Shown: one piece after another, positions 1-64,000 of the stretch
How the letters are laid out: every line of letters begins with the position of its first letter
How positions within the stretch are numbered: position 1 is the first letter of the stretch
Assembly: GCA_963377175.1 (NCBI GenBank)
Contig: CAUJNA010002768.1
Location: 622,001 to 686,000, forward strand
DNA length: 64,000 nucleotides
Direction of reading: 5' to 3'
Origin: Effrenium voratum
Lineage: Eukaryota; Sar; Dinophyceae; Suessiales; Symbiodiniaceae
Notes under the pieces: generated by a model
Told to the model about the DNA's origin: nothing
Database searches by the model: none
Seen by the model: only the letters and a program-made list of their open reading frames with translations
Made by a program: the position numbers and the translations under genes

Positions 1-2220
1 TTAAGCGTGAAGTGTTGGTTGCTAGAAAGTGACTTCCTTCGAGGTAGGGTGTCGATTGTCCATTGGCCAACTAAACAAAAATTGTGTTTACACAGTCAAG
101 AAAGGAGAGATGCTCCATTTGAGACAGACCCAGCTGTGAATGCACCTGAACATTGCAGAGACATCGCAAGTGTCAGACTGCTGTTCCTTTGGTCATGCCA
201 GCTCGTCTAGCATGTGGCTCTCTAATTCGCAAGAGTTGCAGTTCACATTCACAGGGCTCTCCAGACATGTCGCGATCGAGCGACTTCTATCAGGTCAATG
301 CTGCAACTCTGCTTGCTCCATTTCTGGCAGCGAATGTTGACATGAGGTTGTGCTTTTGATTTTGACTGTCCTTTATGGATTTATTGCAGCTGTATTTATT
401 TGCATGTTATTGTGTCTGAAACATATGGAAGCTATGCAGAATATGTGGAATCATCAGTGCCATGACGAGCGACGGACGCTTATCGCGTCTCAACATTCAC
501 CTGCCCCCAGTAGTTTTTTGGAATGCATGACCTGTGCTCCAGATGCATCGCGTAATAAAACGCACCGCTCTCAGTTTGGTGCAGTGCATGCGACCAGAGG
601 AATTGGTGAGGCAATTAACTTATAATTACTGCGGATACACAAATTCCTGCACCAGTTGAAGCCCGACGAACACTGGGATAGGCCACTTACCAGCTGGTGC
701 ATGCAGAGTCGGTGTCCCAGAGCGTAAAAACCAACTGCCCAGTATGGGGGCAAGATCAATCCATGGCCTATTGCGTGTACATTTTCCGCCGCAATTGTGC
801 CAAGATATTACACATCGTGACACGCTCAAACTGTCCAGTAGTTTTTGGTTAAGTTAGGGACACAGGTGGACTCACTAAGCTTTGCCAAAAACAAGTCCAC
901 AAAGCCTGTCCTGTTGGGTCATTGTGTCGCATATGTTGAGCGTACATGTTTTGACACCCTCAATCATTCGGCTGCACCGGAAATAGAAGCAACAGGTTCT
1001 GCACCTGCGTCGGTTCAGCTGCCGTGAAGCGATGGCCTCTGAGCATCTGCCAGATCAGCTTCTCGGAATGGGGGGCTTAGATTGATGGGCGGCACTTCCC
1101 GAACTATGAAACTAGAAACTGTGGTTTTGTTCTGGTGTCCCTTGAAACAACCGAAAACAGTTTCACCATCAGAGGTTAACATGTACCAACCTACAGGGCT
1201 GCTCCGAGATGTTCGATAGAACACCAAATCTCCTTGGGTTAGACAACTTAACGATTGGTTTCCCTTCACCAGCGGCTACCCGGGTCCGAGCAAGGATTCA
1301 CCACGTGGTTCTGTGCTTTTGCCAGTCATCCCCTTTGAATAGGGGTCACCGACCTGCGGGGCAAAGGGTAACCGTATACAATATGTTCGAACTCTTGCAC
1401 CGCTTCAAAGATATGTCGCACTTCTCTCTGGCTTTTTGACACAAATCAAGCGGCCACAGGTTCCTGGAGCCGCGTAGTTCTTGAAACGCGGCCCGACATG
1501 TTGGTTTCCTTTGGCCTTGGGAAACGGAAGTGGACAAGAACCTTTGGGTTTCCCTTTCGCCCAAGGGACGTTCTCGCAGATTCCAAGGTTTGCCCTGCGG
1601 GTGCAGGCATTGGCCTCCGCCTTGGACAGCGTGCCCTTTAGACCAGCAGACAGCGGTGGCCTTGGCAGACGTGCCACCATAGCAGGATGCTGCCCCATTT
1701 GACCTTGGGAACGTCTTGGTTTCCGCTTTGGTGGATCTAATTAAATATAGCATCATAGTTTAAGGTTAGCTAAACACAGGCCAAAATCAAAGAGGGATGA
1801 TTTGGGGAGTATCAACCACCAAACGCGATGTCCGAATTCTGCTGCCAAAGACTTAGAGCAATGACTTTGGGATTTTTGTCCGGGGCAACAAACCTGTTGG
1901 TTTTTCCCTTCGGGTCTTCGTTTACTCATGGCCTCTATTGGGGTGATCGCATCTGATTCGGGGCCTTCTGGACGAGAAACAGAAGTGAATGCCTCAGTTC
2001 TGCACTTTACACACCCATGATGGCGAGCCCATGGCCTAAAAGCAGATAACCCACGAAGAAGTGCGATTTTCGAGCTTGTGTTCCTTGCTCTGGCTTGAAA
2101 GTTAGAAAGGGGCTGACGTTCACCCCATTGGTTGTTCAGTGCGCTGACGTTCTTTTCAACCCCACGAAAAGTTACTCACGCAGGGTTTTGTTTAGGAAGA
2201 TAAATAAAATGGGCGGAAAG

Positions 2221-2242
2221 ATAGAGCGAGAGAGAGAGAGGG
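2221..2242. repeat. GA dinucleotide run
   Basis: Purine-only GAGAGAGAG tract, a microsatellite. Confidence 0.8.
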
Positions 2243-2407
2243 CACTTGGCTGCTTGCAGATGCTCCAAGGCAGTGGCGAAGTTGAGGAAGCGCAGGACGA
2301 AGTGGAGGAACAATTGGAGGCAGGGCTCGTTGCCATTTAGCTTGCTATTGCCGCATGCTTGCCAGATCCATTGCAGTCAGACTTGGCTATGGTGTTTGAC
2401 GTTTGGA

Positions 2408-2423
2408 CCCCCCCCCCCCCCCC
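2408..2423. repeat. Poly-C run
   Basis: Uninterrupted run of about 16 C. Its length is likely to be unreliable in the assembly. Confidence 0.85.
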
Positions 2424-5006
2424 TCAAAAGCGGTTGATGGGCATGTGTCCGCATGAGCACCAAAGGGTCCCTGTCCAATATAAGGTCAACTGCACCTTTT
2501 GGCAAAGCAGATCCTTGGTTCCGAAATCAACCAACTAAACCAACAAAAGAAACAGTCGCTTGCGGGGGTGCCTTTTAAAAAGCGGGATTCCCTTCTGGAT
2601 GATGTTTGAAGCGAAACCAAATAGAAGCCAACCACTTTGTCCAGGAAAGTTGTGATAATTCACTGGCCTGCAAATGAGAACAGAACATGAGAATTGGACC
2701 GCAGATTCTCCGAAAGGAGCCTTCATTGCTTGTCAGTCCTTTTCCTCTTTGTCACCACTGATTTGCCCATCGATCTGTAGAGATCACATCCTGTGGTCCG
2801 AAACATGGGACACTGGAGCGCCGCCTGAGGCTGCCAGCTTGGCCGGGCCCTTGGCTCTCACAGTGGGCACCTCTTCTCATGGCCTGACCTTGCCCTTTCG
2901 ACTCCCTAGCTGGTGGCTTTAACCTTTCTGGTTTTGATGTCCAAGAGAAAATCCTGCTGCAACGCAGTTGACGGAAATTCAGCAGCAACTGCATGCTGAG
3001 GGCGGCAAGCTTATGAAACTGCAAACCTCAAGCTCATGCCCATACCCCTCTGGCACAACCACTCGCCTTGGTACACGAAGCGACGCCGCCATATATTAGG
3101 GGATACAGCGTGCCGCTTATACGGCTTGCGCCTGCTGGAGCCCAAGAGCAGCTCCAAAGTGTCTTGCGCATGATGGGCGTGGAGGATGCCAACACTCTCG
3201 CCATCAGCTGTCGCCTGATGTGTTCGATTTGTGGCTCCTTTTAAGGCGACTGGGCCAGTGGAGGAGTTTCCGCTGAGCGACAGCGAGGCGCAGGGTTGCA
3301 CACAACTCAAAAATGTGTTTTTGCCTTGCTTTCTTCTTTTTTTATTGGGGGTTGGGGGGCGTTGGCCTTGTTTGGTATTTTGGGCGTGTTTCGTGTCATG
3401 TGTTTCATTGGCGTGTGTTTCTCAGCTTTCATTGCTCGTTTGGTTTTGTGTCCCCCTTGAAGAGGGCTTTCTTTGCTGATGGATAGGGCCCCTTTTCTTG
3501 TTTTTGGGAAAGAACTTCAAAACAAACCTGCTGGAACAATGCCGGCAGTGAGGTGGGTGGAGAACTTGTTCCGCACGCAGTACCGTCCATGGTTTCATGT
3601 TGCTTGAAGTTTGCGGATCCTTAATTGCTTTGTGTTGGTAAGTGTCTTCATGGTGTTAGTCAAGACCCAAGAAGTGCTTGTTTTCTGTCCAGTCAACTCA
3701 GGTCAGGATCAAACAACTTGCTTGTGTGCAGGACGAGGAGGAGGAGGGTAGCAGAAGAACAAGACCAGAGGTCAGAGGCTATGTGTGTCTTGGCAAACGC
3801 GCTGTGCTGCGTGCTGTGTTAAGGCCCCCCCTCCAACATACCCCGGTCCATTTGGTCGCTTCTTGGGGCTCTGGGCATGTGTTTTGCTCGTTTCAGATTT
3901 TGAGCGGAAAACTTGAAATGAGCGGAATCCTTGAGTTGTCTCCCGGAAACTGAGGGGAAATTAGCGGAAATCAGCAGAAATTAGCGGAAATCGGCGGACA
4001 CAAGTAGATTTCCCATTGAACCTGTTGTTCCTGATTGAGCATTTTTGGGTGAAATGAGCGTTGTTTTTGCTCGAAACGGAAAAATACAAACAAATGCCCA
4101 GGGAAGACCTGGGCATGGGTGTGTCTTTTTTGGGGGGACCACGCAAAATTGTGGTTGTCCTGTGGTTTGCCCGTAAGACCACCCCAAAAAGTGTTCTCTC
4201 TAAAAATGACACCCATATTTCCTCTGAAAAGTTTGGTTGTAAAACATGCCAACTTCGCTTGAGATACCCTTGGTGGGGTGATTTTGAAAGGGGAAGTATA
4301 GGGCGTTGGAGTTGCACGGGACGATCCGACGTCTGAGGACAGACTTGCTGTTGTCCCTTGGCAGAAGAGGGGCTGGGGAAGTGAAGCTGACTTTCTGGCC
4401 ACGCCTTTGACAGGCCCAGAAACCAAGGGATTATCTGGGTCAATGTTTGGCAACACCTTGCATTCTTTGTCCTTGACTAACTTAATGAAACAAGAAATGT
4501 GCTACGTCCTAGGTTCTGGGTGAAATGTTGACCAGTGATTCCCGAATTGTCTTGGCTGCATGACCCATATCTTGCGGAAGATCGGGAAGTTTGGTTTGTC
4601 ACTTGCTGTGAGACCTTGTGGGCCTAGGGATTGGCATGACAGAAATCATTGGTTGACCTACACAGCCCAGGGCAGGCCTGGGGAACCTCCAAGGTGTGAA
4701 ACGAGGCCGTTAAACATTCAGAGAGTTTCGGGGGGCTCCGAGGTTTCAGGCGTGGTGTGTTCTTGCCTCTAAGAAGGGACTTGGTGTAAAGAAGTTGGCT
4801 CCATGTTCCACGTGGGGGTTGGCCAACACTTCCGGGAGGCACCTGAGGGGACGAGGTCTAAATTTCCCAAAAACCAGGGAAATTCACTGGTCCCCTCGTG
4901 TTCTCTTGGGGAAACAAGTAAATTTGACAGCAGGTGACGTAAAATGTGGATCGTATCTTCCACGGAGTCCGATTGCAGGCGACCTCAAGACTCAAAGGTG
5001 CAGAAG

Positions 5007-5034
5007 GCGCGCGCGCGCGCGCGCACGCGCGTGC
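5007..5034. repeat. Alternating GC/CG tract
   Basis: Alternating purine-pyrimidine tract of about 28 bp, nearly all GC steps with one AC and one GT step. Such tracts can adopt Z-DNA. It lies about 140 bp before the spliced-leader relict of the left retroelement. Confidence 0.8.
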
Positions 5035-5177
5035 TTTGATGAAGGGGCTGAAGAATCACTATACGGATGAAAGGAGATGCCACACATCCTGTTTTGTTTG
5101 GCTAAGTATAGGGAATTGTGATTAGCCATGGTTAATATCATCATCAGGGACGTCGCGTTAGTGACCGACCTGTGGTG

Positions 5178-5189
5178 TTTTGGCTCAAG
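5178..5189 (+). other. Partial dinoflagellate spliced-leader relict
   Basis: TTTTGGCTCAAG matches the last 12 bases of the DinoSL sequence known from dinoflagellate mRNAs. The bases upstream match poorly. It has the same orientation as the gag-like gene and lies 310 bp before the primer-site-like sequence at 5500. A 12-base match is suggestive alone. It gains weight from a longer match in the same relative place ahead of the second retroelement (44381-44395). Confidence 0.55.
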
Positions 5190-5499
5190 TTTTGGGTTCC
5201 GTCGCGCCTCGAATGGGCGTCGCCGAACCCCTGCGTCGACCGACGGCTTCTCGGGGGAGAAAGAGACCTCGGGCCGCCGCCAGGTTGGTAGGGACCAGTC
5301 GTGCGGCCTGTTGTCGACCAAGGTTGCGGGTTAACCCTTTTCTTGTTTGGTTTGTTTTCCTTTGGTTGTTGTTCTCTGGTGTGTGGGAAACCCTGATCTT
5401 TGGGACCGGGGATTGGTTTGCTTTTGGGGAACCTTTCTTTTGTGGCTTGTTTACCCCAACTAACCCATTGCCTGGGCACAGGCTCGTGCCCGAATCACA

Positions 5500-5513
5500 G
5501 GTTATCAGCCGTA
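5500..5513 (+). other. Putative primer-binding site
   Basis: GGTTATCAGCCGTA directly follows CA, the usual LTR end, and lies 41 bp before the gag ATG. The same 14-mer follows CA in the element on the other strand at 44116-44129. Its complement contains CTGATAA, which looks like a tRNA anticodon loop. A small inverted repeat (GGGCAC/GTGCCC) sits about 15 bp upstream. Confidence 0.5.
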
Positions 5514-5553
5514 GGACTTTCCTACGCGCTTGAGACCATCAACTACAAGCTCT

Positions 5554-7547
5554 ATGTCGACCCCACGATCTCGAAGAGTGTCGTGGATGAGGAGGCCATC
5601 CTAGGGGCCTCCGCTCAGGTGAGGACCTACCGGACTACGACTACGAGGATTTCGAAGCAGGTTCGACAGGTCAGGATCGCAGGGGTGAAGATCCCGGTAG
5701 GGACACACCCAGGAGCCGTGGCAGGTACACCGATGATGGAGACGACCGCATTTTCCGTCAGGCCACCGATGATGAGCAGACACGAAGGGTTCGCTCCGAT
5801 AGGAGCGGCTCTGAATCAGGTCACAGGCGCGGACAGTTCGACTTCATCAGCATGGCGATGAACATGGCCCGCCCTCATTCGGACGACCCGGAGGCTATGC
5901 CGACCCGACCCCCGAGATCTCTTGTTCCAGGTGAATCGCAGGTCTCGGATGAGTTTGAGGACAGGCCGCAAGGACCAGGGACTATGGTTTTGGCTCCGAG
6001 AGGTATCTCGGGTCGATCCACTGGTTCTCAAAATCCAGGTCAGTTTGATGAGCACGAGGAGCGGAAATTCTCAGACTTCGGATACGATGCTCTGTTGAAA
6101 TCAACCGCAGGTTGGGGCAGTAGCTCAAAACAGGGATCTGATGCCGGTAGGCCCAACCCTAATACTGCCAAATCTGAGTCTTATGATGGCGAAGATTACA
6201 ATTTTGCGGATGAGGAGGAGGACCAATCACGCCGAAATGCTAGGATCCGTGATGCTGCGAGGCCCAGGAGCCTCTCTCGTGGAGCCGCCAGGGACCTTCG
6301 TGTTGACAGGGACGCCCGAAGCGAGAGAGAGAGAGCCAGGGATAGTCGGGAAGTTCTTCGGGGATTGGAGGCCATCCATGACCGTGAGGGACCGATAGGT
6401 CCCCCGGCGATTGGTGATACCCCGAATGTTCCCCCTTTTCCCAACATTACCTTTGGAGGTCCGTTGAATCAGAGAGACGTGAACTCGAACCGGGTTACTG
6501 GTTCGCCGAGGATCACTGAGCGGGCTGCCGATGTCGTTAGGACAGGTGCCAGAGATGGTCGGCTTGCCGATGCGCTCGGGATCGAAGATCGTCCGTCGAT
6601 CGCTAGCCCGTTAGGGCGGGATACCAGTGACCTTGAAACGCTGAGGTCTAGCAACGAGTTCACACCTCAATGGGGCTCGACCGCCAGGGAACGTAGTGTT
6701 TCCGCGAAGAGGCCGTCACCTCTAGCCATTGAGACCGATAGGTCGAAGGCGAGGAGGGCTAGCCCCTCACCAATGGGCTTGGCTCTGCAGGATGAGGAGA
6801 TGCCCGATCCTGCTGATGTTCACATTCACTCCACCCCCGAGTCACGTGCATCCAACATTGATCCCCGATCTGGCGATAGCCGGAGAAGGGGATCCACCCC
6901 GAGTAGGCCATCCAGGATTGATGATCGTCCCGTAGATGACCCAAGAAGACATGCCGGGGCTGGTGGGGCTCCTGAGAGGATCGAGATATCGACTCCTCCC
7001 GCCCTCAGATCCCAGTCTTCTGGCGAATCAGGTGACACAAGGGCAAAGGAGATGTTTGATTTGCACATCCAGGAGATGCTCGAGAGGGGTGAGGTTTCTG
7101 GCTCAGTCGCGAAGGCGTTCCATATTTTTGCTGACCAAATCAGGTTACTGAACGGTCAAGTGAGTTCCATGCGGAGGGAATGGAGCGACGAGAGTCGACA
7201 GACGAAGGATAAGGTCGATCGCCTGGCAGCTGAAGTTGCGACTCAATCTGATGCCGGGAGGATGCGAATGATAGTTCAACGGTTTGCAAGGGAAGTTATT
7301 CCTGACAGCAAAGCCATTGTGAGGCAAGCCATCGATGAACAGGCTGAAGTCGTGGAGCAGAGGATCAATCTACTTTCCCACGAGGTTCACGAATCTGTTA
7401 TAAGGACAACGAGGCCGCGACTGATCGGCTTCGCCAGATGATTCAAGAGAATCGTGAGGCAGTCCACAGGAGCCATGCTGCTTCCGAGGATGAGATCCTT
7501 AAGGACTTGGAAAAGCTCGAGAAACGGATGTTCTCGGTAGAGAAAAC
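5554..7547 (+). CDS. Gag-like protein of truncated retroelement, two frame changes
   Basis: The likely start is the ATG at 5554, encoding MSTPRSRRVSWMRRPS. That frame stops at about 5602, and the next frame is open from about 5590 through 7441; its first ATG is at 5852. The protein is hydrophilic, rich in Arg, Ser, Asp and Pro, with acidic and RS/RD stretches. The final third (about 7040-7440) is predicted coiled coil. A second frame change near 7400 leads to DNEAATDRLRQMIQENRE and continues the coiled coil to 7547, where the inverted repeat begins. No zinc finger or protease is present. The family is inferred from the upstream leader and the coiled coil, which also marks the N-terminal half of the gag at 44 kb. 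The frame changes could be decay, small introns or assembly indels. Confidence 0.55.
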
Positions 7548-7704
7548 CTGGCCGGTCATTAAGGACATGCTTTTTATGCCTTTTTGTTTGGTGCTTTTTT
7601 TGGACCGAAAACCTTGTTTTTTCGCGTGCGCGTTCTTTGTCAAAACAATCCGTTTTTCGGAAGTGTTTTTTTTGCCGAAAATCTTGGGGAGGGAGGGGGG
7701 GGGG
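7548..7704 (+). repeat. Left terminal inverted repeat
   Basis: Begins CTGGCCGGTCATTAAGGACA and runs through a T-rich stretch, a CGCGTGCGCG core and CCGAAAATCTTGGGG to a G run. It aligns to the reverse complement of 28918-29069 with only a few differences, mostly in homopolymers. Similarity ends at the G run on both sides. Confidence 0.85.
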
Positions 7705-8018
7705 AAGAATTTTGGGATGCGCTCTTACTCCGAGGTGGCTTGAACTTGACTTGCGTTGCTGCATGGCCAAAAGGACCCCAAAGAAGAAAGTCAAGAGGGA
7801 AGGGGCGGGATCCGCTTGGGCAGAAACATGCAGCAGGGGAACTTGGCAGCCTACTGGTTACAATCGTTGGCCACCTTAGCAGCCGATAAGCAAGAAGCAA
7901 AAGGCCGTGAACGCGCAGCTGCTCTCTTTTTTTCCGGCATTGCCCCATGCCAATGGAAAAGAGATACAGCTGGACAGCGCCAGTGAGACCCCGTCATATG
8001 GCAGCTGCCAGGTTTGCC
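7705..8018. other. Subterminal spacer, no supported gene
   Basis: Lies between the left inverted repeat and the first minus-strand gene. A short plus-strand frame from 7764 encodes a basic MAKRTPKKKVKREG peptide but has only 38 codons and no other support. Confidence 0.5.
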
Positions 8019-8570
8019 TCAGGCACTGGCGCTGGCTGCTTTCGCCTCAAAACAAACTGCGCGAGCGCAGTTTGTCATAAGGGCAAGCTGGTCCAACTTG
8101 CTGTTTAAATCACGCAGGGCCTCTTCAAGCCGCGCGTTCTTTTCAGCTGCTTCACGGAATTTCTGCTCAGCCTGGCGGAGACGGTCACACCAGTCCCGTG
8201 CACCCATGGTAGTGCTTTTGGTCCAGAAATCCAATTCTTTCTTCATGGAGTCATTGTCCAGCCGCAGCCGATCTACTTCAGCAAGCAACTCATCATGGTT
8301 TTGGAGATTCAGTAGTTCTTCCTTGGTGAGTCGCACACGGATGTTGCAGCGCCGGCTGTTCTCGTACCTGGCCCAGTGCAGTTTGCAAAGATGTTTTGGG
8401 CAGGCTCAAGAACACAGTTGAAGAGATAATAAAACACATACTACAATTATTGACTGAACTGTTATTCCAAGCTGCCGTCTCTTAGTTGCAGTTTTGACAT
8501 TCACGGGGTCGGCCTGCAGCTTCTTGGTGTTCTTCATCTCCCCCAGCTCGCTCTTTATTCTCACAACCAT
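8019..8570 (-). CDS. Coiled-coil protein, probably two exons
   Basis: The clear part is 8019-8404, which encodes a long heptad-patterned helix (EELLNLQNHDELLAEVDRLR, then the segment through DRLRQAEQKFREAAEKNARL). It is preceded by a Cys/His/Arg-rich segment, KHLCKLHWARYENSRRCNIR. Upstream, 8475-8570 encodes MVVRIKSELGEMKNTKKLQ from an ATG at 8570. A pyrimidine-rich stretch ending AG at about 8405 looks like a 3' splice site, so an intron of about 70 nt probably joins the two; the donor is not resolved. A 24-nt hairpin (8052-8075) lies near the C-terminus in frame and only 11 codons follow it. Function unknown; the coiled coil suggests dimerisation. Confidence 0.55.
8052..8075. repeat. Element hairpin 1
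   Basis: Perfect 10-bp stem ACAAACTGCG with loop CGAG, near the 3' end of the coiled-coil gene. Confidence 0.85.
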
Positions 8571-8814
8571 GGCACGCCCCCTTTGGCAACGGCGACGTGA
8601 AGTCAGGCGGCTGGAGCTTGACAAAGAAAGTAGCGAGAGTCCACCCCCTGCCCAGATCTTTTCAATGCTGGCCCATAAGAGTTTGTCAATGGTCGAAAGG
8701 TTCAACTACCGGCAAGTCAAGCTTTAGATCCCCCAAAAACAAAAAAGTCCAACTTGCACAAAGTATTCAAGCACCACAAGAAAAAAACTACCATTCGGGC
8801 ACTGGGCTCGGGCC

Positions 8815-9690
8815 CCAAAAAGTCATTCCATTCGGGCCCCGAAAAGATGGCTGGTGAACACAAATGTGCAGATTGAAACGGTGGCCTCCAAAGAGCCCCT
8901 GGAGGAACATCCACAGCCAAGAGCCCCGGGCCCCGAAAAGTTGTTCGATTCGGGCCCCGATTCGGGCCCCGAAAAGCTGTTCCATTCGGGTCCCGGATTC
9001 GGGCCCCGAAAAGTCGTATACCATTCGAGCCCCGAAAAGATGGCTGGTGGACACAAATGTGCAGATTGAAACGGTGGCCTCCAAAGAGCCCCTGGAAAAA
9101 CATCCAAAGCCAAGAGCCCCGGGCCGAAAAGTCGTTCGATTCGGGCCCCGATTCGGGCCCCGAAAAGCTGTTCCATTCGGGTCCCGGATTCGGGCCCCGA
9201 AAAGTCGTATACCATTCGGGCTCCGAAAAGATGGCTGGTGGACACAAATGTGCAAATTGAAACAGTGGCATCCAAAGAGTCCCTGGAGAAACATCCACAG
9301 CCAAGAGCCCCGGGCCCCGAAAAGTTTTTCGATTCGGGCCCCGATTCGGGCCCCGAAAAGCTGTTCCATTCGGGTCCCGGATTCGGGCCCCGAAAAGTCG
9401 TATACCATTCGAGCCCCGAAAAGATGGCTGGTGGACACAAATGTGCAGAACGGTGGCCTCCAAAGAGCCCCCAGAAACATCCACAGCCAAGAGCCCGGGC
9501 CACGAAAAGTTGTTCGATTCGGGCCCCGATTCGGGCCCCGAAAAGCTGTTCCTTTCGGAAAAGCTGTTCCTTTCGGGTCCCGGATTCGGGCCCCGAAAAG
9601 TTGTTTGATTCGGGCCCCGATTCGGGCCCCGAAAAGCTGTTCCATTCGGGTCCCGGATTCGGGCCCCGAAAAGCTGTTCCATTTGGGCCC
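8815..9690. repeat. 192-bp tandem repeat, about four units
   Basis: GATGGCTGGTG recurs at 8846, 9039, 9230 and 9423, a spacing of 191-193 bp. Each unit contains several copies of the near-palindrome TTCGGGCCCCGAA separated by AAAG-rich spacers. Long frames stay open on both strands (up to 321 codons), but the encoded peptides only repeat the satellite unit and no single frame is favoured, so I do not call a gene. It lies just inside the left end of the element. Confidence 0.9.
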
Positions 9691-9803
9691 CGGGTTCAGG
9701 CTCTAAATTGTTTTCAAGCTGGAAAAACTCTCCGTGGTGGCTCCGAAGACTTGTTCAAAATTTGGGCCGGGTTCAGGCCCCGAAGTTGCCACAGAGGGAG
9801 CAA

Positions 9804-9892
9804 GGGGCGGTGGCGCAATGGCAGCGTGCCCGGACCAACCTGTGGACACACGGGGGGGTAGGGAGGTCGCGGGTTCAAATCCCGCCTGCCCT
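9804..9892 (+). tRNA. tRNA-like gene or tRNA-derived sequence
   Basis: A 7-bp acceptor stem (GGGGCGG with CTGCCCT, two G-U pairs), a 4-bp D stem with the A-box TGGCGCAATGG, and a perfect T arm GCGGG-TTCAAAT-CCCGC containing the B-box GGTTCAAATCC are all visible. TTCTTTT follows directly, as a pol III terminator would. The anticodon arm does not fold normally: only CCCG/CGGG pairs, around an 18-nt loop, so either a short intron is present or this is a pseudo-tRNA or SINE head. I cannot assign an anticodon. Confidence 0.55.
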
Positions 9893-9895
9893 ATT

Positions 9896-9936
9896 CTTTT
9901 GCGCAGAGTGACCCCTCATCTTTTGCGCAGAGTGAC
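9896..9936 (+). repeat. Direct repeat after tRNA-like sequence
   Basis: CTTTTGCGCAGAGTGAC occurs twice in tandem with a short spacer, immediately 3' of the tRNA-like sequence. Confidence 0.8.
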
Positions 9937-10114
9937 TCGGGGGGCTTCAACATGGCCACGCAGTGGCTGTTGAAACTCACGCGGGCTCCTTTTTCAGACT
10001 CTCAGCTTTCCCCGCGACATGTCAATTGCATGTCTCCCCGACCATGTTGCTGCTAAGAAGCAAGCAGCAATTGCAGCTTGCAAAAACCCCCGTTTGGGAA
10101 AACAGCAAGGCATC

Positions 10115-10134
10115 CAACTGCGGGGGCGCAGTTG
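10115..10134. repeat. Element hairpin 2
   Basis: Stem CAACTGCG, 8 bp, loop GGGG. It lies 30 bp past the stop codon of the gene at 10165-10743. Confidence 0.85.
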
Positions 10135-10164
10135 TTTGAACACCTGATCCAATCTGTACTGGAG

Positions 10165-10743
10165 TCAAAGTCGATCAGGGCTGAACTGCTCCCAAGCCAG
10201 TGTTGTTTGGCTTCCGGAAGAGGCATCCTCGGGGGATGGCTCAGTTGTTGCATCGCAGCTGGGCGAGACATCAGGGTGCTCGGAATCTTTCTTCTGCTGC
10301 CACTTCCTTGCCAGGACCTGGGCCTCTGCCCAAGCCACTGCGACAAGCCCTGGCATAACTCGCTCACTCAGTGGCAAATCGTCGGCACTCCCCACGTAGA
10401 ACTTCATCCCGAAGCCAAACTTCTGTGATTGTCCAAGGCCGTTCACCACAAAGCTTGAGTTGTCCAGTTTAACCATAATCTTGCAGCATCCTGCAGGCTT
10501 GACCGTGTAGGAATGGTTGCCAACAGGCGGTGTCTCAGGCAGGGCATCCGCAGGTAAATGGAGGAGCGTGGGGTAATACTTCATCAAAATGTTTCCAAGC
10601 CGCTCCTTCTGCTGCAGAATGCTCCGCAAGTCTGGGTGGCTAAGCTCGTCCCAGTCCCCCGACTCTTCACGCTTGCGTTTCCGCTCTGCGCGAAGGTCAG
10701 CCCGACTGCCGAAAATCACCGTGCTCTCGTGTTCAGACGACAT
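10165..10743 (-). CDS. Unrecognised 192-residue protein
   Basis: Single uninterrupted frame with an ATG at 10743. Residues 14-25 hold a basic nuclear-signal-like cluster (RADLRAERKRKRE). The middle (about 60-140) is a plausible globular domain including VNGLGQSQKFGFGMKFYVGS and an Ala/Val-rich helix. The last 40 residues are Ser/Thr/Glu-rich and probably disordered. I recognise no family. It is one of the few element genes with no frame damage, so it is a good marker for finding relatives of the element. Hairpin 2 follows its stop. Confidence 0.6.
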   Translation of the reverse strand: MSSEHESTVIFGSRADLRAERKRKREESGDWDELSHPDLRSILQQKERLGNILMKYYPTLLHLPADALPETPPVGNHSYTVKPAGCCKIMVKLDNSSFVVNGLGQSQKFGFGMKFYVGSADDLPLSERVMPGLVAVAWAEAQVLARKWQQKKDSEHPDVSPSCDATTEPSPEDASSGSQTTLAWEQFSPDRL

Positions 10744-10978
10744 GTTTGGAAACCTTCGGCAAAACTCGGGCCTTAATGACTGCGGCGATGCAAGTCAAGG
10801 GCAGGACGACAAGCAGCAGCAATGCCCGTGCACTCACACAACAACAAAGCCTAGCAGTGCTCATGCACATGCGAACACCACACTCCGTGGCTCGATGCAT
10901 TTTTTTCAATCCAAGGCCACAAAACTTCAGCCTCAAAAACACTGTGCGTTGTGGCTGGCGGCGGGCCTGTCTCAGTCT

Positions 10979-11922
10979 CTACTCAGAGGAGAACACAGTG
11001 ACTGGTTTTGTAGTTCCAGCAGCTGCGTTTCCGCAGCTGGCGGCAGCACGCTGCTTTGCGCGCTGATCTTGGTGCCATGGCGAATTGTTGATGATGGGTC
11101 CAACTTGGACACGGCCAATTTGATCGCACTCGGTGCCAGGGACCTGGTCGGCGGTGTCGACCAATAGAAACTCCGGATCCTCAACCTGCATGTCAGCGTC
11201 CTCTCCTTCTGCATCAGATTCATGCGTTACTGCAGTGATCTGCTCGATGTCATCAGGATGCCAGATGGCGTTGCCAGGAAAGAGAGAAAGTGGCATGAAC
11301 CTGCGAATCATGTCAACGTCTCGTCTGTGAAGGGCCTTCAGCATCACCCGTGGTTTTGGCACGGGGTCACTGATTGGCAGGCAAAGTATCGAGGAATAGT
11401 CCTGGGACCAGTCAGGCACGCGATCGAGCTCGTCCTGCCAGCCCCAAATCAAGAAGCGCTTCTCCCAGGAAGCATGGCCAAGCGGCCCATAATCTCCACC
11501 ATAAGGGGCACGTTGAATGTCATACACCACACACCGCAACTGATAATGCTTCCTCTTGTACTCGTTGATGGCACATATCAGGTTCTTTGTGGGCCCTGGC
11601 ACCAGCTGAACCCAAGGCCGACGCTCGATCCACTGCTGCACTGAGGAAGTGCGAGATTGCACCAGTCTGCAGTTTCCTCTGTGTAATGTCTTTCCAGATA
11701 ATCGTCGCTGTTCACATGAATGAACACTCGCAGATCCCTGAACTCCTCCATGCAGATGGGGCTCCCTTTGCGAAACACGATGGCTTGCTCCAACTTTTCC
11801 AGTATCTCCGAATGAAGCTGATAGAGCGGGAAGAAGCTGGACTTCCACGTCACCAAGCAAGCGTGGTCGCCTGGCTGAAACCGTGCCTCCTGACGGCCCA
11901 TGCTGTCCAACCATGACGACAT
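10979..11922 (-). CDS. Unrecognised protein, one frame change
   Basis: Starts at the ATG at 11922 (MSSWLDSMGRQEARFQPGDH). That frame reads sensibly to about 11650 (…YLERHYTEETADWCNLA), where the neighbouring frame takes over with VQQWIERRPWVQLVPGPTKN and runs to the stop at 10979. A one-base indel or a very small intron would reconcile the two. The C-terminal half has a Trp-rich segment (WEKRFLIWGWQDELDRVPDW) and then an acidic stretch. Hairpin 3 is in frame near the C-terminus (AAASCGNAAA). No family recognised. Confidence 0.5.
11020..11039. repeat. Element hairpin 3
   Basis: Stem CAGCTGCG, 8 bp. The loop reads GAAA on the sense strand. In frame, 13 codons before the stop at 10979. Confidence 0.85.
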
Positions 11923-12151
11923 AATTACTGTGGTAGCACAGTAATGTCTGTCGGAAGTGGGACTGACGCGCAGTAGCCTAGATGTGAAGCGAAATCATCT
12001 GCAGGGCAATAACATCAATCAACAACATGGCAACTTTCAAGGACAGTCGCAACTTGCAAGGTCCAACACGCAATGCTTGCTCTTTTGTTTCTTTGCCCAT
12101 CACGCGGTGCCATGGTCTGCTGCGCGCCCGCAGCAGACATTGCCACAAGGT

Positions 12152-12721
12152 CTAGTTTACATCATCAGCGGGAGGAGGTTTCACAAATTTGCGTTGCCTT
12201 CTCTCCGGACTTGGCATTGAAGCTATCGCATTCTTCCTCTCTGTGCTCTCAAGCCAGGCGTTCCGGGCAGCATTACTATCCAGGCCGTTCTCGGCAGCGT
12301 TGTCAAAGAAAGCTTTTCGGGTATTTTCATAATTTGTGGTTTTCTTTGACGCGCCCTTGGCTTTGGCCTTGCCTTTGGCTTTGGCCTTGGCTTTGTCCTT
12401 GGCCTTGGCTTTGGGCTCTTTCTTGGCCTTGGCTTTGGCCTTGGCTTTGGCCTTGGCCTTGGCTTTGGCCTTGGCTTTGGCCTTCGCTACTGGACATGGA
12501 GGATCTTCTCCTGCGTCTTTGTCTTCTTCTTCTGCTTCTTCTTCTTCATTCTTATCTTCGTTCTCGTCCTCCGGCTCATCAGAATCATCCCATCCCCCCG
12601 CCTCGCCGAAGAGCTGCTCGATGGAAGGCTCAGCCTCCTCGTTGCCAGAGTCAGGCTCATCGCAATTGTCGTTCTTCCTCAGGCTCGGGAAAAAGTTGCC
12701 TTCTTCAACGCCGCCGCTCAT
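12152..12721 (-). CDS. Acidic / Ala-Lys-repeat nuclear-type protein
   Basis: The ATG at 12721 gives 189 residues. Residues about 15-75 are Glu/Asp-rich. About 78-122 are an almost perfect Ala-Lys repeat, like histone H1 tails and dinoflagellate basic nuclear proteins. The last 60 residues are mixed and include NYENTRKAFFDNAAENGLDS. A DNA- or chromatin-binding role is inferred from charge alone. The repeat arises from GGCCTTGGCTTT-like tandem DNA on the plus strand, so its length may vary between copies. A 24-bp perfect palindrome (12757-12780) lies 36 bp upstream of the ATG. Confidence 0.6.
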   Translation of the reverse strand: MSGGVEEGNFFPSLRKNDNCDEPDSGNEEAEPSIEQLFGEAGGWDDSDEPEDENEDKNEEEEAEEEDKDAGEDPPCPVAKAKAKAKAKAKAKAKAKAKAKKEPKAKAKDKAKAKAKGKAKAKGASKKTTNYENTRKAFFDNAAENGLDSNAARNAWLESTERKNAIASMPSPERRQRKFVKPPPADDVN

Positions 12722-12756
12722 GAATGGCAATGCTACTTACTGGCTTGAGGGGCTCA

Positions 12757-12780
12757 TGAGCAGTTTGCGCAAACTGCTCA
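12757..12780. repeat. Perfect 24-bp palindrome
   Basis: TGAGCAGTTTGC followed by its exact reverse complement, with no loop. It lacks the CTGYG-NNNN-CRCAG core of the other element hairpins and may be a separate class. Confidence 0.85.
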
Positions 12781-12985
12781 AGAGCACAGGTCGTGGACTG
12801 CAAATGGTTCTCCGTGCACTGTCAGTTCAAAAGACAGGACACTCACAATTGCAGCAGCGTGTTTCTCCCATTTTCCTCGCAGCGCTCCGAACTGCAATCT
12901 GCCCTGGGTCTGTGATTGCTTCGCTGCCAACAGACATGTCCCGCTATCATCATTATTGTCATGCGCTGGCTAAACAAAAGAATGC

Positions 12986-13009
12986 ACAAACTGTGGCACC
13001 ACAGTTTGT
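12986..13009. repeat. Element hairpin 4, abuts stop codon
   Basis: Stem ACAAACTGTG, 10 bp perfect, loop GCAC. It begins at the base next to the TAA stop of the gene ending at 13010. Confidence 0.9.
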
Positions 13010-14067
13010 TTAGTCATCACTGCCCACAGAGTCTTCACTCAGATTCTCCTCCTCGACGTCCGCTTCATCTTCAATTTCTTCGTCTTCTTCGTCTTCTTCA
13101 ATCAGATTTTTCTCCGACTTCTTCTTCGGAGCCGCCTTCATCTTTGCAGCCTTCTTTGGCTTCGGCTTTGCATTGGCACCTCCCCGCGACTTTCGCTTCT
13201 TGCCTGTCACCGTGGACGTGGAAGGCTCAGGGGTGCTGCTGCTCTGCGGATGCGGAAGGTGCAAAAGTTTTTCCAGCTTTGCGTTGAAAATCTTGTCGTT
13301 GGCAGGGTCAGTCATCGCCGCGAGGAGCTGTGTGCAGACCTGGGCCTTGAACCACTTGGCGTGCTTTTGTGAGAAGCCTGGCGTGCTCTTCTTGGACACC
13401 AGAACCAAACTCGAGCAAAAGGACATCAAACTGCGATGCAGCCAAGGAGCAAATTGCTGTCACTGGAATTCTTTTTGTCAAAATCACGCTGGCTGTCGCA
13501 GGCTCTGCTGCTGTCATGAGTGTGACAGCCCGTGGCCGATACCTGTGCAACAATTCCTCGATCATGTGCGAATTTCTTGGATTCCAAGTGGTCGGTTCTC
13601 CTGCCACGTTGTCCTTTGCACTTGCATTTGTTCGCTGTTGGTTGTTCGGTGCACCAGCCACGCGGAAGCTTCCAAGCAACTCGTGCTTGAACACAGGTGC
13701 CAGCCTTGTCAGCCCTGCCAAATCATGCCGGGGGACCCCGTAGACCTCAGAAACTCGCACGCAAACAAGGGGCGCAAGCTGAGCGCGCCAAACAACCGCG
13801 CACAGTTTGGTTTATCCAAGGCGCAGCATCTGAACACACGGTCCCCTCAAAATGTAGGTTCTTCCGGCTTCCCGTGATAGCTTGCAGCTTTTGCGCATCC
13901 GTGGTGGTCACCAAGACCTTTTCTGCCAAGTTAATCACGTTGACCTCATTATCCGCCCCCCGTGCCTCCGAGGAAATCACATTAAAACGCTGAGGCCCTG
14001 GCCCCACGCTCAATCGCCGTCCCTGACAGATTCCTGGCCTTCCTGTTCGCAGTTGTCGAGGCCTCAC
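13010..14067 (-). CDS. Lys-rich/acidic-tail protein, several frame changes
   Basis: Three overlapping frames read as one protein: about 14067-13790 (FNVISSEARGADNEVNVINL…), 13760-13430 (YGVPRHDLAGLTRLAPVFKH…) and 13430-13010 (KWFKAQVCTQLLAAMTDPAN…). The C-terminal 70 residues are a Lys/Pro/Ala stretch followed by a Glu/Asp tail ending SVGSDD. Switches near 13790 and 13430 fall at decayed copies of the element hairpin, which may be coincidence. The true 5' end is uncertain: upstream frames to 14270 (FLFFDGGRSGLHSQWNNLFK) also look coding and may be the same gene. Function unknown. Confidence 0.45.
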
Positions 14068-14165
14068 TGTGGATTAAATTCCACATCTTAGTCACGCCGA
14101 TGCCCTTGAACAGGTTGTTCCACTGAGAATGCAGGCCTGACCGGCCTCCGTCAAAGAACAAGAAC

Positions 14166-16335
14166 CTAAGATGAGCAACGCATGGACGGCGCACGCATCC
14201 TGTGTTTATGTAATAAGCTAGGCAACACATCCGAAGCGTCTGGGGGAGGCGGCCCGTCCGAGTCGTCAAAGGTCAAAGTGGATTGCATGTTTCGTGCAAA
14301 AAGCACGCCCTTGACCACTTTCTCGAAGTGTTCTTTCTGAAACGGAGGGGGTGGACCTCCGAGCGTCGGTTTTATGCTCTCCTGCCTGCTCAACGTCCCA
14401 AATGAAAAGTTGGGAACCCTCCTGGCTTCGCGTCTTTAGGAATTCCACCTTCGACAAAGCAAGGATGAGTTTGTCAATCTCTTGGTCAGCCACCGCGACC
14501 TGCAAAAGGGAATTGACAAGGTCCTTGGCGGTTGTCTCAGTTTCTAGCAGAAACTCTTTGTCTTCAGTCTTCAGAGCTTCAACTGCATGGACAGCCTCAG
14601 TTGCCTTGGCTTCATTGGGCTCTGAAAGGCGGATGGCGGCTTTCACAAGGGCGGCGTCATCCAACGCACCTTTGTCCGCTGACTCGCCTGCGTTGCCGCA
14701 GCCGTTTTGTCGTCTTTCTTGGTTAGCTTGTCCCAGATGGGCTTGAGCACCTCGCGCTCGAGAAGGGCATTCACGTCAAAGTTGGTGTGCAACACGCTCT
14801 TCACCTTCTCGTCGTACTTCTTGGTGTAAATGAGATCTGCCAGAAATTCCGCAGCCTCTTGACTGGCTGGCTGCAGCGCCCCAGCCACGATTTGTTGGCC
14901 ACGACTTTCACGGATTTGCCTCGGCGCCATGTCCAGATCATTACAATGTCATGGGCGACACTTGAATCACCAATTGCAGTCAAAATGCTAGGGTCAAGTT
15001 CATTGTCAGGGATATTGTCGAGCGTCTCCCGCGAGAAGAGAAGGCCACCAGCCATTGCCTTGCGCCACGTTTTCTGAGTGGAGAGTTTCTCCCGAATGCG
15101 TTTTGCGTCCTCACATGGCAGGCTCTTGTGAGCCAACAGCATGTCCAGGATCTCATCTTTCAGGACATACTTCCATGCCCACATATGCAACAGCCTCAGA
15201 AGCAGTGCGCCCCCATCAATCAAGGCAAAACCTAAGAAAAAAGCAGCAGTGCTAGGAGTCAGGCCCTTTGGAATTATCCCACGGGGGTTCTTGCCGGCCA
15301 ACGCCTGGGGGTTGAGCTCGCCTTGCTTGAAGGTTTTGTTCAACGCCGCATCCATGAGGGCATCGAACACCCACTTCACGCAAGGCGGTTGCTTCTTGCA
15401 AGCAGTGGCAAGGTCTCGCAAAACATATATCTTGCTGGGACTTCGCTTTCCGAAGAGCTCCTCAGAAAGCAGGACTTCCTCTCGGAAAGAAGTGTCGCTC
15501 AGCAAGGAATTCCACAGAGCCATCAAGACTTCGAGGAAGGACTGCGTCACTGCCTCCCCCGATGTCACCGTCAAGTTGGCAGACAAGATCTCGAAAAGCT
15601 TCGTAGTCGTCAGCTTGGTCTTGGAAGCTGATTCGTGATTCAACTTGAAGGACACTATTTGAAAGATGCGTTGCACAGGGCTGTAGTACATGGTCTCGTA
15701 GCTGGTCCCAACATCCTCCCATTGCTTGGCCGCTTCCCAGAACAAATTCAGCCCGGGCTTGAAGCGGCAATCGATCGTGGAAGACAGCCACGCCCTTCTC
15801 CATTCCTGCGCTGGCAACTCAATGCTTGGCTAGTAATGTATTTAGGGGCCAAGACAGCGACGGCGCCGGCCTCCTGGAACTTGTCGTGCTGCAAGTCCCT
15901 CGCTGTGGCCAAGATGAAGGCGTGATGGTCCTCCTCCGGACTGATCCTCTTCATTTGCCCATTTTTCTGGTCCATAAACAAGTCATCCACTGCCACCACC
16001 AAATTTATAGGCTGGGGCGTCTTGTACGTGGCGCGCATGATCCACTTTACGCTGCTCTTGTACACTGGCACACTTGCAGTCGAAGACCATGACCAGCTAA
16101 CCCACGCTACATTGCCGCCTGCAATGTACTGGTCAGTAGTGGAATCTCCCTCCTTCATGGCCTCCATCATGGACTGCAACTTGCGATTGTCGAAGGGGTC
16201 TTGACGACCGCCCTCCTCGATCGTTAAGGGCTTCATTGACTCAAGGTCCCTGAAAAGATCCGTCCTGAGCAGCAGCGCAGTACTGACTGATGGCATCTCT
16301 ATTACTGAGGCCCGCGCTCCACAATGAGTTCCCAA
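14166..16335 (-). CDS. Large unrecognised gene broken by frame changes
   Basis: The frames 16335-15760, 15817-14920, 14930-14690, 14680-14390 and 14393-14200 overlap end to end on one strand and together read as about 700 residues of plausible protein. Landmarks are PINLVVAVDDLFMDQKNGQM, then a mostly helical body (SSAKNP-type loop, FFLGFALIDGGALLLRLLHM), then AVEALKTEDKEFLLETETTA. A 17-residue hydrophobic stretch around AAFFLGFALIDGGALLL could be a buried helix. No family recognised. Frame changes lie near 15790, 14930, 14690 and 14380, and the one at 14690 coincides with hairpin 5. Decay, missed short introns or assembly indels are the options. Confidence 0.45.
14688..14701. repeat. Element hairpin 5
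   Basis: Core CTGCG stem, 5 bp, with sense loop GCAA. It encodes TAAATQ in one frame. The downstream coding frame is the next one over. Confidence 0.75.
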
Positions 16336-16436
16336 GCCTTCCTCACGTCATCGTAGTGGGAAGCGCTTATGTTCCGGCATTGCACCGGGGTTGAGCTTGC
16401 CGAGGATGTTGATTGAACCATAGCAGTCTGCACCTC

Positions 16437-16452
16437 GCTGCGGTTACGCAGC
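16437..16452. repeat. Element hairpin 6
   Basis: Stem GCTGCG, 6 bp, loop GTTA, about 100 bp upstream of the gene starting near 16335. Confidence 0.75.
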
Positions 16453-16682
16453 TGGCACCGGGGGCCTCAAATAAAAAAAACTGCGGATGAACCTTAATCT
16501 AAAAACTGCGGATGAGCCTTAATCTGAAAGCACGGGCCACGCTCTGTGAAAAGTCGAATTTGATCCGCGTCAGCAACGCTTCCGTTTTTTGTTTACCCCG
16601 GTCAATTGTTGCAGTCGCGGAGCACCAACCCAAAGCAGGGCCATCGTCCCAGCAAATTAAACAGGAGCAGCACTTGTCTTAA

Positions 16683-16702
16683 TAACTGTGGCTCCACAGT
16701 TA
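16683..16702. repeat. Element hairpin 7, abuts stop codon
   Basis: Stem TAACTGTG, 8 bp, loop GCTC, directly next to the TAG stop of the methyltransferase gene at 16703. Confidence 0.9.
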
Positions 16703-17975
16703 CTAGGCCCAGCGGATCAACCTAGCTGCCGTGAGCACCGCCCTCATTGCCTCCCTCAGGACAGGAACCGACATGGCGTCGCCCACCATTTTGCCTCTCT
16801 TGGCGCGGGACACACTTTTGGGCCAGCGGAAGTTGTGGAATCCCTGCAAAGCCGCCAGCTCCTTGAGGCTGAGAAAGCGACTTTCCTTAGCAGACAGGCT
16901 GTAAGCGGGCTGCGGGCTGCGCAACTCGCCACACTTGATTATTTGCACTCGCTAAATCTGGTTTGGACAAGAATCGTTGTCGAGCCAGAAGTTGTCGCCG
17001 GAGGCTCGTGCACATGTGATTGTGGGAACATAGCCCGAGGTGACCTGCCGGAAGTTTTTCCCGGCTCCTGCGTCGATGATGTCCCTGTCCAGATTCCAAA
17101 CACCCTTCGCCTTGAGCTTCTTCCTTCCTGCCAAAATGTTGTTCCGCTTTGTTTTGCAAAGCTTCTTGATGTCCACCTTGGGAAGCCCCTTCTCCAAGAA
17201 GTCGTCCAGGCAAGCGAACTTGCTTTCAGGCAGCGAGTGGACCATATTTGGTTTTCTGGTTTTCACACCCTTGCGCGTGGACCTCCTGGCGCCCATGATG
17301 TAGATCCTCTTCCGGTTCTGCGGAAGCCCGAAACTGCGGCTGTTCACCATTCGCCAGCTGACAGCATAGGCCCGCTTCTGCGACCCAGGAAGCCGACATT
17401 CCTTGAGCTGCTGCAGAAGTTTGTTGAAGTGCTTCCTGTGCTTCTTGTTCCGGATGCCCGTCACATTCTCCAGCACAAATCCACGCGGTTGCATGCGGCA
17501 GATGTAGTCCACCACAGCCTTTGATAAATCACGTTGGTCGCATTTCCCCTGCCCGACGCCCGCCGTACCTCGGAAGGAGCTGACTAAGCAAAGACCTATG
17601 TGCAAAAAAACAGAAAGTAACCCAAACTCGGTTGAAAACAGCTACTTGTTCTGGCAGTCTGCTGTATGGTTGGCACGGAAACCCAGCTGTGTACAAGTCA
17701 CACTTCTCGCAAACATTTCCAAGAGCATATCCAAGACTCCTCGGTCCTTTTTTGTGGGAAAGAATCACCTTTCGGCAATCTGGGTCCACATCGGTGGCAA
17801 ACTGAACCATGAACTCAATCCCCAGTTGCTTCGCTGCCACAACATCAGTTCCCATGCCGCTGCAGTCGCTCCCAAGCATGATTGGCCACTTGCGCTGGCA
17901 ATGTGGCTCCACCTTCTCCACGCGAGGAGGCTTCTTGATGCCAGTTTTCTTCACCTTCAAGGATGTCTTCCCCAT
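16703..17975 (-). CDS. Cytosine-C5 DNA methyltransferase, with in-frame TAG
   Basis: Transfers a methyl group from S-adenosylmethionine to cytosine C5. Exon 1 (17975 to about 17663) has the SAM motif I GSDCSGMGTD (residues 35-44) and the catalytic motif IV PCQ (100-102). A 79-nt intron with GC-AG ends (17584-17662) fits the break that follows. Exon 2 carries GQGKCDQRDLS, motif VI as ENVTG, motif VIII QNRKRIY and a target-recognition-sized region. An in-frame TAG at 16952-16954 then interrupts the frame; beyond it, ELAALQGFHNF and GDAMSVPVL match motifs IX-X. All key residues are present, so only the TAG argues for inactivation. The basic N-terminus (KVKKTGIKKPPR) suggests nuclear import. DNA methyltransferases carried by dinoflagellate retrotransposons are known; this one sits in a non-retroviral element. 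Confidence 0.85.
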
Positions 17976-18185
17976 GCTTCACGGACTTTCTGCGGCAACG
18001 CAGCAAGTCAGCTGAAGAAGCAACTGGAGGAAAGCTGGCTGCGGGGCGAAGCGGGAAGCGGCTTGACGGGCAGACAGAACACATGAGCACACCAGACAAC
18101 AGACAACAAGACGTAGTAGTCTCGGCTTGGGGCTTAATTGCACATACCCCCCAAAACAACTAGCAGGTCAGCCCGATTTTGAGCC

Positions 18186-18410
18186 GCAGCGCCAGGGGGT
18201 TCCGTACCCCCTGGCACTGCAAGTTCTGATGCATCAGAACTCGCAGTGCCAGGGGTTACCCCCCATTTTCGAGTCCCGAGTGCCAGAGGGTTCGGAACCC
18301 CCCGGCACTTGGGACTCGAAAATGGGGGGTAACCCCCGGCACTGCAAGTTCTGATGCATCAGAACTCGCAGCGCCAGGGGGTTCGGAACCCCCTGGCACT
18401 CGGGCTGTCG
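18186..18410. repeat. Nested palindrome cluster
   Basis: A repeated palindrome centred on TTCTGATGCATCAGAA occurs twice. It flanks a larger inverted repeat whose arms (CGAGTCCC and its complement GGGACTCG within a ~35-bp arm through CCATTTTCGAGTCCC) surround a GC-rich centre. Outside are CCAGGGGGTTCCG palindromes. The whole ~215 bp is roughly symmetric about 18295 and could extrude as a large cruciform. It lies between the methyltransferase and the transposase candidate. Confidence 0.85.
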
Positions 18411-18464
18411 GGCCCAAAAGAGCCCGAGGACCCGTTTGAAAAAGCATAAACGACTTAGACTCAA

Positions 18465-18580
18465 AAATCTAGTGCGTCAGAACTCGCAGGGGCCCAAAAT
18501 CTAGTGCATCAGAACTCGCAGGGACCCAAAATCTAGTGCATCAGAACTCGCAGGGGCCCAAAATTCTGATGCATCAGAAT
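18465..18580 (+). repeat. Short tandem repeat of the palindrome arm
   Basis: Three copies of TCTAGTGCATCAGAACTCGC followed by AGGGRCCCAAAA, about 37 bp apart, ending in another TTCTGATGCATCAGAA palindrome. Confidence 0.85.
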
Positions 18581-18866
18581 TGTTCATTTGGCAGACACAG
18601 GGAGCAACACCAAAAACCTGGCTTGCGTGGCAGAAAGCGCTCAAACAAAACTCCCACAAAATGGAGGATTTTTCGGCTGACCGGACCCGCGCATCAGCCG
18701 GGACAAGGTTCCCCCCACCCCCCCACGGCTTTGTACACTGTTTAACTCCCAGCGCTTCAAGAAGCACTTTCCGTCCATCGCATAGACGTGTTTCTCTCTG
18801 TTATGACGCGAGGCAGTGGCAGCCCTCTTCCCCAGTCTGCAGATTCTGTGCAGCGACCAATGCTCG

Positions 18867-19481
18867 TCATTGGCGGCTGTGACCCAGGCAGAATCGCTCT
18901 ATTGCCCCAAGAGCTCCCCACTGTACAAATGTATGGGCGTTGAACATCTTTGTGGATGTCAGCACGGACTTTTCCTGCACCAGTCCTACACTCACATAGT
19001 TCTTCTTGGTCTTGGCAGCTTTGGCTGCGTTCACCCAGGTGGCAGCCTTGTCCTCAGTTCTGTTACCAGGGGCGCGCCGCTCCAAACAAGGCACACGGGA
19101 CACGGACAGGACGACAAGTGTGCCACAGCCAGCCAAGGCCCGCACGTACACTTTCCAGTTGAGCTCTTGCATGCGTGTTTGTGCCAAGACAGCGAATCGC
19201 GGATGACGTTTGCGAAATGATGGCGTAATGAGCTCATGTCTTCGGGTGCCCTTGGCTGGCCCTTTGTATTTAACCCAAGGCCCAAACCCGGTCTTGATCG
19301 CAGCTTGGCTTACGATAAGACCACCAGAGAGTCGCATTAGCCATGAAGCTCGAGAGCCAGGTTTTGCGACATTGTTCACCACAACGCCTTCAGCCAAGAG
19401 ATAATCAGCGACCACCAGGGCACCCAAAGAGTGGAGTTTCTGGTGCAAGTCAGTAGAGTCTGCCTCCTCTTTCGCGAGCAA
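18867..19481 (-). CDS. Unrecognised frame downstream of the transposase candidate
   Basis: It is in the same frame as the gene at 19524-20744 and separated by one TGA and 14 codons of T-rich sequence (GTTTGAATTTGC…TTTTCTTAG). That interval could be a 44-nt intron, making this the C-terminal extension of the same protein. It encodes about 200 residues, mostly basic, including LHQKLHSLGALVVADYLLAE. No motif recognised. Confidence 0.4.
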   Translation of the reverse strand: MLAKEEADSTDLHQKLHSLGALVVADYLLAEGVVVNNVAKPGSRASWLMRLSGGLIVSQAAIKTGFGPWVKYKGPAKGTRRHELITPSFRKRHPRFAVLAQTRMQELNWKVYVRALAGCGTLVVLSVSRVPCLERRAPGNRTEDKAATWVNAAKAAKTKKNYVSVGLVQEKSVLTSTKMFNAHTFVQWGALGAIERFCLGHSRQ

Positions 19482-19523
19482 TCGCCTAAGAAAACTTGCA
19501 AGAACAAAGGCGCAAAAGCAAAT

Positions 19524-20744
19524 TCAAACGCCAAGGCGCATATTGGCCAGAGCTGGAAGTTCAGGCTGACTCCGCCTGCGTTTCAGCGAGCTTTCGAGCT
19601 GAGCTTGGTGGTCAGCTTTCCTCCTACGCTCCAAGCATTGGCTGTGCTCTGCTGGACGAAGCTGCTCTTGCCGCAGCAGCAGGTCGTCTTGCTGAGCTTG
19701 AAAGCACCGTCTTTTCTTCAGCTCCGACAACTTCTTGGTCGCTTCCTCGTGCTTGGTGGAAATTGCATTTCCAGCTGCCTTGCGGGAACTTTTGCTCAGC
19801 CGCAGCATGTCCCGAGGGGCATCGTTCAGCTTTAAGCACCGCTTCACACTCTTCCGGCGTCGAGCTATCCACGCGGCTTCCGAAACAGGATTTCTTGTTC
19901 GTGCCTTGGCCGGCAAGGTGTGCAAAGCGAACTCCGGCAAGTTAAAAAAAGCTATGTGCCGCCAAGCGTCCTGCCGGCTTGCTTCTAGTCGAAGACCGGA
20001 AACAAACTTAGGTTTGCGAGCGGACCCAGATGATCTTTCAGAGCCGAAGCCTTCCTGCCAAATCTTTTGGGCAAGCATCGCAACTGCACCACGAAGACTG
20101 TTCTTGTCCCACTGGCGAAGCCGCCTCTCGAACGCCTTGAAGTAAGGGCCTAAGAAAGCCCTGTCGCGTGCAGTGTGGTACTTGATATCTGCAAAGTCAC
20201 GCTCGCTCTGCGCAGTTCCAGCCGCCGATGCCAGCAAGACACGGGCAAGCGTTTTTGACATGTCCGGGCAGCGGCCGCTGACACTTGACTCTGCCAAGGT
20301 CCAGGCTTGCAAATCACCCAACTCTTCCGACTTGGACAGTTGTTTTCCTGGGCAGAGCATTGGAAAGCGACAAGCAAAGCAGGACAAGCAATATGCACCG
20401 TTAAACAACCTCAGAACCGGTCGGTGGCGTTGGGCAGTAGGCTTTAAGTCTTGGAACTGTTCATAGAGCTGCTTAGAGTTCGCGTCGAACATCTGGGAGA
20501 GCCGCAGAAGACAGCGCTGTGTTTCCGCAGCGCTCTTTTGGGGGCCGCTGAGCGAAAAGGCTGACAAGTTGTGGAGCAGTTCAAATTCAGGAAACTCTGT
20601 CTTGATGGTCTGCGAGACAAGGGCGAGCCATGCAGCCATCCTTGCAAAGCACCTGTTGAAAACGATCGGCGAAACGCTGCCTCCCACACTCCTGTGCCCA
20701 GCGCCCAGTTGAATCAAACGAGGTCTTTCCAGCCACTTCAGCAC
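19524..20744 (-). CDS. hAT-like transposase candidate, C-terminal part
   Basis: About 400 residues. The segment ASAAGTAQSERDFADIKYHT (around residues 172-191) resembles the hAT C-terminal dimerisation block, where an AGTA-S-ER-F core is typical. The preceding FPEFELLHNLSAFSL and LLRLSQMFDANSKQLYEQFQ fit the helical region before it. The C-terminal 130 residues are very basic and coiled. Hairpin 8 is inside the frame as KSAAETQRC. The link to the N-terminal part is by position, strand and family likeness. hAT assignment is tentative: the catalytic D-D-E residues cannot be placed with confidence. Confidence 0.45.
   Translation of the reverse strand: MLKWLERPRLIQLGAGHRSVGGSVSPIVFNRCFARMAAWLALVSQTIKTEFPEFELLHNLSAFSLSGPQKSAAETQRCLLRLSQMFDANSKQLYEQFQDLKPTAQRHRPVLRLFNGAYCLSCFACRFPMLCPGKQLSKSEELGDLQAWTLAESSVSGRCPDMSKTLARVLLASAAGTAQSERDFADIKYHTARDRAFLGPYFKAFERRLRQWDKNSLRGAVAMLAQKIWQEGFGSERSSGSARKPKFVSGLRLEASRQDAWRHIAFFNLPEFALHTLPAKARTRNPVSEAAWIARRRKSVKRCLKLNDAPRDMLRLSKSSRKAAGNAISTKHEEATKKLSELKKRRCFQAQQDDLLLRQEQLRPAEHSQCLERRRKADHQAQLESSLKRRRSQPELPALANMRLGV
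20513..20534. repeat. Element hairpin 8
   Basis: Stem AGCGCTGYG, 9 bp with one T-G pair; sense loop GAAA. Within a reading frame. Confidence 0.8.
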
Positions 20745-20799
20745 CTGGCAGTCAGATCAAGTCTTTGAAGCTCTGAAAACTTATCACGGGCTTCGCGAC

Positions 20800-22426
20800 T
20801 CAGTGCTGTCTAGAAGCGTGCTGTGTGTAACCACTGGAGGTGGCTGTTTTCTGCACGAAGAGCACATGCAGCCTTTGAGCAAAGGTTGTCAAGCAGGTTT
20901 GCGCTGCACTCATGTCCATCTGGCTCTTGTCAAATCTGCGTAAAATTCTGATCTCCTCATCAGCAGCGTCAGCCATCATAGCCATTTGCAGGTACACCTC
21001 TGTGGATATAGACTCCAGGAACTTCTTGGCAACCCTTCGGGGTTTCGCGTTGGTCTTTACTCGCAATATCCTTAGATTTGCAACACAGTTTTTCTTTGAA
21101 ATGGCGACATACTCAAGCAAGCCTGATGCCTACTAAGTCTCTCGTGAGCTGTGGCCAAGAACGCATCCGCAAGAAGGATAAATCGCCCCATCGGCTTCTG
21201 CAGAGAAGAATGACGATGCTTGGCCGACTGCAAGTCTCTCATGCCACTGTGACGCAGAAATTCGGCGTCCAGGTGCCGAACCTTAGCGCGACGAGACACT
21301 ATGGCCACACTTGCGGCATGTGTGTTAAAACATGTCCACTTTTGAGCCTAGCAACATGCTTCGCAAACATCACCTTCAAATCTGGCGAATGCCAAATCAG
21401 CGCAGTCATAGACTCCTTTCCAGATATGAATTGCTGCATGTATTCCTGAAGCGTCTCGTCAAGATGCCATTTCTTTGCAAACCTTAGCCAGCAAGGCAGC
21501 TGTCTGTTAGTTGTCCGTTCCGCGCAGGGTTGTTTACTGGGAATGCAACACGTGAGGACTGCGCTGAGTTGCCGCTGGACAGCATGCGCGCTGTCGCGCA
21601 GTCGAATCTTCATAGCTGGAAAAGTCTCGGCAGGAAAGTGGTCCCGAAGTGAGAGTAAACGGCCGGCTCTCAGTTCATCAGCGGCCGCATCCGAAGCAAA
21701 CATTTCCTCAGCAGCGTCAGCGTCAGGGAGAAGCATTTTGTTTTGAAACATGGAGCAAGCAAAGCTTTGCCGCCTAGGTTCCACCCTTCTGCGAAAATGC
21801 TGCCAAGCCTTTTTGTAAAATGTCGGCGCCTTCCCGCACCACCCAGACGGAGGTTTTCTTCTAGCCTGAAACATAGTTTTTGCAACTCGCAGCGTTGTCC
21901 TGGCAATCCTTCGGGCGCCGCAAATTTGGCCGTGGAAGAGCCCCAAGAGGCCTTGATGCAGTTCAAGTTGACCGCGCTGCGGTTTCGCAGCGCGGTTTGA
22001 CACACAGGCAAATCTGACAGAAAGCATCGGCCCTTGCGCATCTTGCGAAATCAGAGCTACCTGGCACTTCCCAAGTTTCTTCCGCTCCATGTCCAACATA
22101 GCCTCATTCAAGCACCATGAAATGTTCTTTTCCTTGTAGCGGCCAAGAGGAGATTTTCGAAGCGATTCTCCTTTCAAGCGGCGCTCCACAACACCCAGAA
22201 AGGTGTCCATTGACGGGGTGCCTGGCAGATTTGGGCTGCAGCCAAGCGCTGTCGCTCGTCGGAACCGATGCAGTACTCCACGCTCATGTTGTTTCAATTG
22301 CGTTGTTCGCAATCCTTCCACTGAGCGGCTGAAGCACTTGCAGTACCGGCACTGCACATTCGACTCAGTCAGTTTTGCCCACTTGAACAGTCTTCCCCAC
22401 TTAATCACGCATTTGGAAGAAGGCAT
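20800..22426 (-). CDS. BED-finger/hAT-like transposase candidate, N-terminal part
   Basis: The ATG at 22426 opens a 375-codon frame. Residues 26-57 hold a zinc-finger pattern (CRYCKCFSRSVEGLRTTQLK followed by HERGVLH, a C-x2-C…H-x5-H spacing) as in BED fingers of hAT-type transposases. The frame ends at 21299 and continues in other frames as VRHLDAEFLRHSGMRDLQSA (21308-21130) and VANLRILRVKTNAKPRRVAK then MADAADEEIRILRRFDKSQM (21120-20830). At least two frame changes are therefore needed. Hairpin 9 is inside as NRAAKPQRG and hairpin 10 lies 13 bp upstream of the ATG. It could mobilise the 21.5-kb element, but this copy looks broken. Confidence 0.5.
21971..21996. repeat. Element hairpin 9
   Basis: Longest perfect stem of the set together with hairpin 18, 11 bp (ACCGCGCTGCG), loop GTTT, inside a reading frame. 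Confidence 0.9.
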
Positions 22427-22438
22427 GGCGCCATCCGA

Positions 22439-22454
22439 ACTGCGTTGCCGCAGT
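22439..22454. repeat. Element hairpin 10
   Basis: Stem ACTGCG, 6 bp, sense loop GCAA, 13 bp before the ATG of the transposase candidate. Confidence 0.8.
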
Positions 22455-22664
22455 CGGTGCAGCAGCTGCCCTACAACTTGAGCATGTTTCGACAGGCGTG
22501 ATCAACGATTAACGATGCCGCAACATGAACTGTGCCACGACAGAAACACTCAGGCAAAACGGACGAGCCCTTTTTACCTCTGCGGGACTGTGTGCTTGAA
22601 GTGCGACCGCTTCCGAAGCCGTCAGCTGTACAAAGGCTTCGCAAGCAATGATTCCAAAAACCTG

Positions 22665-22680
22665 ACTGCGGCGACGCAGT
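22665..22680. repeat. Element hairpin 11, abuts stop codon
   Basis: Stem ACTGCG, 6 bp, loop GCGA on the plus strand, directly next to the TGA stop at 22681. Confidence 0.85.
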
Positions 22681-25235
22681 TCAGTTTTTGACCTTTTCGA
22701 GGCCCAGGAACCAGTCCTTTACGTCAGCGAGCGCCTGCTTTGTGCAGGGATCATCAGTCCACCACTCAATGCCGTCGTTGAAGGTCACTTTCAGCCATTG
22801 TCCCCGGTAATTGTACCAGCGTTGGCCCGTGGGGAATTTTGGCGCCCGTGGCAGCCGGCGGAACTGCGCGGCAATGTATCCAGCAGCGACCCATTGTGTA
22901 TATGTATAGGTGCCGCTAGAGTGCATCCTGTGCACCGGCGCCAGTCTCTTTGTCGCTTTCATGCTTCCCCGAGTTCTGAAGGGCAGCCCAATGATTCGGG
23001 ATCTCTTGAATCGCGTTCTCATGCGCGACCGCGTCTTCTGCTGTCGAGTCCTGGATAGCCCCGCCGCAATTCCACCATGCGGGTCAGGCATGTTGTCATA
23101 GATGCCTGTCGCAGTGACATAGGCCGTCTCCGCTGCTGTAATCTGTGTGTGGAACCAATCGCCTGCCTGAGTGCCGAGCTTTGGGAACCCGGCGTCCTGC
23201 CACTGCCTCTCCAATTGCAGCAATTGTGCTCCTTGCCATCGACCTGACTCAAGCGGCATCCACCGCCACTCATCTTGGTCCGGGTGCTCATCTTGGTCCT
23301 CGTCCTTCTGTGACATTTTGTCATCCGGCTCCTCCTCAGCCTCATCATCCTCATCTGAGATTCCGCTCAGCTCAGAGTCAGAATCACGAACATTGACACG
23401 CTCAAGGGTCATTGTCAGGTGCTCCGCACGCTGGAGTTGTTGCTGCAGCCCGTCGTCATCATCATCCTCCTGCATGTCGTCAGCCGGCGACGTTGGCGAA
23501 CAGTTGAACCAGGCCGGAACTTCTTCCTGCTCCTGTCCATGTCAGTGTCAAGCTGCGTCGCCGCAGCTGATTTTGGCATGGGCAAAAACGGAGTTGGGCT
23601 TGCCGGCTCCTGCTTGCACTCCTCCACCGGCAGCTGAGTGACAGTGGGCTCCTCCGGCTGCAGAGTTGGAGTTTCCTGCTCCATGCTCGGCACCACAGTT
23701 GGCGTCGGCGCAAGGCTGCTTGACGACCCGCCTCGCGGGCTGCGTGACCGGCAAGCGGTGAACGCAGCAGCTCTTGCCTTCACGTTGGTGGGCTGAGGAG
23801 CCCAGGGGAAGCAGCAGCTCAAGGGTGTGAGATTCTTCACCTTGTCATAGTCCATGTGAAGGAACCACTCCTTGTGTGGGACGTAGTCTTCTTCCCAGTG
23901 AGGGGTGTGGGCACAGTCGTGCCACCTGCTTGCTGCAATCTTTTCGTATACGGGCACCTCCACGTGGTCCCCCTGCAACTCTTTCGGCAGCAGGCGGCAT
24001 TGCGGCTGGAAATTCCGCGAGCACGCCTCGCCCTGCTGGACCCGCATGTTATACCTCACGATCACCTTCACTATCACGAGGTCCTCCGCATTCCACACCA
24101 GCTCTGCGCCACGATGCATGTTAAAAATCGTCCTGGGGGTGTGGCCCAGAAGCTGGAAGCCCAAAGCGTAGTAGACATTGTTGCCGAAGACATTTGTCTT
24201 CCACGCGTAGTGGTCGAAGACGTGCTCCCAGTCTTCTGCTGTGTACCTTGGCGCACAAGGTCGGCAAGGCACGAACAGGCAAGACTACAACAACCAAGGA
24301 CTAAACATTCAGGAATCATTACCAAACACAAATTTCTTGGCAAGGCGCACTCCGACTCCACGGCCTCCTCGGCCGTGATACTCGCGTGCCCCCAGCCCGG
24401 CGTCGTTATCTGACGCAGTCAGCTTTCCCTGTCTCAGGATTGCCGGGGCACATTCCCAGTACGTGCCGTGAACCACCGAGTGCAAGTGGATGCCATCTGC
24501 GTTTCCGCAGATGTCTTGAATACGACGCTGCCACTGCGCAGAGTGCAGTCTGTCCGACTGCAAGTAATCGAACTCGATGTGGCCAGAGCTTTTCGAGGTC
24601 TCCTGGGGGAAATGGCGGCATTGGCCCAGAGAGTCGCAGACTCCGTGGACGTGCGCCCAGCGCCGCACCATCATCTCCACCAATGCTGGGTCCTTTGCAA
24701 GGGGGTGGTTGCTCTGGCTCCTCCCGTGTTTTTCCCACTTTGAACGCTTGGTCAATCTCCCGATGTTGTTCCTCAGGACATCATACGGGGCTTGCACCAA
24801 TGGAGTGGCCAACTCCAATGACTTTGTGCCAGCCACATGCGACAGCTTCAGGAGATTCGCCAGCATCTCGCTCGCGATGAGGACCGACTTCAGCGGCAGT
24901 CGTTCAATGCTTTCCAGTGCCCTGTGTGATGGCCGCTGTGTTGCCACAGCGGCTTGGTTCACTCTGTCCAGGAAGTCTGCAAGCGGAGTCCTGCAAAGGT
25001 CATAGAGGTCGCGATGACTCAGCATCGTGTTGACCTTCACCCACTTGTGCCCGGAATTCTGGTCGAGCGGCTTTGTTGAGACCCCATCCACATTGGCCAT
25101 CCCGTGTGGCAGGAGCTCGGGTTTGCCAATGCGTTGAGGGCCATGGACCTCTAGTGTATCGTGGCAGAAAGACGGCAAGACGAAGCCGAAATTGATGTGG
25201 TTTACGTTTCTCCGCTTGCCTTCCTGCAGGGGCAT
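22681..25235 (-). CDS. ADP-ribosyltransferase-like protein, multi-exon
   Basis: The first part runs from the ATG at 25235 to about 24306. It ends with IHLHSVVHGTYWECAPAILR and a Gly-rich turn, which fits the HGT…IL..G start of ART/PARP/Tpt1-type folds. GTAATG at about 24306 is a plausible donor, and the frame resumes near 24240 with EHVFDHYAWKTNVFGNNVYY, where ART enzymes have their Y-containing strand and helix. A second break near 23490 leads from a low-complexity linker (PTVTQLPVEECKQEP) to an acidic stretch and a Trp/Tyr-rich C-terminal domain (QRWYNYRGQWLKVTFNDGIE) ending at 22681. ART enzymes move ADP-ribose from NAD to protein or nucleic acid. The catalytic Glu is not placed. Hairpins 12-14 lie in frame and hairpin 11 follows the stop. 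Confidence 0.55.
23551..23568. repeat. Element hairpin 12
   Basis: Stem AGCTGCG, 7 bp, sense loop GCGA; encodes SAAATQL in the ART-like gene. Confidence 0.85.
24494..24513. repeat. Element hairpin 13
   Basis: Stem CATCTGCG, 8 bp, sense loop GAAA; encodes DICGNADG just before the HGT motif of the ART-like gene. Confidence 0.85.
24932..24953. repeat. Element hairpin 14
   Basis: Stem GCCGCTGTG, 9 bp perfect, sense loop GCAA; encodes QAAVATQR. Confidence 0.85.
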
Positions 25236-25258
25236 TGCTTGAACAGTGTTTGCAATAG

Positions 25259-25720
25259 TTAGAACAAACGTACAGGGACATGCAGCTTTTCACACGCCCC
25301 AACCCCATGCACTTTCCCAAACCTGTCCTGAAATTTCTGGTTTATCAGCGTCGTGTCTTTTGCCAGCGTGAAAAAGTGGCCCGCGACGCTGGAGTCCAGC
25401 TGCAACCCAGCCTCTTCTACCAGTTCCCTTAAGGCGGCATTCTTGGCCGCATCTTCCTGCCAGTTTCCACCATGCCTGTAGACAAGATCTGCTGGAACTA
25501 TGCTTCCAGCAGGTGTAGCAAGAAACCCGCTGCACTTTCGGTGCGCCAAGACATGCCAGTCGAAATTGACATTCATGAACAAGTATAGCGCCACACTGCC
25601 ATACTCGTCGGAATGTCGCGGCATGTCCTGCTGTGTTGCCAAAGCAGTCTTCAATCTGCCTTGCCCTTGCTTGAAGCCAAGGCTGGCGCGCAAGCAGTGT
25701 GAGATGCAGTTGTGTTTCAT
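25259..25720 (-). CDS. Nudix hydrolase
   Basis: The ATG at 25720 gives 153 residues. The Nudix box is GGNWQEDAAKNAALRELVEE plus AGL (residues 84-106). The REL-x-EE-x-G core that binds the metal is intact; the first conserved Glu of the box is Asp. Nudix enzymes hydrolyse nucleoside diphosphates linked to another group, such as ADP-ribose, capped RNA or oxidised dNTPs; the substrate cannot be told here. It starts just upstream of the ART-like gene on the same strand, so ADP-ribose is a reasonable guess. Residues 25-31 (TALATQQ) come from a decayed copy of the element hairpin. The frame is intact and ends at 25259. Confidence 0.8.
   Translation of the reverse strand: MKHNCISHCLRASLGFKQGQGRLKTALATQQDMPRHSDEYGSVALYLFMNVNFDWHVLAHRKCSGFLATPAGSIVPADLVYRHGGNWQEDAAKNAALRELVEEAGLQLDSSVAGHFFTLAKDTTLINQKFQDRFGKVHGVGACEKLHVPVRLF
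25631..25647. repeat. Element hairpin 15, decayed
   Basis: CTGTG-TTGC-CAAAGCAG: the left arm and loop match the family, the right arm has lost pairing. Recognised mainly by the TALATQQ peptide. Confidence 0.5.
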
Positions 25721-26143
25721 GATCACTGAACGGCAACAACATTTGAGAGCTGTTTTTTTCCACTAGCAGCCTGAGTAAGTAAGTTTGAACAACCAAGGCA
25801 AGGAGCTCCAACAAATAGATCATTCGACAGCAACTGTTCAACTGCGGGTGCAGAGCTGGTTCTAGATGCAGTTTTGTCAACAATGTGGTGCGCATGGAGT
25901 TGCGGAAGCTTTATGTTGAAGAGGCGAAGGGCAATTCCTGCTGTCGCCAACGACAACACAACCGAAAAAACAAAGTCGTGCAGTGTTACCAGATGCCTGC
26001 ATACCCTACTCGAAGAGCTGCACAGCCAACCCAGGGCGGGCCCTTGCTCATGGATTGACAAAGCATTGCGCTGCGTTTTTTTTCTGGCTGCAAAATGTGC
26101 GAAGAGACTGTTGCAGCAGCAATTCAAGTGAAACACTGGCAAG

Positions 26144-26159
26144 ACTGCGTGGCCGCAGT
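26144..26159. repeat. Element hairpin 16
   Basis: Stem ACTGCG, 6 bp, loop TGGC, between gene blocks. The flanks (AAG/TTTG) suggest a longer stem that has lost one pair. Confidence 0.75.
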
Positions 26160-26205
26160 TTGCGTCTAGCGATGCTCGAAGACTGTCTCCTTGGGCTGTC
26201 TGTGT

Positions 26206-26791
26206 CTAGCAAGGCTTGATTGTCTCCTTGGACTCATTCTTCTGATTCAGCAGCCCAATAATCATCATCTCTATCTTGTTGACACGGCCTTGCACCCCTG
26301 TCAGCTCGTCCAAGATATCCTTAAGCACTTCCTCGGGCGGGAGCGGCGGCGGACTCAGCCACGGCGGCGGCGGGGAGGTGCTGGTCCACGCCGAGGATGC
26401 CTGCGATGATGGCGGCAAGCGATCATACACGGCGCCCACCCAGTTAGTACACATCGGCGGTTCGCAATTTTCGGACCGAACTTTGAAGGCCTCATCCCTG
26501 GTGTAGCGCCAGCTGTGCTGCAGGCCAGCCTCAGCCTTTCCCTCCAGCAGGCACACGCATCACCTCAAAGTTCCAACCGCAAACCATCACACCGCTGTCT
26601 TTGAAGGCCTTCTTGTTGAACAACGGGGTCTTGCATTTCCATCCGCAGACATCGCACACGGCCTGCCAGTCAGAATTCCACGGCATTGTCTGACTGACAG
26701 CTGCGTTTCCGCAGATGTTCCACAGATGTTCCTTAACAGCTGCGGCGGGCAATTCAACCATCACGACATGAACACAGCATCCCTGACACAT
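26206..26791 (-). CDS. Cys-rich then Pro-rich unknown protein, one frame change
   Basis: The first frame (ATG at 26791) has Cys pairs (CQGCC near the start, CDVCGWKC around residue 46). A shift by one near 26560 continues as CLLEGKAEAGLQHSWRYTRD. It then has a Pro-rich linker (PPPPWLSPPPLPPEE) and a short coiled coil (ILDELTGVQGRVNKIEMMII) to the stop at 26206. The Cys pairs could bind zinc. Hairpin 17 is in frame as NICGNAAV. No family recognised. Confidence 0.45.
26701..26714. repeat. Element hairpin 17
   Basis: Core CTGCG stem, 5 bp, sense loop GAAA; encodes ICGNA. Confidence 0.75.
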
Positions 26792-26969
26792 GTTTCAAAC
26801 TGTTCACAGGCGCGCCCGAGCAAACACAGGCACGAATCGAAGACTGCAGCTCTACCACCATTAGCCTTGCGTAAGAGGGTCTTTTTCTTGTTCCGACCTT
26901 GCGCCCGAAACGTGTAAAGTCAAGACTAAGCTACTGTTGGAATTTGCAGAGGTGTTGGCCATTAACAAG

Positions 26970-26995
26970 AACCAACTGCGGGCACGCAGTTGGTT
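26970..26995. repeat. Element hairpin 18
   Basis: Stem AACCAACTGCG, 11 bp perfect, loop GGCA, in the gap after the small frame ending at 27107. Confidence 0.9.
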
Positions 26996-27106
26996 TTCGC
27001 GGCAGCAGCGCTGCGTGGAACTCCGGCAGTATAAACATGGGACCAAGGGCATTCTGACTATCTTCGTTTACCAGCACGGGTGCGAGGCGAGTGAGCCAGG
27101 CATGCG

Positions 27107-27418
27107 TCACCCGGCGCGCCTGGGGCGGCGGGTGCGAAGGGCCTCCTGTTCAGATGCACTGCTGGAGGAGTCACAAAGCAAATCGGGCAATGCGGCCATG
27201 CCACGTATATACCACCGCAAGTCTGCATGCACCCACCACTCGGCAGCTTGTAGCGATGCTCGCTCGCCGAGGGTAAGGAAAGGCCATAAAGCTTCGGCCG
27301 CCGCGGGGGTGAGGAAATAAGTGCTCCCCCAAAGCGGAAGCGGCATCGACGCTGGGGATGCCGGCGGCGTGTCGTCAGGCACGCTGTTGTGCATACACCA
27401 GTCTGACTGTTCCATCAT
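27107..27418 (-). CDS. Small unknown protein
   Basis: 103 codons from the ATG at 27418. Composition is ordinary, with a Pro-rich N-terminus, a central hydrophobic helix (YFLTPAAAEALWPFLTLGER) and a Ser-rich acidic C-terminus. There is no family match. Support is limited to strand agreement with its neighbours and hairpin 18 lying 110 bp downstream. Confidence 0.35.
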   Translation of the reverse strand: MMEQSDWCMHNSVPDDTPPASPASMPLPLWGSTYFLTPAAAEALWPFLTLGERASLQAAEWWVHADLRWYIRGMAALPDLLCDSSSSASEQEALRTRRPRRAG

Positions 27419-27594
27419 GGCTCCCCTAAAAAAAGGCTAGTTTGGACCAGAGCGCTCAAAGTAACTTGCACAAAAAGCATCTCAAATTGACAAATATTGC
27501 CCCAGGTGCTATTTTTCTTGCCTGCAAACAAGCATGCGGCAGCAAACACATCGTTTCTCAGGCTGCAGCAGCCCCTCAAGCTCAGCCCAAACAC

Positions 27595-28158
27595 TCACTG
27601 TGTTGCCGCAGTGTGTTCGTATGTGAACTCTCGAAGCACCGGCTGCAAGTCCTGTATCAGGACATGGACTGGCCAGAGTATGGCCAGAAACACACACTCT
27701 GCGTCGTGGCCAGCGGCAAGACCGCCCCACACATCCAGGGCCTCGCTCACCTGCAACATTTGGTCATGGAGAGTGCGCAGCTCGTCAAGCTTAACCTTGT
27801 TCAGCTTCCCCTTCATCGGCCGCAGCATCTCGTACTCATCAAACATCCACAAGACGTCCTTGTAGCGCACATCAGTCACCGGTGTCTTGTGACAAAAAAA
27901 GTGTTCAAGCACAGTGCATGTGGCGCAGCACTTGCTGATGATCTTGGAGTTCATCCGGTTGTCTTTGTACAGAGGGCCCAGAGTCTCGCAGACCTTGATG
28001 AGCATCGAGAAAGGGATCTTGTCTGGTTGCCCGCAAGTGATTCGTTGGATGTCTTCCGCCAACTTGTATAGGCAATCCCCCCGCACAATGCCAGCTGAGC
28101 CCTCCTCCAAGTACCTGGATGCCATGGCTTCGCCAGCTTTGGTTGCAAAGCTGGACAT
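27595..28158 (-). CDS. Unknown 187-residue helical protein
   Basis: The ATG at 28158 (MSSFATKAGEAMASRYLEEG) gives an uninterrupted frame. The body is helical and contains CCATCTVLEHFFCH, a Cys/His cluster that might bind metal, and a C-terminal hydrophobic stretch (ECVFLAILWPVHVLIQDLQP), possibly one membrane or buried helix. The last residues EHTAATQ and the TGA stop are supplied by hairpin 19, so the repeat itself now ends the protein. No family recognised. Confidence 0.55.
   Translation of the reverse strand: MSSFATKAGEAMASRYLEEGSAGIVRGDCLYKLAEDIQRITCGQPDKIPFSMLIKVCETLGPLYKDNRMNSKIISKCCATCTVLEHFFCHKTPVTDVRYKDVLWMFDEYEMLRPMKGKLNKVKLDELRTLHDQMLQVSEALDVWGGLAAGHDAECVFLAILWPVHVLIQDLQPVLREFTYEHTAATQ
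27596..27613. repeat. Element hairpin 19, overlaps stop codon
   Basis: Stem CACTGYG, 7 bp with one T-G pair, sense loop GCAA. The end of the right arm supplies the first two bases of the TGA stop at 27595. Confidence 0.8.
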
Positions 28159-28348
28159 TTCAACGAGTTGAAGCCGAACCGAAGCTGAGCCAGTTGAACC
28201 GAATGGGCGGGCGGCGGGCGAAAACTCACTGAGCCGCACGCACGCTGGCAGCAAAACAGACACGCTTTTCCTTGTGCTTTGTAAAACTCAGGAGTTGCCA
28301 AACTTCTCAGGCAAAGCAAAAACCTAAGCTGAGCCGGGCTCTCAGGGG

Positions 28349-28372
28349 AAAGGCTGTGTTTCCGCAGCCTTT
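28349..28372. repeat. Element hairpin 20
   Basis: Stem AAAGGCTGYG, 10 bp with one T-G pair, sense loop GAAA. It lies 13 bp past the stop at 28386. Confidence 0.85.
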
Positions 28373-28385
28373 TCTAGATGCAAGT

Positions 28386-28835
28386 TCAGTCAGAGTTCAA
28401 GGGTAAACAGACAAGCTCACGCAAAGTCAAACAAGCATCGTCCAACAGCATCTCCAATGGTGTAAACTGGCAGTCAATGTCGGCCAGTTCGTTCAAGAAG
28501 TGCAGAACCTGGGTCGACTCTTCCACAAAGGCCCGCTCTTCAGCAGTGACGCGTGGAAGTTGCGTTGGTCCTGGAGAGCCTGGAGAGCACAAATCCCGCA
28601 GCACAAGAGGCTCCCTGGCCATATCATCAGAAGGCAATGGCGAAATCAGCGCGCGCTCCATACCAGCAAGAACGACTGCGAAAGGAAACATCGCGGCTCT
28701 TCGCCCAGTTCTTTCCATGATCAACCGCCGCAGGACCCGGCTGCATTTCCTGACAATCTCGTCAATCTTCATTTCAATGACATGCAGCGCCACGCAATGC
28801 GCGAGCTTGTCAGCGTCAACCCCGTAAATGTCCAT
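28386..28835 (-). CDS. Unknown 149-residue protein next to right repeat
   Basis: The ATG at 28835 (MDIYGVDADKLAHCVALHVI) is the first good start inside the right inverted repeat; the frame is open further upstream through the repeat itself. The protein is helical, with a basic segment (VRKCSRVLRRLIMERTGRR) and an acidic C-terminal third (ERAFVEESTQVLHFLNELAD). No family recognised. As the outermost gene it would be the first transcribed from the right end. Confidence 0.5.
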   Translation of the reverse strand: MDIYGVDADKLAHCVALHVIEMKIDEIVRKCSRVLRRLIMERTGRRAAMFPFAVVLAGMERALISPLPSDDMAREPLVLRDLCSPGSPGPTQLPRVTAEERAFVEESTQVLHFLNELADIDCQFTPLEMLLDDACLTLRELVCLPLNSD

Positions 28836-28917
28836 GGCAGCACGTGCGCCAAGTTTCACTACCAGCTGACATAGCAAAAACAACTCTCTGAGCCACCGGA
28901 TTGTCCAAACATCAAGG

Positions 28918-29069
28918 CCCCCCTCCCTCCCCAAGATTTTCGGCAAAAAAACACTTTCGAAAAACGGATTGTTTTGACAAAGAACGCGCACGCGAAAAAA
29001 CAAGGTTTTCGGTCCAAAAAAAAGCACACAAAAAAAGGCATAAAAAGCATGTCCTTAATGACCGGCCAG
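28918..29069 (-). repeat. Right terminal inverted repeat
   Basis: Reverse complement of 7548-7704, differing by a G/A change near TTTTTCGRAAG and by homopolymer lengths. The Tpt1/KptA-like gene coming from the right ends inside it at a TAA. Confidence 0.85.
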
Positions 29070-31610
29070 ATACGTCACATGGAATGCTCCTCCGAGAGAA
29101 TCACCCATTCTTGCGGAATACCTATTTGCCAGTGCGGATGAGCTCATGAATCCAAAGTCACTGTGACCAGTTGTGATCCGGATGCACCAAGGTCTGTACC
29201 ATCCATCGCATCTGTTGAACATCCTGTCGATGTCATCTCGATCCAGGCCAGCATTGTTCATCTCCTCCCTGGCCGCCCTCATGTCGTTCGGGTTCATGAT
29301 GCTTGGAAACCTTGCCGCCAGGACCTGAAATCTCGATTTCTTTTGTCCGGATTCCTGCCATTTGATCACTTCCATGATGCCCATGTATCGTTTTGCTTTT
29401 GAAGTTGAAGGTGGGAATATGTCGTTGCTGCGGTCGTCAATGACTGCGTCGATGTCGACCCATCCACCTTCATCGCATCTGAAAACACTTCCTCGGCAGT
29501 TGCCGATTTTGTGCCGAAGGACCCTGCATAGGTTGTGAGATAGCTGGTTTGCTTGATCTTTCGTAGCAAATACCGAGCGATCGTCGCCAATCTTGCATAG
29601 TGGAGCACCGTCAAAAGGAGCGACGCAGGAATTGACGCTCTTGCCAAGCTGCATCACATCCACCTGCTCAAGGTTGGCACCCTTGGGAAAGTATCTGGGG
29701 TCAACAATAGATGCGTACGCCCATGGCATATGCACATCACTCACGTCGCCGTACTTCGGGATGTAGCATGGGATAGTGTCACATCCTCGCTCTAGCGTCG
29801 TCTTGAATGTCCTGTTGTCCCCGCACGGATTGTAGGTGAGGTCCACGCCACCGCATTGTAGCTCTCCTCCCTCAGCCGTGTCAGCCATCTCCACCAGGTT
29901 GATGGTATAGCTGTACATTTCTATTGTTTCTTTCCCTGCCTGTCCTCCTTTCTTGCGTTCCTTGGACGTCGATGAGGACGGCTCCTCCGTATCCCCCATT
30001 TCTTCGTCCGAGGAAACATGATCGCTGCTGAGAAGCTCGCGGATCTTCTTCATCGCCTTCTCATTTCCAGCAGCCTCCTCATAGTTCTTACAGTCGCCGT
30101 CGTGGGCCAGGTTCGCGCATCTCATGCAGATTCCCATCTCTCCCATGCACTTTTCCATTGAGACTAGGAACCCGAGTGCCGCTTTCCGCCCATCGATCAC
30201 TCGCTGCTTCTTTTCATCTTTCTCAGCGTTGGGTTGAGAGCTTCGGCTCGGGTCTGGTACTTGACCAAGACCGTCACCTTCGCTCTCTGTTGCCTTCCTC
30301 TTGGACCCTTGGGTGGCCTGCTCGGTCGTCAGGGATCGCGGATGTCTGGGCTTGATCTTGTTCATGATGTCCAGCACTTCTTTTGTGGGTGCCCCGAGCT
30401 GGGCGGATGGTTTGTTCCGCTTTCGGTTCTGACCCGTCGTGTGGCTCACGTTTCCGGCGAGGTGCCGTACGATTGAGTTCTCAAACTCCCTCTTGATCTT
30501 CCATGCATCTTTCCACAATGGAAGTTCATGCTGAAAATACGACATCACCTCAAAGAATCCCAAGATCATCTCGACGACGTCTCCCAAGGATTCCTCATTC
30601 GAAGTCTGCCCCAGGAGGTCATACATCGTCCCCTGGTCGAGCACGCTCTTGATCCAGGATGAATAGGCCACGTTGCCAAGATCTCTGTCTATCACAAAGA
30701 TGGAGGTCCTCTCCTCAACTCCCTCAGAATTCTTGCACATGATCACATCCCGGGATGCACACAATTGCTTCCCGTGACCGTTGTTGTAGAACTGTGCTGC
30801 CTGATCCATTGTCATGCTCACGAAACCCACGTGGGATAGCTCCTTCTTCAGCTTGGAATATGCGAGTTCCCGTATAATCGTGGTCATGGCCTGAACATTG
30901 TTGACGTCCACCATGAGATTTTGAAGATCAGGGATTGCTACCACGCATTCTGCGAAAAGTCGCGTATACAGCTTCCTCCCTTCGGTTGATCTTACAATAC
31001 CGTTCGTGTCCGCATTCCAGTTCGCGCAACAGTTCACGCAAGAAGTGGGATTGAATTTGGAGTTCGGTCCGAGCACCTTCGACTTGTTCATCTGCATCTC
31101 TCTCACGCAAAGTTCGCAGATCAGCTCACTGAGCTCGGTGACCGAATACCATCGGAGACGTTGATCACTGACATCGGTGTTCCCAAACGCATCTTGCCCG
31201 CCGTATCCTTCATCCTGCCGCTCTTGCTTCCGTTTTGATTGGGCAGTGAAGGTAGGCTTGTACTCGAATTTCACCTTCGATTCCTCCATGTTCTTTGGGA
31301 TATTGAAGCGAAGGTCGGGCTCGTTTATGCATGTCTCCTCCAGCTCGCGCACGAATGCGTTGCTTGGTGCGACCACATCGATGGATTTCTCCACCAGCAA
31401 TCGCTTCAAGAGGAAATGTTGCAGATTCGAGCTTCCAGGGATCTTGTAGTTCTTGCCCGTGAGCGCGTGGGCAACGCGCCATAGGCGATCATTCTCGGTC
31501 ACCAACGCGCCTGCCGCCTTGCAGATCTCGCTCACCTTGTTGGCGATCGTTCCCAAGTCCCCTCTTCCTCCATGGAAAGCCACATCGCGGTTCACGGACA
31601 CCACAACCAA
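29055..31610 (-). CDS. Large unknown polyprotein, C-terminal part with Tpt1/KptA-like domain
   Basis: Continues the frame of 31489-34044 after a single frame change near 31610 (…DLVVVSVNRDVAFHGG). Most of the 850 residues are unrecognised; a Cys cluster (CVNCCANW) and a Lys/Ser/Glu-rich linker are visible. Near the end, LSHNLCRVLRHKIGN, CDEGGWVDIDAVI, KSRFQV and IRITTGHS follow the order of the N-terminal half of RNA 2'-phosphotransferase (Tpt1/KptA: LS..L..VLRH, DEGGWV.VD, .RF.V, IRA..GHS). Tpt1/KptA removes a splice-junction 2'-phosphate from tRNA using NAD. The ART half should follow FHVTYLA but is cut off by the inverted repeat, so this copy lacks the second part of the active site. Confidence 0.7.
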   Translation of the reverse strand: MVVVSVNRDVAFHGGRGDLGTIANKVSEICKAAGALVTENDRLWRVAHALTGKNYKIPGSSNLQHFLLKRLLVEKSIDVVAPSNAFVRELEETCINEPDLRFNIPKNMEESKVKFEYKPTFTAQSKRKQERQDEGYGGQDAFGNTDVSDQRLRWYSVTELSELICELCVREMQMNKSKVLGPNSKFNPTSCVNCCANWNADTNGIVRSTEGRKLYTRLFAECVVAIPDLQNLMVDVNNVQAMTTIIRELAYSKLKKELSHVGFVSMTMDQAAQFYNNGHGKQLCASRDVIMCKNSEGVEERTSIFVIDRDLGNVAYSSWIKSVLDQGTMYDLLGQTSNEESLGDVVEMILGFFEVMSYFQHELPLWKDAWKIKREFENSIVRHLAGNVSHTTGQNRKRNKPSAQLGAPTKEVLDIMNKIKPRHPRSLTTEQATQGSKRKATESEGDGLGQVPDPSRSSQPNAEKDEKKQRVIDGRKAALGFLVSMEKCMGEMGICMRCANLAHDGDCKNYEEAAGNEKAMKKIRELLSSDHVSSDEEMGDTEEPSSSTSKERKKGGQAGKETIEMYSYTINLVEMADTAEGGELQCGGVDLTYNPCGDNRTFKTTLERGCDTIPCYIPKYGDVSDVHMPWAYASIVDPRYFPKGANLEQVDVMQLGKSVNSCVAPFDGAPLCKIGDDRSVFATKDQANQLSHNLCRVLRHKIGNCRGSVFRCDEGGWVDIDAVIDDRSNDIFPPSTSKAKRYMGIMEVIKWQESGQKKSRFQVLAARFPSIMNPNDMRAAREEMNNAGLDRDDIDRMFNRCDGWYRPWCIRITTGHSDFGFMSSSALANRYSARMGDSLGGAFHVTYLAGH

Positions 31611-34044
31611 GTCCTTTGCACGTGTTGACGAGGTCGGATATCGCCTTCTGCAAGGAGTCGATGATGGGGTTGGCGGTCACCTGCCACCCACACCCCCTCT
31701 TGCACACCCAGTCATAGAGCGACATCCAAATGTGCACCGACACAGGTGAGTCATCCATGTCTCGCCTCCGTCGTTCGACGATGAGCTTTTCCAGTTTCTG
31801 CAATCGGGAGATGATGCTCATCGTATCTGCGGACGAGGAGACTTGCTCACTCGAACCGTAGTACGATCTCTCCTCGATGTTCGTCCATCCCTGTTCGTTG
31901 ACCATCATCTGGAAGGTCTTCGTGCTCCCCTTCGCATTGACTGCCCTCAGGGGCCAATCCAGGACCAAGAAGCTCTTCTTCTGAATCATCATGTCGCGAA
32001 TCGTTGCCCCGCCAATGGGGCCCCTTCTCTGCTCCTTGATGATCTTGATCAACCGTCCAGGTGCGTTGTCCGGGTTCTTCTCTGCCTGGATCAACGCGTT
32101 GATGGCTTTGGCGCCCGGAAGGCGTCCAGTAATCAAGCATCCTGTTTGGGCACACATGAAAGCATACAGCTGAAGCCAGGCCGCATTCCCTTTTCCAACA
32201 TAGGAAAGAATGATCTTCTCCGCGCTGGTCTTCTCCTCGAAATGTAATAGCGAAGAAGTCAGGCACCTCAGCATACACTCCCAATATGTCGCGTTCTTCC
32301 CGTCTGCGAGACATGGCCCAAATACAGTTTGTATAATAGGGTACCCTGTGTTGGTGTCAATGTTGAACTTCACGTTGACAGTCGCGCCACTCAGAGTAAT
32401 ACCCCCTTCGAATGAGGTGTATGTGTCGAGTCCAGCAGTTGGGTTGATGATTGTCCATCTGTCATCATCACCACCGGAGTTCATGCGGAATATGGAGTCG
32501 ATGATCTCGTTGTCGATCTTGACGGCATCGCTTGCATGCGACCCCCCGCTTGACGCTCCCTGCTGGGGGACTGGCCCACCAGAGGTTTGTTTCCTCTGCC
32601 CGGAGCTTGATGCCGACTTTTGCTGTCGCTCTGTCCTCCGCGGCGGTTCCGTCTTCGATGAACCCATCACCCACCACGTCGGCTCCTCTCCGATCACGAA
32701 GTCCTCGGGATACCTCTCCAGTTCCCTGTCTGCTTCGTGAATGGTACAGTAGGCGTTCTGGTAAAAGTCGATTACGTTGTCCTTTTCCGCCTTCTTCTCA
32801 ATCTCCTTCAACCAGTCTACCCACTTCCGCCGATCTTGGTTCTCAGCGGCCCTGTCAGCCGCGTGTGGTGCCAAACTGATGGAATTTATGTTCATCGCAG
32901 GCAGCTTTGATTCGTAGATCATGTCGATGCACCACAGGAAGTCCCTGGCGACCTCGATCTCCCGATAAAGGTCCCTTAGCTCGGACTTGTCCTGACGGAA
33001 ATAAACCGTGTGTGACTGATCCGTAGCATGCCTTTCCCCAACCAATGGCTGCAACCTCCTCATGATGAAGGAAACGCACATAAGTGAGTTGATTGCCCCA
33101 ATGCATGCGTCAGAGATGTCGCTGGGGGTTGACCCACAGACCATCCAGCGCAAAAGATTGTGTTGGCTAGCTCTCTCATCTCTTCTCATTGCATACGCGA
33201 GGTTCTTCATCGATGCTCGCAGCTCATTCTGGTAGATCAGCCCAAGGTCCCAATTCTTCTGGTAGTCGTCCTTTGATCCACGACCGTAGTAGTCAAGCTT
33301 GGGAGCCTTGATCACGCTCAGCGTGAATACTTTTCCCCAGTTCCGATCTCTGAACTTCGAAATTCTTCGATCATGTCTTTCAAACTCTGCAGTTGTCAGA
33401 AACTCCTCGGAGCTCCTCCACCTTCTCGACGACGAGGTTCTGGTCGGCTCATCGCTGATGAACTCCTTATAGACCCCCCCGACCGGAGTGTCTTGGTGGA
33501 ATGCAGCTGTGAATGATCGTTCCTCGTTGTCTTCGGCCACACCTGACGCGAGATCCCAAATATCTGTGATGGATCTCAGCATATCTGCTCCTTCGATGCA
33601 GTACTTTGTGACGTTGAGCAGCTCAGGGTTCTTCGCTAGTAGCGAGGCCTCGCCGCAGAGCTGGTTCAGCGCTGCTACGATCTTCTTCCCTTTGCTGCAA
33701 AATTCTCTCCATCCCAGCATGCATTCGTCGGCAGAGAGTTGTCCGAAAACTTTGCTGATGAACTCTAATGCAATCCTCATGGATTGCCCTTCACCCTTCA
33801 TCATCCCGCGGCATTTGGCAGAATAATACGCTGAGTAGGCCTAGATGGCGGGGACGCCAATGTCCTCGATCCACTTAATGCACGTACCCAGGTCGCTGCC
33901 CATTTCCATCCTCTTGGGAATCCTTTTGCCCTCCTCGATGGCATTCTTCACGAGGTTCCCCAAGAATATTGCGGCTTGCCTGGATTTCCCAACAGGCACG
34001 CAGAAGAATTCATTCGTGTTGACGACGGTCGCATTGGCAGTCAT
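31489..34044 (-). CDS. Large unknown polyprotein, N-terminal part, with in-frame TAG
   Basis: The ATG at 34044 (MTANATVVNTNEFFCVPVGK) opens a frame interrupted only by a TAG at 33841-33843. It continues in the same frame (…AYSAYYSAKCRGMMKGEGQS) to about 31610, where a frame change leads into 29055-31610. Without those two breaks the product is about 1,660 residues. It lies 3' of the pol region of the copia-type element and on the same strand, the place of env in retroviruses, but I see no signal peptide or strong membrane anchor. A Ser/Gln/Gly-rich linker (about 32520-32650) separates an N-terminal helical part from a mixed C-terminal part. Function unknown. Confidence 0.6.
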
Positions 34045-35520
34045 CTTGATGATATTCTCCAGAACCGGGAAAATCCAAAATAGGCAGCTGCAAATATAGC
34101 CACAGAATGGTCCCAATAAGAGCCCAGTTTCTAATTGAGGTGCGGGACTGGCCCAACTCCTCTTCGAAACTTGAGGTTCGGGACTAGCCCAGTCCCCCGT
34201 TGAAACCTGAGGTTCGGGACTAGCCCAGCTCCTCGTAGGTACAGTCGGGGTGGTGCGAATCTCACACGCAGTAGCTTGATGCTTCCGCGAGTTCCCTCGC
34301 GTAATACAAGCAAGAGCGAGCTTCAATGGTGCCGGTTGAAGGCACTTTGCTCGAGCACGAAAACGGCGGAGGATCACACACACAATTAACGACGTGTACA
34401 ACTGGGTTTCCTTGGTTTCCCGACCGGCACAAGGTCCATGCTCATGGTTTCCATTACACTTCTTAGACAACGAGCTGCCAAGGTCAAAGTTCCACGAAAC
34501 AACTCTCCATGGTTTCTTGATTGGCATGGGTTTCTTCGCATACCTTTGCTTCAAGCCATAGCGACACCCATCAAACTCATGACTAATGCCATCATGAACA
34601 ACCTCATGCAGTCTCTCATCCTTCCAATAATCGCAACTTCCAGGCAACTCAAACAAAATCGCAGCGCGTTTCGTCATGGCATGCCGTTTGATTTCAACGA
34701 ACCGTTCAAACAATTTCCAAAATTCCTTCTGTTTGGCCTCGATTTTCTCTGCGGTGTCAACTCCGCGAGTCTTGTTGAGGCGTGCCCATGATGATCCCCC
34801 CGTGCAAGGCCCGGCGAAGAACAACAAATCGGAAGGTTTAGTAAGCACATGTCTGGCGATTCTCCCCCCGTACTCGCTCAGTAAGTCATCGACCAAAGTT
34901 ATGGTGACGACCTGCGGCCCGTTATGGCGGGCAAGGGCAGTGAACCAGTTACGCGGTTCGGAACATGCCATCAGCACAATGGGCCGAGCCAAGTCAACAC
35001 TGTACAAAGTGACGACTGTGCGAGTTCTCATACCAGGAAGCGAGACATGCACCGGAGCGCGAAGCACACCACCGTCATGTTTAACCATCGCGAGCTCAAT
35101 ACCCGGCGCTAACTGTGGTTTGTGCTTCACCGCTATGCGATACGGAACAAAACAACGACCAGGAACATGTTGCTCATGACTGGTATGCAGGCAACGCATA
35201 AGCAGCTTCAACCGGAGCAACGTTTCCAAAGCAAGGTCATTGACGCATTTTAATTCAATGCGCTCGCTCGACAGTTCTTCAACGAATGCGGCCAGCACGG
35301 ACTGCATGTCAACATCCCCGGACCCGACGTGAATTGGTCGTGATCGTGGAGATCGCTCCCGCGCCGGTACAGCAACCGGTACGGGATGAAACTGCCAAAC
35401 TGCGCGTTCAACCCATCCATCAATCCGCTCACACTGCAACCCAGGTTCAACCCTGTCCTCAACCTTGAGCCATGACCCGTTCCTCAGAACTTGCTCCCGA
35501 ATGGTGTCACAACCGCGAGT
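33841..35520 (-). CDS. Post-RNase H domain of copia-type polyprotein
   Basis: It follows the RT/RNase H frame after a one-base shift near 35520 (DTIREQVLRNGSWLKVEDRV). Motifs are LLFFAGPCTGGSSWARLN (about 34775-34830), AILFELPGSCDYW, EFDGCRYGL and CNGNHEHGPCAG (about 34430). They recall a domain I remember at the C-terminus of dinoflagellate copia polyproteins, with a PC…S/W motif reminiscent of DNA methyltransferase motif IV; that link is from memory and unproven. Coding probably ends near 34330. The remainder of the open frame to 33841 crosses the 46-bp repeat, then a hydrophobic stretch, and from 34044 overlaps the N-terminus of the next gene. Confidence 0.6.
   Translation of the reverse strand, partial: TRGCDTIREQVLRNGSWLKVEDRVEPGLQCERIDGWVERAVWQFHPVPVAVPARERSPRSRPIHVGSGDVDMQSVLAAFVEELSSERIELKCVNDLALETLLRLKLLMRCLHTSHEQHVPGRCFVPYRIAVKHKPQLAPGIELAMVKHDGGVLRAPVHVSLPGMRTRTVVTLYSVDLARPIVLMACSEPRNWFTALARHNGPQVVTITLVDDLLSEYGGRIARHVLTKPSDLLFFAGPCTGGSSWARLNKTRGVDTAEKIEAKQKEFWKLFERFVEIKRHAMTKRAAILFELPGSCDYWKDERLHEVVHDGISHEFDGCRYGLKQRYAKKPMPIKKPWRVVSWNFDLGSSLSKKCNGNHEHGPCAGRETKETQLYTSLIVCVILRRFRARAKCLQPAPLKLALACITRGNSRKHQATACEIRTTPTVPTRSWASPEPQVSTGDWASPEPQVSKRSWASPAPQLETGLLLGPFCGYICSCLFWIFPVLENIIKMTANATVVNTNEFFCVPVGKSRQAAIFLGNLVKNAIEEGKRIPKRMEMGSDLGTCIKWIEDIGVPAI
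34122..34237. repeat. 46-bp tandem repeat, about three units
   Basis: GAGGTTCGGGACTAGCCCAG recurs at about 46-bp spacing and translates as SWASPEPQVS on the minus strand. It marks the boundary between the pol region and the downstream frame and may be untranslated. Confidence 0.85.
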
Positions 35521-38500
35521 GGAGGTTTCACACGCATCAATCTGGGTCCTTTCGCAACGACAACCGGATCATGTCCTTCATGCTCATGCAACCCTTCTTT
35601 GGATGTCAATCCGGACCACCACAGGTCCGGGGGCATGATCGGAATGTGTGTGTAAGGAAATGTGGGAACTCCGTCAACCGTTCCCGAAGCAGTCTGCGTG
35701 GTCCCTTTTATGGGATCACACGTAGGTGTGAGCGCCTTGAGGGTATCCAGGTCAGACAGCAAACTCGGGTCGAGTAGACCAATCTGCAAACATGCATGTT
35801 TCCATTTGCGTCCATCATTGAACGCCTTGGTGTAGATGTCAGCCGCCATTCTGTCGGTGACCTCATACGCCAAATACATGTAATCACGTGTGAACATCTC
35901 ATGCATCCACGAAATGCAAACACCATGGCTTCTCTCAAGGTGGCGCATTGTGGGGTTTCTCCCCGATCGCACGACACCGATCATAGCCTTGTTATCGTCA
36001 TAGAACACAAAGTTCGGTGACTTCTTGAGAATCCGTTGCAACAATGTCAGAGCAGGCATTCCCATAGCTCTCATGGCAACATCGGCCGCAACTATTTCGG
36101 CCTCAGGAGTTGAGTGACTCACACAACCCTGTCTTTTTGAGCTGCCAGCCAACGGAAACCGAGTTTTAGGCCCTTGTATATTCAAGTGTCCACCAGAGGT
36201 GGATCGTAGCGAGTCGACGCATCCTGCGAAGTCAGCGTCCGCATACAAGGCCAAGTGCACATCATCCATGGGGTCTCCGACCCAACCGACCATGCGCCAA
36301 TGTTTTGTATGATGCACATAACACATCAAATGATGCAAACCCCGATCATCGGAGTCAGTCCACCTGTGCACGTTCCGTGCCAGGCGATTCACTTGCCGCA
36401 ACAAATCGAAGCGGGCAATCCGCGCACCGTACAGCAACTTCATTAGTACGCTAGCGGCATGCGGAGCAAGGTGTCCACGCACGGGCTCCTTCATGGCCAA
36501 CTCAGGAGTCCCTCCCCGCTGGTCCGGCACTGTGGCAGAACCGTCGGTGGGCACAAGATTGTTACACCAATTGCACACGACTGACGGCCCCTCTTTGGCA
36601 GGCTTCCGTGAGACGTGATTCTTTGTTTCTTCATGCAACTCAGGAGTGACAACCTTATTCAACTTTACGTCGCCCGCCACCTCAAGATAGCGGTCGACAC
36701 AGGAACGTAGGAACTGTTCCATGTCATAGGTCACCGTTGTTACGCGGTGTCCGTTCCCGAGAGTGACGTTTCCCTTGCTTTGGTTACAACCAAGGTACAT
36801 GTCAAGTCCAGTCTCGGGCTCGATCTTCAAACGTGTACGTAACATGCTCCATCCCTGGGCAAGGTTCTTTTGCGGCCCTGCCATTTTGAAGTCGTCGACA
36901 TACACAACCAGAACAAGCTGGAGCTTTTCATGAATGTACACTGACGGCCATTCCTCACCGATGGGTTCAAAACCAACGGCGCGCACCGATTCATCACAGT
37001 GCTGCTCCCAGAATGTTCCCGCATCTGGGTGTCCGTACAGCGCCTTCCTCAACGGGACGACTGGTCTTCTGTACTTATCCCATTTGCATTCACTCGGCAC
37101 AGCCTCCGGTGGCAATTCAATCCAACATGGCGTGCCTCTCAAGGTGGCCTGGATGTACGCTTGAACAGCGTCGGCCATCTGCACATCCCAACCATCATGA
37201 CAACCCAAAAAATCCGCCCAACGCGAGGCCTCGAACGAAGCAGGAGAGTTCCCCAAGTCTTGAAACATCGCAGCTTCAAAGCTTTGATTCTTCACTTGGT
37301 TCCCCAGCAACACGCCTCTACCCTTGAACTTCCTCTTAGGATCACCAACAGGCAACTGTGAGTGCTTCTCAACGCAAATACCGTGTGCGCGAGCCATGTG
37401 TATCTCTTCCCCTTTCGCTTTTGCCTCCTTGGCCACAGCGTCATATTCCTGCACTGCGCCAAGGTCGAAGACGCCCTGGTCGATTAATCCCGACCATTCT
37501 TTCTTCATCGATGCCAACGCATCAGGGTTGGTCAGCATTTCCTTCCGGCCAACCGGTCTGGACACTAAAGCGTCGAAGAATCGTACAACTTTCACAGCTT
37601 TCTCTCTGTGCTGTATTCGCTCAGAATTCACGCACGGCATCGATGGGTACTTCTTGGCTTCACCGTTTTCTCCTATTGCGGGCAACGCGAGTGGCACTTT
37701 TCCAGAAACTACCTCAGCAGACTCCTCCCATTCATACCAGGTAAAATCCGTCGATGCGTCGACCGTTGGATCTGTCCCCGATGTCGTCTCAGCTTCGTCA
37801 TTCTGACGCTCTATGACTGATGCAACTGCCTTCGTCCAATTTGGAGTCGATCTCGACCGCTCCTCAGATTTGAACTTCCAGGCGTAAATTACCACCAGAC
37901 ACGAAAATTCTTTCTCAAGCTGAACGTTTCGTCTCAAGACGTCTTGGGATTGCTTGGAATCCATGAGAACAACCACTCCGTCAACAGGATTTACGACTAT
38001 CCTGACCCAATCAAGCTCAGCCAAGTGTTTCCCATCCAGTGGGTTCTTGATCTTTGATACGTTCTTCCGCAATCCCCAATTGTACTGCCATTCAACTCCA
38101 CCCCAGCGGTCTCGAAGCATCGCTCGAATTCTCTTACCACCGGGCATCTGCAATGTCTGTGCCTCTGCTGGCGCAGAAATCTCAGATCCCTTACTTTTGG
38201 AGTCATCTTTCTTCTTCTTGCCACCGCCCTTCACCTCGGCCTTTTCTTCCTCGGTGTAGTATCTCCTCATCATTGCCCATTCATCGGGAGTGTACCCTGG
38301 AGGTCTCGTCGTCTTCATTAACCTGAAGCCATCTTTCCCGACAGGATATGGTCTTCCGGCCTTGTCGATCTTAACCTCCTTGCCATCGTCGTTGATATAC
38401 GTTATGCCGTCCCCAGGTAGTCCAGCTGACACATGTGGAAGGTCGGGCTTCGTAGTTTCTTCGTCGCCCTTGGCATGTCCATCCCCTTTCCCTTTTGATG

Positions 38501-38636
38501 AGCTCGGTCTAGTCCCCCCGATCTCCGACAAGTACTTCCGGACCATCGTCAAGCAGCAGACCAGCGATCTGATCGACCTCATCGTCAAGCAGTCGCTTCT
38601 CGTCACTCTGCAATAACTCAGGCTCGTAGTCCTCAT
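35484..38636 (-). CDS. Copia-type reverse transcriptase-RNase H
   Basis: Copies element RNA into DNA. The RT fingers/palm carry RKALYGHPDAGTFWEQH (about residues 530-545), which matches the copia KALYGL.QA..W signature, and the catalytic YVDDFKMAG (about 580). RNase H has LYADADFAGCVDSLRSTSGG (about 800), STPEAEIVAAD and DNKAMIGVV. The frame overlaps the upstream gag-integrase frame by 128 nt. The join is at a run of six G (ATCGGGGGGACTAG at about 38514), where one base gained or lost links the two frames, so the true N-terminus is probably internal. The 1050 codons are otherwise free of stops, so this element is young or recently active. Confidence 0.92.
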   Translation of the reverse strand: MRTTSLSYCRVTRSDCLTMRSIRSLVCCLTMVRKYLSEIGGTRPSSSKGKGDGHAKGDEETTKPDLPHVSAGLPGDGITYINDDGKEVKIDKAGRPYPVGKDGFRLMKTTRPPGYTPDEWAMMRRYYTEEEKAEVKGGGKKKKDDSKSKGSEISAPAEAQTLQMPGGKRIRAMLRDRWGGVEWQYNWGLRKNVSKIKNPLDGKHLAELDWVRIVVNPVDGVVVLMDSKQSQDVLRRNVQLEKEFSCLVVIYAWKFKSEERSRSTPNWTKAVASVIERQNDEAETTSGTDPTVDASTDFTWYEWEESAEVVSGKVPLALPAIGENGEAKKYPSMPCVNSERIQHREKAVKVVRFFDALVSRPVGRKEMLTNPDALASMKKEWSGLIDQGVFDLGAVQEYDAVAKEAKAKGEEIHMARAHGICVEKHSQLPVGDPKRKFKGRGVLLGNQVKNQSFEAAMFQDLGNSPASFEASRWADFLGCHDGWDVQMADAVQAYIQATLRGTPCWIELPPEAVPSECKWDKYRRPVVPLRKALYGHPDAGTFWEQHCDESVRAVGFEPIGEEWPSVYIHEKLQLVLVVYVDDFKMAGPQKNLAQGWSMLRTRLKIEPETGLDMYLGCNQSKGNVTLGNGHRVTTVTYDMEQFLRSCVDRYLEVAGDVKLNKVVTPELHEETKNHVSRKPAKEGPSVVCNWCNNLVPTDGSATVPDQRGGTPELAMKEPVRGHLAPHAASVLMKLLYGARIARFDLLRQVNRLARNVHRWTDSDDRGLHHLMCYVHHTKHWRMVGWVGDPMDDVHLALYADADFAGCVDSLRSTSGGHLNIQGPKTRFPLAGSSKRQGCVSHSTPEAEIVAADVAMRAMGMPALTLLQRILKKSPNFVFYDDNKAMIGVVRSGRNPTMRHLERSHGVCISWMHEMFTRDYMYLAYEVTDRMAADIYTKAFNDGRKWKHACLQIGLLDPSLLSDLDTLKALTPTCDPIKGTTQTASGTVDGVPTFPYTHIPIMPPDLWWSGLTSKEGLHEHEGHDPVVVAKGPRLMRVKPPLAVVTPFGSKF

Positions 38637-41600
38637 CTTCGATCAGGCGGTCACGTGCATCCAGACCGATTGCATCGACAGACATCTCAATCCCCTCCAG
38701 AGTCTCGTTGGCAGCCTTGTACTTCTGTTGTATTGGGAATGTCAGAGGTGATTTAAGAATCATCCTCTCTGTTTGATGCGGCATTCTCAATCGAGGTGGA
38801 ACCTTTGCCTTCTTGATGTTCAACTCTGCACCCGCAAACGCAGTGAGGGCCCAAGCCCGATACTTGTTCGCCCAATGCATTCCGGTGCTCAACACATATC
38901 CAGCAAATATACCAGTTTCCCCTCTTGGCTCGAATTTCTCCCTCTTCCCCCCTCGTGCTTCACTCGGCTTGAAGTCTACTAGCGCACCAAAAGGTATCTT
39001 CTCGCCTTTGAACTCCTCGCCGTGCAGCCTCATCCAAGCGCTCGACCCATTTACTTCTTCAATGTTCATAAGATGGCACAGCGTGGTGATGGCCTGCACC
39101 CAGTAGCACGTGGGTAGACCGGCATGTACAAGACAAGCCGAAGTCTGGTCAATGATGAATTGGTTTGTTCTTTCTGCAAGGGAATTATATAGTCGTCCAG
39201 GCAGCGACAGGTCGTGGTTCAGCTTCAGCTCCACGCACGCATTGATCAGTTCCGGGCCATCATCCGAGTATACCTGCTTGATCTTCCTCCTCCCGCAGAA
39301 GTGCTTGATGGCCCTGACGACGGAGTCAGTGTCTCTTCTCGCAGTTGGATAAGCCATGATAATTCCGGTATATATGTCCCGAATAATGAGCGCATACCTG
39401 CCTTCCACTTCATGATCTCCTGATGCCGTCACAAAGTCGAACGTCACCAGGTCCCCAAACATCTTTACCTCCCTCTTGAAGGCCCCTGTTCGTGATCTGA
39501 AGTGTCTCATCTTTGCCTTGACACATGATTCGCAGAAAGGGTTTCGATACCTGTGTGTAAGCAAATGAGCAATGGAGTTGGCGTCCCTCTTGAGGACACC
39601 CACTTTCCTCTTTATCGATGACCCTTCGTATACATCAACTTCAATTCCGGCATCTGGATCATCCTCATCAACCTCTTCCTCGTTAGCCTCGGCATCACCA
39701 TGTCGACATGGGACTGGCCCAACGTCTACAGGTATCTCCTCAGCTACGGGAGGCGGACGTACCGGACCGGCTCCTCCGGGTGGTCCGAAGTCAAACGCAC
39801 CATCATGGCGCTCGCCCTCGACCTCTGCGGATTCACCGACAGCGGCGGGTGTGACCTCGTTGTCATCGTCGCCATCCTGATCTGCCGCATCGTTCGTTAC
39901 CATTGCCAATACTTCCGAAAAGTGCTCCTTGAGGTCGTCTACCGTAGGGCGATGCCTGTTACTCCGAAGTTTACCATCACTCACGAGGTATGGGATGTCG
40001 TCCTTGACTTGTAAGTGCACGAATCCCTGCTTTGGTGTAACCATGAAAGGTAGTTTACCAGGCATCCAGTGAAATGCATAACCCATTTTCATGCATCTCC
40101 TCCCTATCGACAACACCGTGGGTGTCTCGTCCAACACGTGCGGCTCGACAGTCTCGTCCAACTCGTCCACGACTATCTTGGCCACGTCGGACGTGGAAGT
40201 GGAACCATTTGCGGTCTGGAACACGATCTCATCATCATCCTTCACAATCTCGACACCCAGACTCTTTGCCTTGGCTCTTCCAATGAGATCATGACCACAT
40301 CCAGTATCCATCAACCACTTCACCCGTTTGCTGATGCACGTTGACATTGCGAACACATTCTTCGGCAAACCATGCTGTTTCTTCCAGTCGACGGCCGACT
40401 CTTTGATCTCGTCCTTGTTCCGATCATATTCGAACATTATGCTGCTCTCCTTGGTTACTGGGAAGTAGTGTTTCTTGTATACATCGTCTACCACCTCTCT
40501 CAGTATTCTCGCTCTTATCAATGATCGTTGAACTTGATAGGCTGATAATTCTCGATGATCATTGCTCTTGAACTTCTTCTCGTCGACGTGCACGTACTGA
40601 TAAGGCTCATTCTCATTGTCCTCATAGCCGTGCCACTCCCCCTTTCGTTCCCATTGCCTTCTCTCGTCTTCGAGATAGATGATCTCCCCATTCTCGTCGA
40701 CATCGAGTACTTCCTTGAACCATACCATTTTCTCGGGGATCTCGGACTCGCCAGACCATCTTGATGATTCGCTCATTGCGTCGTCATCATGTTCGTGGCA
40801 GACAGTCTCGGCTTCATCCGGTTCGACCTGGTCAACGTCCTTCTTGAAGCTGACCTTTCCCGCAGGAGCCGATTGCTTCAGGACTATCGCAGGCATTGCT
40901 ATGGCCCTTCTTGCAATAGCCGGCGCTGCGGCCTTGGCGGCAGCCTTCGACTTGGCCTGTGCCTTGTCGCTTGACGTTGCCGGAGCTGAATTGTTCTTGA
41001 TGAGCTCGTGCCTATACTTGCAAGCACTCCCTCTATCGCACTTCCCTTTCTGAAACGCGAAGCATGCTCCATCTTCCCTCTTTGGTGACGGTGATCTGGA
41101 TTTGGACTTACCTTTTCCTTTCCCCTTGGACATGTTCTCCAGCTTATGTTCCGTCTTCTTGCTGTGGGAAAATGTGCATTCATTCCCTTTTACGCATCCC
41201 TTCGCTGACTTGAAGTGATACCAACATGGGTTGTCTTTACCTCCGCCCGGACTCTTGCCTCGGTCGCTGGCATTGTCGGACTTGCCGTTCTTGCCAGCGT
41301 GACCCTTTGCCTTGGCCTTTGGGAGTACAGGAGCAGCATCAGGTCCACTGGGTTTCCCCTTCCTGCCTTTGCCACCCTGGTTCTCCTCCTGTTTGCCAGT
41401 GGCCGGGGCTGCATCTCTGCCGCCCGACTTCATCATCGACTTGACCGATTTCTCCTTCATGTCGAGCATCAGGTCCTCCCGATCCGCCTTGATCTGATGG
41501 TCGATCAATGCCAACAAGAATTCGTACGTCTTCTGAGGATGCTTGTCCGGCAATCTATGGTAGGCGTTGAGGCCGAACTCCATCTTCTTGCTCCCTTTGA

Positions 41601-44031
41601 TCTTCCTGTAGAGAATATCTCTGAGAGCCAACTTGCTGGGTCTGTCTTCGCTCCTCATCTTTAGCAACAAATCATACCATTTGTTCCTGAATATGACCAA
41701 ATTCTTGTCTCCAGGAAAATCAAGGTTGAATAGGTGCTCGATGTGGTAGACAAGATCCGTTCGATCAGATGTCCTGAATGATTGCATAACCAATGCCACC
41801 AACTCTCGTCCCTTCACGATCACCCCTTGTTGATGTCGTAGTTCCGAATGTCGTGTAGCGTCGAGGTACACGTCTTTGGCTTCGTCAGGTGCTTGTTTCA
41901 ACATGTTCTGCATGCCCATGGCCATTTTGATATCTATTGTAGCGAATCTGTCGCCGCCGGAGTCACTCAGCAGATTCAGGTCTGGGTTTAACCCAAGAGC
42001 CTGTTCCAACCATTTCGTCCATGTGTCTGTATCTGGATCTGCGCATGCGCTCAGAACATTCATCAGCAGTTGCATCTTCCAGTTATTGAGTTGATGGATC
42101 TTTGGCCAAGCAGGAATAGATACCCTCTCGGCTTCTTTCCTCGAAATTCTCGGTCTTTCGTTCTTGATTTCTCGATCATCCCTCGATCTTCTGCGTCTTC
42201 TCCGTGTCCGATTGTCTTCTTCTTCCTCTTCTTCTTCCTCGTCTTCTTCGTCCTCTTCATCGTCGTCCTCGTCCTCATCATCTGGTGGATCATCCGGAGG
42301 TCCTCCTCCGCCACCTGTGAGGCTCAACTGACGTCGACCTGCCCCTTGTCCATTTCCATTGGGCGAGAATCCACCGTAATCCAATGGGGGTGTAGTACCA
42401 TTGTTTCCCCCTCCATCACCACCACCACCAGTTGTAGTAGCGGATTGTGGGACATGCCCAACAACCCCTTGCATCTGGGATAGGTGTACATCGATCATTG
42501 GATCACCATAAGACGGAAAGAGAATCGAACCTGGCATTAGTGACGAATTTGGGATTTGATTCGATGACGATGACGGGAATAACCCAGTCCCCCTCTTGTC
42601 TACCCTAGTCGAATTAGCTCGGGGTCCCCCTTCAGCGCGTTTCACTACTGCTCGTTCACGATGTCCATCTTTACTGCTAGAGGCTTCCTGTGTCTCCAGC
42701 TTCTTGAGTGCTCGTAGTTCCTCATTGTCAGCATCGAGTTGACGAACAAAACTCTCTTCTTGTTTGAGCGTCGCCTCCCGATCCTTCAGTTGTCCCTGAA
42801 GTTCACGCATCTCCTCGAGGTACTCATCATACACTCCTTTAGCTGTCAATCTCCAGTATTCGGCCTCCTTCGACTTCTCGTCCATCGTGCACCGCTCTTC
42901 TTGTTTTGCTTCTCTGACCTGTGCTAATTCCAAGATCGCATCCTGACGATGACCACCCTCGATAGCAATCATTTGGTCCTTCTTCGACACGTCGGATTCA
43001 TACTGTCTGACGATCTCTTCCTTCTCACGAAGTAAGCACTCTGCTCTCTTCGATTCTTGTTCCGCGAAGGTTGTAACGTCGTTCAGTCTCGCCATCAGTT
43101 GCTCCCTGGAGTCCTCCATAGAGTACGTCTCGGGGCGTTTGACGAGTGCTTGCTCCAACTGTGATTTTAGACTTTGGACCATCTCTTCCTCGTTGAACTT
43201 CTCGATAGATGTAGACGATTCAATACCTCTGATCTGTTGCTGATAAACTGATATTTGTTGCGAAGCTTCACGGTGTATCTGATTTGCATGTATAGCTGAC
43301 TCCTGCGCGGCCGTCTTCTCGCTTGCCATGTAGGATTTCATCACTGCAATCTCCCGCTTCTGCTCCATAATAGTTCCTTCAGCTTGTCTCATCTGTTGTA
43401 TTATAACATTCGACTCCATGTCTTTCTTTTCCCCGTACTGATATGCGTTCATTTCCACCTTGCGCATCTGTTGGGCTTCCTCCTCAAACTTGCGCCATGC
43501 CTCAGCCATGTGGTGTTGGTGGTGACTCACAAGATGTCCCGACTGCTTGCTGGCAATCTCGCATCGTCTCTCCAGCTCCTGGATCCGGATGGTGCTTCCA
43601 TAGTCTTCTTGATGAAGATTCGCCATCGCTGCCGACATTTCATCAAGTGTCTTTTGATATTCCCCGATCTCCATCTCCATCTTGTTCTTTTCTTTGATCG
43701 CGGCGCGAAACTCCGCACTGGTGGGTGATTTAGACCTCCCACCTTTTGATGTTGATCTCACGCCCTTCTGCGACGTCCGTGGTGTCGCAGGCGAAGATGA
43801 TGATCTTCTCGGCGGGGATTCTCTTTGCTTCGACTCCTGACGAACATCGATCTGCTTCCATGACCTTGTAGGAGTGGATATGTCGCTGAATAGTGCGGAT
43901 CCTCCGCTCCCAGGTTCATCCTGTGAATCCGCGATCATATCCATCACAGCAGGAAGAGCCATCAATCCATTGGATCCCTCTGAGCTGCTGTTCCCAAAAG
44001 TTGCAGTACTTGGGCTCGCTGAAGATGCCAT
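38509..44031 (-). CDS. Copia-type Gag-protease-integrase
   Basis: The ATG at 44031 gives 1840 residues. About 90-450 are coiled coil; then come an acidic stretch (DDEDEDDDEEDEEDEEEEEE, about 575) and an Arg-rich run. A capsid-like helical region follows. Two CCCH fingers occupy about 935-956 (C-x9-C-x5-C-x3-H) and 989-1009 (C-x7-C-x5-C-x3-H), in place of the usual CCHC knuckle. Protease has KWLMDTGCGHDLIG, with the catalytic Asp about 1242. Integrase shows the HHCC region (H…H, CESC, about 1487-1502), FGDLVTFDFV (Asp about 1530), YSDDGPELIN (about 1590) and SLAERTNQF (Glu about 1620). The D-to-E gap is 28-29 residues, shorter than the usual 35. No internal stop. Confidence 0.92.
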   Translation of the reverse strand: MASSASPSTATFGNSSSEGSNGLMALPAVMDMIADSQDEPGSGGSALFSDISTPTRSWKQIDVRQESKQRESPPRRSSSSPATPRTSQKGVRSTSKGGRSKSPTSAEFRAAIKEKNKMEMEIGEYQKTLDEMSAAMANLHQEDYGSTIRIQELERRCEIASKQSGHLVSHHQHHMAEAWRKFEEEAQQMRKVEMNAYQYGEKKDMESNVIIQQMRQAEGTIMEQKREIAVMKSYMASEKTAAQESAIHANQIHREASQQISVYQQQIRGIESSTSIEKFNEEEMVQSLKSQLEQALVKRPETYSMEDSREQLMARLNDVTTFAEQESKRAECLLREKEEIVRQYESDVSKKDQMIAIEGGHRQDAILELAQVREAKQEERCTMDEKSKEAEYWRLTAKGVYDEYLEEMRELQGQLKDREATLKQEESFVRQLDADNEELRALKKLETQEASSSKDGHRERAVVKRAEGGPRANSTRVDKRGTGLFPSSSSNQIPNSSLMPGSILFPSYGDPMIDVHLSQMQGVVGHVPQSATTTGGGGDGGGNNGTTPPLDYGGFSPNGNGQGAGRRQLSLTGGGGGPPDDPPDDEDEDDDEEDEEDEEEEEEEEDNRTRRRRRRSRDDREIKNERPRISRKEAERVSIPAWPKIHQLNNWKMQLLMNVLSACADPDTDTWTKWLEQALGLNPDLNLLSDSGGDRFATIDIKMAMGMQNMLKQAPDEAKDVYLDATRHSELRHQQGVIVKGRELVALVMQSFRTSDRTDLVYHIEHLFNLDFPGDKNLVIFRNKWYDLLLKMRSEDRPSKLALRDILYRKIKGSKKMEFGLNAYHRLPDKHPQKTYEFLLALIDHQIKADREDLMLDMKEKSVKSMMKSGGRDAAPATGKQEENQGGKGRKGKPSGPDAAPVLPKAKAKGHAGKNGKSDNASDRGKSPGGGKDNPCWYHFKSAKGCVKGNECTFSHSKKTEHKLENMSKGKGKGKSKSRSPSPKREDGACFAFQKGKCDRGSACKYRHELIKNNSAPATSSDKAQAKSKAAAKAAAPAIARRAIAMPAIVLKQSAPAGKVSFKKDVDQVEPDEAETVCHEHDDDAMSESSRWSGESEIPEKMVWFKEVLDVDENGEIIYLEDERRQWERKGEWHGYEDNENEPYQYVHVDEKKFKSNDHRELSAYQVQRSLIRARILREVVDDVYKKHYFPVTKESSIMFEYDRNKDEIKESAVDWKKQHGLPKNVFAMSTCISKRVKWLMDTGCGHDLIGRAKAKSLGVEIVKDDDEIVFQTANGSTSTSDVAKIVVDELDETVEPHVLDETPTVLSIGRRCMKMGYAFHWMPGKLPFMVTPKQGFVHLQVKDDIPYLVSDGKLRSNRHRPTVDDLKEHFSEVLAMVTNDAADQDGDDDNEVTPAAVGESAEVEGERHDGAFDFGPPGGAGPVRPPPVAEEIPVDVGPVPCRHGDAEANEEEVDEDDPDAGIEVDVYEGSSIKRKVGVLKRDANSIAHLLTHRYRNPFCESCVKAKMRHFRSRTGAFKREVKMFGDLVTFDFVTASGDHEVEGRYALIIRDIYTGIIMAYPTARRDTDSVVRAIKHFCGRRKIKQVYSDDGPELINACVELKLNHDLSLPGRLYNSLAERTNQFIIDQTSACLVHAGLPTCYWVQAITTLCHLMNIEEVNGSSAWMRLHGEEFKGEKIPFGALVDFKPSEARGGKREKFEPRGETGIFAGYVLSTGMHWANKYRAWALTAFAGAELNIKKAKVPPRLRMPHQTERMILKSPLTFPIQQKYKAANETLEGIEMSVDAIGLDARDRLIEDEDYEPELLQSDEKRLLDDEVDQIAGLLLDDGPEVLVGDRGD

Positions 44032-44115
44032 TGTACCGTGTAGGTTATTGTTCCTTTATTGTCCCTGTACCCGCAATAAACCAGCTGTCTCCCAGTCCAG
44101 TGTAGAGCTTGTCGA

Positions 44116-44129
44116 TACGGCTGATAACC
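44116..44129 (-). other. Putative primer-binding site of copia-type element
   Basis: On the minus strand GGTTATCAGCCGTA follows CA at 44130-44131 and precedes the gag ATG by about 85 bp. It is identical to 5500-5513 in the left retroelement. A CGTCCC/GGGACG inverted repeat sits about 20 bp upstream, matching the arrangement at 5.47 kb. Confidence 0.5.
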
Positions 44130-44380
44130 TGTCAAGAGACGGCAAGGTGACGTCCCGTGGGACGCTGTTCACCGAACCCTCCAGCTGTAATACCAACCAC
44201 GTAGAAAGGTGTATACGGTCAAACCGTTATAGCCGAACCCGTGCAAATGTTGTAAGGGAGAAGGAATAATAGTTACAACAGTGGTCCTGACAAATGCAGC
44301 GCAAGCGAAGTGTTTTCCGCTCTCAATTGCCGATCACGTATGAACGCAGCTACACATAAGATCTTGAACCTCACTTGTGT

Positions 44381-44395
44381 CTTGAGCCAAATGGC
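44381..44395 (-). other. Spliced-leader relict ahead of copia-type element
   Basis: On the minus strand GCCATTTGGCTCAAG matches the last 16 bases of DinoSL (GCCATTTTGGCTCAAG) with one T missing. It lies 251 bp before the primer-site-like sequence and in the same orientation as gag. A relict leader is expected where a trans-spliced mRNA has been reverse transcribed and reinserted. Confidence 0.7.
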
Positions 44396-44470
44396 AATCA
44401 ATGGAACCTGGTCAACACAAACACAGACCTCAGAACTGCTTCCCAATTTAGGCACGGGGCCAGGAGGGTT

Positions 44471-44698
44471 TTAACACTGAGCTTTAGAAAGAGTGTATCT
44501 CTCATATGGCAGCTTAGGTTTGAGCACCACTGGCTTAGCTGCTGCTTTTTGTTCAGGGCTGCCAAAGAACTTGCTCAAGCCAAATTGAGCTTGCTTAGGC
44601 TTGGGTGGTGTTGCCTCAGCTCCTTCTTCTGCTGGGACCAGCTGGTTGTGCTCAGGAGGAGGCCTCACCCTCAACTGCTTAACCTGGACATGTTTCCC
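44471..44698 (-). CDS. Possible exon fragment
   Basis: Open frame of about 75 codons after an AAG that could be a 3' splice site, encoding a Pro/Lys/Ala-rich peptide (QAQFGLSKFFGSPEQKAAAK) with ordinary codon use. It borders the 262-bp satellite. No family recognised and no partner exon found. Confidence 0.3.
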   Translation of the reverse strand, partial: GKHVQVKQLRVRPPPEHNQLVPAEEGAEATPPKPKQAQFGLSKFFGSPEQKAAAKPVVLKPKLPYERYTLSKAQC

Positions 44699-44710
44699 TT
44701 AGACCCCCTT

Positions 44711-46345
44711 TAGTTTGACTGTTTTGGGGTCCTCTTTAATGTTCACCTGGGTTTGGGGGTTGCTGAAAACTGAAAACTCAAACCCTTAGCCTTTTAGTTT
44801 TAAAGGGGGGGGCTCATCCCAAGCTTTCCCCAGCTCAAAGATTAAAGGCCTGAGATTTAGGAACTCCATTTTGCAAGTTGTTCCCAAACCATCAAATTTA
44901 AGATAACTTCTTTACAAAAAAGTGAGGGCAATCAATCCCACAAAGGGGTGTGCCCACAGGATGCCCTGATCCTCTTTAGTGTGACTGTTTTGGGGTCCTC
45001 TTTAATGTTCACCTGGGTTTGGGGGTTGCTGGAAACTGAAAATCAAGCCCTTAGCCTTCTAGTTTTAAAGGGGGGCTCATCCCAAGCTTTCCCCAGCTCA
45101 AAGATTAAAGGCCTGAGATTTAAGAAATCCATTTTGCAAGTTGTTCCCAAACCATCAAATTTAAGATAACTTCTTTGCAAAAAAGTGAGGGCAATCAATC
45201 CCACAAAGGGGTGTGCCCGCAGGATGCCCTGATCCTCTTTAGTGTGACTGTTTCGGGGTCCTCTTTAATGTTCACCTGGGTTTGGGGGTTGCTGGAAACT
45301 GAAAATCAAGCCCTTAGCCTTCTAGTTTTAAAGGGGGGGCTCATCCCAAGCTTTCCCCAGCTCAAAGATTAAAGGCCTGAGATTTAAGAAATCCATTTTG
45401 CAAGTTGTTCCCAAACCATCAAATTTAAGATAACTTCTTTACAAAAAAGTGAGGGCAATCAATCCCACAAAGGGGTGTGCCCACAGGATGCCCTGATCCT
45501 CTTTAGTGTGACTGTTTTGGGGTCCTCTTTAATGTTCACCTGGGTTTGGGGGTTGCTGGAAATCCTCTTTAGTGTGACTGAAAAAGCTCCCCTTAGCCTT
45601 CTAGTTTTAAAGGGGGGGCTCATCCCAAGCTTTCCCCAGCTCAAAGATTAAAGGCCTGAGATTTAGGGAATCCATTTTGCAAGTTGTTCCCAAACCATCA
45701 AATTTAAGATAACTTCTTTACAAAAAAGTGAGGGCAATCAATCCCACAAAGGGGTGTGCCCACAGATGCCCTGATCCTCTTTAGTGTGACTGTTTTGGGG
45801 TCCTCTTTAATGTTGGGTTTGGGGGTTGCTGAAAACTGAAAATCAAGCCCTTAGCCTTCTAGTTTTAAAGGGGGGGCTCATCCCAAGCTTTCCCCAGCTC
45901 AAAGGTTAAAGGCCTGAGATTTAGGAAATCCATTTTGCAAGTTGTTCCCAAACCATCAAATTTAAGATAACTTCTTTACAAAAAAGTGAGGGCAATCAAT
46001 CCCACAAAGGGGTGTGCCCACAGGATGTGACCTCTTTAGTGTGACTGTCCTCTTTAATGTTCACCTGGGTTTGGGGGTTGCTGAAAACTGAAAACTCAAG
46101 CCCTTAGCCTTCTAGTTTTAAAGGGGGGGCTCATCCCAAGCTTTCCCCAGCTCAAAGATTAAAGGCCTGAGATTTAGGGAATCCATTTTGCAAGTTGTTC
46201 CCAAACCATCAAATTTAAGATAACTTCTTTACAAAAAAGTGAGGGCAATCAATCCCACAAAGGGGTGTGCCCACAGGATGCCCTGATCCTCTTTAGTGTG
46301 ACTGTTTTGGGGTCCTCTTTAATGTTCACCTGGTTTTGGTGGGGT
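44711..46345. repeat. 262-bp tandem repeat, about six units
   Basis: The start TTTAGTGTGACTGTTTTGGG recurs at 44711, 44976, 45238, 45502, 45779, about 46034 and 46292 (255-277 bp spacing). Units are over 90% alike, with small deletions in units 5 and 6. No gene supported. Confidence 0.95.
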
Positions 46346-48040
46346 TCCTGAAATTCCCAAATAAAAGCCTTAGCCTTTTACTTTTAAGTGGTGGCTCACC
46401 CTAAGCTCTTCCAAACTCAGCTCTTTTCTGCTGCAAAAAGCATGTCCTGGCTGAGGGCATGCCCTCAGTGAGATCTCAGGCCTGTTGCTGATATTTCAGA
46501 TTCCTCTGCCTCAGGCCTTCCACCTTAGATGCCCATGCAGTGCTAAGCCAGTGAGGCCTCAAGCTAAGGGGCCTCCTTCTTGGTCAGCCACTCATCGAGC
46601 TTGTTGGGCTCCTCTGGAATGAAGAGAATCTGCTTGGCATCCATGCTCAGGGCTTCAACCTTAGGTCAATGTGCAAAGGCCAAGCCTAACCAATGTGCAA
46701 AGGATCTTAACACATGCCACTGAGAAGCTTTCTTGGAAAGAGACTCAAGCCTTGTGATCTGAGCCTGTGCCAGATGCCCTGCAATGCTCAGCTTATGAAG
46801 CTGAGAGATCCTTTGTTCCAAAGTGTGGTCCTTAGATCAAACCCATTGTTCAAACTTCATAGTTACCTGCTGAGGCAATGCTAAGAATATTTAAGCCAAG
46901 ACTCAGAGAACATCAGGTGTTTGAGCTCAGGCCTCGCTGTGTTGGTCAGGATTCTGAGGTGCTCCTGCATGAAGTCCCCATCATCTATGCCATCCAAGGC
47001 CTCAGGAAAAGAAAGCTTAATCCAAGTACTTTCAAGCCCTTTGTTTTACTTAGTTGCTGCTTAGATGCATTTAGCAACCGTTCATAGAATTGGTTGCTTT
47101 GGACACTCAGGATGCTGGCCATCACCACGACATCCCACTCAGCCTCAAACTCCTGAGATCAACATAACTCAGCACAACCCCTCAGAGTGCAAACCCTAAG
47201 GTTTAGCCCAAGAGTCTGGAACACTGAAGTGCCAACCTCTGAGAAGGCTGGCCCTCTGCCTCAGCACCATGTCCTGGAAGATGACTGAGCCTCCCCCCTG
47301 AGCACAACTTAGACTCAATTCAGTCCAACTAAGTGCTCAAAGCCTCAGGTGAGAAGTCCATCAGAGATTGGGACAGGTGCCTGTGGACATCCCACAGGTC
47401 ACCTGCTGGCCTCAGGTCTCAAACAAAACACTTCATGAGCTCAGGAGCTGCTTAGCTTAAGTATGTTGCAGCTGAAGGGCGCCTCTCAATCATGCTCAGC
47501 TTCTCAGAGATGTGGCTGAGTTGATGGGCCTGACAACTCACCCCCCTCAAAAAAACCAAAAACCAAAGTGCTCACCCCAGGCCTGGCGCTCCAGCCACCA
47601 AAGGTGGTCAGCCAAGCCTCTCAGCAGCTTCCTGAGCAAGATGCTCAGGATGAGGGCTGCCAAGATTTGCACCTTAGAAGCAAAAGCCACTCTCAGAAAG
47701 CCACTCCCAGACAAAACCCTCTCAGGAAAAAATCAAGCAGAAACCCTCCTAAGGAAATCCTTCAAACAGAAAAATCCTTCAAATTAAGAACCTCTCAAAA
47801 CAACTTTTCAATACTAAAACCAATCCCAAACCCAGCCATTCCCCCCACCCAAACTAAAAGCCAAGAGGCAAGGGCCGAGTAGCTCAGCCCGATGTCACTG
47901 AACTGGCTCAGCTGGGCTGCCAGCTCAGGTGTGCCAGGGCCTCAGATAAGAAACTGTCACTGAGTGCAAGCTTAGCCATAGGATAATTGCTCAAACAACC
48001 CCACCCTCTCACCTAAGCTCTTTTTTTTCTCACATCAAGC
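46346..48040. other. CTCAG/CTGAG-rich non-coding stretch
   Basis: No convincing reading frame. The words CTCAG, CCTCAGG and CTGAG are strikingly frequent from about 46.4 to 49.6 kb, a composition unlike the rest of the window. Could be intron sequence of the gene whose exon lies at 48.2-48.7 kb. Confidence 0.5.
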
Positions 48041-48199
48041 TTGCTCACACTCTCACTTCCTGAGTGGATTTGCCAAAGAAACATGAACTAATCATATAAT
48101 GAATTAGCCTCCTCTCAACACATGCCTCAGCACTAAAAGTACTTAGGGGGTGCTTAATCCAGAACTCAAGAAGTGAGCTTAAAAAAACAGCATCTTTTG

Positions 48200-48710
48200 T
48201 GCTGAGCCTGAGTTGGGAACTCAGGCAGACTCGGTGCTCAGCCCTCTGCTTTTGCATGAGTGCCACCAGCTGAGCATATTCTTCCTCAGACAAGTTGGGG
48301 GGCTTAGCCTTAGCCTTTGGCAGGGCAGGGGGTGGGGCTTTGCCTTGCTGAGACTGAGCGCTCAATCTGAGAACGCGGGCCTTAGCCTCCACCACCCCAG
48401 GCTCAATGCACTCCTGATGGCACTTGCTGAGCTGAGCCTTTGCTTCACTGAGCTTAGCAATCATGTCCTCAAGCTCATCTACCAGCTCTTCATTCTCAAC
48501 CTCCAGCTGGTAGATCTTCTCAGCTTCATCCCTCAGGAGCCTGGCCCCAAAGCCGTGGCCCCTGAAAAAGCCAAGGGCCACCTCAGTGGTCTGCTCAGCC
48601 TTTGCAATGTGCTCCTCCACACAGCTGAGCTTCTCACTGAGGATGTCAAAGGGCTCAGGCTCCTCCTCAGCCTTCTCCTCCTCAGCCTTGTTGCTCTCAG
48701 GGAACTTGGA
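48200..48710 (-). CDS. Coiled-coil exon
   Basis: Open from a TATAG that resembles a 3' splice site at 48711. It encodes SNKAEEEKAEEEPEPFDILS, then a long heptad helix (KIYQLEVENEELVDELEDMI) and a Lys/Ala/Pro stretch with LSEEEYAQLVALMQKQRAEH. The codon pattern is convincing to about 48200, after which the frame drifts into AT-rich sequence and probably leaves the exon. The product is unrecognised and may be cytoskeletal or a scaffold, judging only from the coiled coil. Confidence 0.5.
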
Positions 48711-48719
48711 GTGCTATAG

Positions 48720-49700
48720 GGGATCCCTCCAAAGATACCTCCTGAGGGAAGTGGCTTAGGGATGATCTGAAGCTCGTACCTTAGGAAATTTGCCCAAGGA
48801 GCCTCTCAGCCACTGTGAGTACCTTCTTGTGGTACTCATAGATTTGCTCAGCTTGCCAGCTCCTCTTGCAGACCACACAACGTGTCTGCCATGGCAGCCT
48901 GCTAAGCCAAAGCTTAGTTTGCTTGCCATCCTCAGCACCTTACTTGCAAAGAAATCAAACACAGAGACTTAAATAAGCTGTTGGTGCCTTAAGTGCATTA
49001 CTAAGCAAAGAAATTAAGCAAGCAAGATGGTCAGCCAAAAGCTTAAAATGTCTGCGTTTGGCAGCTGAGTTGCAATGGGCACAGAAGATCTCAGGCTCAG
49101 CCCAGTGAACCCTGCTGAAGGTGAGCTGGGTCTTAGGGCCCTTGACTGAGCTGGCAAACAAAGCATCAGGCTTAGGAGCAGGAGGAATCATCTGAGGGCA
49201 CATTGCTCAGCACAGCTGCAAGGAGTAAGCTGAGGACTGTGAGCAAGAAATGGCTGCAGGTGCTCAGCTTCCAAACTCAGTGCCCTCAGCACCAAAACTC
49301 AGCCTCAAACACCCCTCTCAGGAAACCCCTTCAAACTTGAAGCCCTCTCAGAGAAACCCTTGAAACTAAACCCTCTCAGAAAAATCCTTCAAAATAAAGC
49401 CCTCTTAGGAAACTCAAGCCTTCCCTTCCCATCCCTTCCCCTCCCTCCTCCCCCCCCCCTCTATTGCAGCACAGTGGCTCTGAGCAATGATGCCACTCAG
49501 CAACAGGAAGCTGATGAAGACCACGCTCTTGAGGTGCTGCTTCATGGCCTGGGCTGAGGGATGGCTATTTAAACTAAAATCAAGCTAAACAAATGCAGCT
49601 GAGACACTTAGCCAGCAGAAAGTGAACACGGGCTGGAGCTAAGCAAAAGCAAGAGCAAGAAAATGGCTAAGGGGACAGCTCATCTCAACCATTTGCAAGC
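48720..49700. other. No supported gene
   Basis: CTCAG-rich sequence continues, followed by a C-rich stretch at 49430-49460 (CCCTTCCCCTCC…CCCCCCCC). Short open frames lack support. Confidence 0.5.
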
Positions 49701-49703
49701 ACT

Positions 49704-50010
49704 GGAAATCTGAGAGGGGGCCTTGGCAATACTAAAGTAGAATTGGCAACACTAAAGTCAGTACTGGGAATCTGAGAGGGGGCCTTGGCAATACTAAAGT
49801 AGAATTGGCAACACTAAAGTCAGTACTGGGAATCTGAGAGGGGGCCTTGGCAATACTAAAGTAGAATTGGCAATACTAAAGTCAGTACTGGGAATCTGAG
49901 AGGGGGCCTTGGCAATACTAAAGTAGAATTGGCAATGCTAAAGTCAGTACTGGGAATCTGAGAGGGGGCCTTGGCAATACTAAAGTAGAATTGGCAATAC
50001 TAAAGTAAGT
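49704..50010. repeat. 62-bp tandem repeat, five units
   Basis: CCTTGGCAATACTAAAGTAG recurs at 49721, 49783, 49845, 49907 and 49969, a spacing of exactly 62 bp, with one or two differences per unit. Confidence 0.95.
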
Positions 50011-50099
50011 ACTGTCCCTCCCAGATCCCCCAGGATCTCCCTAAAGAGAGTCCCGCCGACTGGTTCCACTGTTCCAGGGGGGGGGGGGGGCCACACTAA

Positions 50100-53000
50100 A
50101 CAGAGTCCAACATTACTCTTGCACCCTGAGCGTTCCAGTTGAAGCATGTAAGCTGAGTCAGTTGCGTTCAAGACGTGTAGCAACAAAAGAGAATGACCTG
50201 CCATCCATGCTTCCGGATGGAGCTCGGCGACATGTTGCCCGAAGGGTGTGCGCACCAAGCCAGATCTGGCAAAGCACAAAGCATGCTATCCCACAAAGTC
50301 TTGGCTTGTGCAAAACACACAAAAACACTTGCAAATACGCATGGGTGTCCACCATTTGAGAGGGCCAAGCGGACGGCAAAGGCTGCATGGGCTAAAACAC
50401 AGAAGGCCAGCAACTATGCAAAGTGCAAAGCGCACATTGTTCTCGAGAAATCAAATTCTGGTACAGCCTCAACAGCAACTCTCTGAGTCAGTTGCGTGCA
50501 AGACATGCAGCAACAAAAGAGAATGACCTGTAATCCATGCTTCCGGATGGAGCTCGGCGACATGTTGGCCGAAGGGTGTGTCCACCAAGCACGCTCTGGC
50601 AAAGCGAAATGCATGCTATCCCACAACGTCTCGGCTTGTGCAAAACACACAAAAACACGCGCAAGTGCCAAGCGCACATCGTTCTCGCATCGGTCTTAAG
50701 CTATCATATTCACCTACAGTCTCAACAGCTGCTCTCTACTCTTGCACCCTGAGCGTTCAAGTCAAATAATGTAAGCTGAGTCAGTTGTTTTCAAGACGTG
50801 TAGCAACAAAAGAGAATGACCTGCCATCCATGCTTCCGGATGAAGCTCGGCGACATGTTGCCCGAAGGGTGTGTGCACCAAGCCAGCTATGGCAAAGCGA
50901 AATGCATGCTATCCCACAACGTCTTGGCTTGTGCAAAACACACAAAAACACGCGCAAGTGCCAAGCGCACATCGTTCTTGCATCGGTCTTAAGCTATCAT
51001 GTTCACCTACAGTCTCAACAGCTGCTCTCTACTCTTGCACCCTGAGCGTTCCAGTGAAAGCATGTACAGTTGCGTTCAAGACATGTAGCAACAAAAGAGA
51101 ATGACCTGCCATCCATGCTTCGGGATGGAGCTCGGCGACATATTGCCCGAAGGGTGTGTGTGCACCAAGCCAGCTCTGGCAAAGCGAACAACATGCTATC
51201 CCACAAAGTCCCGGCTTGTGCAAAACACACAAACACACTCGCAAATACACATAGGTGTCCACCATTTGAGAGGGCTAAGTGTACAGCAAAGGCTCCATGG
51301 GCTAAAACACAGAAGGCCAGCAACTGTGCAAAGTGTTAAGCGCACATCGTTGTCGCATTGTTGTTAAGCTATCAAGTTCACCTACAGTCTCAACAGCTGC
51401 TCTCTACTCTTGCACCCTGAGCGTTCCAGTTGAAGCATTTAAGCTTGTAGCAACAAAAGAGAATGACCTGCCATCCATGCTTCCGGATGGAGCTCGGCGA
51501 CATATTGCCCGAAGGGTGTGTGCACCAAGCCAGCTCTGGCAAAGCGAACAACATGCTATCCCACAAAGTCCCGGCTTGTGCAAAACACAAAAACACACTC
51601 GCAAATACACATAGGTGTCCATCATTTGAGAGGGCTAAGTGTACAGCAAAGGCTCCATGGGCTAAAACACAGAAGGCCAGCAACTGTGCAAAGTGTTAAG
51701 CGCACATCGTTGTCGCATTGTTGTTAAGCTATCAAGTTCACCTACAGTGTCAACAGCTGCTCTCTACTCTTGCACCCTGAGCGTTCCAGTTGAAGCATTT
51801 AAGCTTGTAGCAACAAAAGAGAATGACCTGCCATCCATGCTTCCGGATGGAGCTCGGCGACATGTTGCCCGAAGGGTGTGTGCACCAAGCCAGCTATGGC
51901 AAAGCGAAATGCATGCTATCCCACAACGTCTTGGCTTGTGCAAAACACACAAAAACACGCGAAAGTGCCAAGCGCACATCGTTCTCGCATCGGTCTTAAG
52001 CTATCATGTTCACCTACAGTCTCAACAGCTGCTCTCTACTCTTGCACCCTGAGCGTTCCAGTTGAAGCATGTAAGCTGAGTCAGTTCTTTTCAAGACGTG
52101 TAGCAACAAAAGAGAATGACCTGCCATCCATGCTTCCGGATGGAGCTCGGCGACATGTTGCCCGAAGGGTGTGTGCACCAAGCCAGCTCTGGCAAAGCGA
52201 AAAACATGCTATCCCACAAAGTCTCGGCTTGTGCAAAACACACAAAAAACACTCGCAAATACACATAGGTGTCCACCATTTGAGAGGGCTAAGCGGACGG
52301 CAAAGGCTGCATGACCTAAAACACAGAAGACCAGCAACTGCGCAAAGTGCCAAGCGCACATCGTTCTCACATCGGTCTTAAGCTGTCAAGTTCACGTTCA
52401 GTCTCAACAGCACCCTGAGCGTTCCAGTTGAAGCATGTAAGCTGAGTCAGTTGTTTTCAAGACGTGTAGCAACAAAAGAGAATGACCTGCCATCCATGCT
52501 TCCGGATGGAGCTCGGCGACATGTTGCCCGAAGGGTGTGTGCACCAAGCCAGCTATGGCAAAGCGAAATGCATGCTATCCCACAACGTCTTGGCCTGTGC
52601 AAAACACACAAAAACACGCGAAAGTGCCAAGCGCACATCGTTCTCGCATCGGTCTTAAGCTATCAAGCTCACCTACAGTCTCAACAGCTGCTCCCTACTT
52701 TTGCACCCTGAGCTTTCCAGTTGAAGCATGTAAGCTGAGTCAGTTGTTTTCAAGATGTGTAGCAACAAAAGAGAATGACCTGCCATCCATGCTTCCGGAT
52801 GGAGCTCGGCGACATGTTGCCCGAAGGGTGTGTGCACCAAGCCAGCTCTGGCAAAGCGAAAAACATGCTATCCCACAGAGTCTCGGCTTGTGCAAAACAC
52901 ACAAAAAACACTCGCAAATACACATAGGTGTCCACCATTTGAGAGGGCTAAGCGGACGGCAAAGGCTGCAGAAGACCAGCAACTGCGCAAAGTGCCAAGC

Positions 53001-54350
53001 GCACATCGTTCTCACATCGGTCTTAAGCTGTCAAGTTCACGTTCAGTCTCAACAGCACCCTGAGCGTTCCAGTTGAAGCATGTAAGCTGAGTCAGTTGTT
53101 TTCAAGACGTGTAGCAACAAAAGAGAATGACCTGCCATCCATGCTTCCGGATGGAGCTCGGCGACATATTGCCCGAAGGGTGTGTGCACCAAGCCAGCTC
53201 TGGCAAAGCGAAAAACATGCTATCCCACAAAGTCTCGGCTTGTGCAAAAAAAAAAAAAACTCGCAAATACACATAGGTGTCCACCATTTGAGAGGGCTAA
53301 GCGGACGGCAAAGGCTGCATGACCTAAAACACAGAAGGCCAGCAACTGCACAAAGTGCCAAGCGCACATCGTTCTCACATCGGTCTTAAGCTATCAAGTT
53401 CACCTACAGTCTCAACAGCTGCTCTCTACTCTTGCACCCTGCGCGTTCCAGTTGAAGCATGTAAGCTGAGTCAGTTGTTTTCAAGATGTGTAGCAACAAA
53501 AGAGAATGACCTGCCATCCATGCTTCAAGATAGAGCTCGGCGACATGTTGCCCGAAGGGTGTGTGCACCAAGCCAGCTCTGGCAAAGCGAAAAACATGCT
53601 ATCCCACAAAGTCTCGGCTTGTGCAAAACACACAAAAAACACTCGCAAATACACATGTGTCCACCATTTCAGAGGGCTAAGCGGACGGCACAGGCTGCAT
53701 GGGCTAAAACACAGAAGGCCAGCAACTGCGCAAAGTGCCAAGCGCACATCGTTCTCACATCGGTCTTAAGCTATCAAGCTCACCTACAGTCTCAACAGCT
53801 GCTCCCTACTCTTGCACCCTGAGCTTTCCAGTTGAAGCATGTAAGCTGAGTCAGTTGTTTTCAAGATGTGTAGCAACAAAAGAGAATGACCTGCCATCCA
53901 TGCTTCCGGATGGAGCTCGGCGACATGTTGCCCTAAGGGTGTGTGCACCAAGCCAGCTCTGGCAAAGCGAAAAACATGCTATCCCACAAAGTCTCGGCTT
54001 GTGCAAAACACACAAAAAACACTCGCAAATACACATGTGTCCATTTGAGAGGGCCAAGCGGACGGCAAAGGCTGCATGACCTAAAACACAGAAGACCAGC
54101 AACTGCGCAAAGTGCCAAGCGCACATCGTTCTCACATCGGTCTTAAGCTATCAAGCTCACCTACAGTCTCAACAGCTGCTCCCTACTCTTGCACCCTGAG
54201 CGTTCCAGTTGAAGCATGTAAGCTGAGTCAGTTGTTTTCAAAACGTGTAGCAACAAAAGATAATGACCTGCTATCCATGCTTCCGGATGGAGCTCGGCGA
54301 CATGTTGCCCGAAGGGTGTGTGCACCAAGACAGCTCTGGCAAAGAACACT
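50100..54350. repeat. Satellite of about thirteen units, two length classes
   Basis: The block GCAACAAAAGAGAATGACCT recurs from about 50180 to 54250 with spacing of either about 286-320 or 350-380 bp. Long units include a CACCATTTGAGAGGGC segment that short units lack. Frames are open on both strands in most units because stops are rare in the consensus, and the peptides simply repeat, so no gene is called. Confidence 0.93.
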
Positions 54351-57300
54351 GAGAGCCTTCACCAAACTTCACGAAGACTTGACACCAAACACTTTGTGAT
54401 GTTCACACACCCGATTTGGATGGACAAGCCCCAGCCGGGTCCCACGCATCCGGGCCCGAGGCCTGAACTCAATGCAGGTGCCCACTTACAGTGCAGGGGT
54501 TTAAGAAGCAACCAACAACGCAAACTCAAGCTCAGCCTACCCGGTATGTTACAATGGTGAAACACAGGGCTGAGTAGGCATATCACATCATGATATGGGT
54601 GTCGTTTTGAAAGGCTATCATTTTAGAGGCTTAGGGAGTCCCCCATGTCCTGCCATTTGCAGTCGAGGCGCGTGGAGGATGCCCTCCCTCTGCTCGTAAA
54701 TGGGGGGCGCCAGCTCCAAGGGAAGGTCTTCACCGACCTGCGAGTCTGAAAGCCGTGGCGCCTGCCTTGCGACTCAAACAATGGACCACGTCCACATGGC
54801 TGTGGCTCAAGAAACCGGTACCAAATTGAACCCTGGTAAGTGGAAACATGGACCAACACCTAACCCCTGTTTCATTTTGAGCCACACCCACATGAGACAC
54901 TTTACGCAAAATGACGACTGGAAAACAAAGATTCCCCAAATGACAAAGTGACTCGGCTTCGTGGAAGCCACTCAAGGTAAGGTGCTGTGATCTGAATGGC
55001 CTCACCAAAGGAGGGCTTGCTCTGAAGGACCTGCTCGTGTGGCTGACCTCGCACTTCGTTTTGCCTTCGGGATTAAAATGGTTGACGCTATTTGCAGCTC
55101 TTGTTTCGTTAGTGACCCGCACCCAGGCTTTGATTTTGGCGGCCTAAGGAGGAAGGGAAATCCATGTAGTGGTACCCTTCAAGCCGAAAAGCAAAGACGG
55201 TGGGCTCCTCAAGACATGAACTTTCCGGACTTTCAGGACGGGAGAAGCTCTCAGAAATAAAAACTGAGAACCTCAGCTCTGTTTTTGCATCTTTTTTTCT
55301 TTTTGCACCACCAATAATGATACATTTGCCGTACCGGATTGACCCTCGCTGCACAAAGGGGCTCAGCCTCGCCCACTTGAAATCCAATGGGTGACCATGC
55401 TTCCGGTGCATCCTTAAAGGGTTGAAGATGGTGCAAGGACTGACTGGAAACAAAGCAAAAATCAGCCGGATCTGTGTAAAGGCTTTTGGTCAAAGCTTGG
55501 AGCCCTGCCAAGAAGTGAAGTCAAGGGGCCATCCTTTTTGTTCAAGGATTCCGGAATGAAGAGTTTCTTGCGAGAAAACAACCTCAGATGTAGGCGCTAC
55601 GAATGGTCTATTGATGGTCTAAGCCCCGAGTACCTGCTTCATGGCTCAACTGCACCCACCTGGAAGAGTAAACTCGTCAAAACAACTTAGCGGCTAAACA
55701 GCGGCAGATGTCTTCCACAGCCATGGAGGGGCCAAACCTTACAGCCGGTTTCGGCGGCTTCACTTGTCTTGTTTGGTCAGTTCTCTTTTGGTGTAGGGTT
55801 CTCAGTTTACAAAAATGAAACACCCAGCATCTCCGACACACTCAACGCGGTAGCAGAATCCAAGCCAACTCTAAGTCCATGCATCGACCGACACTTGTAT
55901 CATGCCTTGATGACTCCCCTGAGCTTTCTCAATAGGTAGGATGAATGCTCTGCACCGCATGCCCGCGGAAGCAATAGCGGAGATTTCCTGGATGGCTACC
56001 AGAGTCCTACTTTTGTTTCGAGAAGGTCTCCTTCACACCTGCAGCTGGGAGCCTTTTCGAAGCCCAACACGTGAAACTTCTACAATGTTGCCCCCCCCCC
56101 GCACACACAAAAAAGGAAAGGAACAATGACTCAAACATTCCCTCAAGTTCGTGTCAATTCCTCTTCTCCAATTGTTCCATGGTTCAGCCAGATCAAATTT
56201 CATTCCGCCTCCTCCACTGTGGCATATTCCCGGGGCGCCTGGGCAGTGGAACACATGCGGCTACCCAGGAATCAAGGGTTTTGTACTGCGCATTCATTTG
56301 CTTTGGTGCCTTTTGACCCAACGCTTCAGTGGTTTGACCTCCAACCGTCTTGCAAATTATGACCAATCCAAATAAGAAATCCCAGGAACCTCCATGGGTT
56401 GCATTTTTCTTCCATGGACGAAGTTTCACGCGAACTCTCAAACATAGGGCTGCAGGGCTTGTGCTCTGACGAAAAAGCCCGCCATGAGTACGGCTCGTGG
56501 CGCCAGGCTCCGAACGGAAAAAGCTGGTGGGACGCTTCCTTCAGCGACCTCTCATTCAGGCAACCAATGCCTCAGGACTTGAAGCGGTTGAGGCCATTTC
56601 AACCGGGCAGCACAAGGAAGATCAATGCTGGCCATGCTGGGCCAGTGATTGGGCTCTTTGAAACTAATGGTAACGGTACCACGAGGAGTGGAATGCGCTT
56701 GTTCCAACGCTTTGTCTAACGTCAACCAGCAATGAGCCACATTTGAGGTCTGTTGACCCCTCATACAGTTGAGTTCCAACCCCAAATCTCATCCCACGTG
56801 TGGGTATCTTGGGAGGGGGGGAGTCCTGCCAAACGTCATTTGCCAAAGGTCAAGGTCCCCAAACAAAGGTGCAATCTCCACTAAGTACTCAGTCTGTTAG
56901 GTGACCACTGAAAAAGGGGAACCCTTGGCGTCTTCAGTCGGAATCAAGCATCCTGACAAATCAGTCAAACTGCCCCTGAGAATGGCAGTCTCCCCCCTTG
57001 GCCTGCCGTCTCTCTGCCGGCATCGGAATGTACTCCTGGCGGACAGGGCCCAACCAGACCCATTTGCAAGTACAATATCAGAGCTTTGGGGGATTCAATC
57101 CTTAAACCTTTGAGCTTTCTCGATTTTTCAAGCCTTCAATCTGGCCGTGTAGCTGTCTGTGGTCAGTGGATTCCTCGTATGCCTGCGATATTCAGCGTCG
57201 GTCGCAATGGCGCAGGTGTTTGGAGTCGTGCCCTGGGCACAGCCAATATTCATTTACACTGGCATGCAACACATGCGTTGTGGCATCCCCTCAAACAAAG

Positions 57301-57656
57301 AATAGCAGGGAACATAAGCTCTTGACTCTATCATGGGAGCCGCTCATTAGCTTTGTTTGCACTCTGGCTGGAGCTCTCATAAGGCCTCGCACGGCCAAAG
57401 CCAAGGGCAACTGCCATCAAATGCATTTGCCTAAGGGCCGATATTCGTGGCTGGCCAAGGCTGGAGTATCCCACCCAGTCTCCCCGTAGGTCACACCATC
57501 GCGAAGAAAAGGTCGGTCTTCCAATATCCACAAATTCCAAATTGGAGCCCCTCTCAATTCAACAGGACTTTAACCGTCTTTGGCCCCAAGCCTTCATAGG
57601 TGGGACCGTTTTCGGCAAGTCTATCGAGTCTGTCATCGACTCTGTTGCTCTCCCTC
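54351..57656. other. No supported gene
   Basis: Short unconnected frames only. 54795-54895 resembles 60265-60375 (both contain GTGGCTCAA, GTGGAAACA or ATGGAAACA, and TTGAGCCACACCC), so both belong to a dispersed, diverged repeat. Confidence 0.5.
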
Positions 57657-57785
57657 GCTCCCTCCCTCCTCTCCCCTATCATCCCTATTATCCCTATCAT
57701 CTCTATTGTCTCTATTGTCCCTTTACTCCTATCTCCTCCCTCCCTCCCTCCCTCCCTCCCTCCCTCCCACCTTCCCTCCCTCCAC
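57657..57785. repeat. Pyrimidine microsatellite
   Basis: CTCCCTCC and TATCATCCC type runs, ending in about ten tandem CTCCCTCC-like units. One strand is almost purine-free. Confidence 0.9.
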
Positions 57786-60700
57786 AGGAGGTCGGTGGAC
57801 TTTCCAACGCCCAGCGAGCCCTACGACTTTCCGCCACACGCCGGGTGCGCGTGCAGCTCTCGCCCGTGCAGAGACTCCACCTGCGGCACCCTGGGCGATG
57901 CGTGCCGGGCACCCGCCTGCCTCCATTTCCAGTCTCGAATTGGGTCACAAACATCTGCCTACCTCTGCACCTTTTCCTTTTCTAGACCTAAATTGGACTG
58001 GGGTGCGTAACACACTTGGTGATGATTATAGGAGTAGACTATTAGTCATTTATATTGCTTAGAGGGGCCAAGAGTTGGCTAAGTGGTAGCTCCCCTGCCA
58101 GAAACCCTAAACTGGGCTTTCCAAGCTCCAACCACTTAGCAAGCTTCCGGAGCATCCAAGTAAAGCAAAATCGCAAATCTGCCGACGCAAATCCTAAGCA
58201 GCGCGTAGGTTGTCAGGGTTCGCTTGAGTTCTTGAACATACTAGGCAACAAGGATTACCTCAGTGGGGGTGCGGGGGTTAGCAGGAGTTCCTCAGGCTCG
58301 GTTCTGTTCATCCCACTGCCGGTTGGTCTGTTTTGTTGCTCAAGATAGGGAACCCCGAAAGGTCTGAATGGTCTGATTTAAAGTCGTGAAAAGGGGGCGT
58401 CCTCAGTTTGGAAAGCCCCCACATTGTGCTGTGTTTCAACCTGGTGCCGGCACACCCGGAGTTATCCATGTGGCATCGCAGCATCAGGGTTTACTTTTGT
58501 GCGACTGCAAGTGCTTGGCTTTCGGCCCTGCACGACGGAATGCTCGATTGAAACGATTTCGTTCTTTCCTGCAGCCAGTGTGGGTTTTCAACCGATTTGC
58601 TCCACATCCCCATCCACAACATCATAGCCTGCTGGGCCACTGTATGGGGCATGGAATTAGCTGGAGCCTGTTCGGGATGTGGTCATGTATTCTTGAGCAT
58701 ATGGGACATGCAGTGTTCCGTTCGCATGCTTGAGACATGGTTTGCATACAGTAAACCTCCGTGGCTTCTGTCACTTTGGAGCGAACGATGATTTTGCATC
58801 CCGGACCTCTGCCCAGATTGTTAGAACCAAACTGCCCGTGAATATGTGTGCGTCCAGAGTTTAGCATGGACATGAGGATGAGGGACCTCAAATGAGGGCG
58901 TGTTGATTGCCAAGCTATTCTTGTAGATCGGGATGTATAGTCATGGTTTCCTTAGCAACGGTCCTGATGATCCCGAAAACCATACCTCAAGGAGTGATGA
59001 CCATCCCTGCTAACCACAATTGCAAAAACTCTTTCGATCATGATTTCCCCCAGCTGTGCTCCAAAAAGAGAGCACTTCCCATAGTCAGCTCTTTGTTGAT
59101 GCTAATTTCCTTCACTATCCGCACATTTTGAAACCGCGACCGATTCCAAGCTGCCCATCTAGTTCGAATTAGGGGCATCGTTGGTTGATTTGTACCTAAG
59201 CAACCAGGGCGTCTTTTTTTTTGAGACTCGCTGCACGTAGACCTCTTGGACCCAACAATACCACTGAGCAAACTTAGCACGCAGGGCAACCTCAAACCCG
59301 CCCAAACATTGCTTGATTTCATCCAAATGGTATAAATGTATATATCTTTCTGTTCAAAGCTTTCCTTTCCCAAACATCCTAGCATACCCCTGTCCAACGT
59401 CAGGAGGTTCCCTCATTCCCTGCACTGCAGATCCGACCTAACAAAGGCACCCGAAAGCCACAAGCCCAAACAACTGGCGCAGAGTTTAGAGGGGTGCTGC
59501 CCTCGTCTGTAATCAACCATCCGACCGTTCTCGAAACTGGCATGTGAGGTACTGGGTGTACAATTCACAGGGGATTTTAGTTGAGATGAAAACCACCTAA
59601 GCGGTTGGTGGACATGAATCCTCACCTAGATCTTGTCCAGCAAATGGCCCCCCAATAAAAATTCAAACCACCATATATGGTGTTTTGCTGTGCCAGGTGT
59701 AGCGTTTTTCGGTTGACCGGGGTTGTGAATCACTCAACCGGTTCGCCAACGGTGACCTCAAGCTGGCCAATCAGATCTTGAGGCCGTTGAAAGCGCTGGT
59801 GGCATCTCCAAGAGTTGCAACCGGCACCCTTGAGTGAGATATGATGAACGTGAAAGGTATTGACACTCAAATGGGGGTGAAACCACTAGTTGTTGGAGGG
59901 TCCCCTGTTTTGACACATTCCGATAAAGAGATCCTATATTTCCTGTTAGGGTTTAGCTCTCTTCTCTCAAGGCCCAATGCCGTGTACCCTTGGCGTGGTT
60001 GGCTTCGCACACAATGGTTCCTTGCTGTCATGGACAGAACAGCCACAACGCTAAAGGCAACAACCACACAACAGCGAAGCTTGTAGGACTTCTCCTACCC
60101 AACTGATTGACGAATCCAAGCCATTGACGTTAATCACTTTCGAGGTGGCTCATCCAAGCACTGCTCACGTGTCCACCGCATTCGTTGGACGGGTCCTCAA
60201 GTTGTTTGCGAGTTTGGCATAGAGGCAAGCTGCACTTCAGGGGCTTGCTGTTGTTCTCCCAGTTGGCTGTGGCTCAAATGTACCAAACTGGCACCTTGGC
60301 AAATGGAAACAAGGACTAACACCTGCGTAACCCTAGGGGACCCTAGCTCCTTCATCTTGAGCCACACCCAGTTCGTCAGAATTGGACAACTGCACTCACC
60401 CCTTGCCCTGGCGCCCCGGCTCCACGACCTTCTCCACGATCTGGACTTGGGGAACCTGCGGGGAGATCTGCTGCCTGTGCGATATGTCTAAAGGTACCCT
60501 TTGAAAGGTGGGGGGGGTCTCCCTATTTTGACACATGCTGTTGACTGATAGGGGATGGTTTGACGCATACCCTGGGAAAACCGGGAGAGATTCCAACCCG
60601 GTTGCTCCCTTCTAGCATGTCTTTTAGCGCTCCAAACGTGCACGGCCCCATGTTGCAACAGCCCAACATGACGGCTCAGCTGCTCTTGCGCCTGGCTTGA
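57786..60700. other. No supported gene
   Basis: No long frame with a plausible protein on either strand and no structural RNA seen. 60265-60375 is the second copy of the dispersed repeat found at 54795-54895. Confidence 0.5.
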
Positions 60701-60710
60701 GGGCCCCAGG

Positions 60711-62177
60711 TCACAACAGCCCCAGATCCGACAGTTGCTGGCTGCCGTCTCCGCCAAAGTGTTGGTGACCCCAGGTTACAACAGCTCCAGATTTCAGAAT
60801 GGCAGCAAAAGCACGGTCAGTTGACTGTATGTGCTGAACATTCCTTAGCTGCTCTTGCACCTGGCTGCTGTCTCCGCCAGAGACTGCCCAACCCCAGGTC
60901 GCAACAGCCCCAGATTCAAGAATGGCAGCAAAAGCACCGGCAGCTGCTTGGACGTGCTGGACGTTCCTCAGTTGCTCTTGCACCTTGCTGCTGTCGCCAC
61001 CAAATTCTGGATAACCCCAGGTCACAACAGCCCCAGATTTGAGAACGGCAGCAAAAGCACTGGAAGTTGCTTGGATGATCTGAACATTCCTCAGCTGCTC
61101 TTGCACCTGGCTGCTGTCTCCGCCATATTGTAAATCACCCCAGGTCACAACAGCCCCAGATTCCAGAACGGCAGCAAAAGCACCGCCGACAAGCAAAGCA
61201 CCACCGACAGTTGCCTGTATGTGCCGGACTTTCCTCAGCAGCTCTTGCACCTTGCGGCTGTCGCCACCAAATTCTGGATAACCCCAGGTCACAACAGCCC
61301 CAGATTCAAGAATGGCAGCAAAAGCACCGGCAGTTGCTTGTATGTGCCGGACGTTTCTTAGCTGCTCTTGCACCAGGCTGCTGTCTCCGCCAAATTCTGG
61401 ATCACCCCAGGTCACAACAGCCCCAGATTCAAGAATAGCAGCAAAAGCACGGGCAGTTGCTTGTATGTGTTGGACGTTCCTCAGCTGCTCTTGTACCTGG
61501 CTGCTGTCTCCGCCGTATGCTGGATTACCCCATGTCACAACAGCCCCAGATTCCAGAACGGCAGCAAAAGCACCCTCGCTGCTTGCTTGGATGTGCTGGA
61601 CGTTCCTGAGCTGCTCTTGCACCCGGCTGCTGTTTCCGCCAAATAGTGGATGACCCCAGGTCACAACAGCCCCAGATTCAAGAATGGCAGCAAAAGCACT
61701 GTCAGTTGCTTGGATGCGCTGGACGTTCCTCAGTTTCTCTTGCACCGGGCTGCTGTCTCCGCCAGAGTGTGCCCGACCCCAGGTCACAACAGCCCCAGAT
61801 TCAAGAATGGCAGCAAAAGCGCTGGAAGTTGCTTGGATGTGCTGGACGTTCCTCAGATGCTCTTGCACCTGGCTGTTGTTTCCGCCAAATTGTCGATCAC
61901 CCCAAGTTACAAACTCGCCCCCGTGGTCATGCCAGGAAAACGCCTGGCTAGTGGCAGCCAGTTCGCCAAGCTGCACAACTGCAGTCACCACGTCCCCATC
62001 TCGCAGCGCAGCCTCACTCAGCGTGGCCTTCAAATCAAGCTGCCGGCCTTTTGCAGTAAGCTTCAAGCGGCGCTGGAAATGCTGCTGCGCTACAGCCTTC
62101 AGCTCGCTGATGGGCCTCTCCCGAGAGACTTCGAAAGAGCAACCATGTCCACTGGGCAAGCGAACATCTACTTTCAT
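60711..62177 (-). CDS. Ubiquitin-like plus RCC1-like repeat protein
   Basis: The ATG at 62177 (MKVDVRLPSGHGCSFEVSRE) starts a ubiquitin-like fold of about 70 residues (PISELKAVAQQHFQ, LTAKGRQLDLKATLSEAALR, DGDVVTAVVQ). Ten units of about 50 residues follow, each with GAVVTWGxPxxGGDSS then VQEQLRNVQHIQA and AFAAILES, the spacing and VxxWG core of RCC1-type propeller repeats. The longer open frame to 62489 adds a hydrophobic leader without clear support. The last unit ends early (GGDGSQQLSDLGLL), so the gene may be truncated or spliced to another exon. RCC1-like proteins usually bind other proteins or chromatin; the specific partner is unknown. Units are about 150 bp at DNA level and vary mainly in the WGxPxx loop. 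Confidence 0.8.
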   Translation of the reverse strand: MKVDVRLPSGHGCSFEVSRERPISELKAVAQQHFQRRLKLTAKGRQLDLKATLSEAALRDGDVVTAVVQLGELAATSQAFSWHDHGGEFVTWGDRQFGGNNSQVQEHLRNVQHIQATSSAFAAILESGAVVTWGRAHSGGDSSPVQEKLRNVQRIQATDSAFAAILESGAVVTWGHPLFGGNSSRVQEQLRNVQHIQASSEGAFAAVLESGAVVTWGNPAYGGDSSQVQEQLRNVQHIQATARAFAAILESGAVVTWGDPEFGGDSSLVQEQLRNVRHIQATAGAFAAILESGAVVTWGYPEFGGDSRKVQELLRKVRHIQATVGGALLVGGAFAAVLESGAVVTWGDLQYGGDSSQVQEQLRNVQIIQATSSAFAAVLKSGAVVTWGYPEFGGDSSKVQEQLRNVQHVQAAAGAFAAILESGAVATWGWAVSGGDSSQVQEQLRNVQHIQSTDRAFAAILKSGAVVTWGHQHFGGDGSQQLSDLGLL

Positions 62178-62889
62178 GGCGCAAGGTTGCCGAATACGAA
62201 CAAAGAACACAAACACACGGTTTTGTCCAGAGCACTGGACCCTGGCAGTGCGCTTTTTGAGCCTTGTTTGAGGCTTCCAGTCTTCCCATTGGGTCAAGCT
62301 GGCTAGTTGCCAAATTGCAACCAATGCAGGGGAAACATCTTGACAAACCCAGGCAACTCCAAAATAGAATAGCAAAAGCAAAAACAACGAGAACACACCA
62401 AAAAAACAATGAGCGGCAAACAACACTTGGGACAACAAGGAAAAACACCTTGAGAAAACATTCGGCACACCTAAAAACAACATGGACAAGAGCTCATATT
62501 GAAATGCTGTTTATTATTCGGTTTTGGCGGTTTTCTTGAGCATTGTTTTGCTTGGTTGGTGTTCTCGAGTTGTTTTGGTTTTGCTGGATGGCTCGAGGTG
62601 TTTCTTGCGCTTCTTCTTCTTCTTTCTTTGGTGGGCCTTCTGCTTTTCTTGTTGTGCGTGACCTGTGCAATTGCACTTCCCTCATGAGCAGCGCAGCCAT
62701 TGATTTCTCATGTCATGAATCCAAGCTTGCACGATTGGAAGAAAGGCGGCAGTCGGCTTGCTGGTGCAAGCATAACACAACATAGCGGCTAGAGTCTATT
62801 CAAGTTCTACGTAACTAAACTATAACTCAAGTCCACCTTGAAAAAGCCTATGCATTTAACATCAACTTCAAAATAAGGCCTCTGACTAA
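62178..62889. other. No supported gene; upstream of RCC1-like gene
   Basis: Probably the 5' region of the RCC1-like gene. A minus-strand frame (62494-62700) encodes a Gln/Asn/Lys-rich peptide without other support. Confidence 0.5.
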
Positions 62890-63230
62890 TTTAATAGAAG
62901 AAACAACTAACTTGCCTTCCTCATTTGATTGGTTCAATTTAAATTCCTACTTGAATTCCAATTCCAATCCTACTTGGAAAGGAACTCCTATTTCACATTA
63001 AATCAAACAACAACTCAAATAAACCTAGTGTTGGTTAGAAGAAACAGCCATCTTGTCTTTCCTTACTAAATCATACTTAAATTCTAGCTAGGTTCTAATT
63101 GAACTCCTACGTGGACAAGAGTTCCAGTTCAAACTTTGTTCACCTTGAATATCTTCTGTTTCGAGGGCCAAGCAAACTAGAAGAAACAGCAAATTTGTGT
63201 TTCCTTGCTAGATTTGTTGAAGGACCCACT
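62890..63230. repeat. Diverged ~140-bp AT-rich repeat, three units
   Basis: AGAAGAAACA followed by a CTTGT-like and TTTCCTT-like segment occurs at about 62896, 63035 and 63178. The intervening sequence is AT-rich (AATTCTA, CCTACTTG) and only partly alike. Confidence 0.6.
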
Positions 63231-64000
63231 GCTTCTTGGAAGGTGAGCTTTTCATCCTCCAAACACCTGCAGCTGCGGGCTTTGCCAGCGAATCACTGAT
63301 ATCGATCTCCGGCTTCCGCTCAAGAACTTCCGTCACAACGTGACAGTTGGGGAGGGTTCGAAGACCCATGACGTTGTGCCCTAAGATTTGGACCCTTGCA
63401 AATGATCAGGGCGTCCCTAAAAAAAAACACACGATGCCCCCCACAAAACGCAAAGAGACCCAAGGACTGCGGTAGCGCGCTTGTTTGTTGATGTTGAGGC
63501 TTGATATCTTGAGCACGTTGCACGTACACTTTGCTGATGAATGATTGTAACTGAGTTCTGAAGTTCTGCATCACTCAGTGAGGTCCTCTTTTAGGGGTTG
63601 TTGCAACATGTTGCTAATTGCCGCTGCTCATTCAAGCCAGAGAAGCTGTAATTCTCTTCGCAGGATTCTGCGCTCCTCTCGGATAGTCGCTGTAAGGGCT
63701 GGCTTAATACGCCATGTGAAGTTACACAAACACATCCAGTGTGTTTCTTATCCATCAGGGGTCACCATTCGCTCCTACGGTTGGCCCCGTCCCACGGGAT
63801 TTCAGCCCCTTATTGGTGGGGCTGATTGACCCAGGGTCAACATGACCTGGTCGTGGGAACAGTTTTCATGCACAATGGACTCCCAGGCAAAGGGATCCAA
63901 ACATTGCGGGGTGTCAGTCCGCAAGGTGGCCTGCAAACATGGTTGACCGAGTTTTACGCAGGAACATGCCCTCAGAGCGCAACGCAAGAGCTTAATCTGA
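63231..64000. other. No supported gene
   Basis: No frame above 90 codons with a credible product and no recognisable RNA gene. Confidence 0.5.

Follow-up and report, generated by a model that had tools for sequence, protein, structure and literature searches.

A 21.5-kb TIR-bounded element, located in the 64,000-nt stretch of Effrenium voratum DNA analyzed here (the window), carries a family of hairpins with a fixed core, CTGYG-N4-CRCAG (Table 1). The hairpins are an ancestral set that predates the amplification of the element, and not a palindrome that is hopping now. Tentatively, we favor reading them as element-specific cis-acting stem-loop signals, with RNAs made from the element as the likeliest place where they are recognised.

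The hairpin family and its host element

A pattern scan of the window revealed 22 exact CTGYG-N4-CRCAG hairpins (span 8057–28354), all within the element. Shuffled versions of the element gave a mean of 0.17 (maximum of 2 over 200 shuffles), and the remaining 42.5 kb had none, versus 0.24 by shuffling. When the fixed core was scanned in the element with loop lengths of 0–29, length 4 gave 22 hairpins and any other length 0–2. A Copia-like element is present in the 42.5 kb outside. The initial annotation had listed 19 hairpins, had found them only in the element and had named shuffled controls as a check; all 19 were recovered by the scan, the confinement was upheld, and the shuffled counts were not similar to those found. 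Its list was incomplete, since the exact copies at 11924, 12115, and 17990 and a variant-core copy at 28133 (CTTTG-GTTG-CAAAG) were missing. It had also proposed two decayed copies. The one at 25631 stands, with one core mismatch and a covariance-model score barely above noise (14.3 bits, E 0.21; next match 11.7 bits), while 13788 had no match to the model. The total is 24 hairpins: the 22 exact ones, the variant at 28133, which belonged to the training set of the model, and the decayed, marginal 25631. At the place of the latter, another copy of the element (on C6) has a fully paired CTTTG/CAAAG version. In an Rfam scan of the whole window, a tRNA at 9804–9893 was the sole family reaching the gathering score, and the hairpins matched none.

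Table 1. Features of the element, in window positions; (−) denotes minus-strand ORFs, and distances from hairpins to ORF ends were read by eye.
Feature	Position	Strand	Description
Left TIR	7548..7699	+	152 nt, 88% complementary to 28918–29069; tip CTGGCCGGTCATTAAGGACATGC
Hairpin	8052..8075	.	10-bp stem; within C-terminal end of ORF 8019–8405(−)
Hairpin	10115..10134	.	8 bp; 30 nt past stop of ORF 10165–10743(−)
Hairpin	11020..11039	.	8 bp; gene-strand loop GAAA; close to 3′ end of ORF 10979(−)
Hairpin	11924..11945	.	9 bp; minus-strand ATG 5 nt downstream of core
Hairpin	12115..12138	.	10 bp; 13 nt past stop of ORF 12152(−)
Hairpin	12986..13009	.	10 bp; abuts stop of ORF 13010(−), 3′ side
Hairpin	14688..14701	.	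5 bp; gene-strand loop GCAA; within gene spread over several frames
Hairpin	16437..16452	.	6 bp; ATG 16 nt downstream of core
Hairpin	16683..16702	.	8 bp; abuts stop of C5-methyltransferase gene, 3′ side
C5 cytosine-specific DNA methyltransferase gene	16703..17975	−	Several frames; PF00145, E 9.4e-21 and 1.1e-4
Hairpin	17990..18003	.	5 bp; 14 nt upstream of methyltransferase-gene ATG; flank pairing resumes beyond one mismatch
Hairpin	20513..20534	.	Gene-strand loop GAAA; within ORF 19524–20744(−); core intact in 54/57 aligned loci
375-aa ORF	21299..22426	−	Weak BED zinc finger, 18.2 bits (cut-off 20.6)
Hairpin	21971..21996	.	11 bp; within ORF 21299–22426(−); core intact in 46/60 aligned loci
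Hairpin	22439..22454	.	6 bp; ATG of ORF 21299–22426(−) 13 nt downstream of core; core intact in 56/58 aligned loci
Hairpin	22665..22680	.	Abuts stop of ORF 22681–23475(−), 3′ side; core intact in 57/58 aligned loci; in some further copies the stem is longer and bulged (by eye)
Hairpin	23551..23568	.	7 bp; 3′ part of ORF 23415–24284(−); core intact in 54/55 aligned loci
Hairpin	24494..24513	.	8 bp; gene-strand loop GAAA; within ORF 24309–25235(−)
Hairpin	24932..24953	.	9 bp; gene-strand loop GCAA; within ORF 24309–25235(−); loop CGGC in C6 copy
Hairpin	25628..25647	.	One core mismatch (the 25631 copy)
Hairpin	26144..26159	.	46 nt past stop of ORF 26206(−)
Hairpin	26701..26714	.	5 bp; gene-strand loop GAAA; 14 nt upstream of in-frame ATG, ORF 26531–26794(−)
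Hairpin	26970..26995	.	11 bp, 13 with G-T; outside ORFs taken as genes
Hairpin	27596..27613	.	Ends on stop codon of ORF 27595(−)
Hairpin	28133..28154	.	Variant core CTTTG-N4-CAAAG; immediately past ATG of ORF 27595–28158(−)
Hairpin	28349..28372	.	13 nt past stop of ORF 28386(−)
Right TIR	28918..29069	−	Partner of left TIR

The constant core, 4-nt loop and differing flanks described in the initial annotation were borne out, and the flanks additionally pair far above chance. We counted 64 contiguous Watson–Crick flank pairs, versus 14.5 when right flanks were swapped among copies (maximum 41 in 20,000 swaps). In an alignment of 23 hairpins, 44 cells were altered on both sides versus 15.7 after shuffling, and none of 500 shuffles was as high. 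A GNNA loop on one strand occurred in 15 of the 22 hairpins (11 on the gene strand, four on the opposite strand; p 0.12), and the seven without one had longer flank stems than the rest (p 0.008); both p-values assume independent hairpins, an assumption that shared ancestry may violate. A dimeric protein-binding site alone was rejected as a full account on the grounds of the flank pairing and the bias of the loops toward GNNA.

The hairpins are associated with the edges of minus-strand genes. With ORFs of at least 120 aa, five of the 24 lay immediately past a stop (mean expected 1.17) and three immediately ahead of an ATG (0.52). The joint gene-end p was 0.0018 for these ORFs, 0.0026 for ORFs of at least 100 aa and 0.0054 for at least 80 aa, with ORFs called by length and distance bounds set after the positions had been seen. 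The same test showed no association with plus-strand ORFs. At least five hairpins lie within reading frames.

The element is present in high copy, with gene matches in the genome of 106 (ORF 21299–22426) and 128. The TIR tip is common to both ends of the C6 copy, which has ATAA at both sides, and the window copy has no matching flanks that would indicate a target-site duplication (both by eye); the 8-bp duplication of hAT type was seen at neither copy. No hAT dimerisation domain was matched in ORF 19524–20744 at E up to 0.1. A Pfam scan of 29 element entries (28 distinct ORFs, a part of all its ORFs) found no RNase III, poly(A) polymerase or other obvious hairpin reader. The structure model of ORF 24309–25289 had a mean pLDDT of 31.5 and was unusable, and searches of solved structures gave a best E of 0.35 in one case and no match in the other. 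Protein-based scans, sensitive to close relatives only, found no viral relatives. Scanning viral contigs for the 14-mer hairpin gave, among the matches listed, chance-like single occurrences; one contig among them had three occurrences with 30-nt spacing.

Genome-wide distribution and age of the hairpins

The genome-wide scan that the initial annotation had proposed gave 9,792 pattern sites in 1,155,904,702 bases, versus 3,525 for a reversed-pattern control. Among the matches listed (50 places, C1–C6), 16 lay on C1 up to 4.64 Mb, at about chance density; C3 had five places of one identical 14-mer, which is another repeat; and a dense run started at C6:247504, the site of the other element copy.

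In almost all element copies examined, the hairpins sat at matching positions. For the hairpins at 24932 (site 24936) and 26970 (site 26976), we found 126 and 111 exact occupied sites in the genome, respectively, versus no empty site, copies with changed flanks being matched by neither pattern. A 3–4 kb stretch compared at 60 loci, representing 52 distinct copies, showed no new hairpin site, and direct repeats around the hairpins showed no excess (sum 64 versus 61 shuffled, p 0.43). The 126:0 and 111:0 counts and the lack of a direct-repeat excess show that the set is ancestral and element-specific, with no current hopping. Current mobility was rejected, as no clean empty or new site was found at the hairpins and loci examined, and so were target-site duplications or direct repeats. 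Two of 22 hairpins (12120 and 16438) had a direct match of 5 nt lying 2 nt beyond the arms, a count without its own control. The suggestion that the palindrome spreads independently is weakened by the absence of empty sites at the two hairpins tested, of new sites in the 60 loci and of a repeat excess, and by the confinement of the hairpins to the element within the window.

At sites 22666 and 23553 the core was less variable than the DNA on either side, and at site 21977 (hairpin 21971) it was far more variable than its surroundings and broken in 14 of 60 loci. Across young copies, core variation was 0.011–0.039 per position versus 0.001–0.044 alongside, so the cores are not consistently conserved. 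These loci were chosen by protein similarity, which biases their low ORF diversity. Irregular deletions removed all or part of a hairpin in three aligned loci (two at 20517, one at 22666). In the C6 copy (40 kb examined, 2,600 N included), a half of ~13.8 kb had no family member by covariance model (best 12.3 bits). A distant protein, P0027 (30% identity), has a gap of six residues (net five) at hairpin 21971, in a variable stretch. Against this genome it had no near-identical match and mostly 32%–40% identity among the matches listed, and therefore it probably comes from another genome.

A live rival, rather unlikely in our judgment, is that the hairpins are jobless relics of a tiny palindromic mobile sequence (~14–18 nt) that went through one burst in an ancestor of the element and then stopped. 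Such a sequence would have landed mid-palindrome in existing short palindromes, or copied its own flank in inverted form. This would agree with a common core joined to unrelated, self-complementary flanks, with hairpins in coding, 5′ and 3′ positions alike, and with the P0027 gap. It is opposed by the absence of empty sites at the two hairpins searched by exact pattern, of new sites over 60 loci and of a direct-repeat excess, and by the confinement of 22 of 22 hairpins, with none in the other 42.5 kb, the Copia-like element included.

Possible roles of the hairpins

In the reading as signals in the element's RNAs, each hairpin would combine a constant core of 5 bp with a loop of 4 nt, GNNA in most cases, and its arm would be constrained only to pair. 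On our reading of the genes, there would be about one or two hairpins per gene, at the 5′ and 3′ edges of head-to-tail element genes and sometimes inside the coding part. Their reader might be an RNA-binding or RNA-cleaving factor, and the consequence 3′-end processing, trans-splicing choice, stability or translation. Pairing would be maintained by selection in the element lineage, and later copies would drift. An RNA structure fits flanks that pair although unrelated between copies, the bias to GNNA loops, the extended stems of non-GNNA hairpins, and the position at gene ends. The full pairing at 25631 in the C6 copy, the matching sites across copies and the low core variation at 22666 and 23553 also speak for the signal reading.

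The selected RNA structure put forward in the initial annotation is partly supported: it fits as a structure, and the evidence on strand favors neither strand clearly. Wobble (G-T type) pairs lean to the plus strand, opposite the genes, in 22 versus 11 cells (flanks 19 versus 11, cores 3 versus 0), and fold energies showed no strand preference (11 to 10, one tie). These points, the at least five hairpins inside frames, the variable cores in young copies, the hairpin-free half of the C6 copy and the lack of a reader domain in the scan count against the signal reading. It is possible, if rather doubtful, that each gene of this eukaryotic DNA transposon bears a private RNA tag, the stem-loop CTGYG-GNNA-CRCAG, by which the transcripts are recognised as self and make up a regulon.

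The neutral energies, and wobble pairs that do not favor the gene strand, would suit hairpins acting as DNA: cruciforms or single-strand hairpins recognised by an element-encoded protein in replication, transposition or chromatin marking. We consider this rather unlikely, though a live rival. GNNA loops stabilise DNA hairpins too, and the element genes include the DNA methyltransferase and the weak BED finger, but the association with ORF ends is restricted to the minus strand, and transposase sites are usually near element ends, not every kilobase. Chance, low complexity or an assembly artefact is hardly credible, given the shuffle controls and the recurrence of these hairpins across many contigs.

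Should the tags prove functional, the transposon would possess a gene punctuation, or a code for self-recognition, of its own, and they would give a direct handle on the expression of a many-gene element. In the host lineage, regulation is considered largely post-transcriptional. Single hairpins have more than 100 occupied copies in one genome, which opens the structure to tests by sequence comparison, and the protein that reads it may be encoded close by. If the hairpins are instead relics of a palindrome burst, they record a mobile sequence of very small size whose targeting of palindromes is unusual.

Comparison with known systems

The palindromic elements of Rickettsia occur within and between genes. 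The hairpins described here do so too, but they are much shorter, with a 10-nt common core, and are found in one transposon only in the window.

Symbiodinium retrotransposons with captured C5 methyltransferases (PMC5890265) are dinoflagellate mobile elements; in the main text of that paper, "hairpin" and "inverted repeat" occur 0 times. The present element is likewise a dinoflagellate mobile element with a C5 methyltransferase, but it is TIR-bounded. The introner elements of Amoebophrya are introns with inverted repeats of 8–20 nt around a body and direct repeats of 3–5 nt, as summarized in PMC7789003. They share with the hairpins a dinoflagellate lineage, hairpin-capable inverted repeats and many copies; here, in contrast, the loop has 4 nt and direct repeats are not in excess.

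In the hairpin rule of Mimiviridae and Pithovirus, as outlined in PMC4402537, palindromes of unconserved arm sequence mark transcript ends of one replicon. The element resembles this outline in having palindromes on one replicon and unconserved arms; five of its 24 hairpins lie immediately past stops versus 1.17 expected, with others ahead of starts or inside ORFs. It differs from it in the conserved 5-bp core and 4-nt loop, in hairpins ahead of start codons and inside frames, and in the absence of RNase III and poly(A) polymerase among the 28 distinct ORFs scanned. By analogy, and with considerable doubt, the element may use a structure-based gene punctuation like that of giant viruses, with a core of its own and tags at starts, at stops and inside coding sequence.

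Hairpin census in the element

The exact motif CTGYG-N4-CRCAG occurred 22 times in the 21.5-kb TIR-bounded mobile element and nowhere in the rest of the window, in agreement with the confinement described in the initial annotation. The shuffled control proposed there gave a mean of 0.17 sites and a maximum of 2 (200 dinucleotide shuffles of the element). With the core held fixed and the loop length varied, enrichment was found at length 4 only. The 19 sites named in that annotation (by start position) were all correct, but it missed 11924, 12115, 17990, and 28133, and its possible copy at 13788 was not supported. A covariance model trained on 23 hairpins (the 22 exact ones and 28133) ranked its own members first and then 25631, barely over noise (14.3 bits, E 0.21); the remaining matches, within and outside the element, were noise (≤11.7 bits).

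As read from the ORFs, almost all of the likely genes of the element run on the minus strand (the gene strand). Copia-like sequence adjoins the element, and Copia-like polyproteins and an RCC1-like gene are present in the window; these mark the host as a eukaryote, probably a dinoflagellate.

Features of the window and of the C6 copy of the element (bare coordinates are window positions)
Feature	Coordinates	Description
Window	C2767:622001-686000	Assembly of 1.156 Gb
Element	7548 to 29069	Bounded by 152-nt inverted repeats
C5 DNA methyltransferase		Gene of the element
NUDIX domain, weak		In the element
BED finger, weak		In an ORF of the element
Repeat array	8808-9710	Based on CGGGCCCCGAAAAG; periods 193 nt and 37 nt
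tRNA-like sequence	9804-9893	Rfam 46 bits; not called by ARAGORN
Inverted repeat	18182-18406	112 nt, 1-nt spacer, 90% complementary
Mismatched hairpin	25631	Family copy with a single core mismatch
Variant hairpin	28133-28154	Core CTTTG/CAAAG; from the hairpin census
Tpt1/KptA RNA 2'-phosphotransferase match, weak	29055-31610 (-)	Below cut-off; at an ORF end, Copia-like region
Tandem arrays	44708-46412 and 49701-54408	Satellite-like; periods 263, 62, 293-380 nt
C6 copy	C6:246.8-270.1 kb (246812-270076)	Right part of the element; identity 94-99%

Copies of the element in the genome

ORF 21299-22501 had at least 106 genome matches (identity 96-100%) and ORF 24309-25289 at least 128 (68-100%), certain matches being two pieces of one copy. 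The comparison of copies for presence or absence of hairpins, proposed in the initial annotation, was run at five hairpins (named by core start) in 60 loci, 52 of them distinct by content. The core was mostly intact: in 54 of 57 aligned loci at 20517, 46 of 60 at 21977, 56 of 58 at 22440, 57 of 58 at 22666, and 54 of 55 at 23553. None of the 60 loci had a clean empty site, three had irregular deletions reaching into a hairpin, and every family-type hairpin mapped to a known site, none to a new one. Genome-wide, exact patterns, which miss copies whose flanks changed, found 126 occupied and no empty sites (flanks 0-10 nt apart) for the 24936 hairpin, and 111 and none for 26976. The 24936 loop differed in 11 of the 100 places listed (AGGC 7, TGGC 2, CGGC 1, GTGC 1).

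In young copies, core variation was 0.011-0.039 per position versus 0.001-0.044 in adjacent sequence; compared with both sides, the core was less variable at 22666 and 23553, intermediate at 20517 and 22440, and far more variable at 21977. Judging from site occupancy and variation among copies, the hairpin set predates the amplification of the element, and constraint on the core within copies is inconsistent.

In the C6 copy, another copy of the element, 10 of the 11 exact window hairpins in aligned stretches keep the exact core, the sole change being at 22440. It has an extra hairpin at 255513, where the window is 3 nt short, and a paired CTTTG/CAAAG version of the mismatched 25631; window 27.8-28.57 kb, with two hairpins, is absent from it. 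This copy is chimeric, combining the window-like right part with a part of about 13.8 kb in which blastn matched only the TIR tip to the element of the window, and no hairpins above noise were found in the latter. Since this is so despite the same TIR tip at both ends and ATAA flanks on both sides, the hairpins belong with this gene set rather than with the TIRs.

The non-matching part holds tandem repeats and a stretch resembling, by eye, a PIF1-type helicase fragment. A short stretch of the window (18860-18950, +) encodes, by eye, a peptide also seen beside this fragment, which suggests that recombination has joined two pieces within the element of the window.

Pairing, gene edges, and possible function

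Core-adjacent flanks formed 64 contiguous pairs versus 14.5 with partners swapped (maximum 41 in 20,000). In the 23-hairpin alignment, 88.3% of cells were paired versus 72.0% when shuffled, and 44 cells had changes on both sides versus 15.7 (0 of 500 shuffles as high); slid controls scored lower. Core position 4 covaried with its partner in the 22 exact copies (C-G 15, T-A 4, T-G 3, C-A 0). A GNNA loop was present on one strand in 15 of 22 (gene strand 11, opposite strand 4), and the 7 hairpins without it had longer flank stems (p 0.008); hairpin copies may share ancestry, so the pairing and stem-length p-values do not strictly refer to independent observations.

We tentatively read the hairpins as RNA signals, somewhat short of an even chance. 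Core and loop length stay constant while the arms are free except for pairing, the pattern expected under selection by a factor that reads structure. By eye, 11924, 16437, 17990, 22439, and 26701 lie 5-16 nt ahead of an ATG; 10115, 12115, 12986, 16683, 22665, 27596, and 28349 lie at a stop or shortly past it, and 26144 farther past one; 14688, 20513, 21971, 24494, 24932, and others fall within reading frames. A mechanical test of 24 hairpins against minus-strand ORFs of at least 120 aa, with a rotation control, placed 5 after a stop (1.17 expected) and 3 before an ATG (0.52 expected). The joint p by rotation was 0.0018, and 0.0026 and 0.0054 at 100 and 80 aa; plus-strand ORFs showed no association in the same test. 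That the hairpins sit at gene edges on the gene strand speaks for RNA. Part of the gene-edge pattern could instead reflect a bias against insertion into coding sequence, and an old burst of insertion is a less likely reading of the family. Fold energies showed no strand preference (11 to 10, one tie) and wobble pairs leaned to the non-gene strand, 22 to 11; these strand data do not favour RNA, and a hairpin site acting at the DNA level is slightly less likely still than the burst.

Comparison with known systems

Judged by titles and the starts of abstracts, none of the open-licence papers listed on hairpins, palindromes or stem-loops in dinoflagellates or algae describes comparable hairpins. 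In excerpts of the papers concerned, the mobile elements of Symbiodinium known to carry methyltransferases are retrotransposons (PMC5890265), and Amoebophrya introners share inverted repeats with the hairpins but differ in being introns and in having direct repeats (PMC7789003). A viral contig (L068:10132-10205) carries three CTGCGGAAACGCAG spaced 30 nt, probably an unrelated tandem repeat. The closest working analogue is the hairpin rule of giant viruses, in which, according to an excerpt of PMC4402537, palindromes without conserved sequence terminate transcripts and are cleaved by a viral RNase III. No enzyme of this type was found among the element ORFs scanned. Unlike those palindromes, the hairpins of the element have a conserved core, and many of them lie away from ends.
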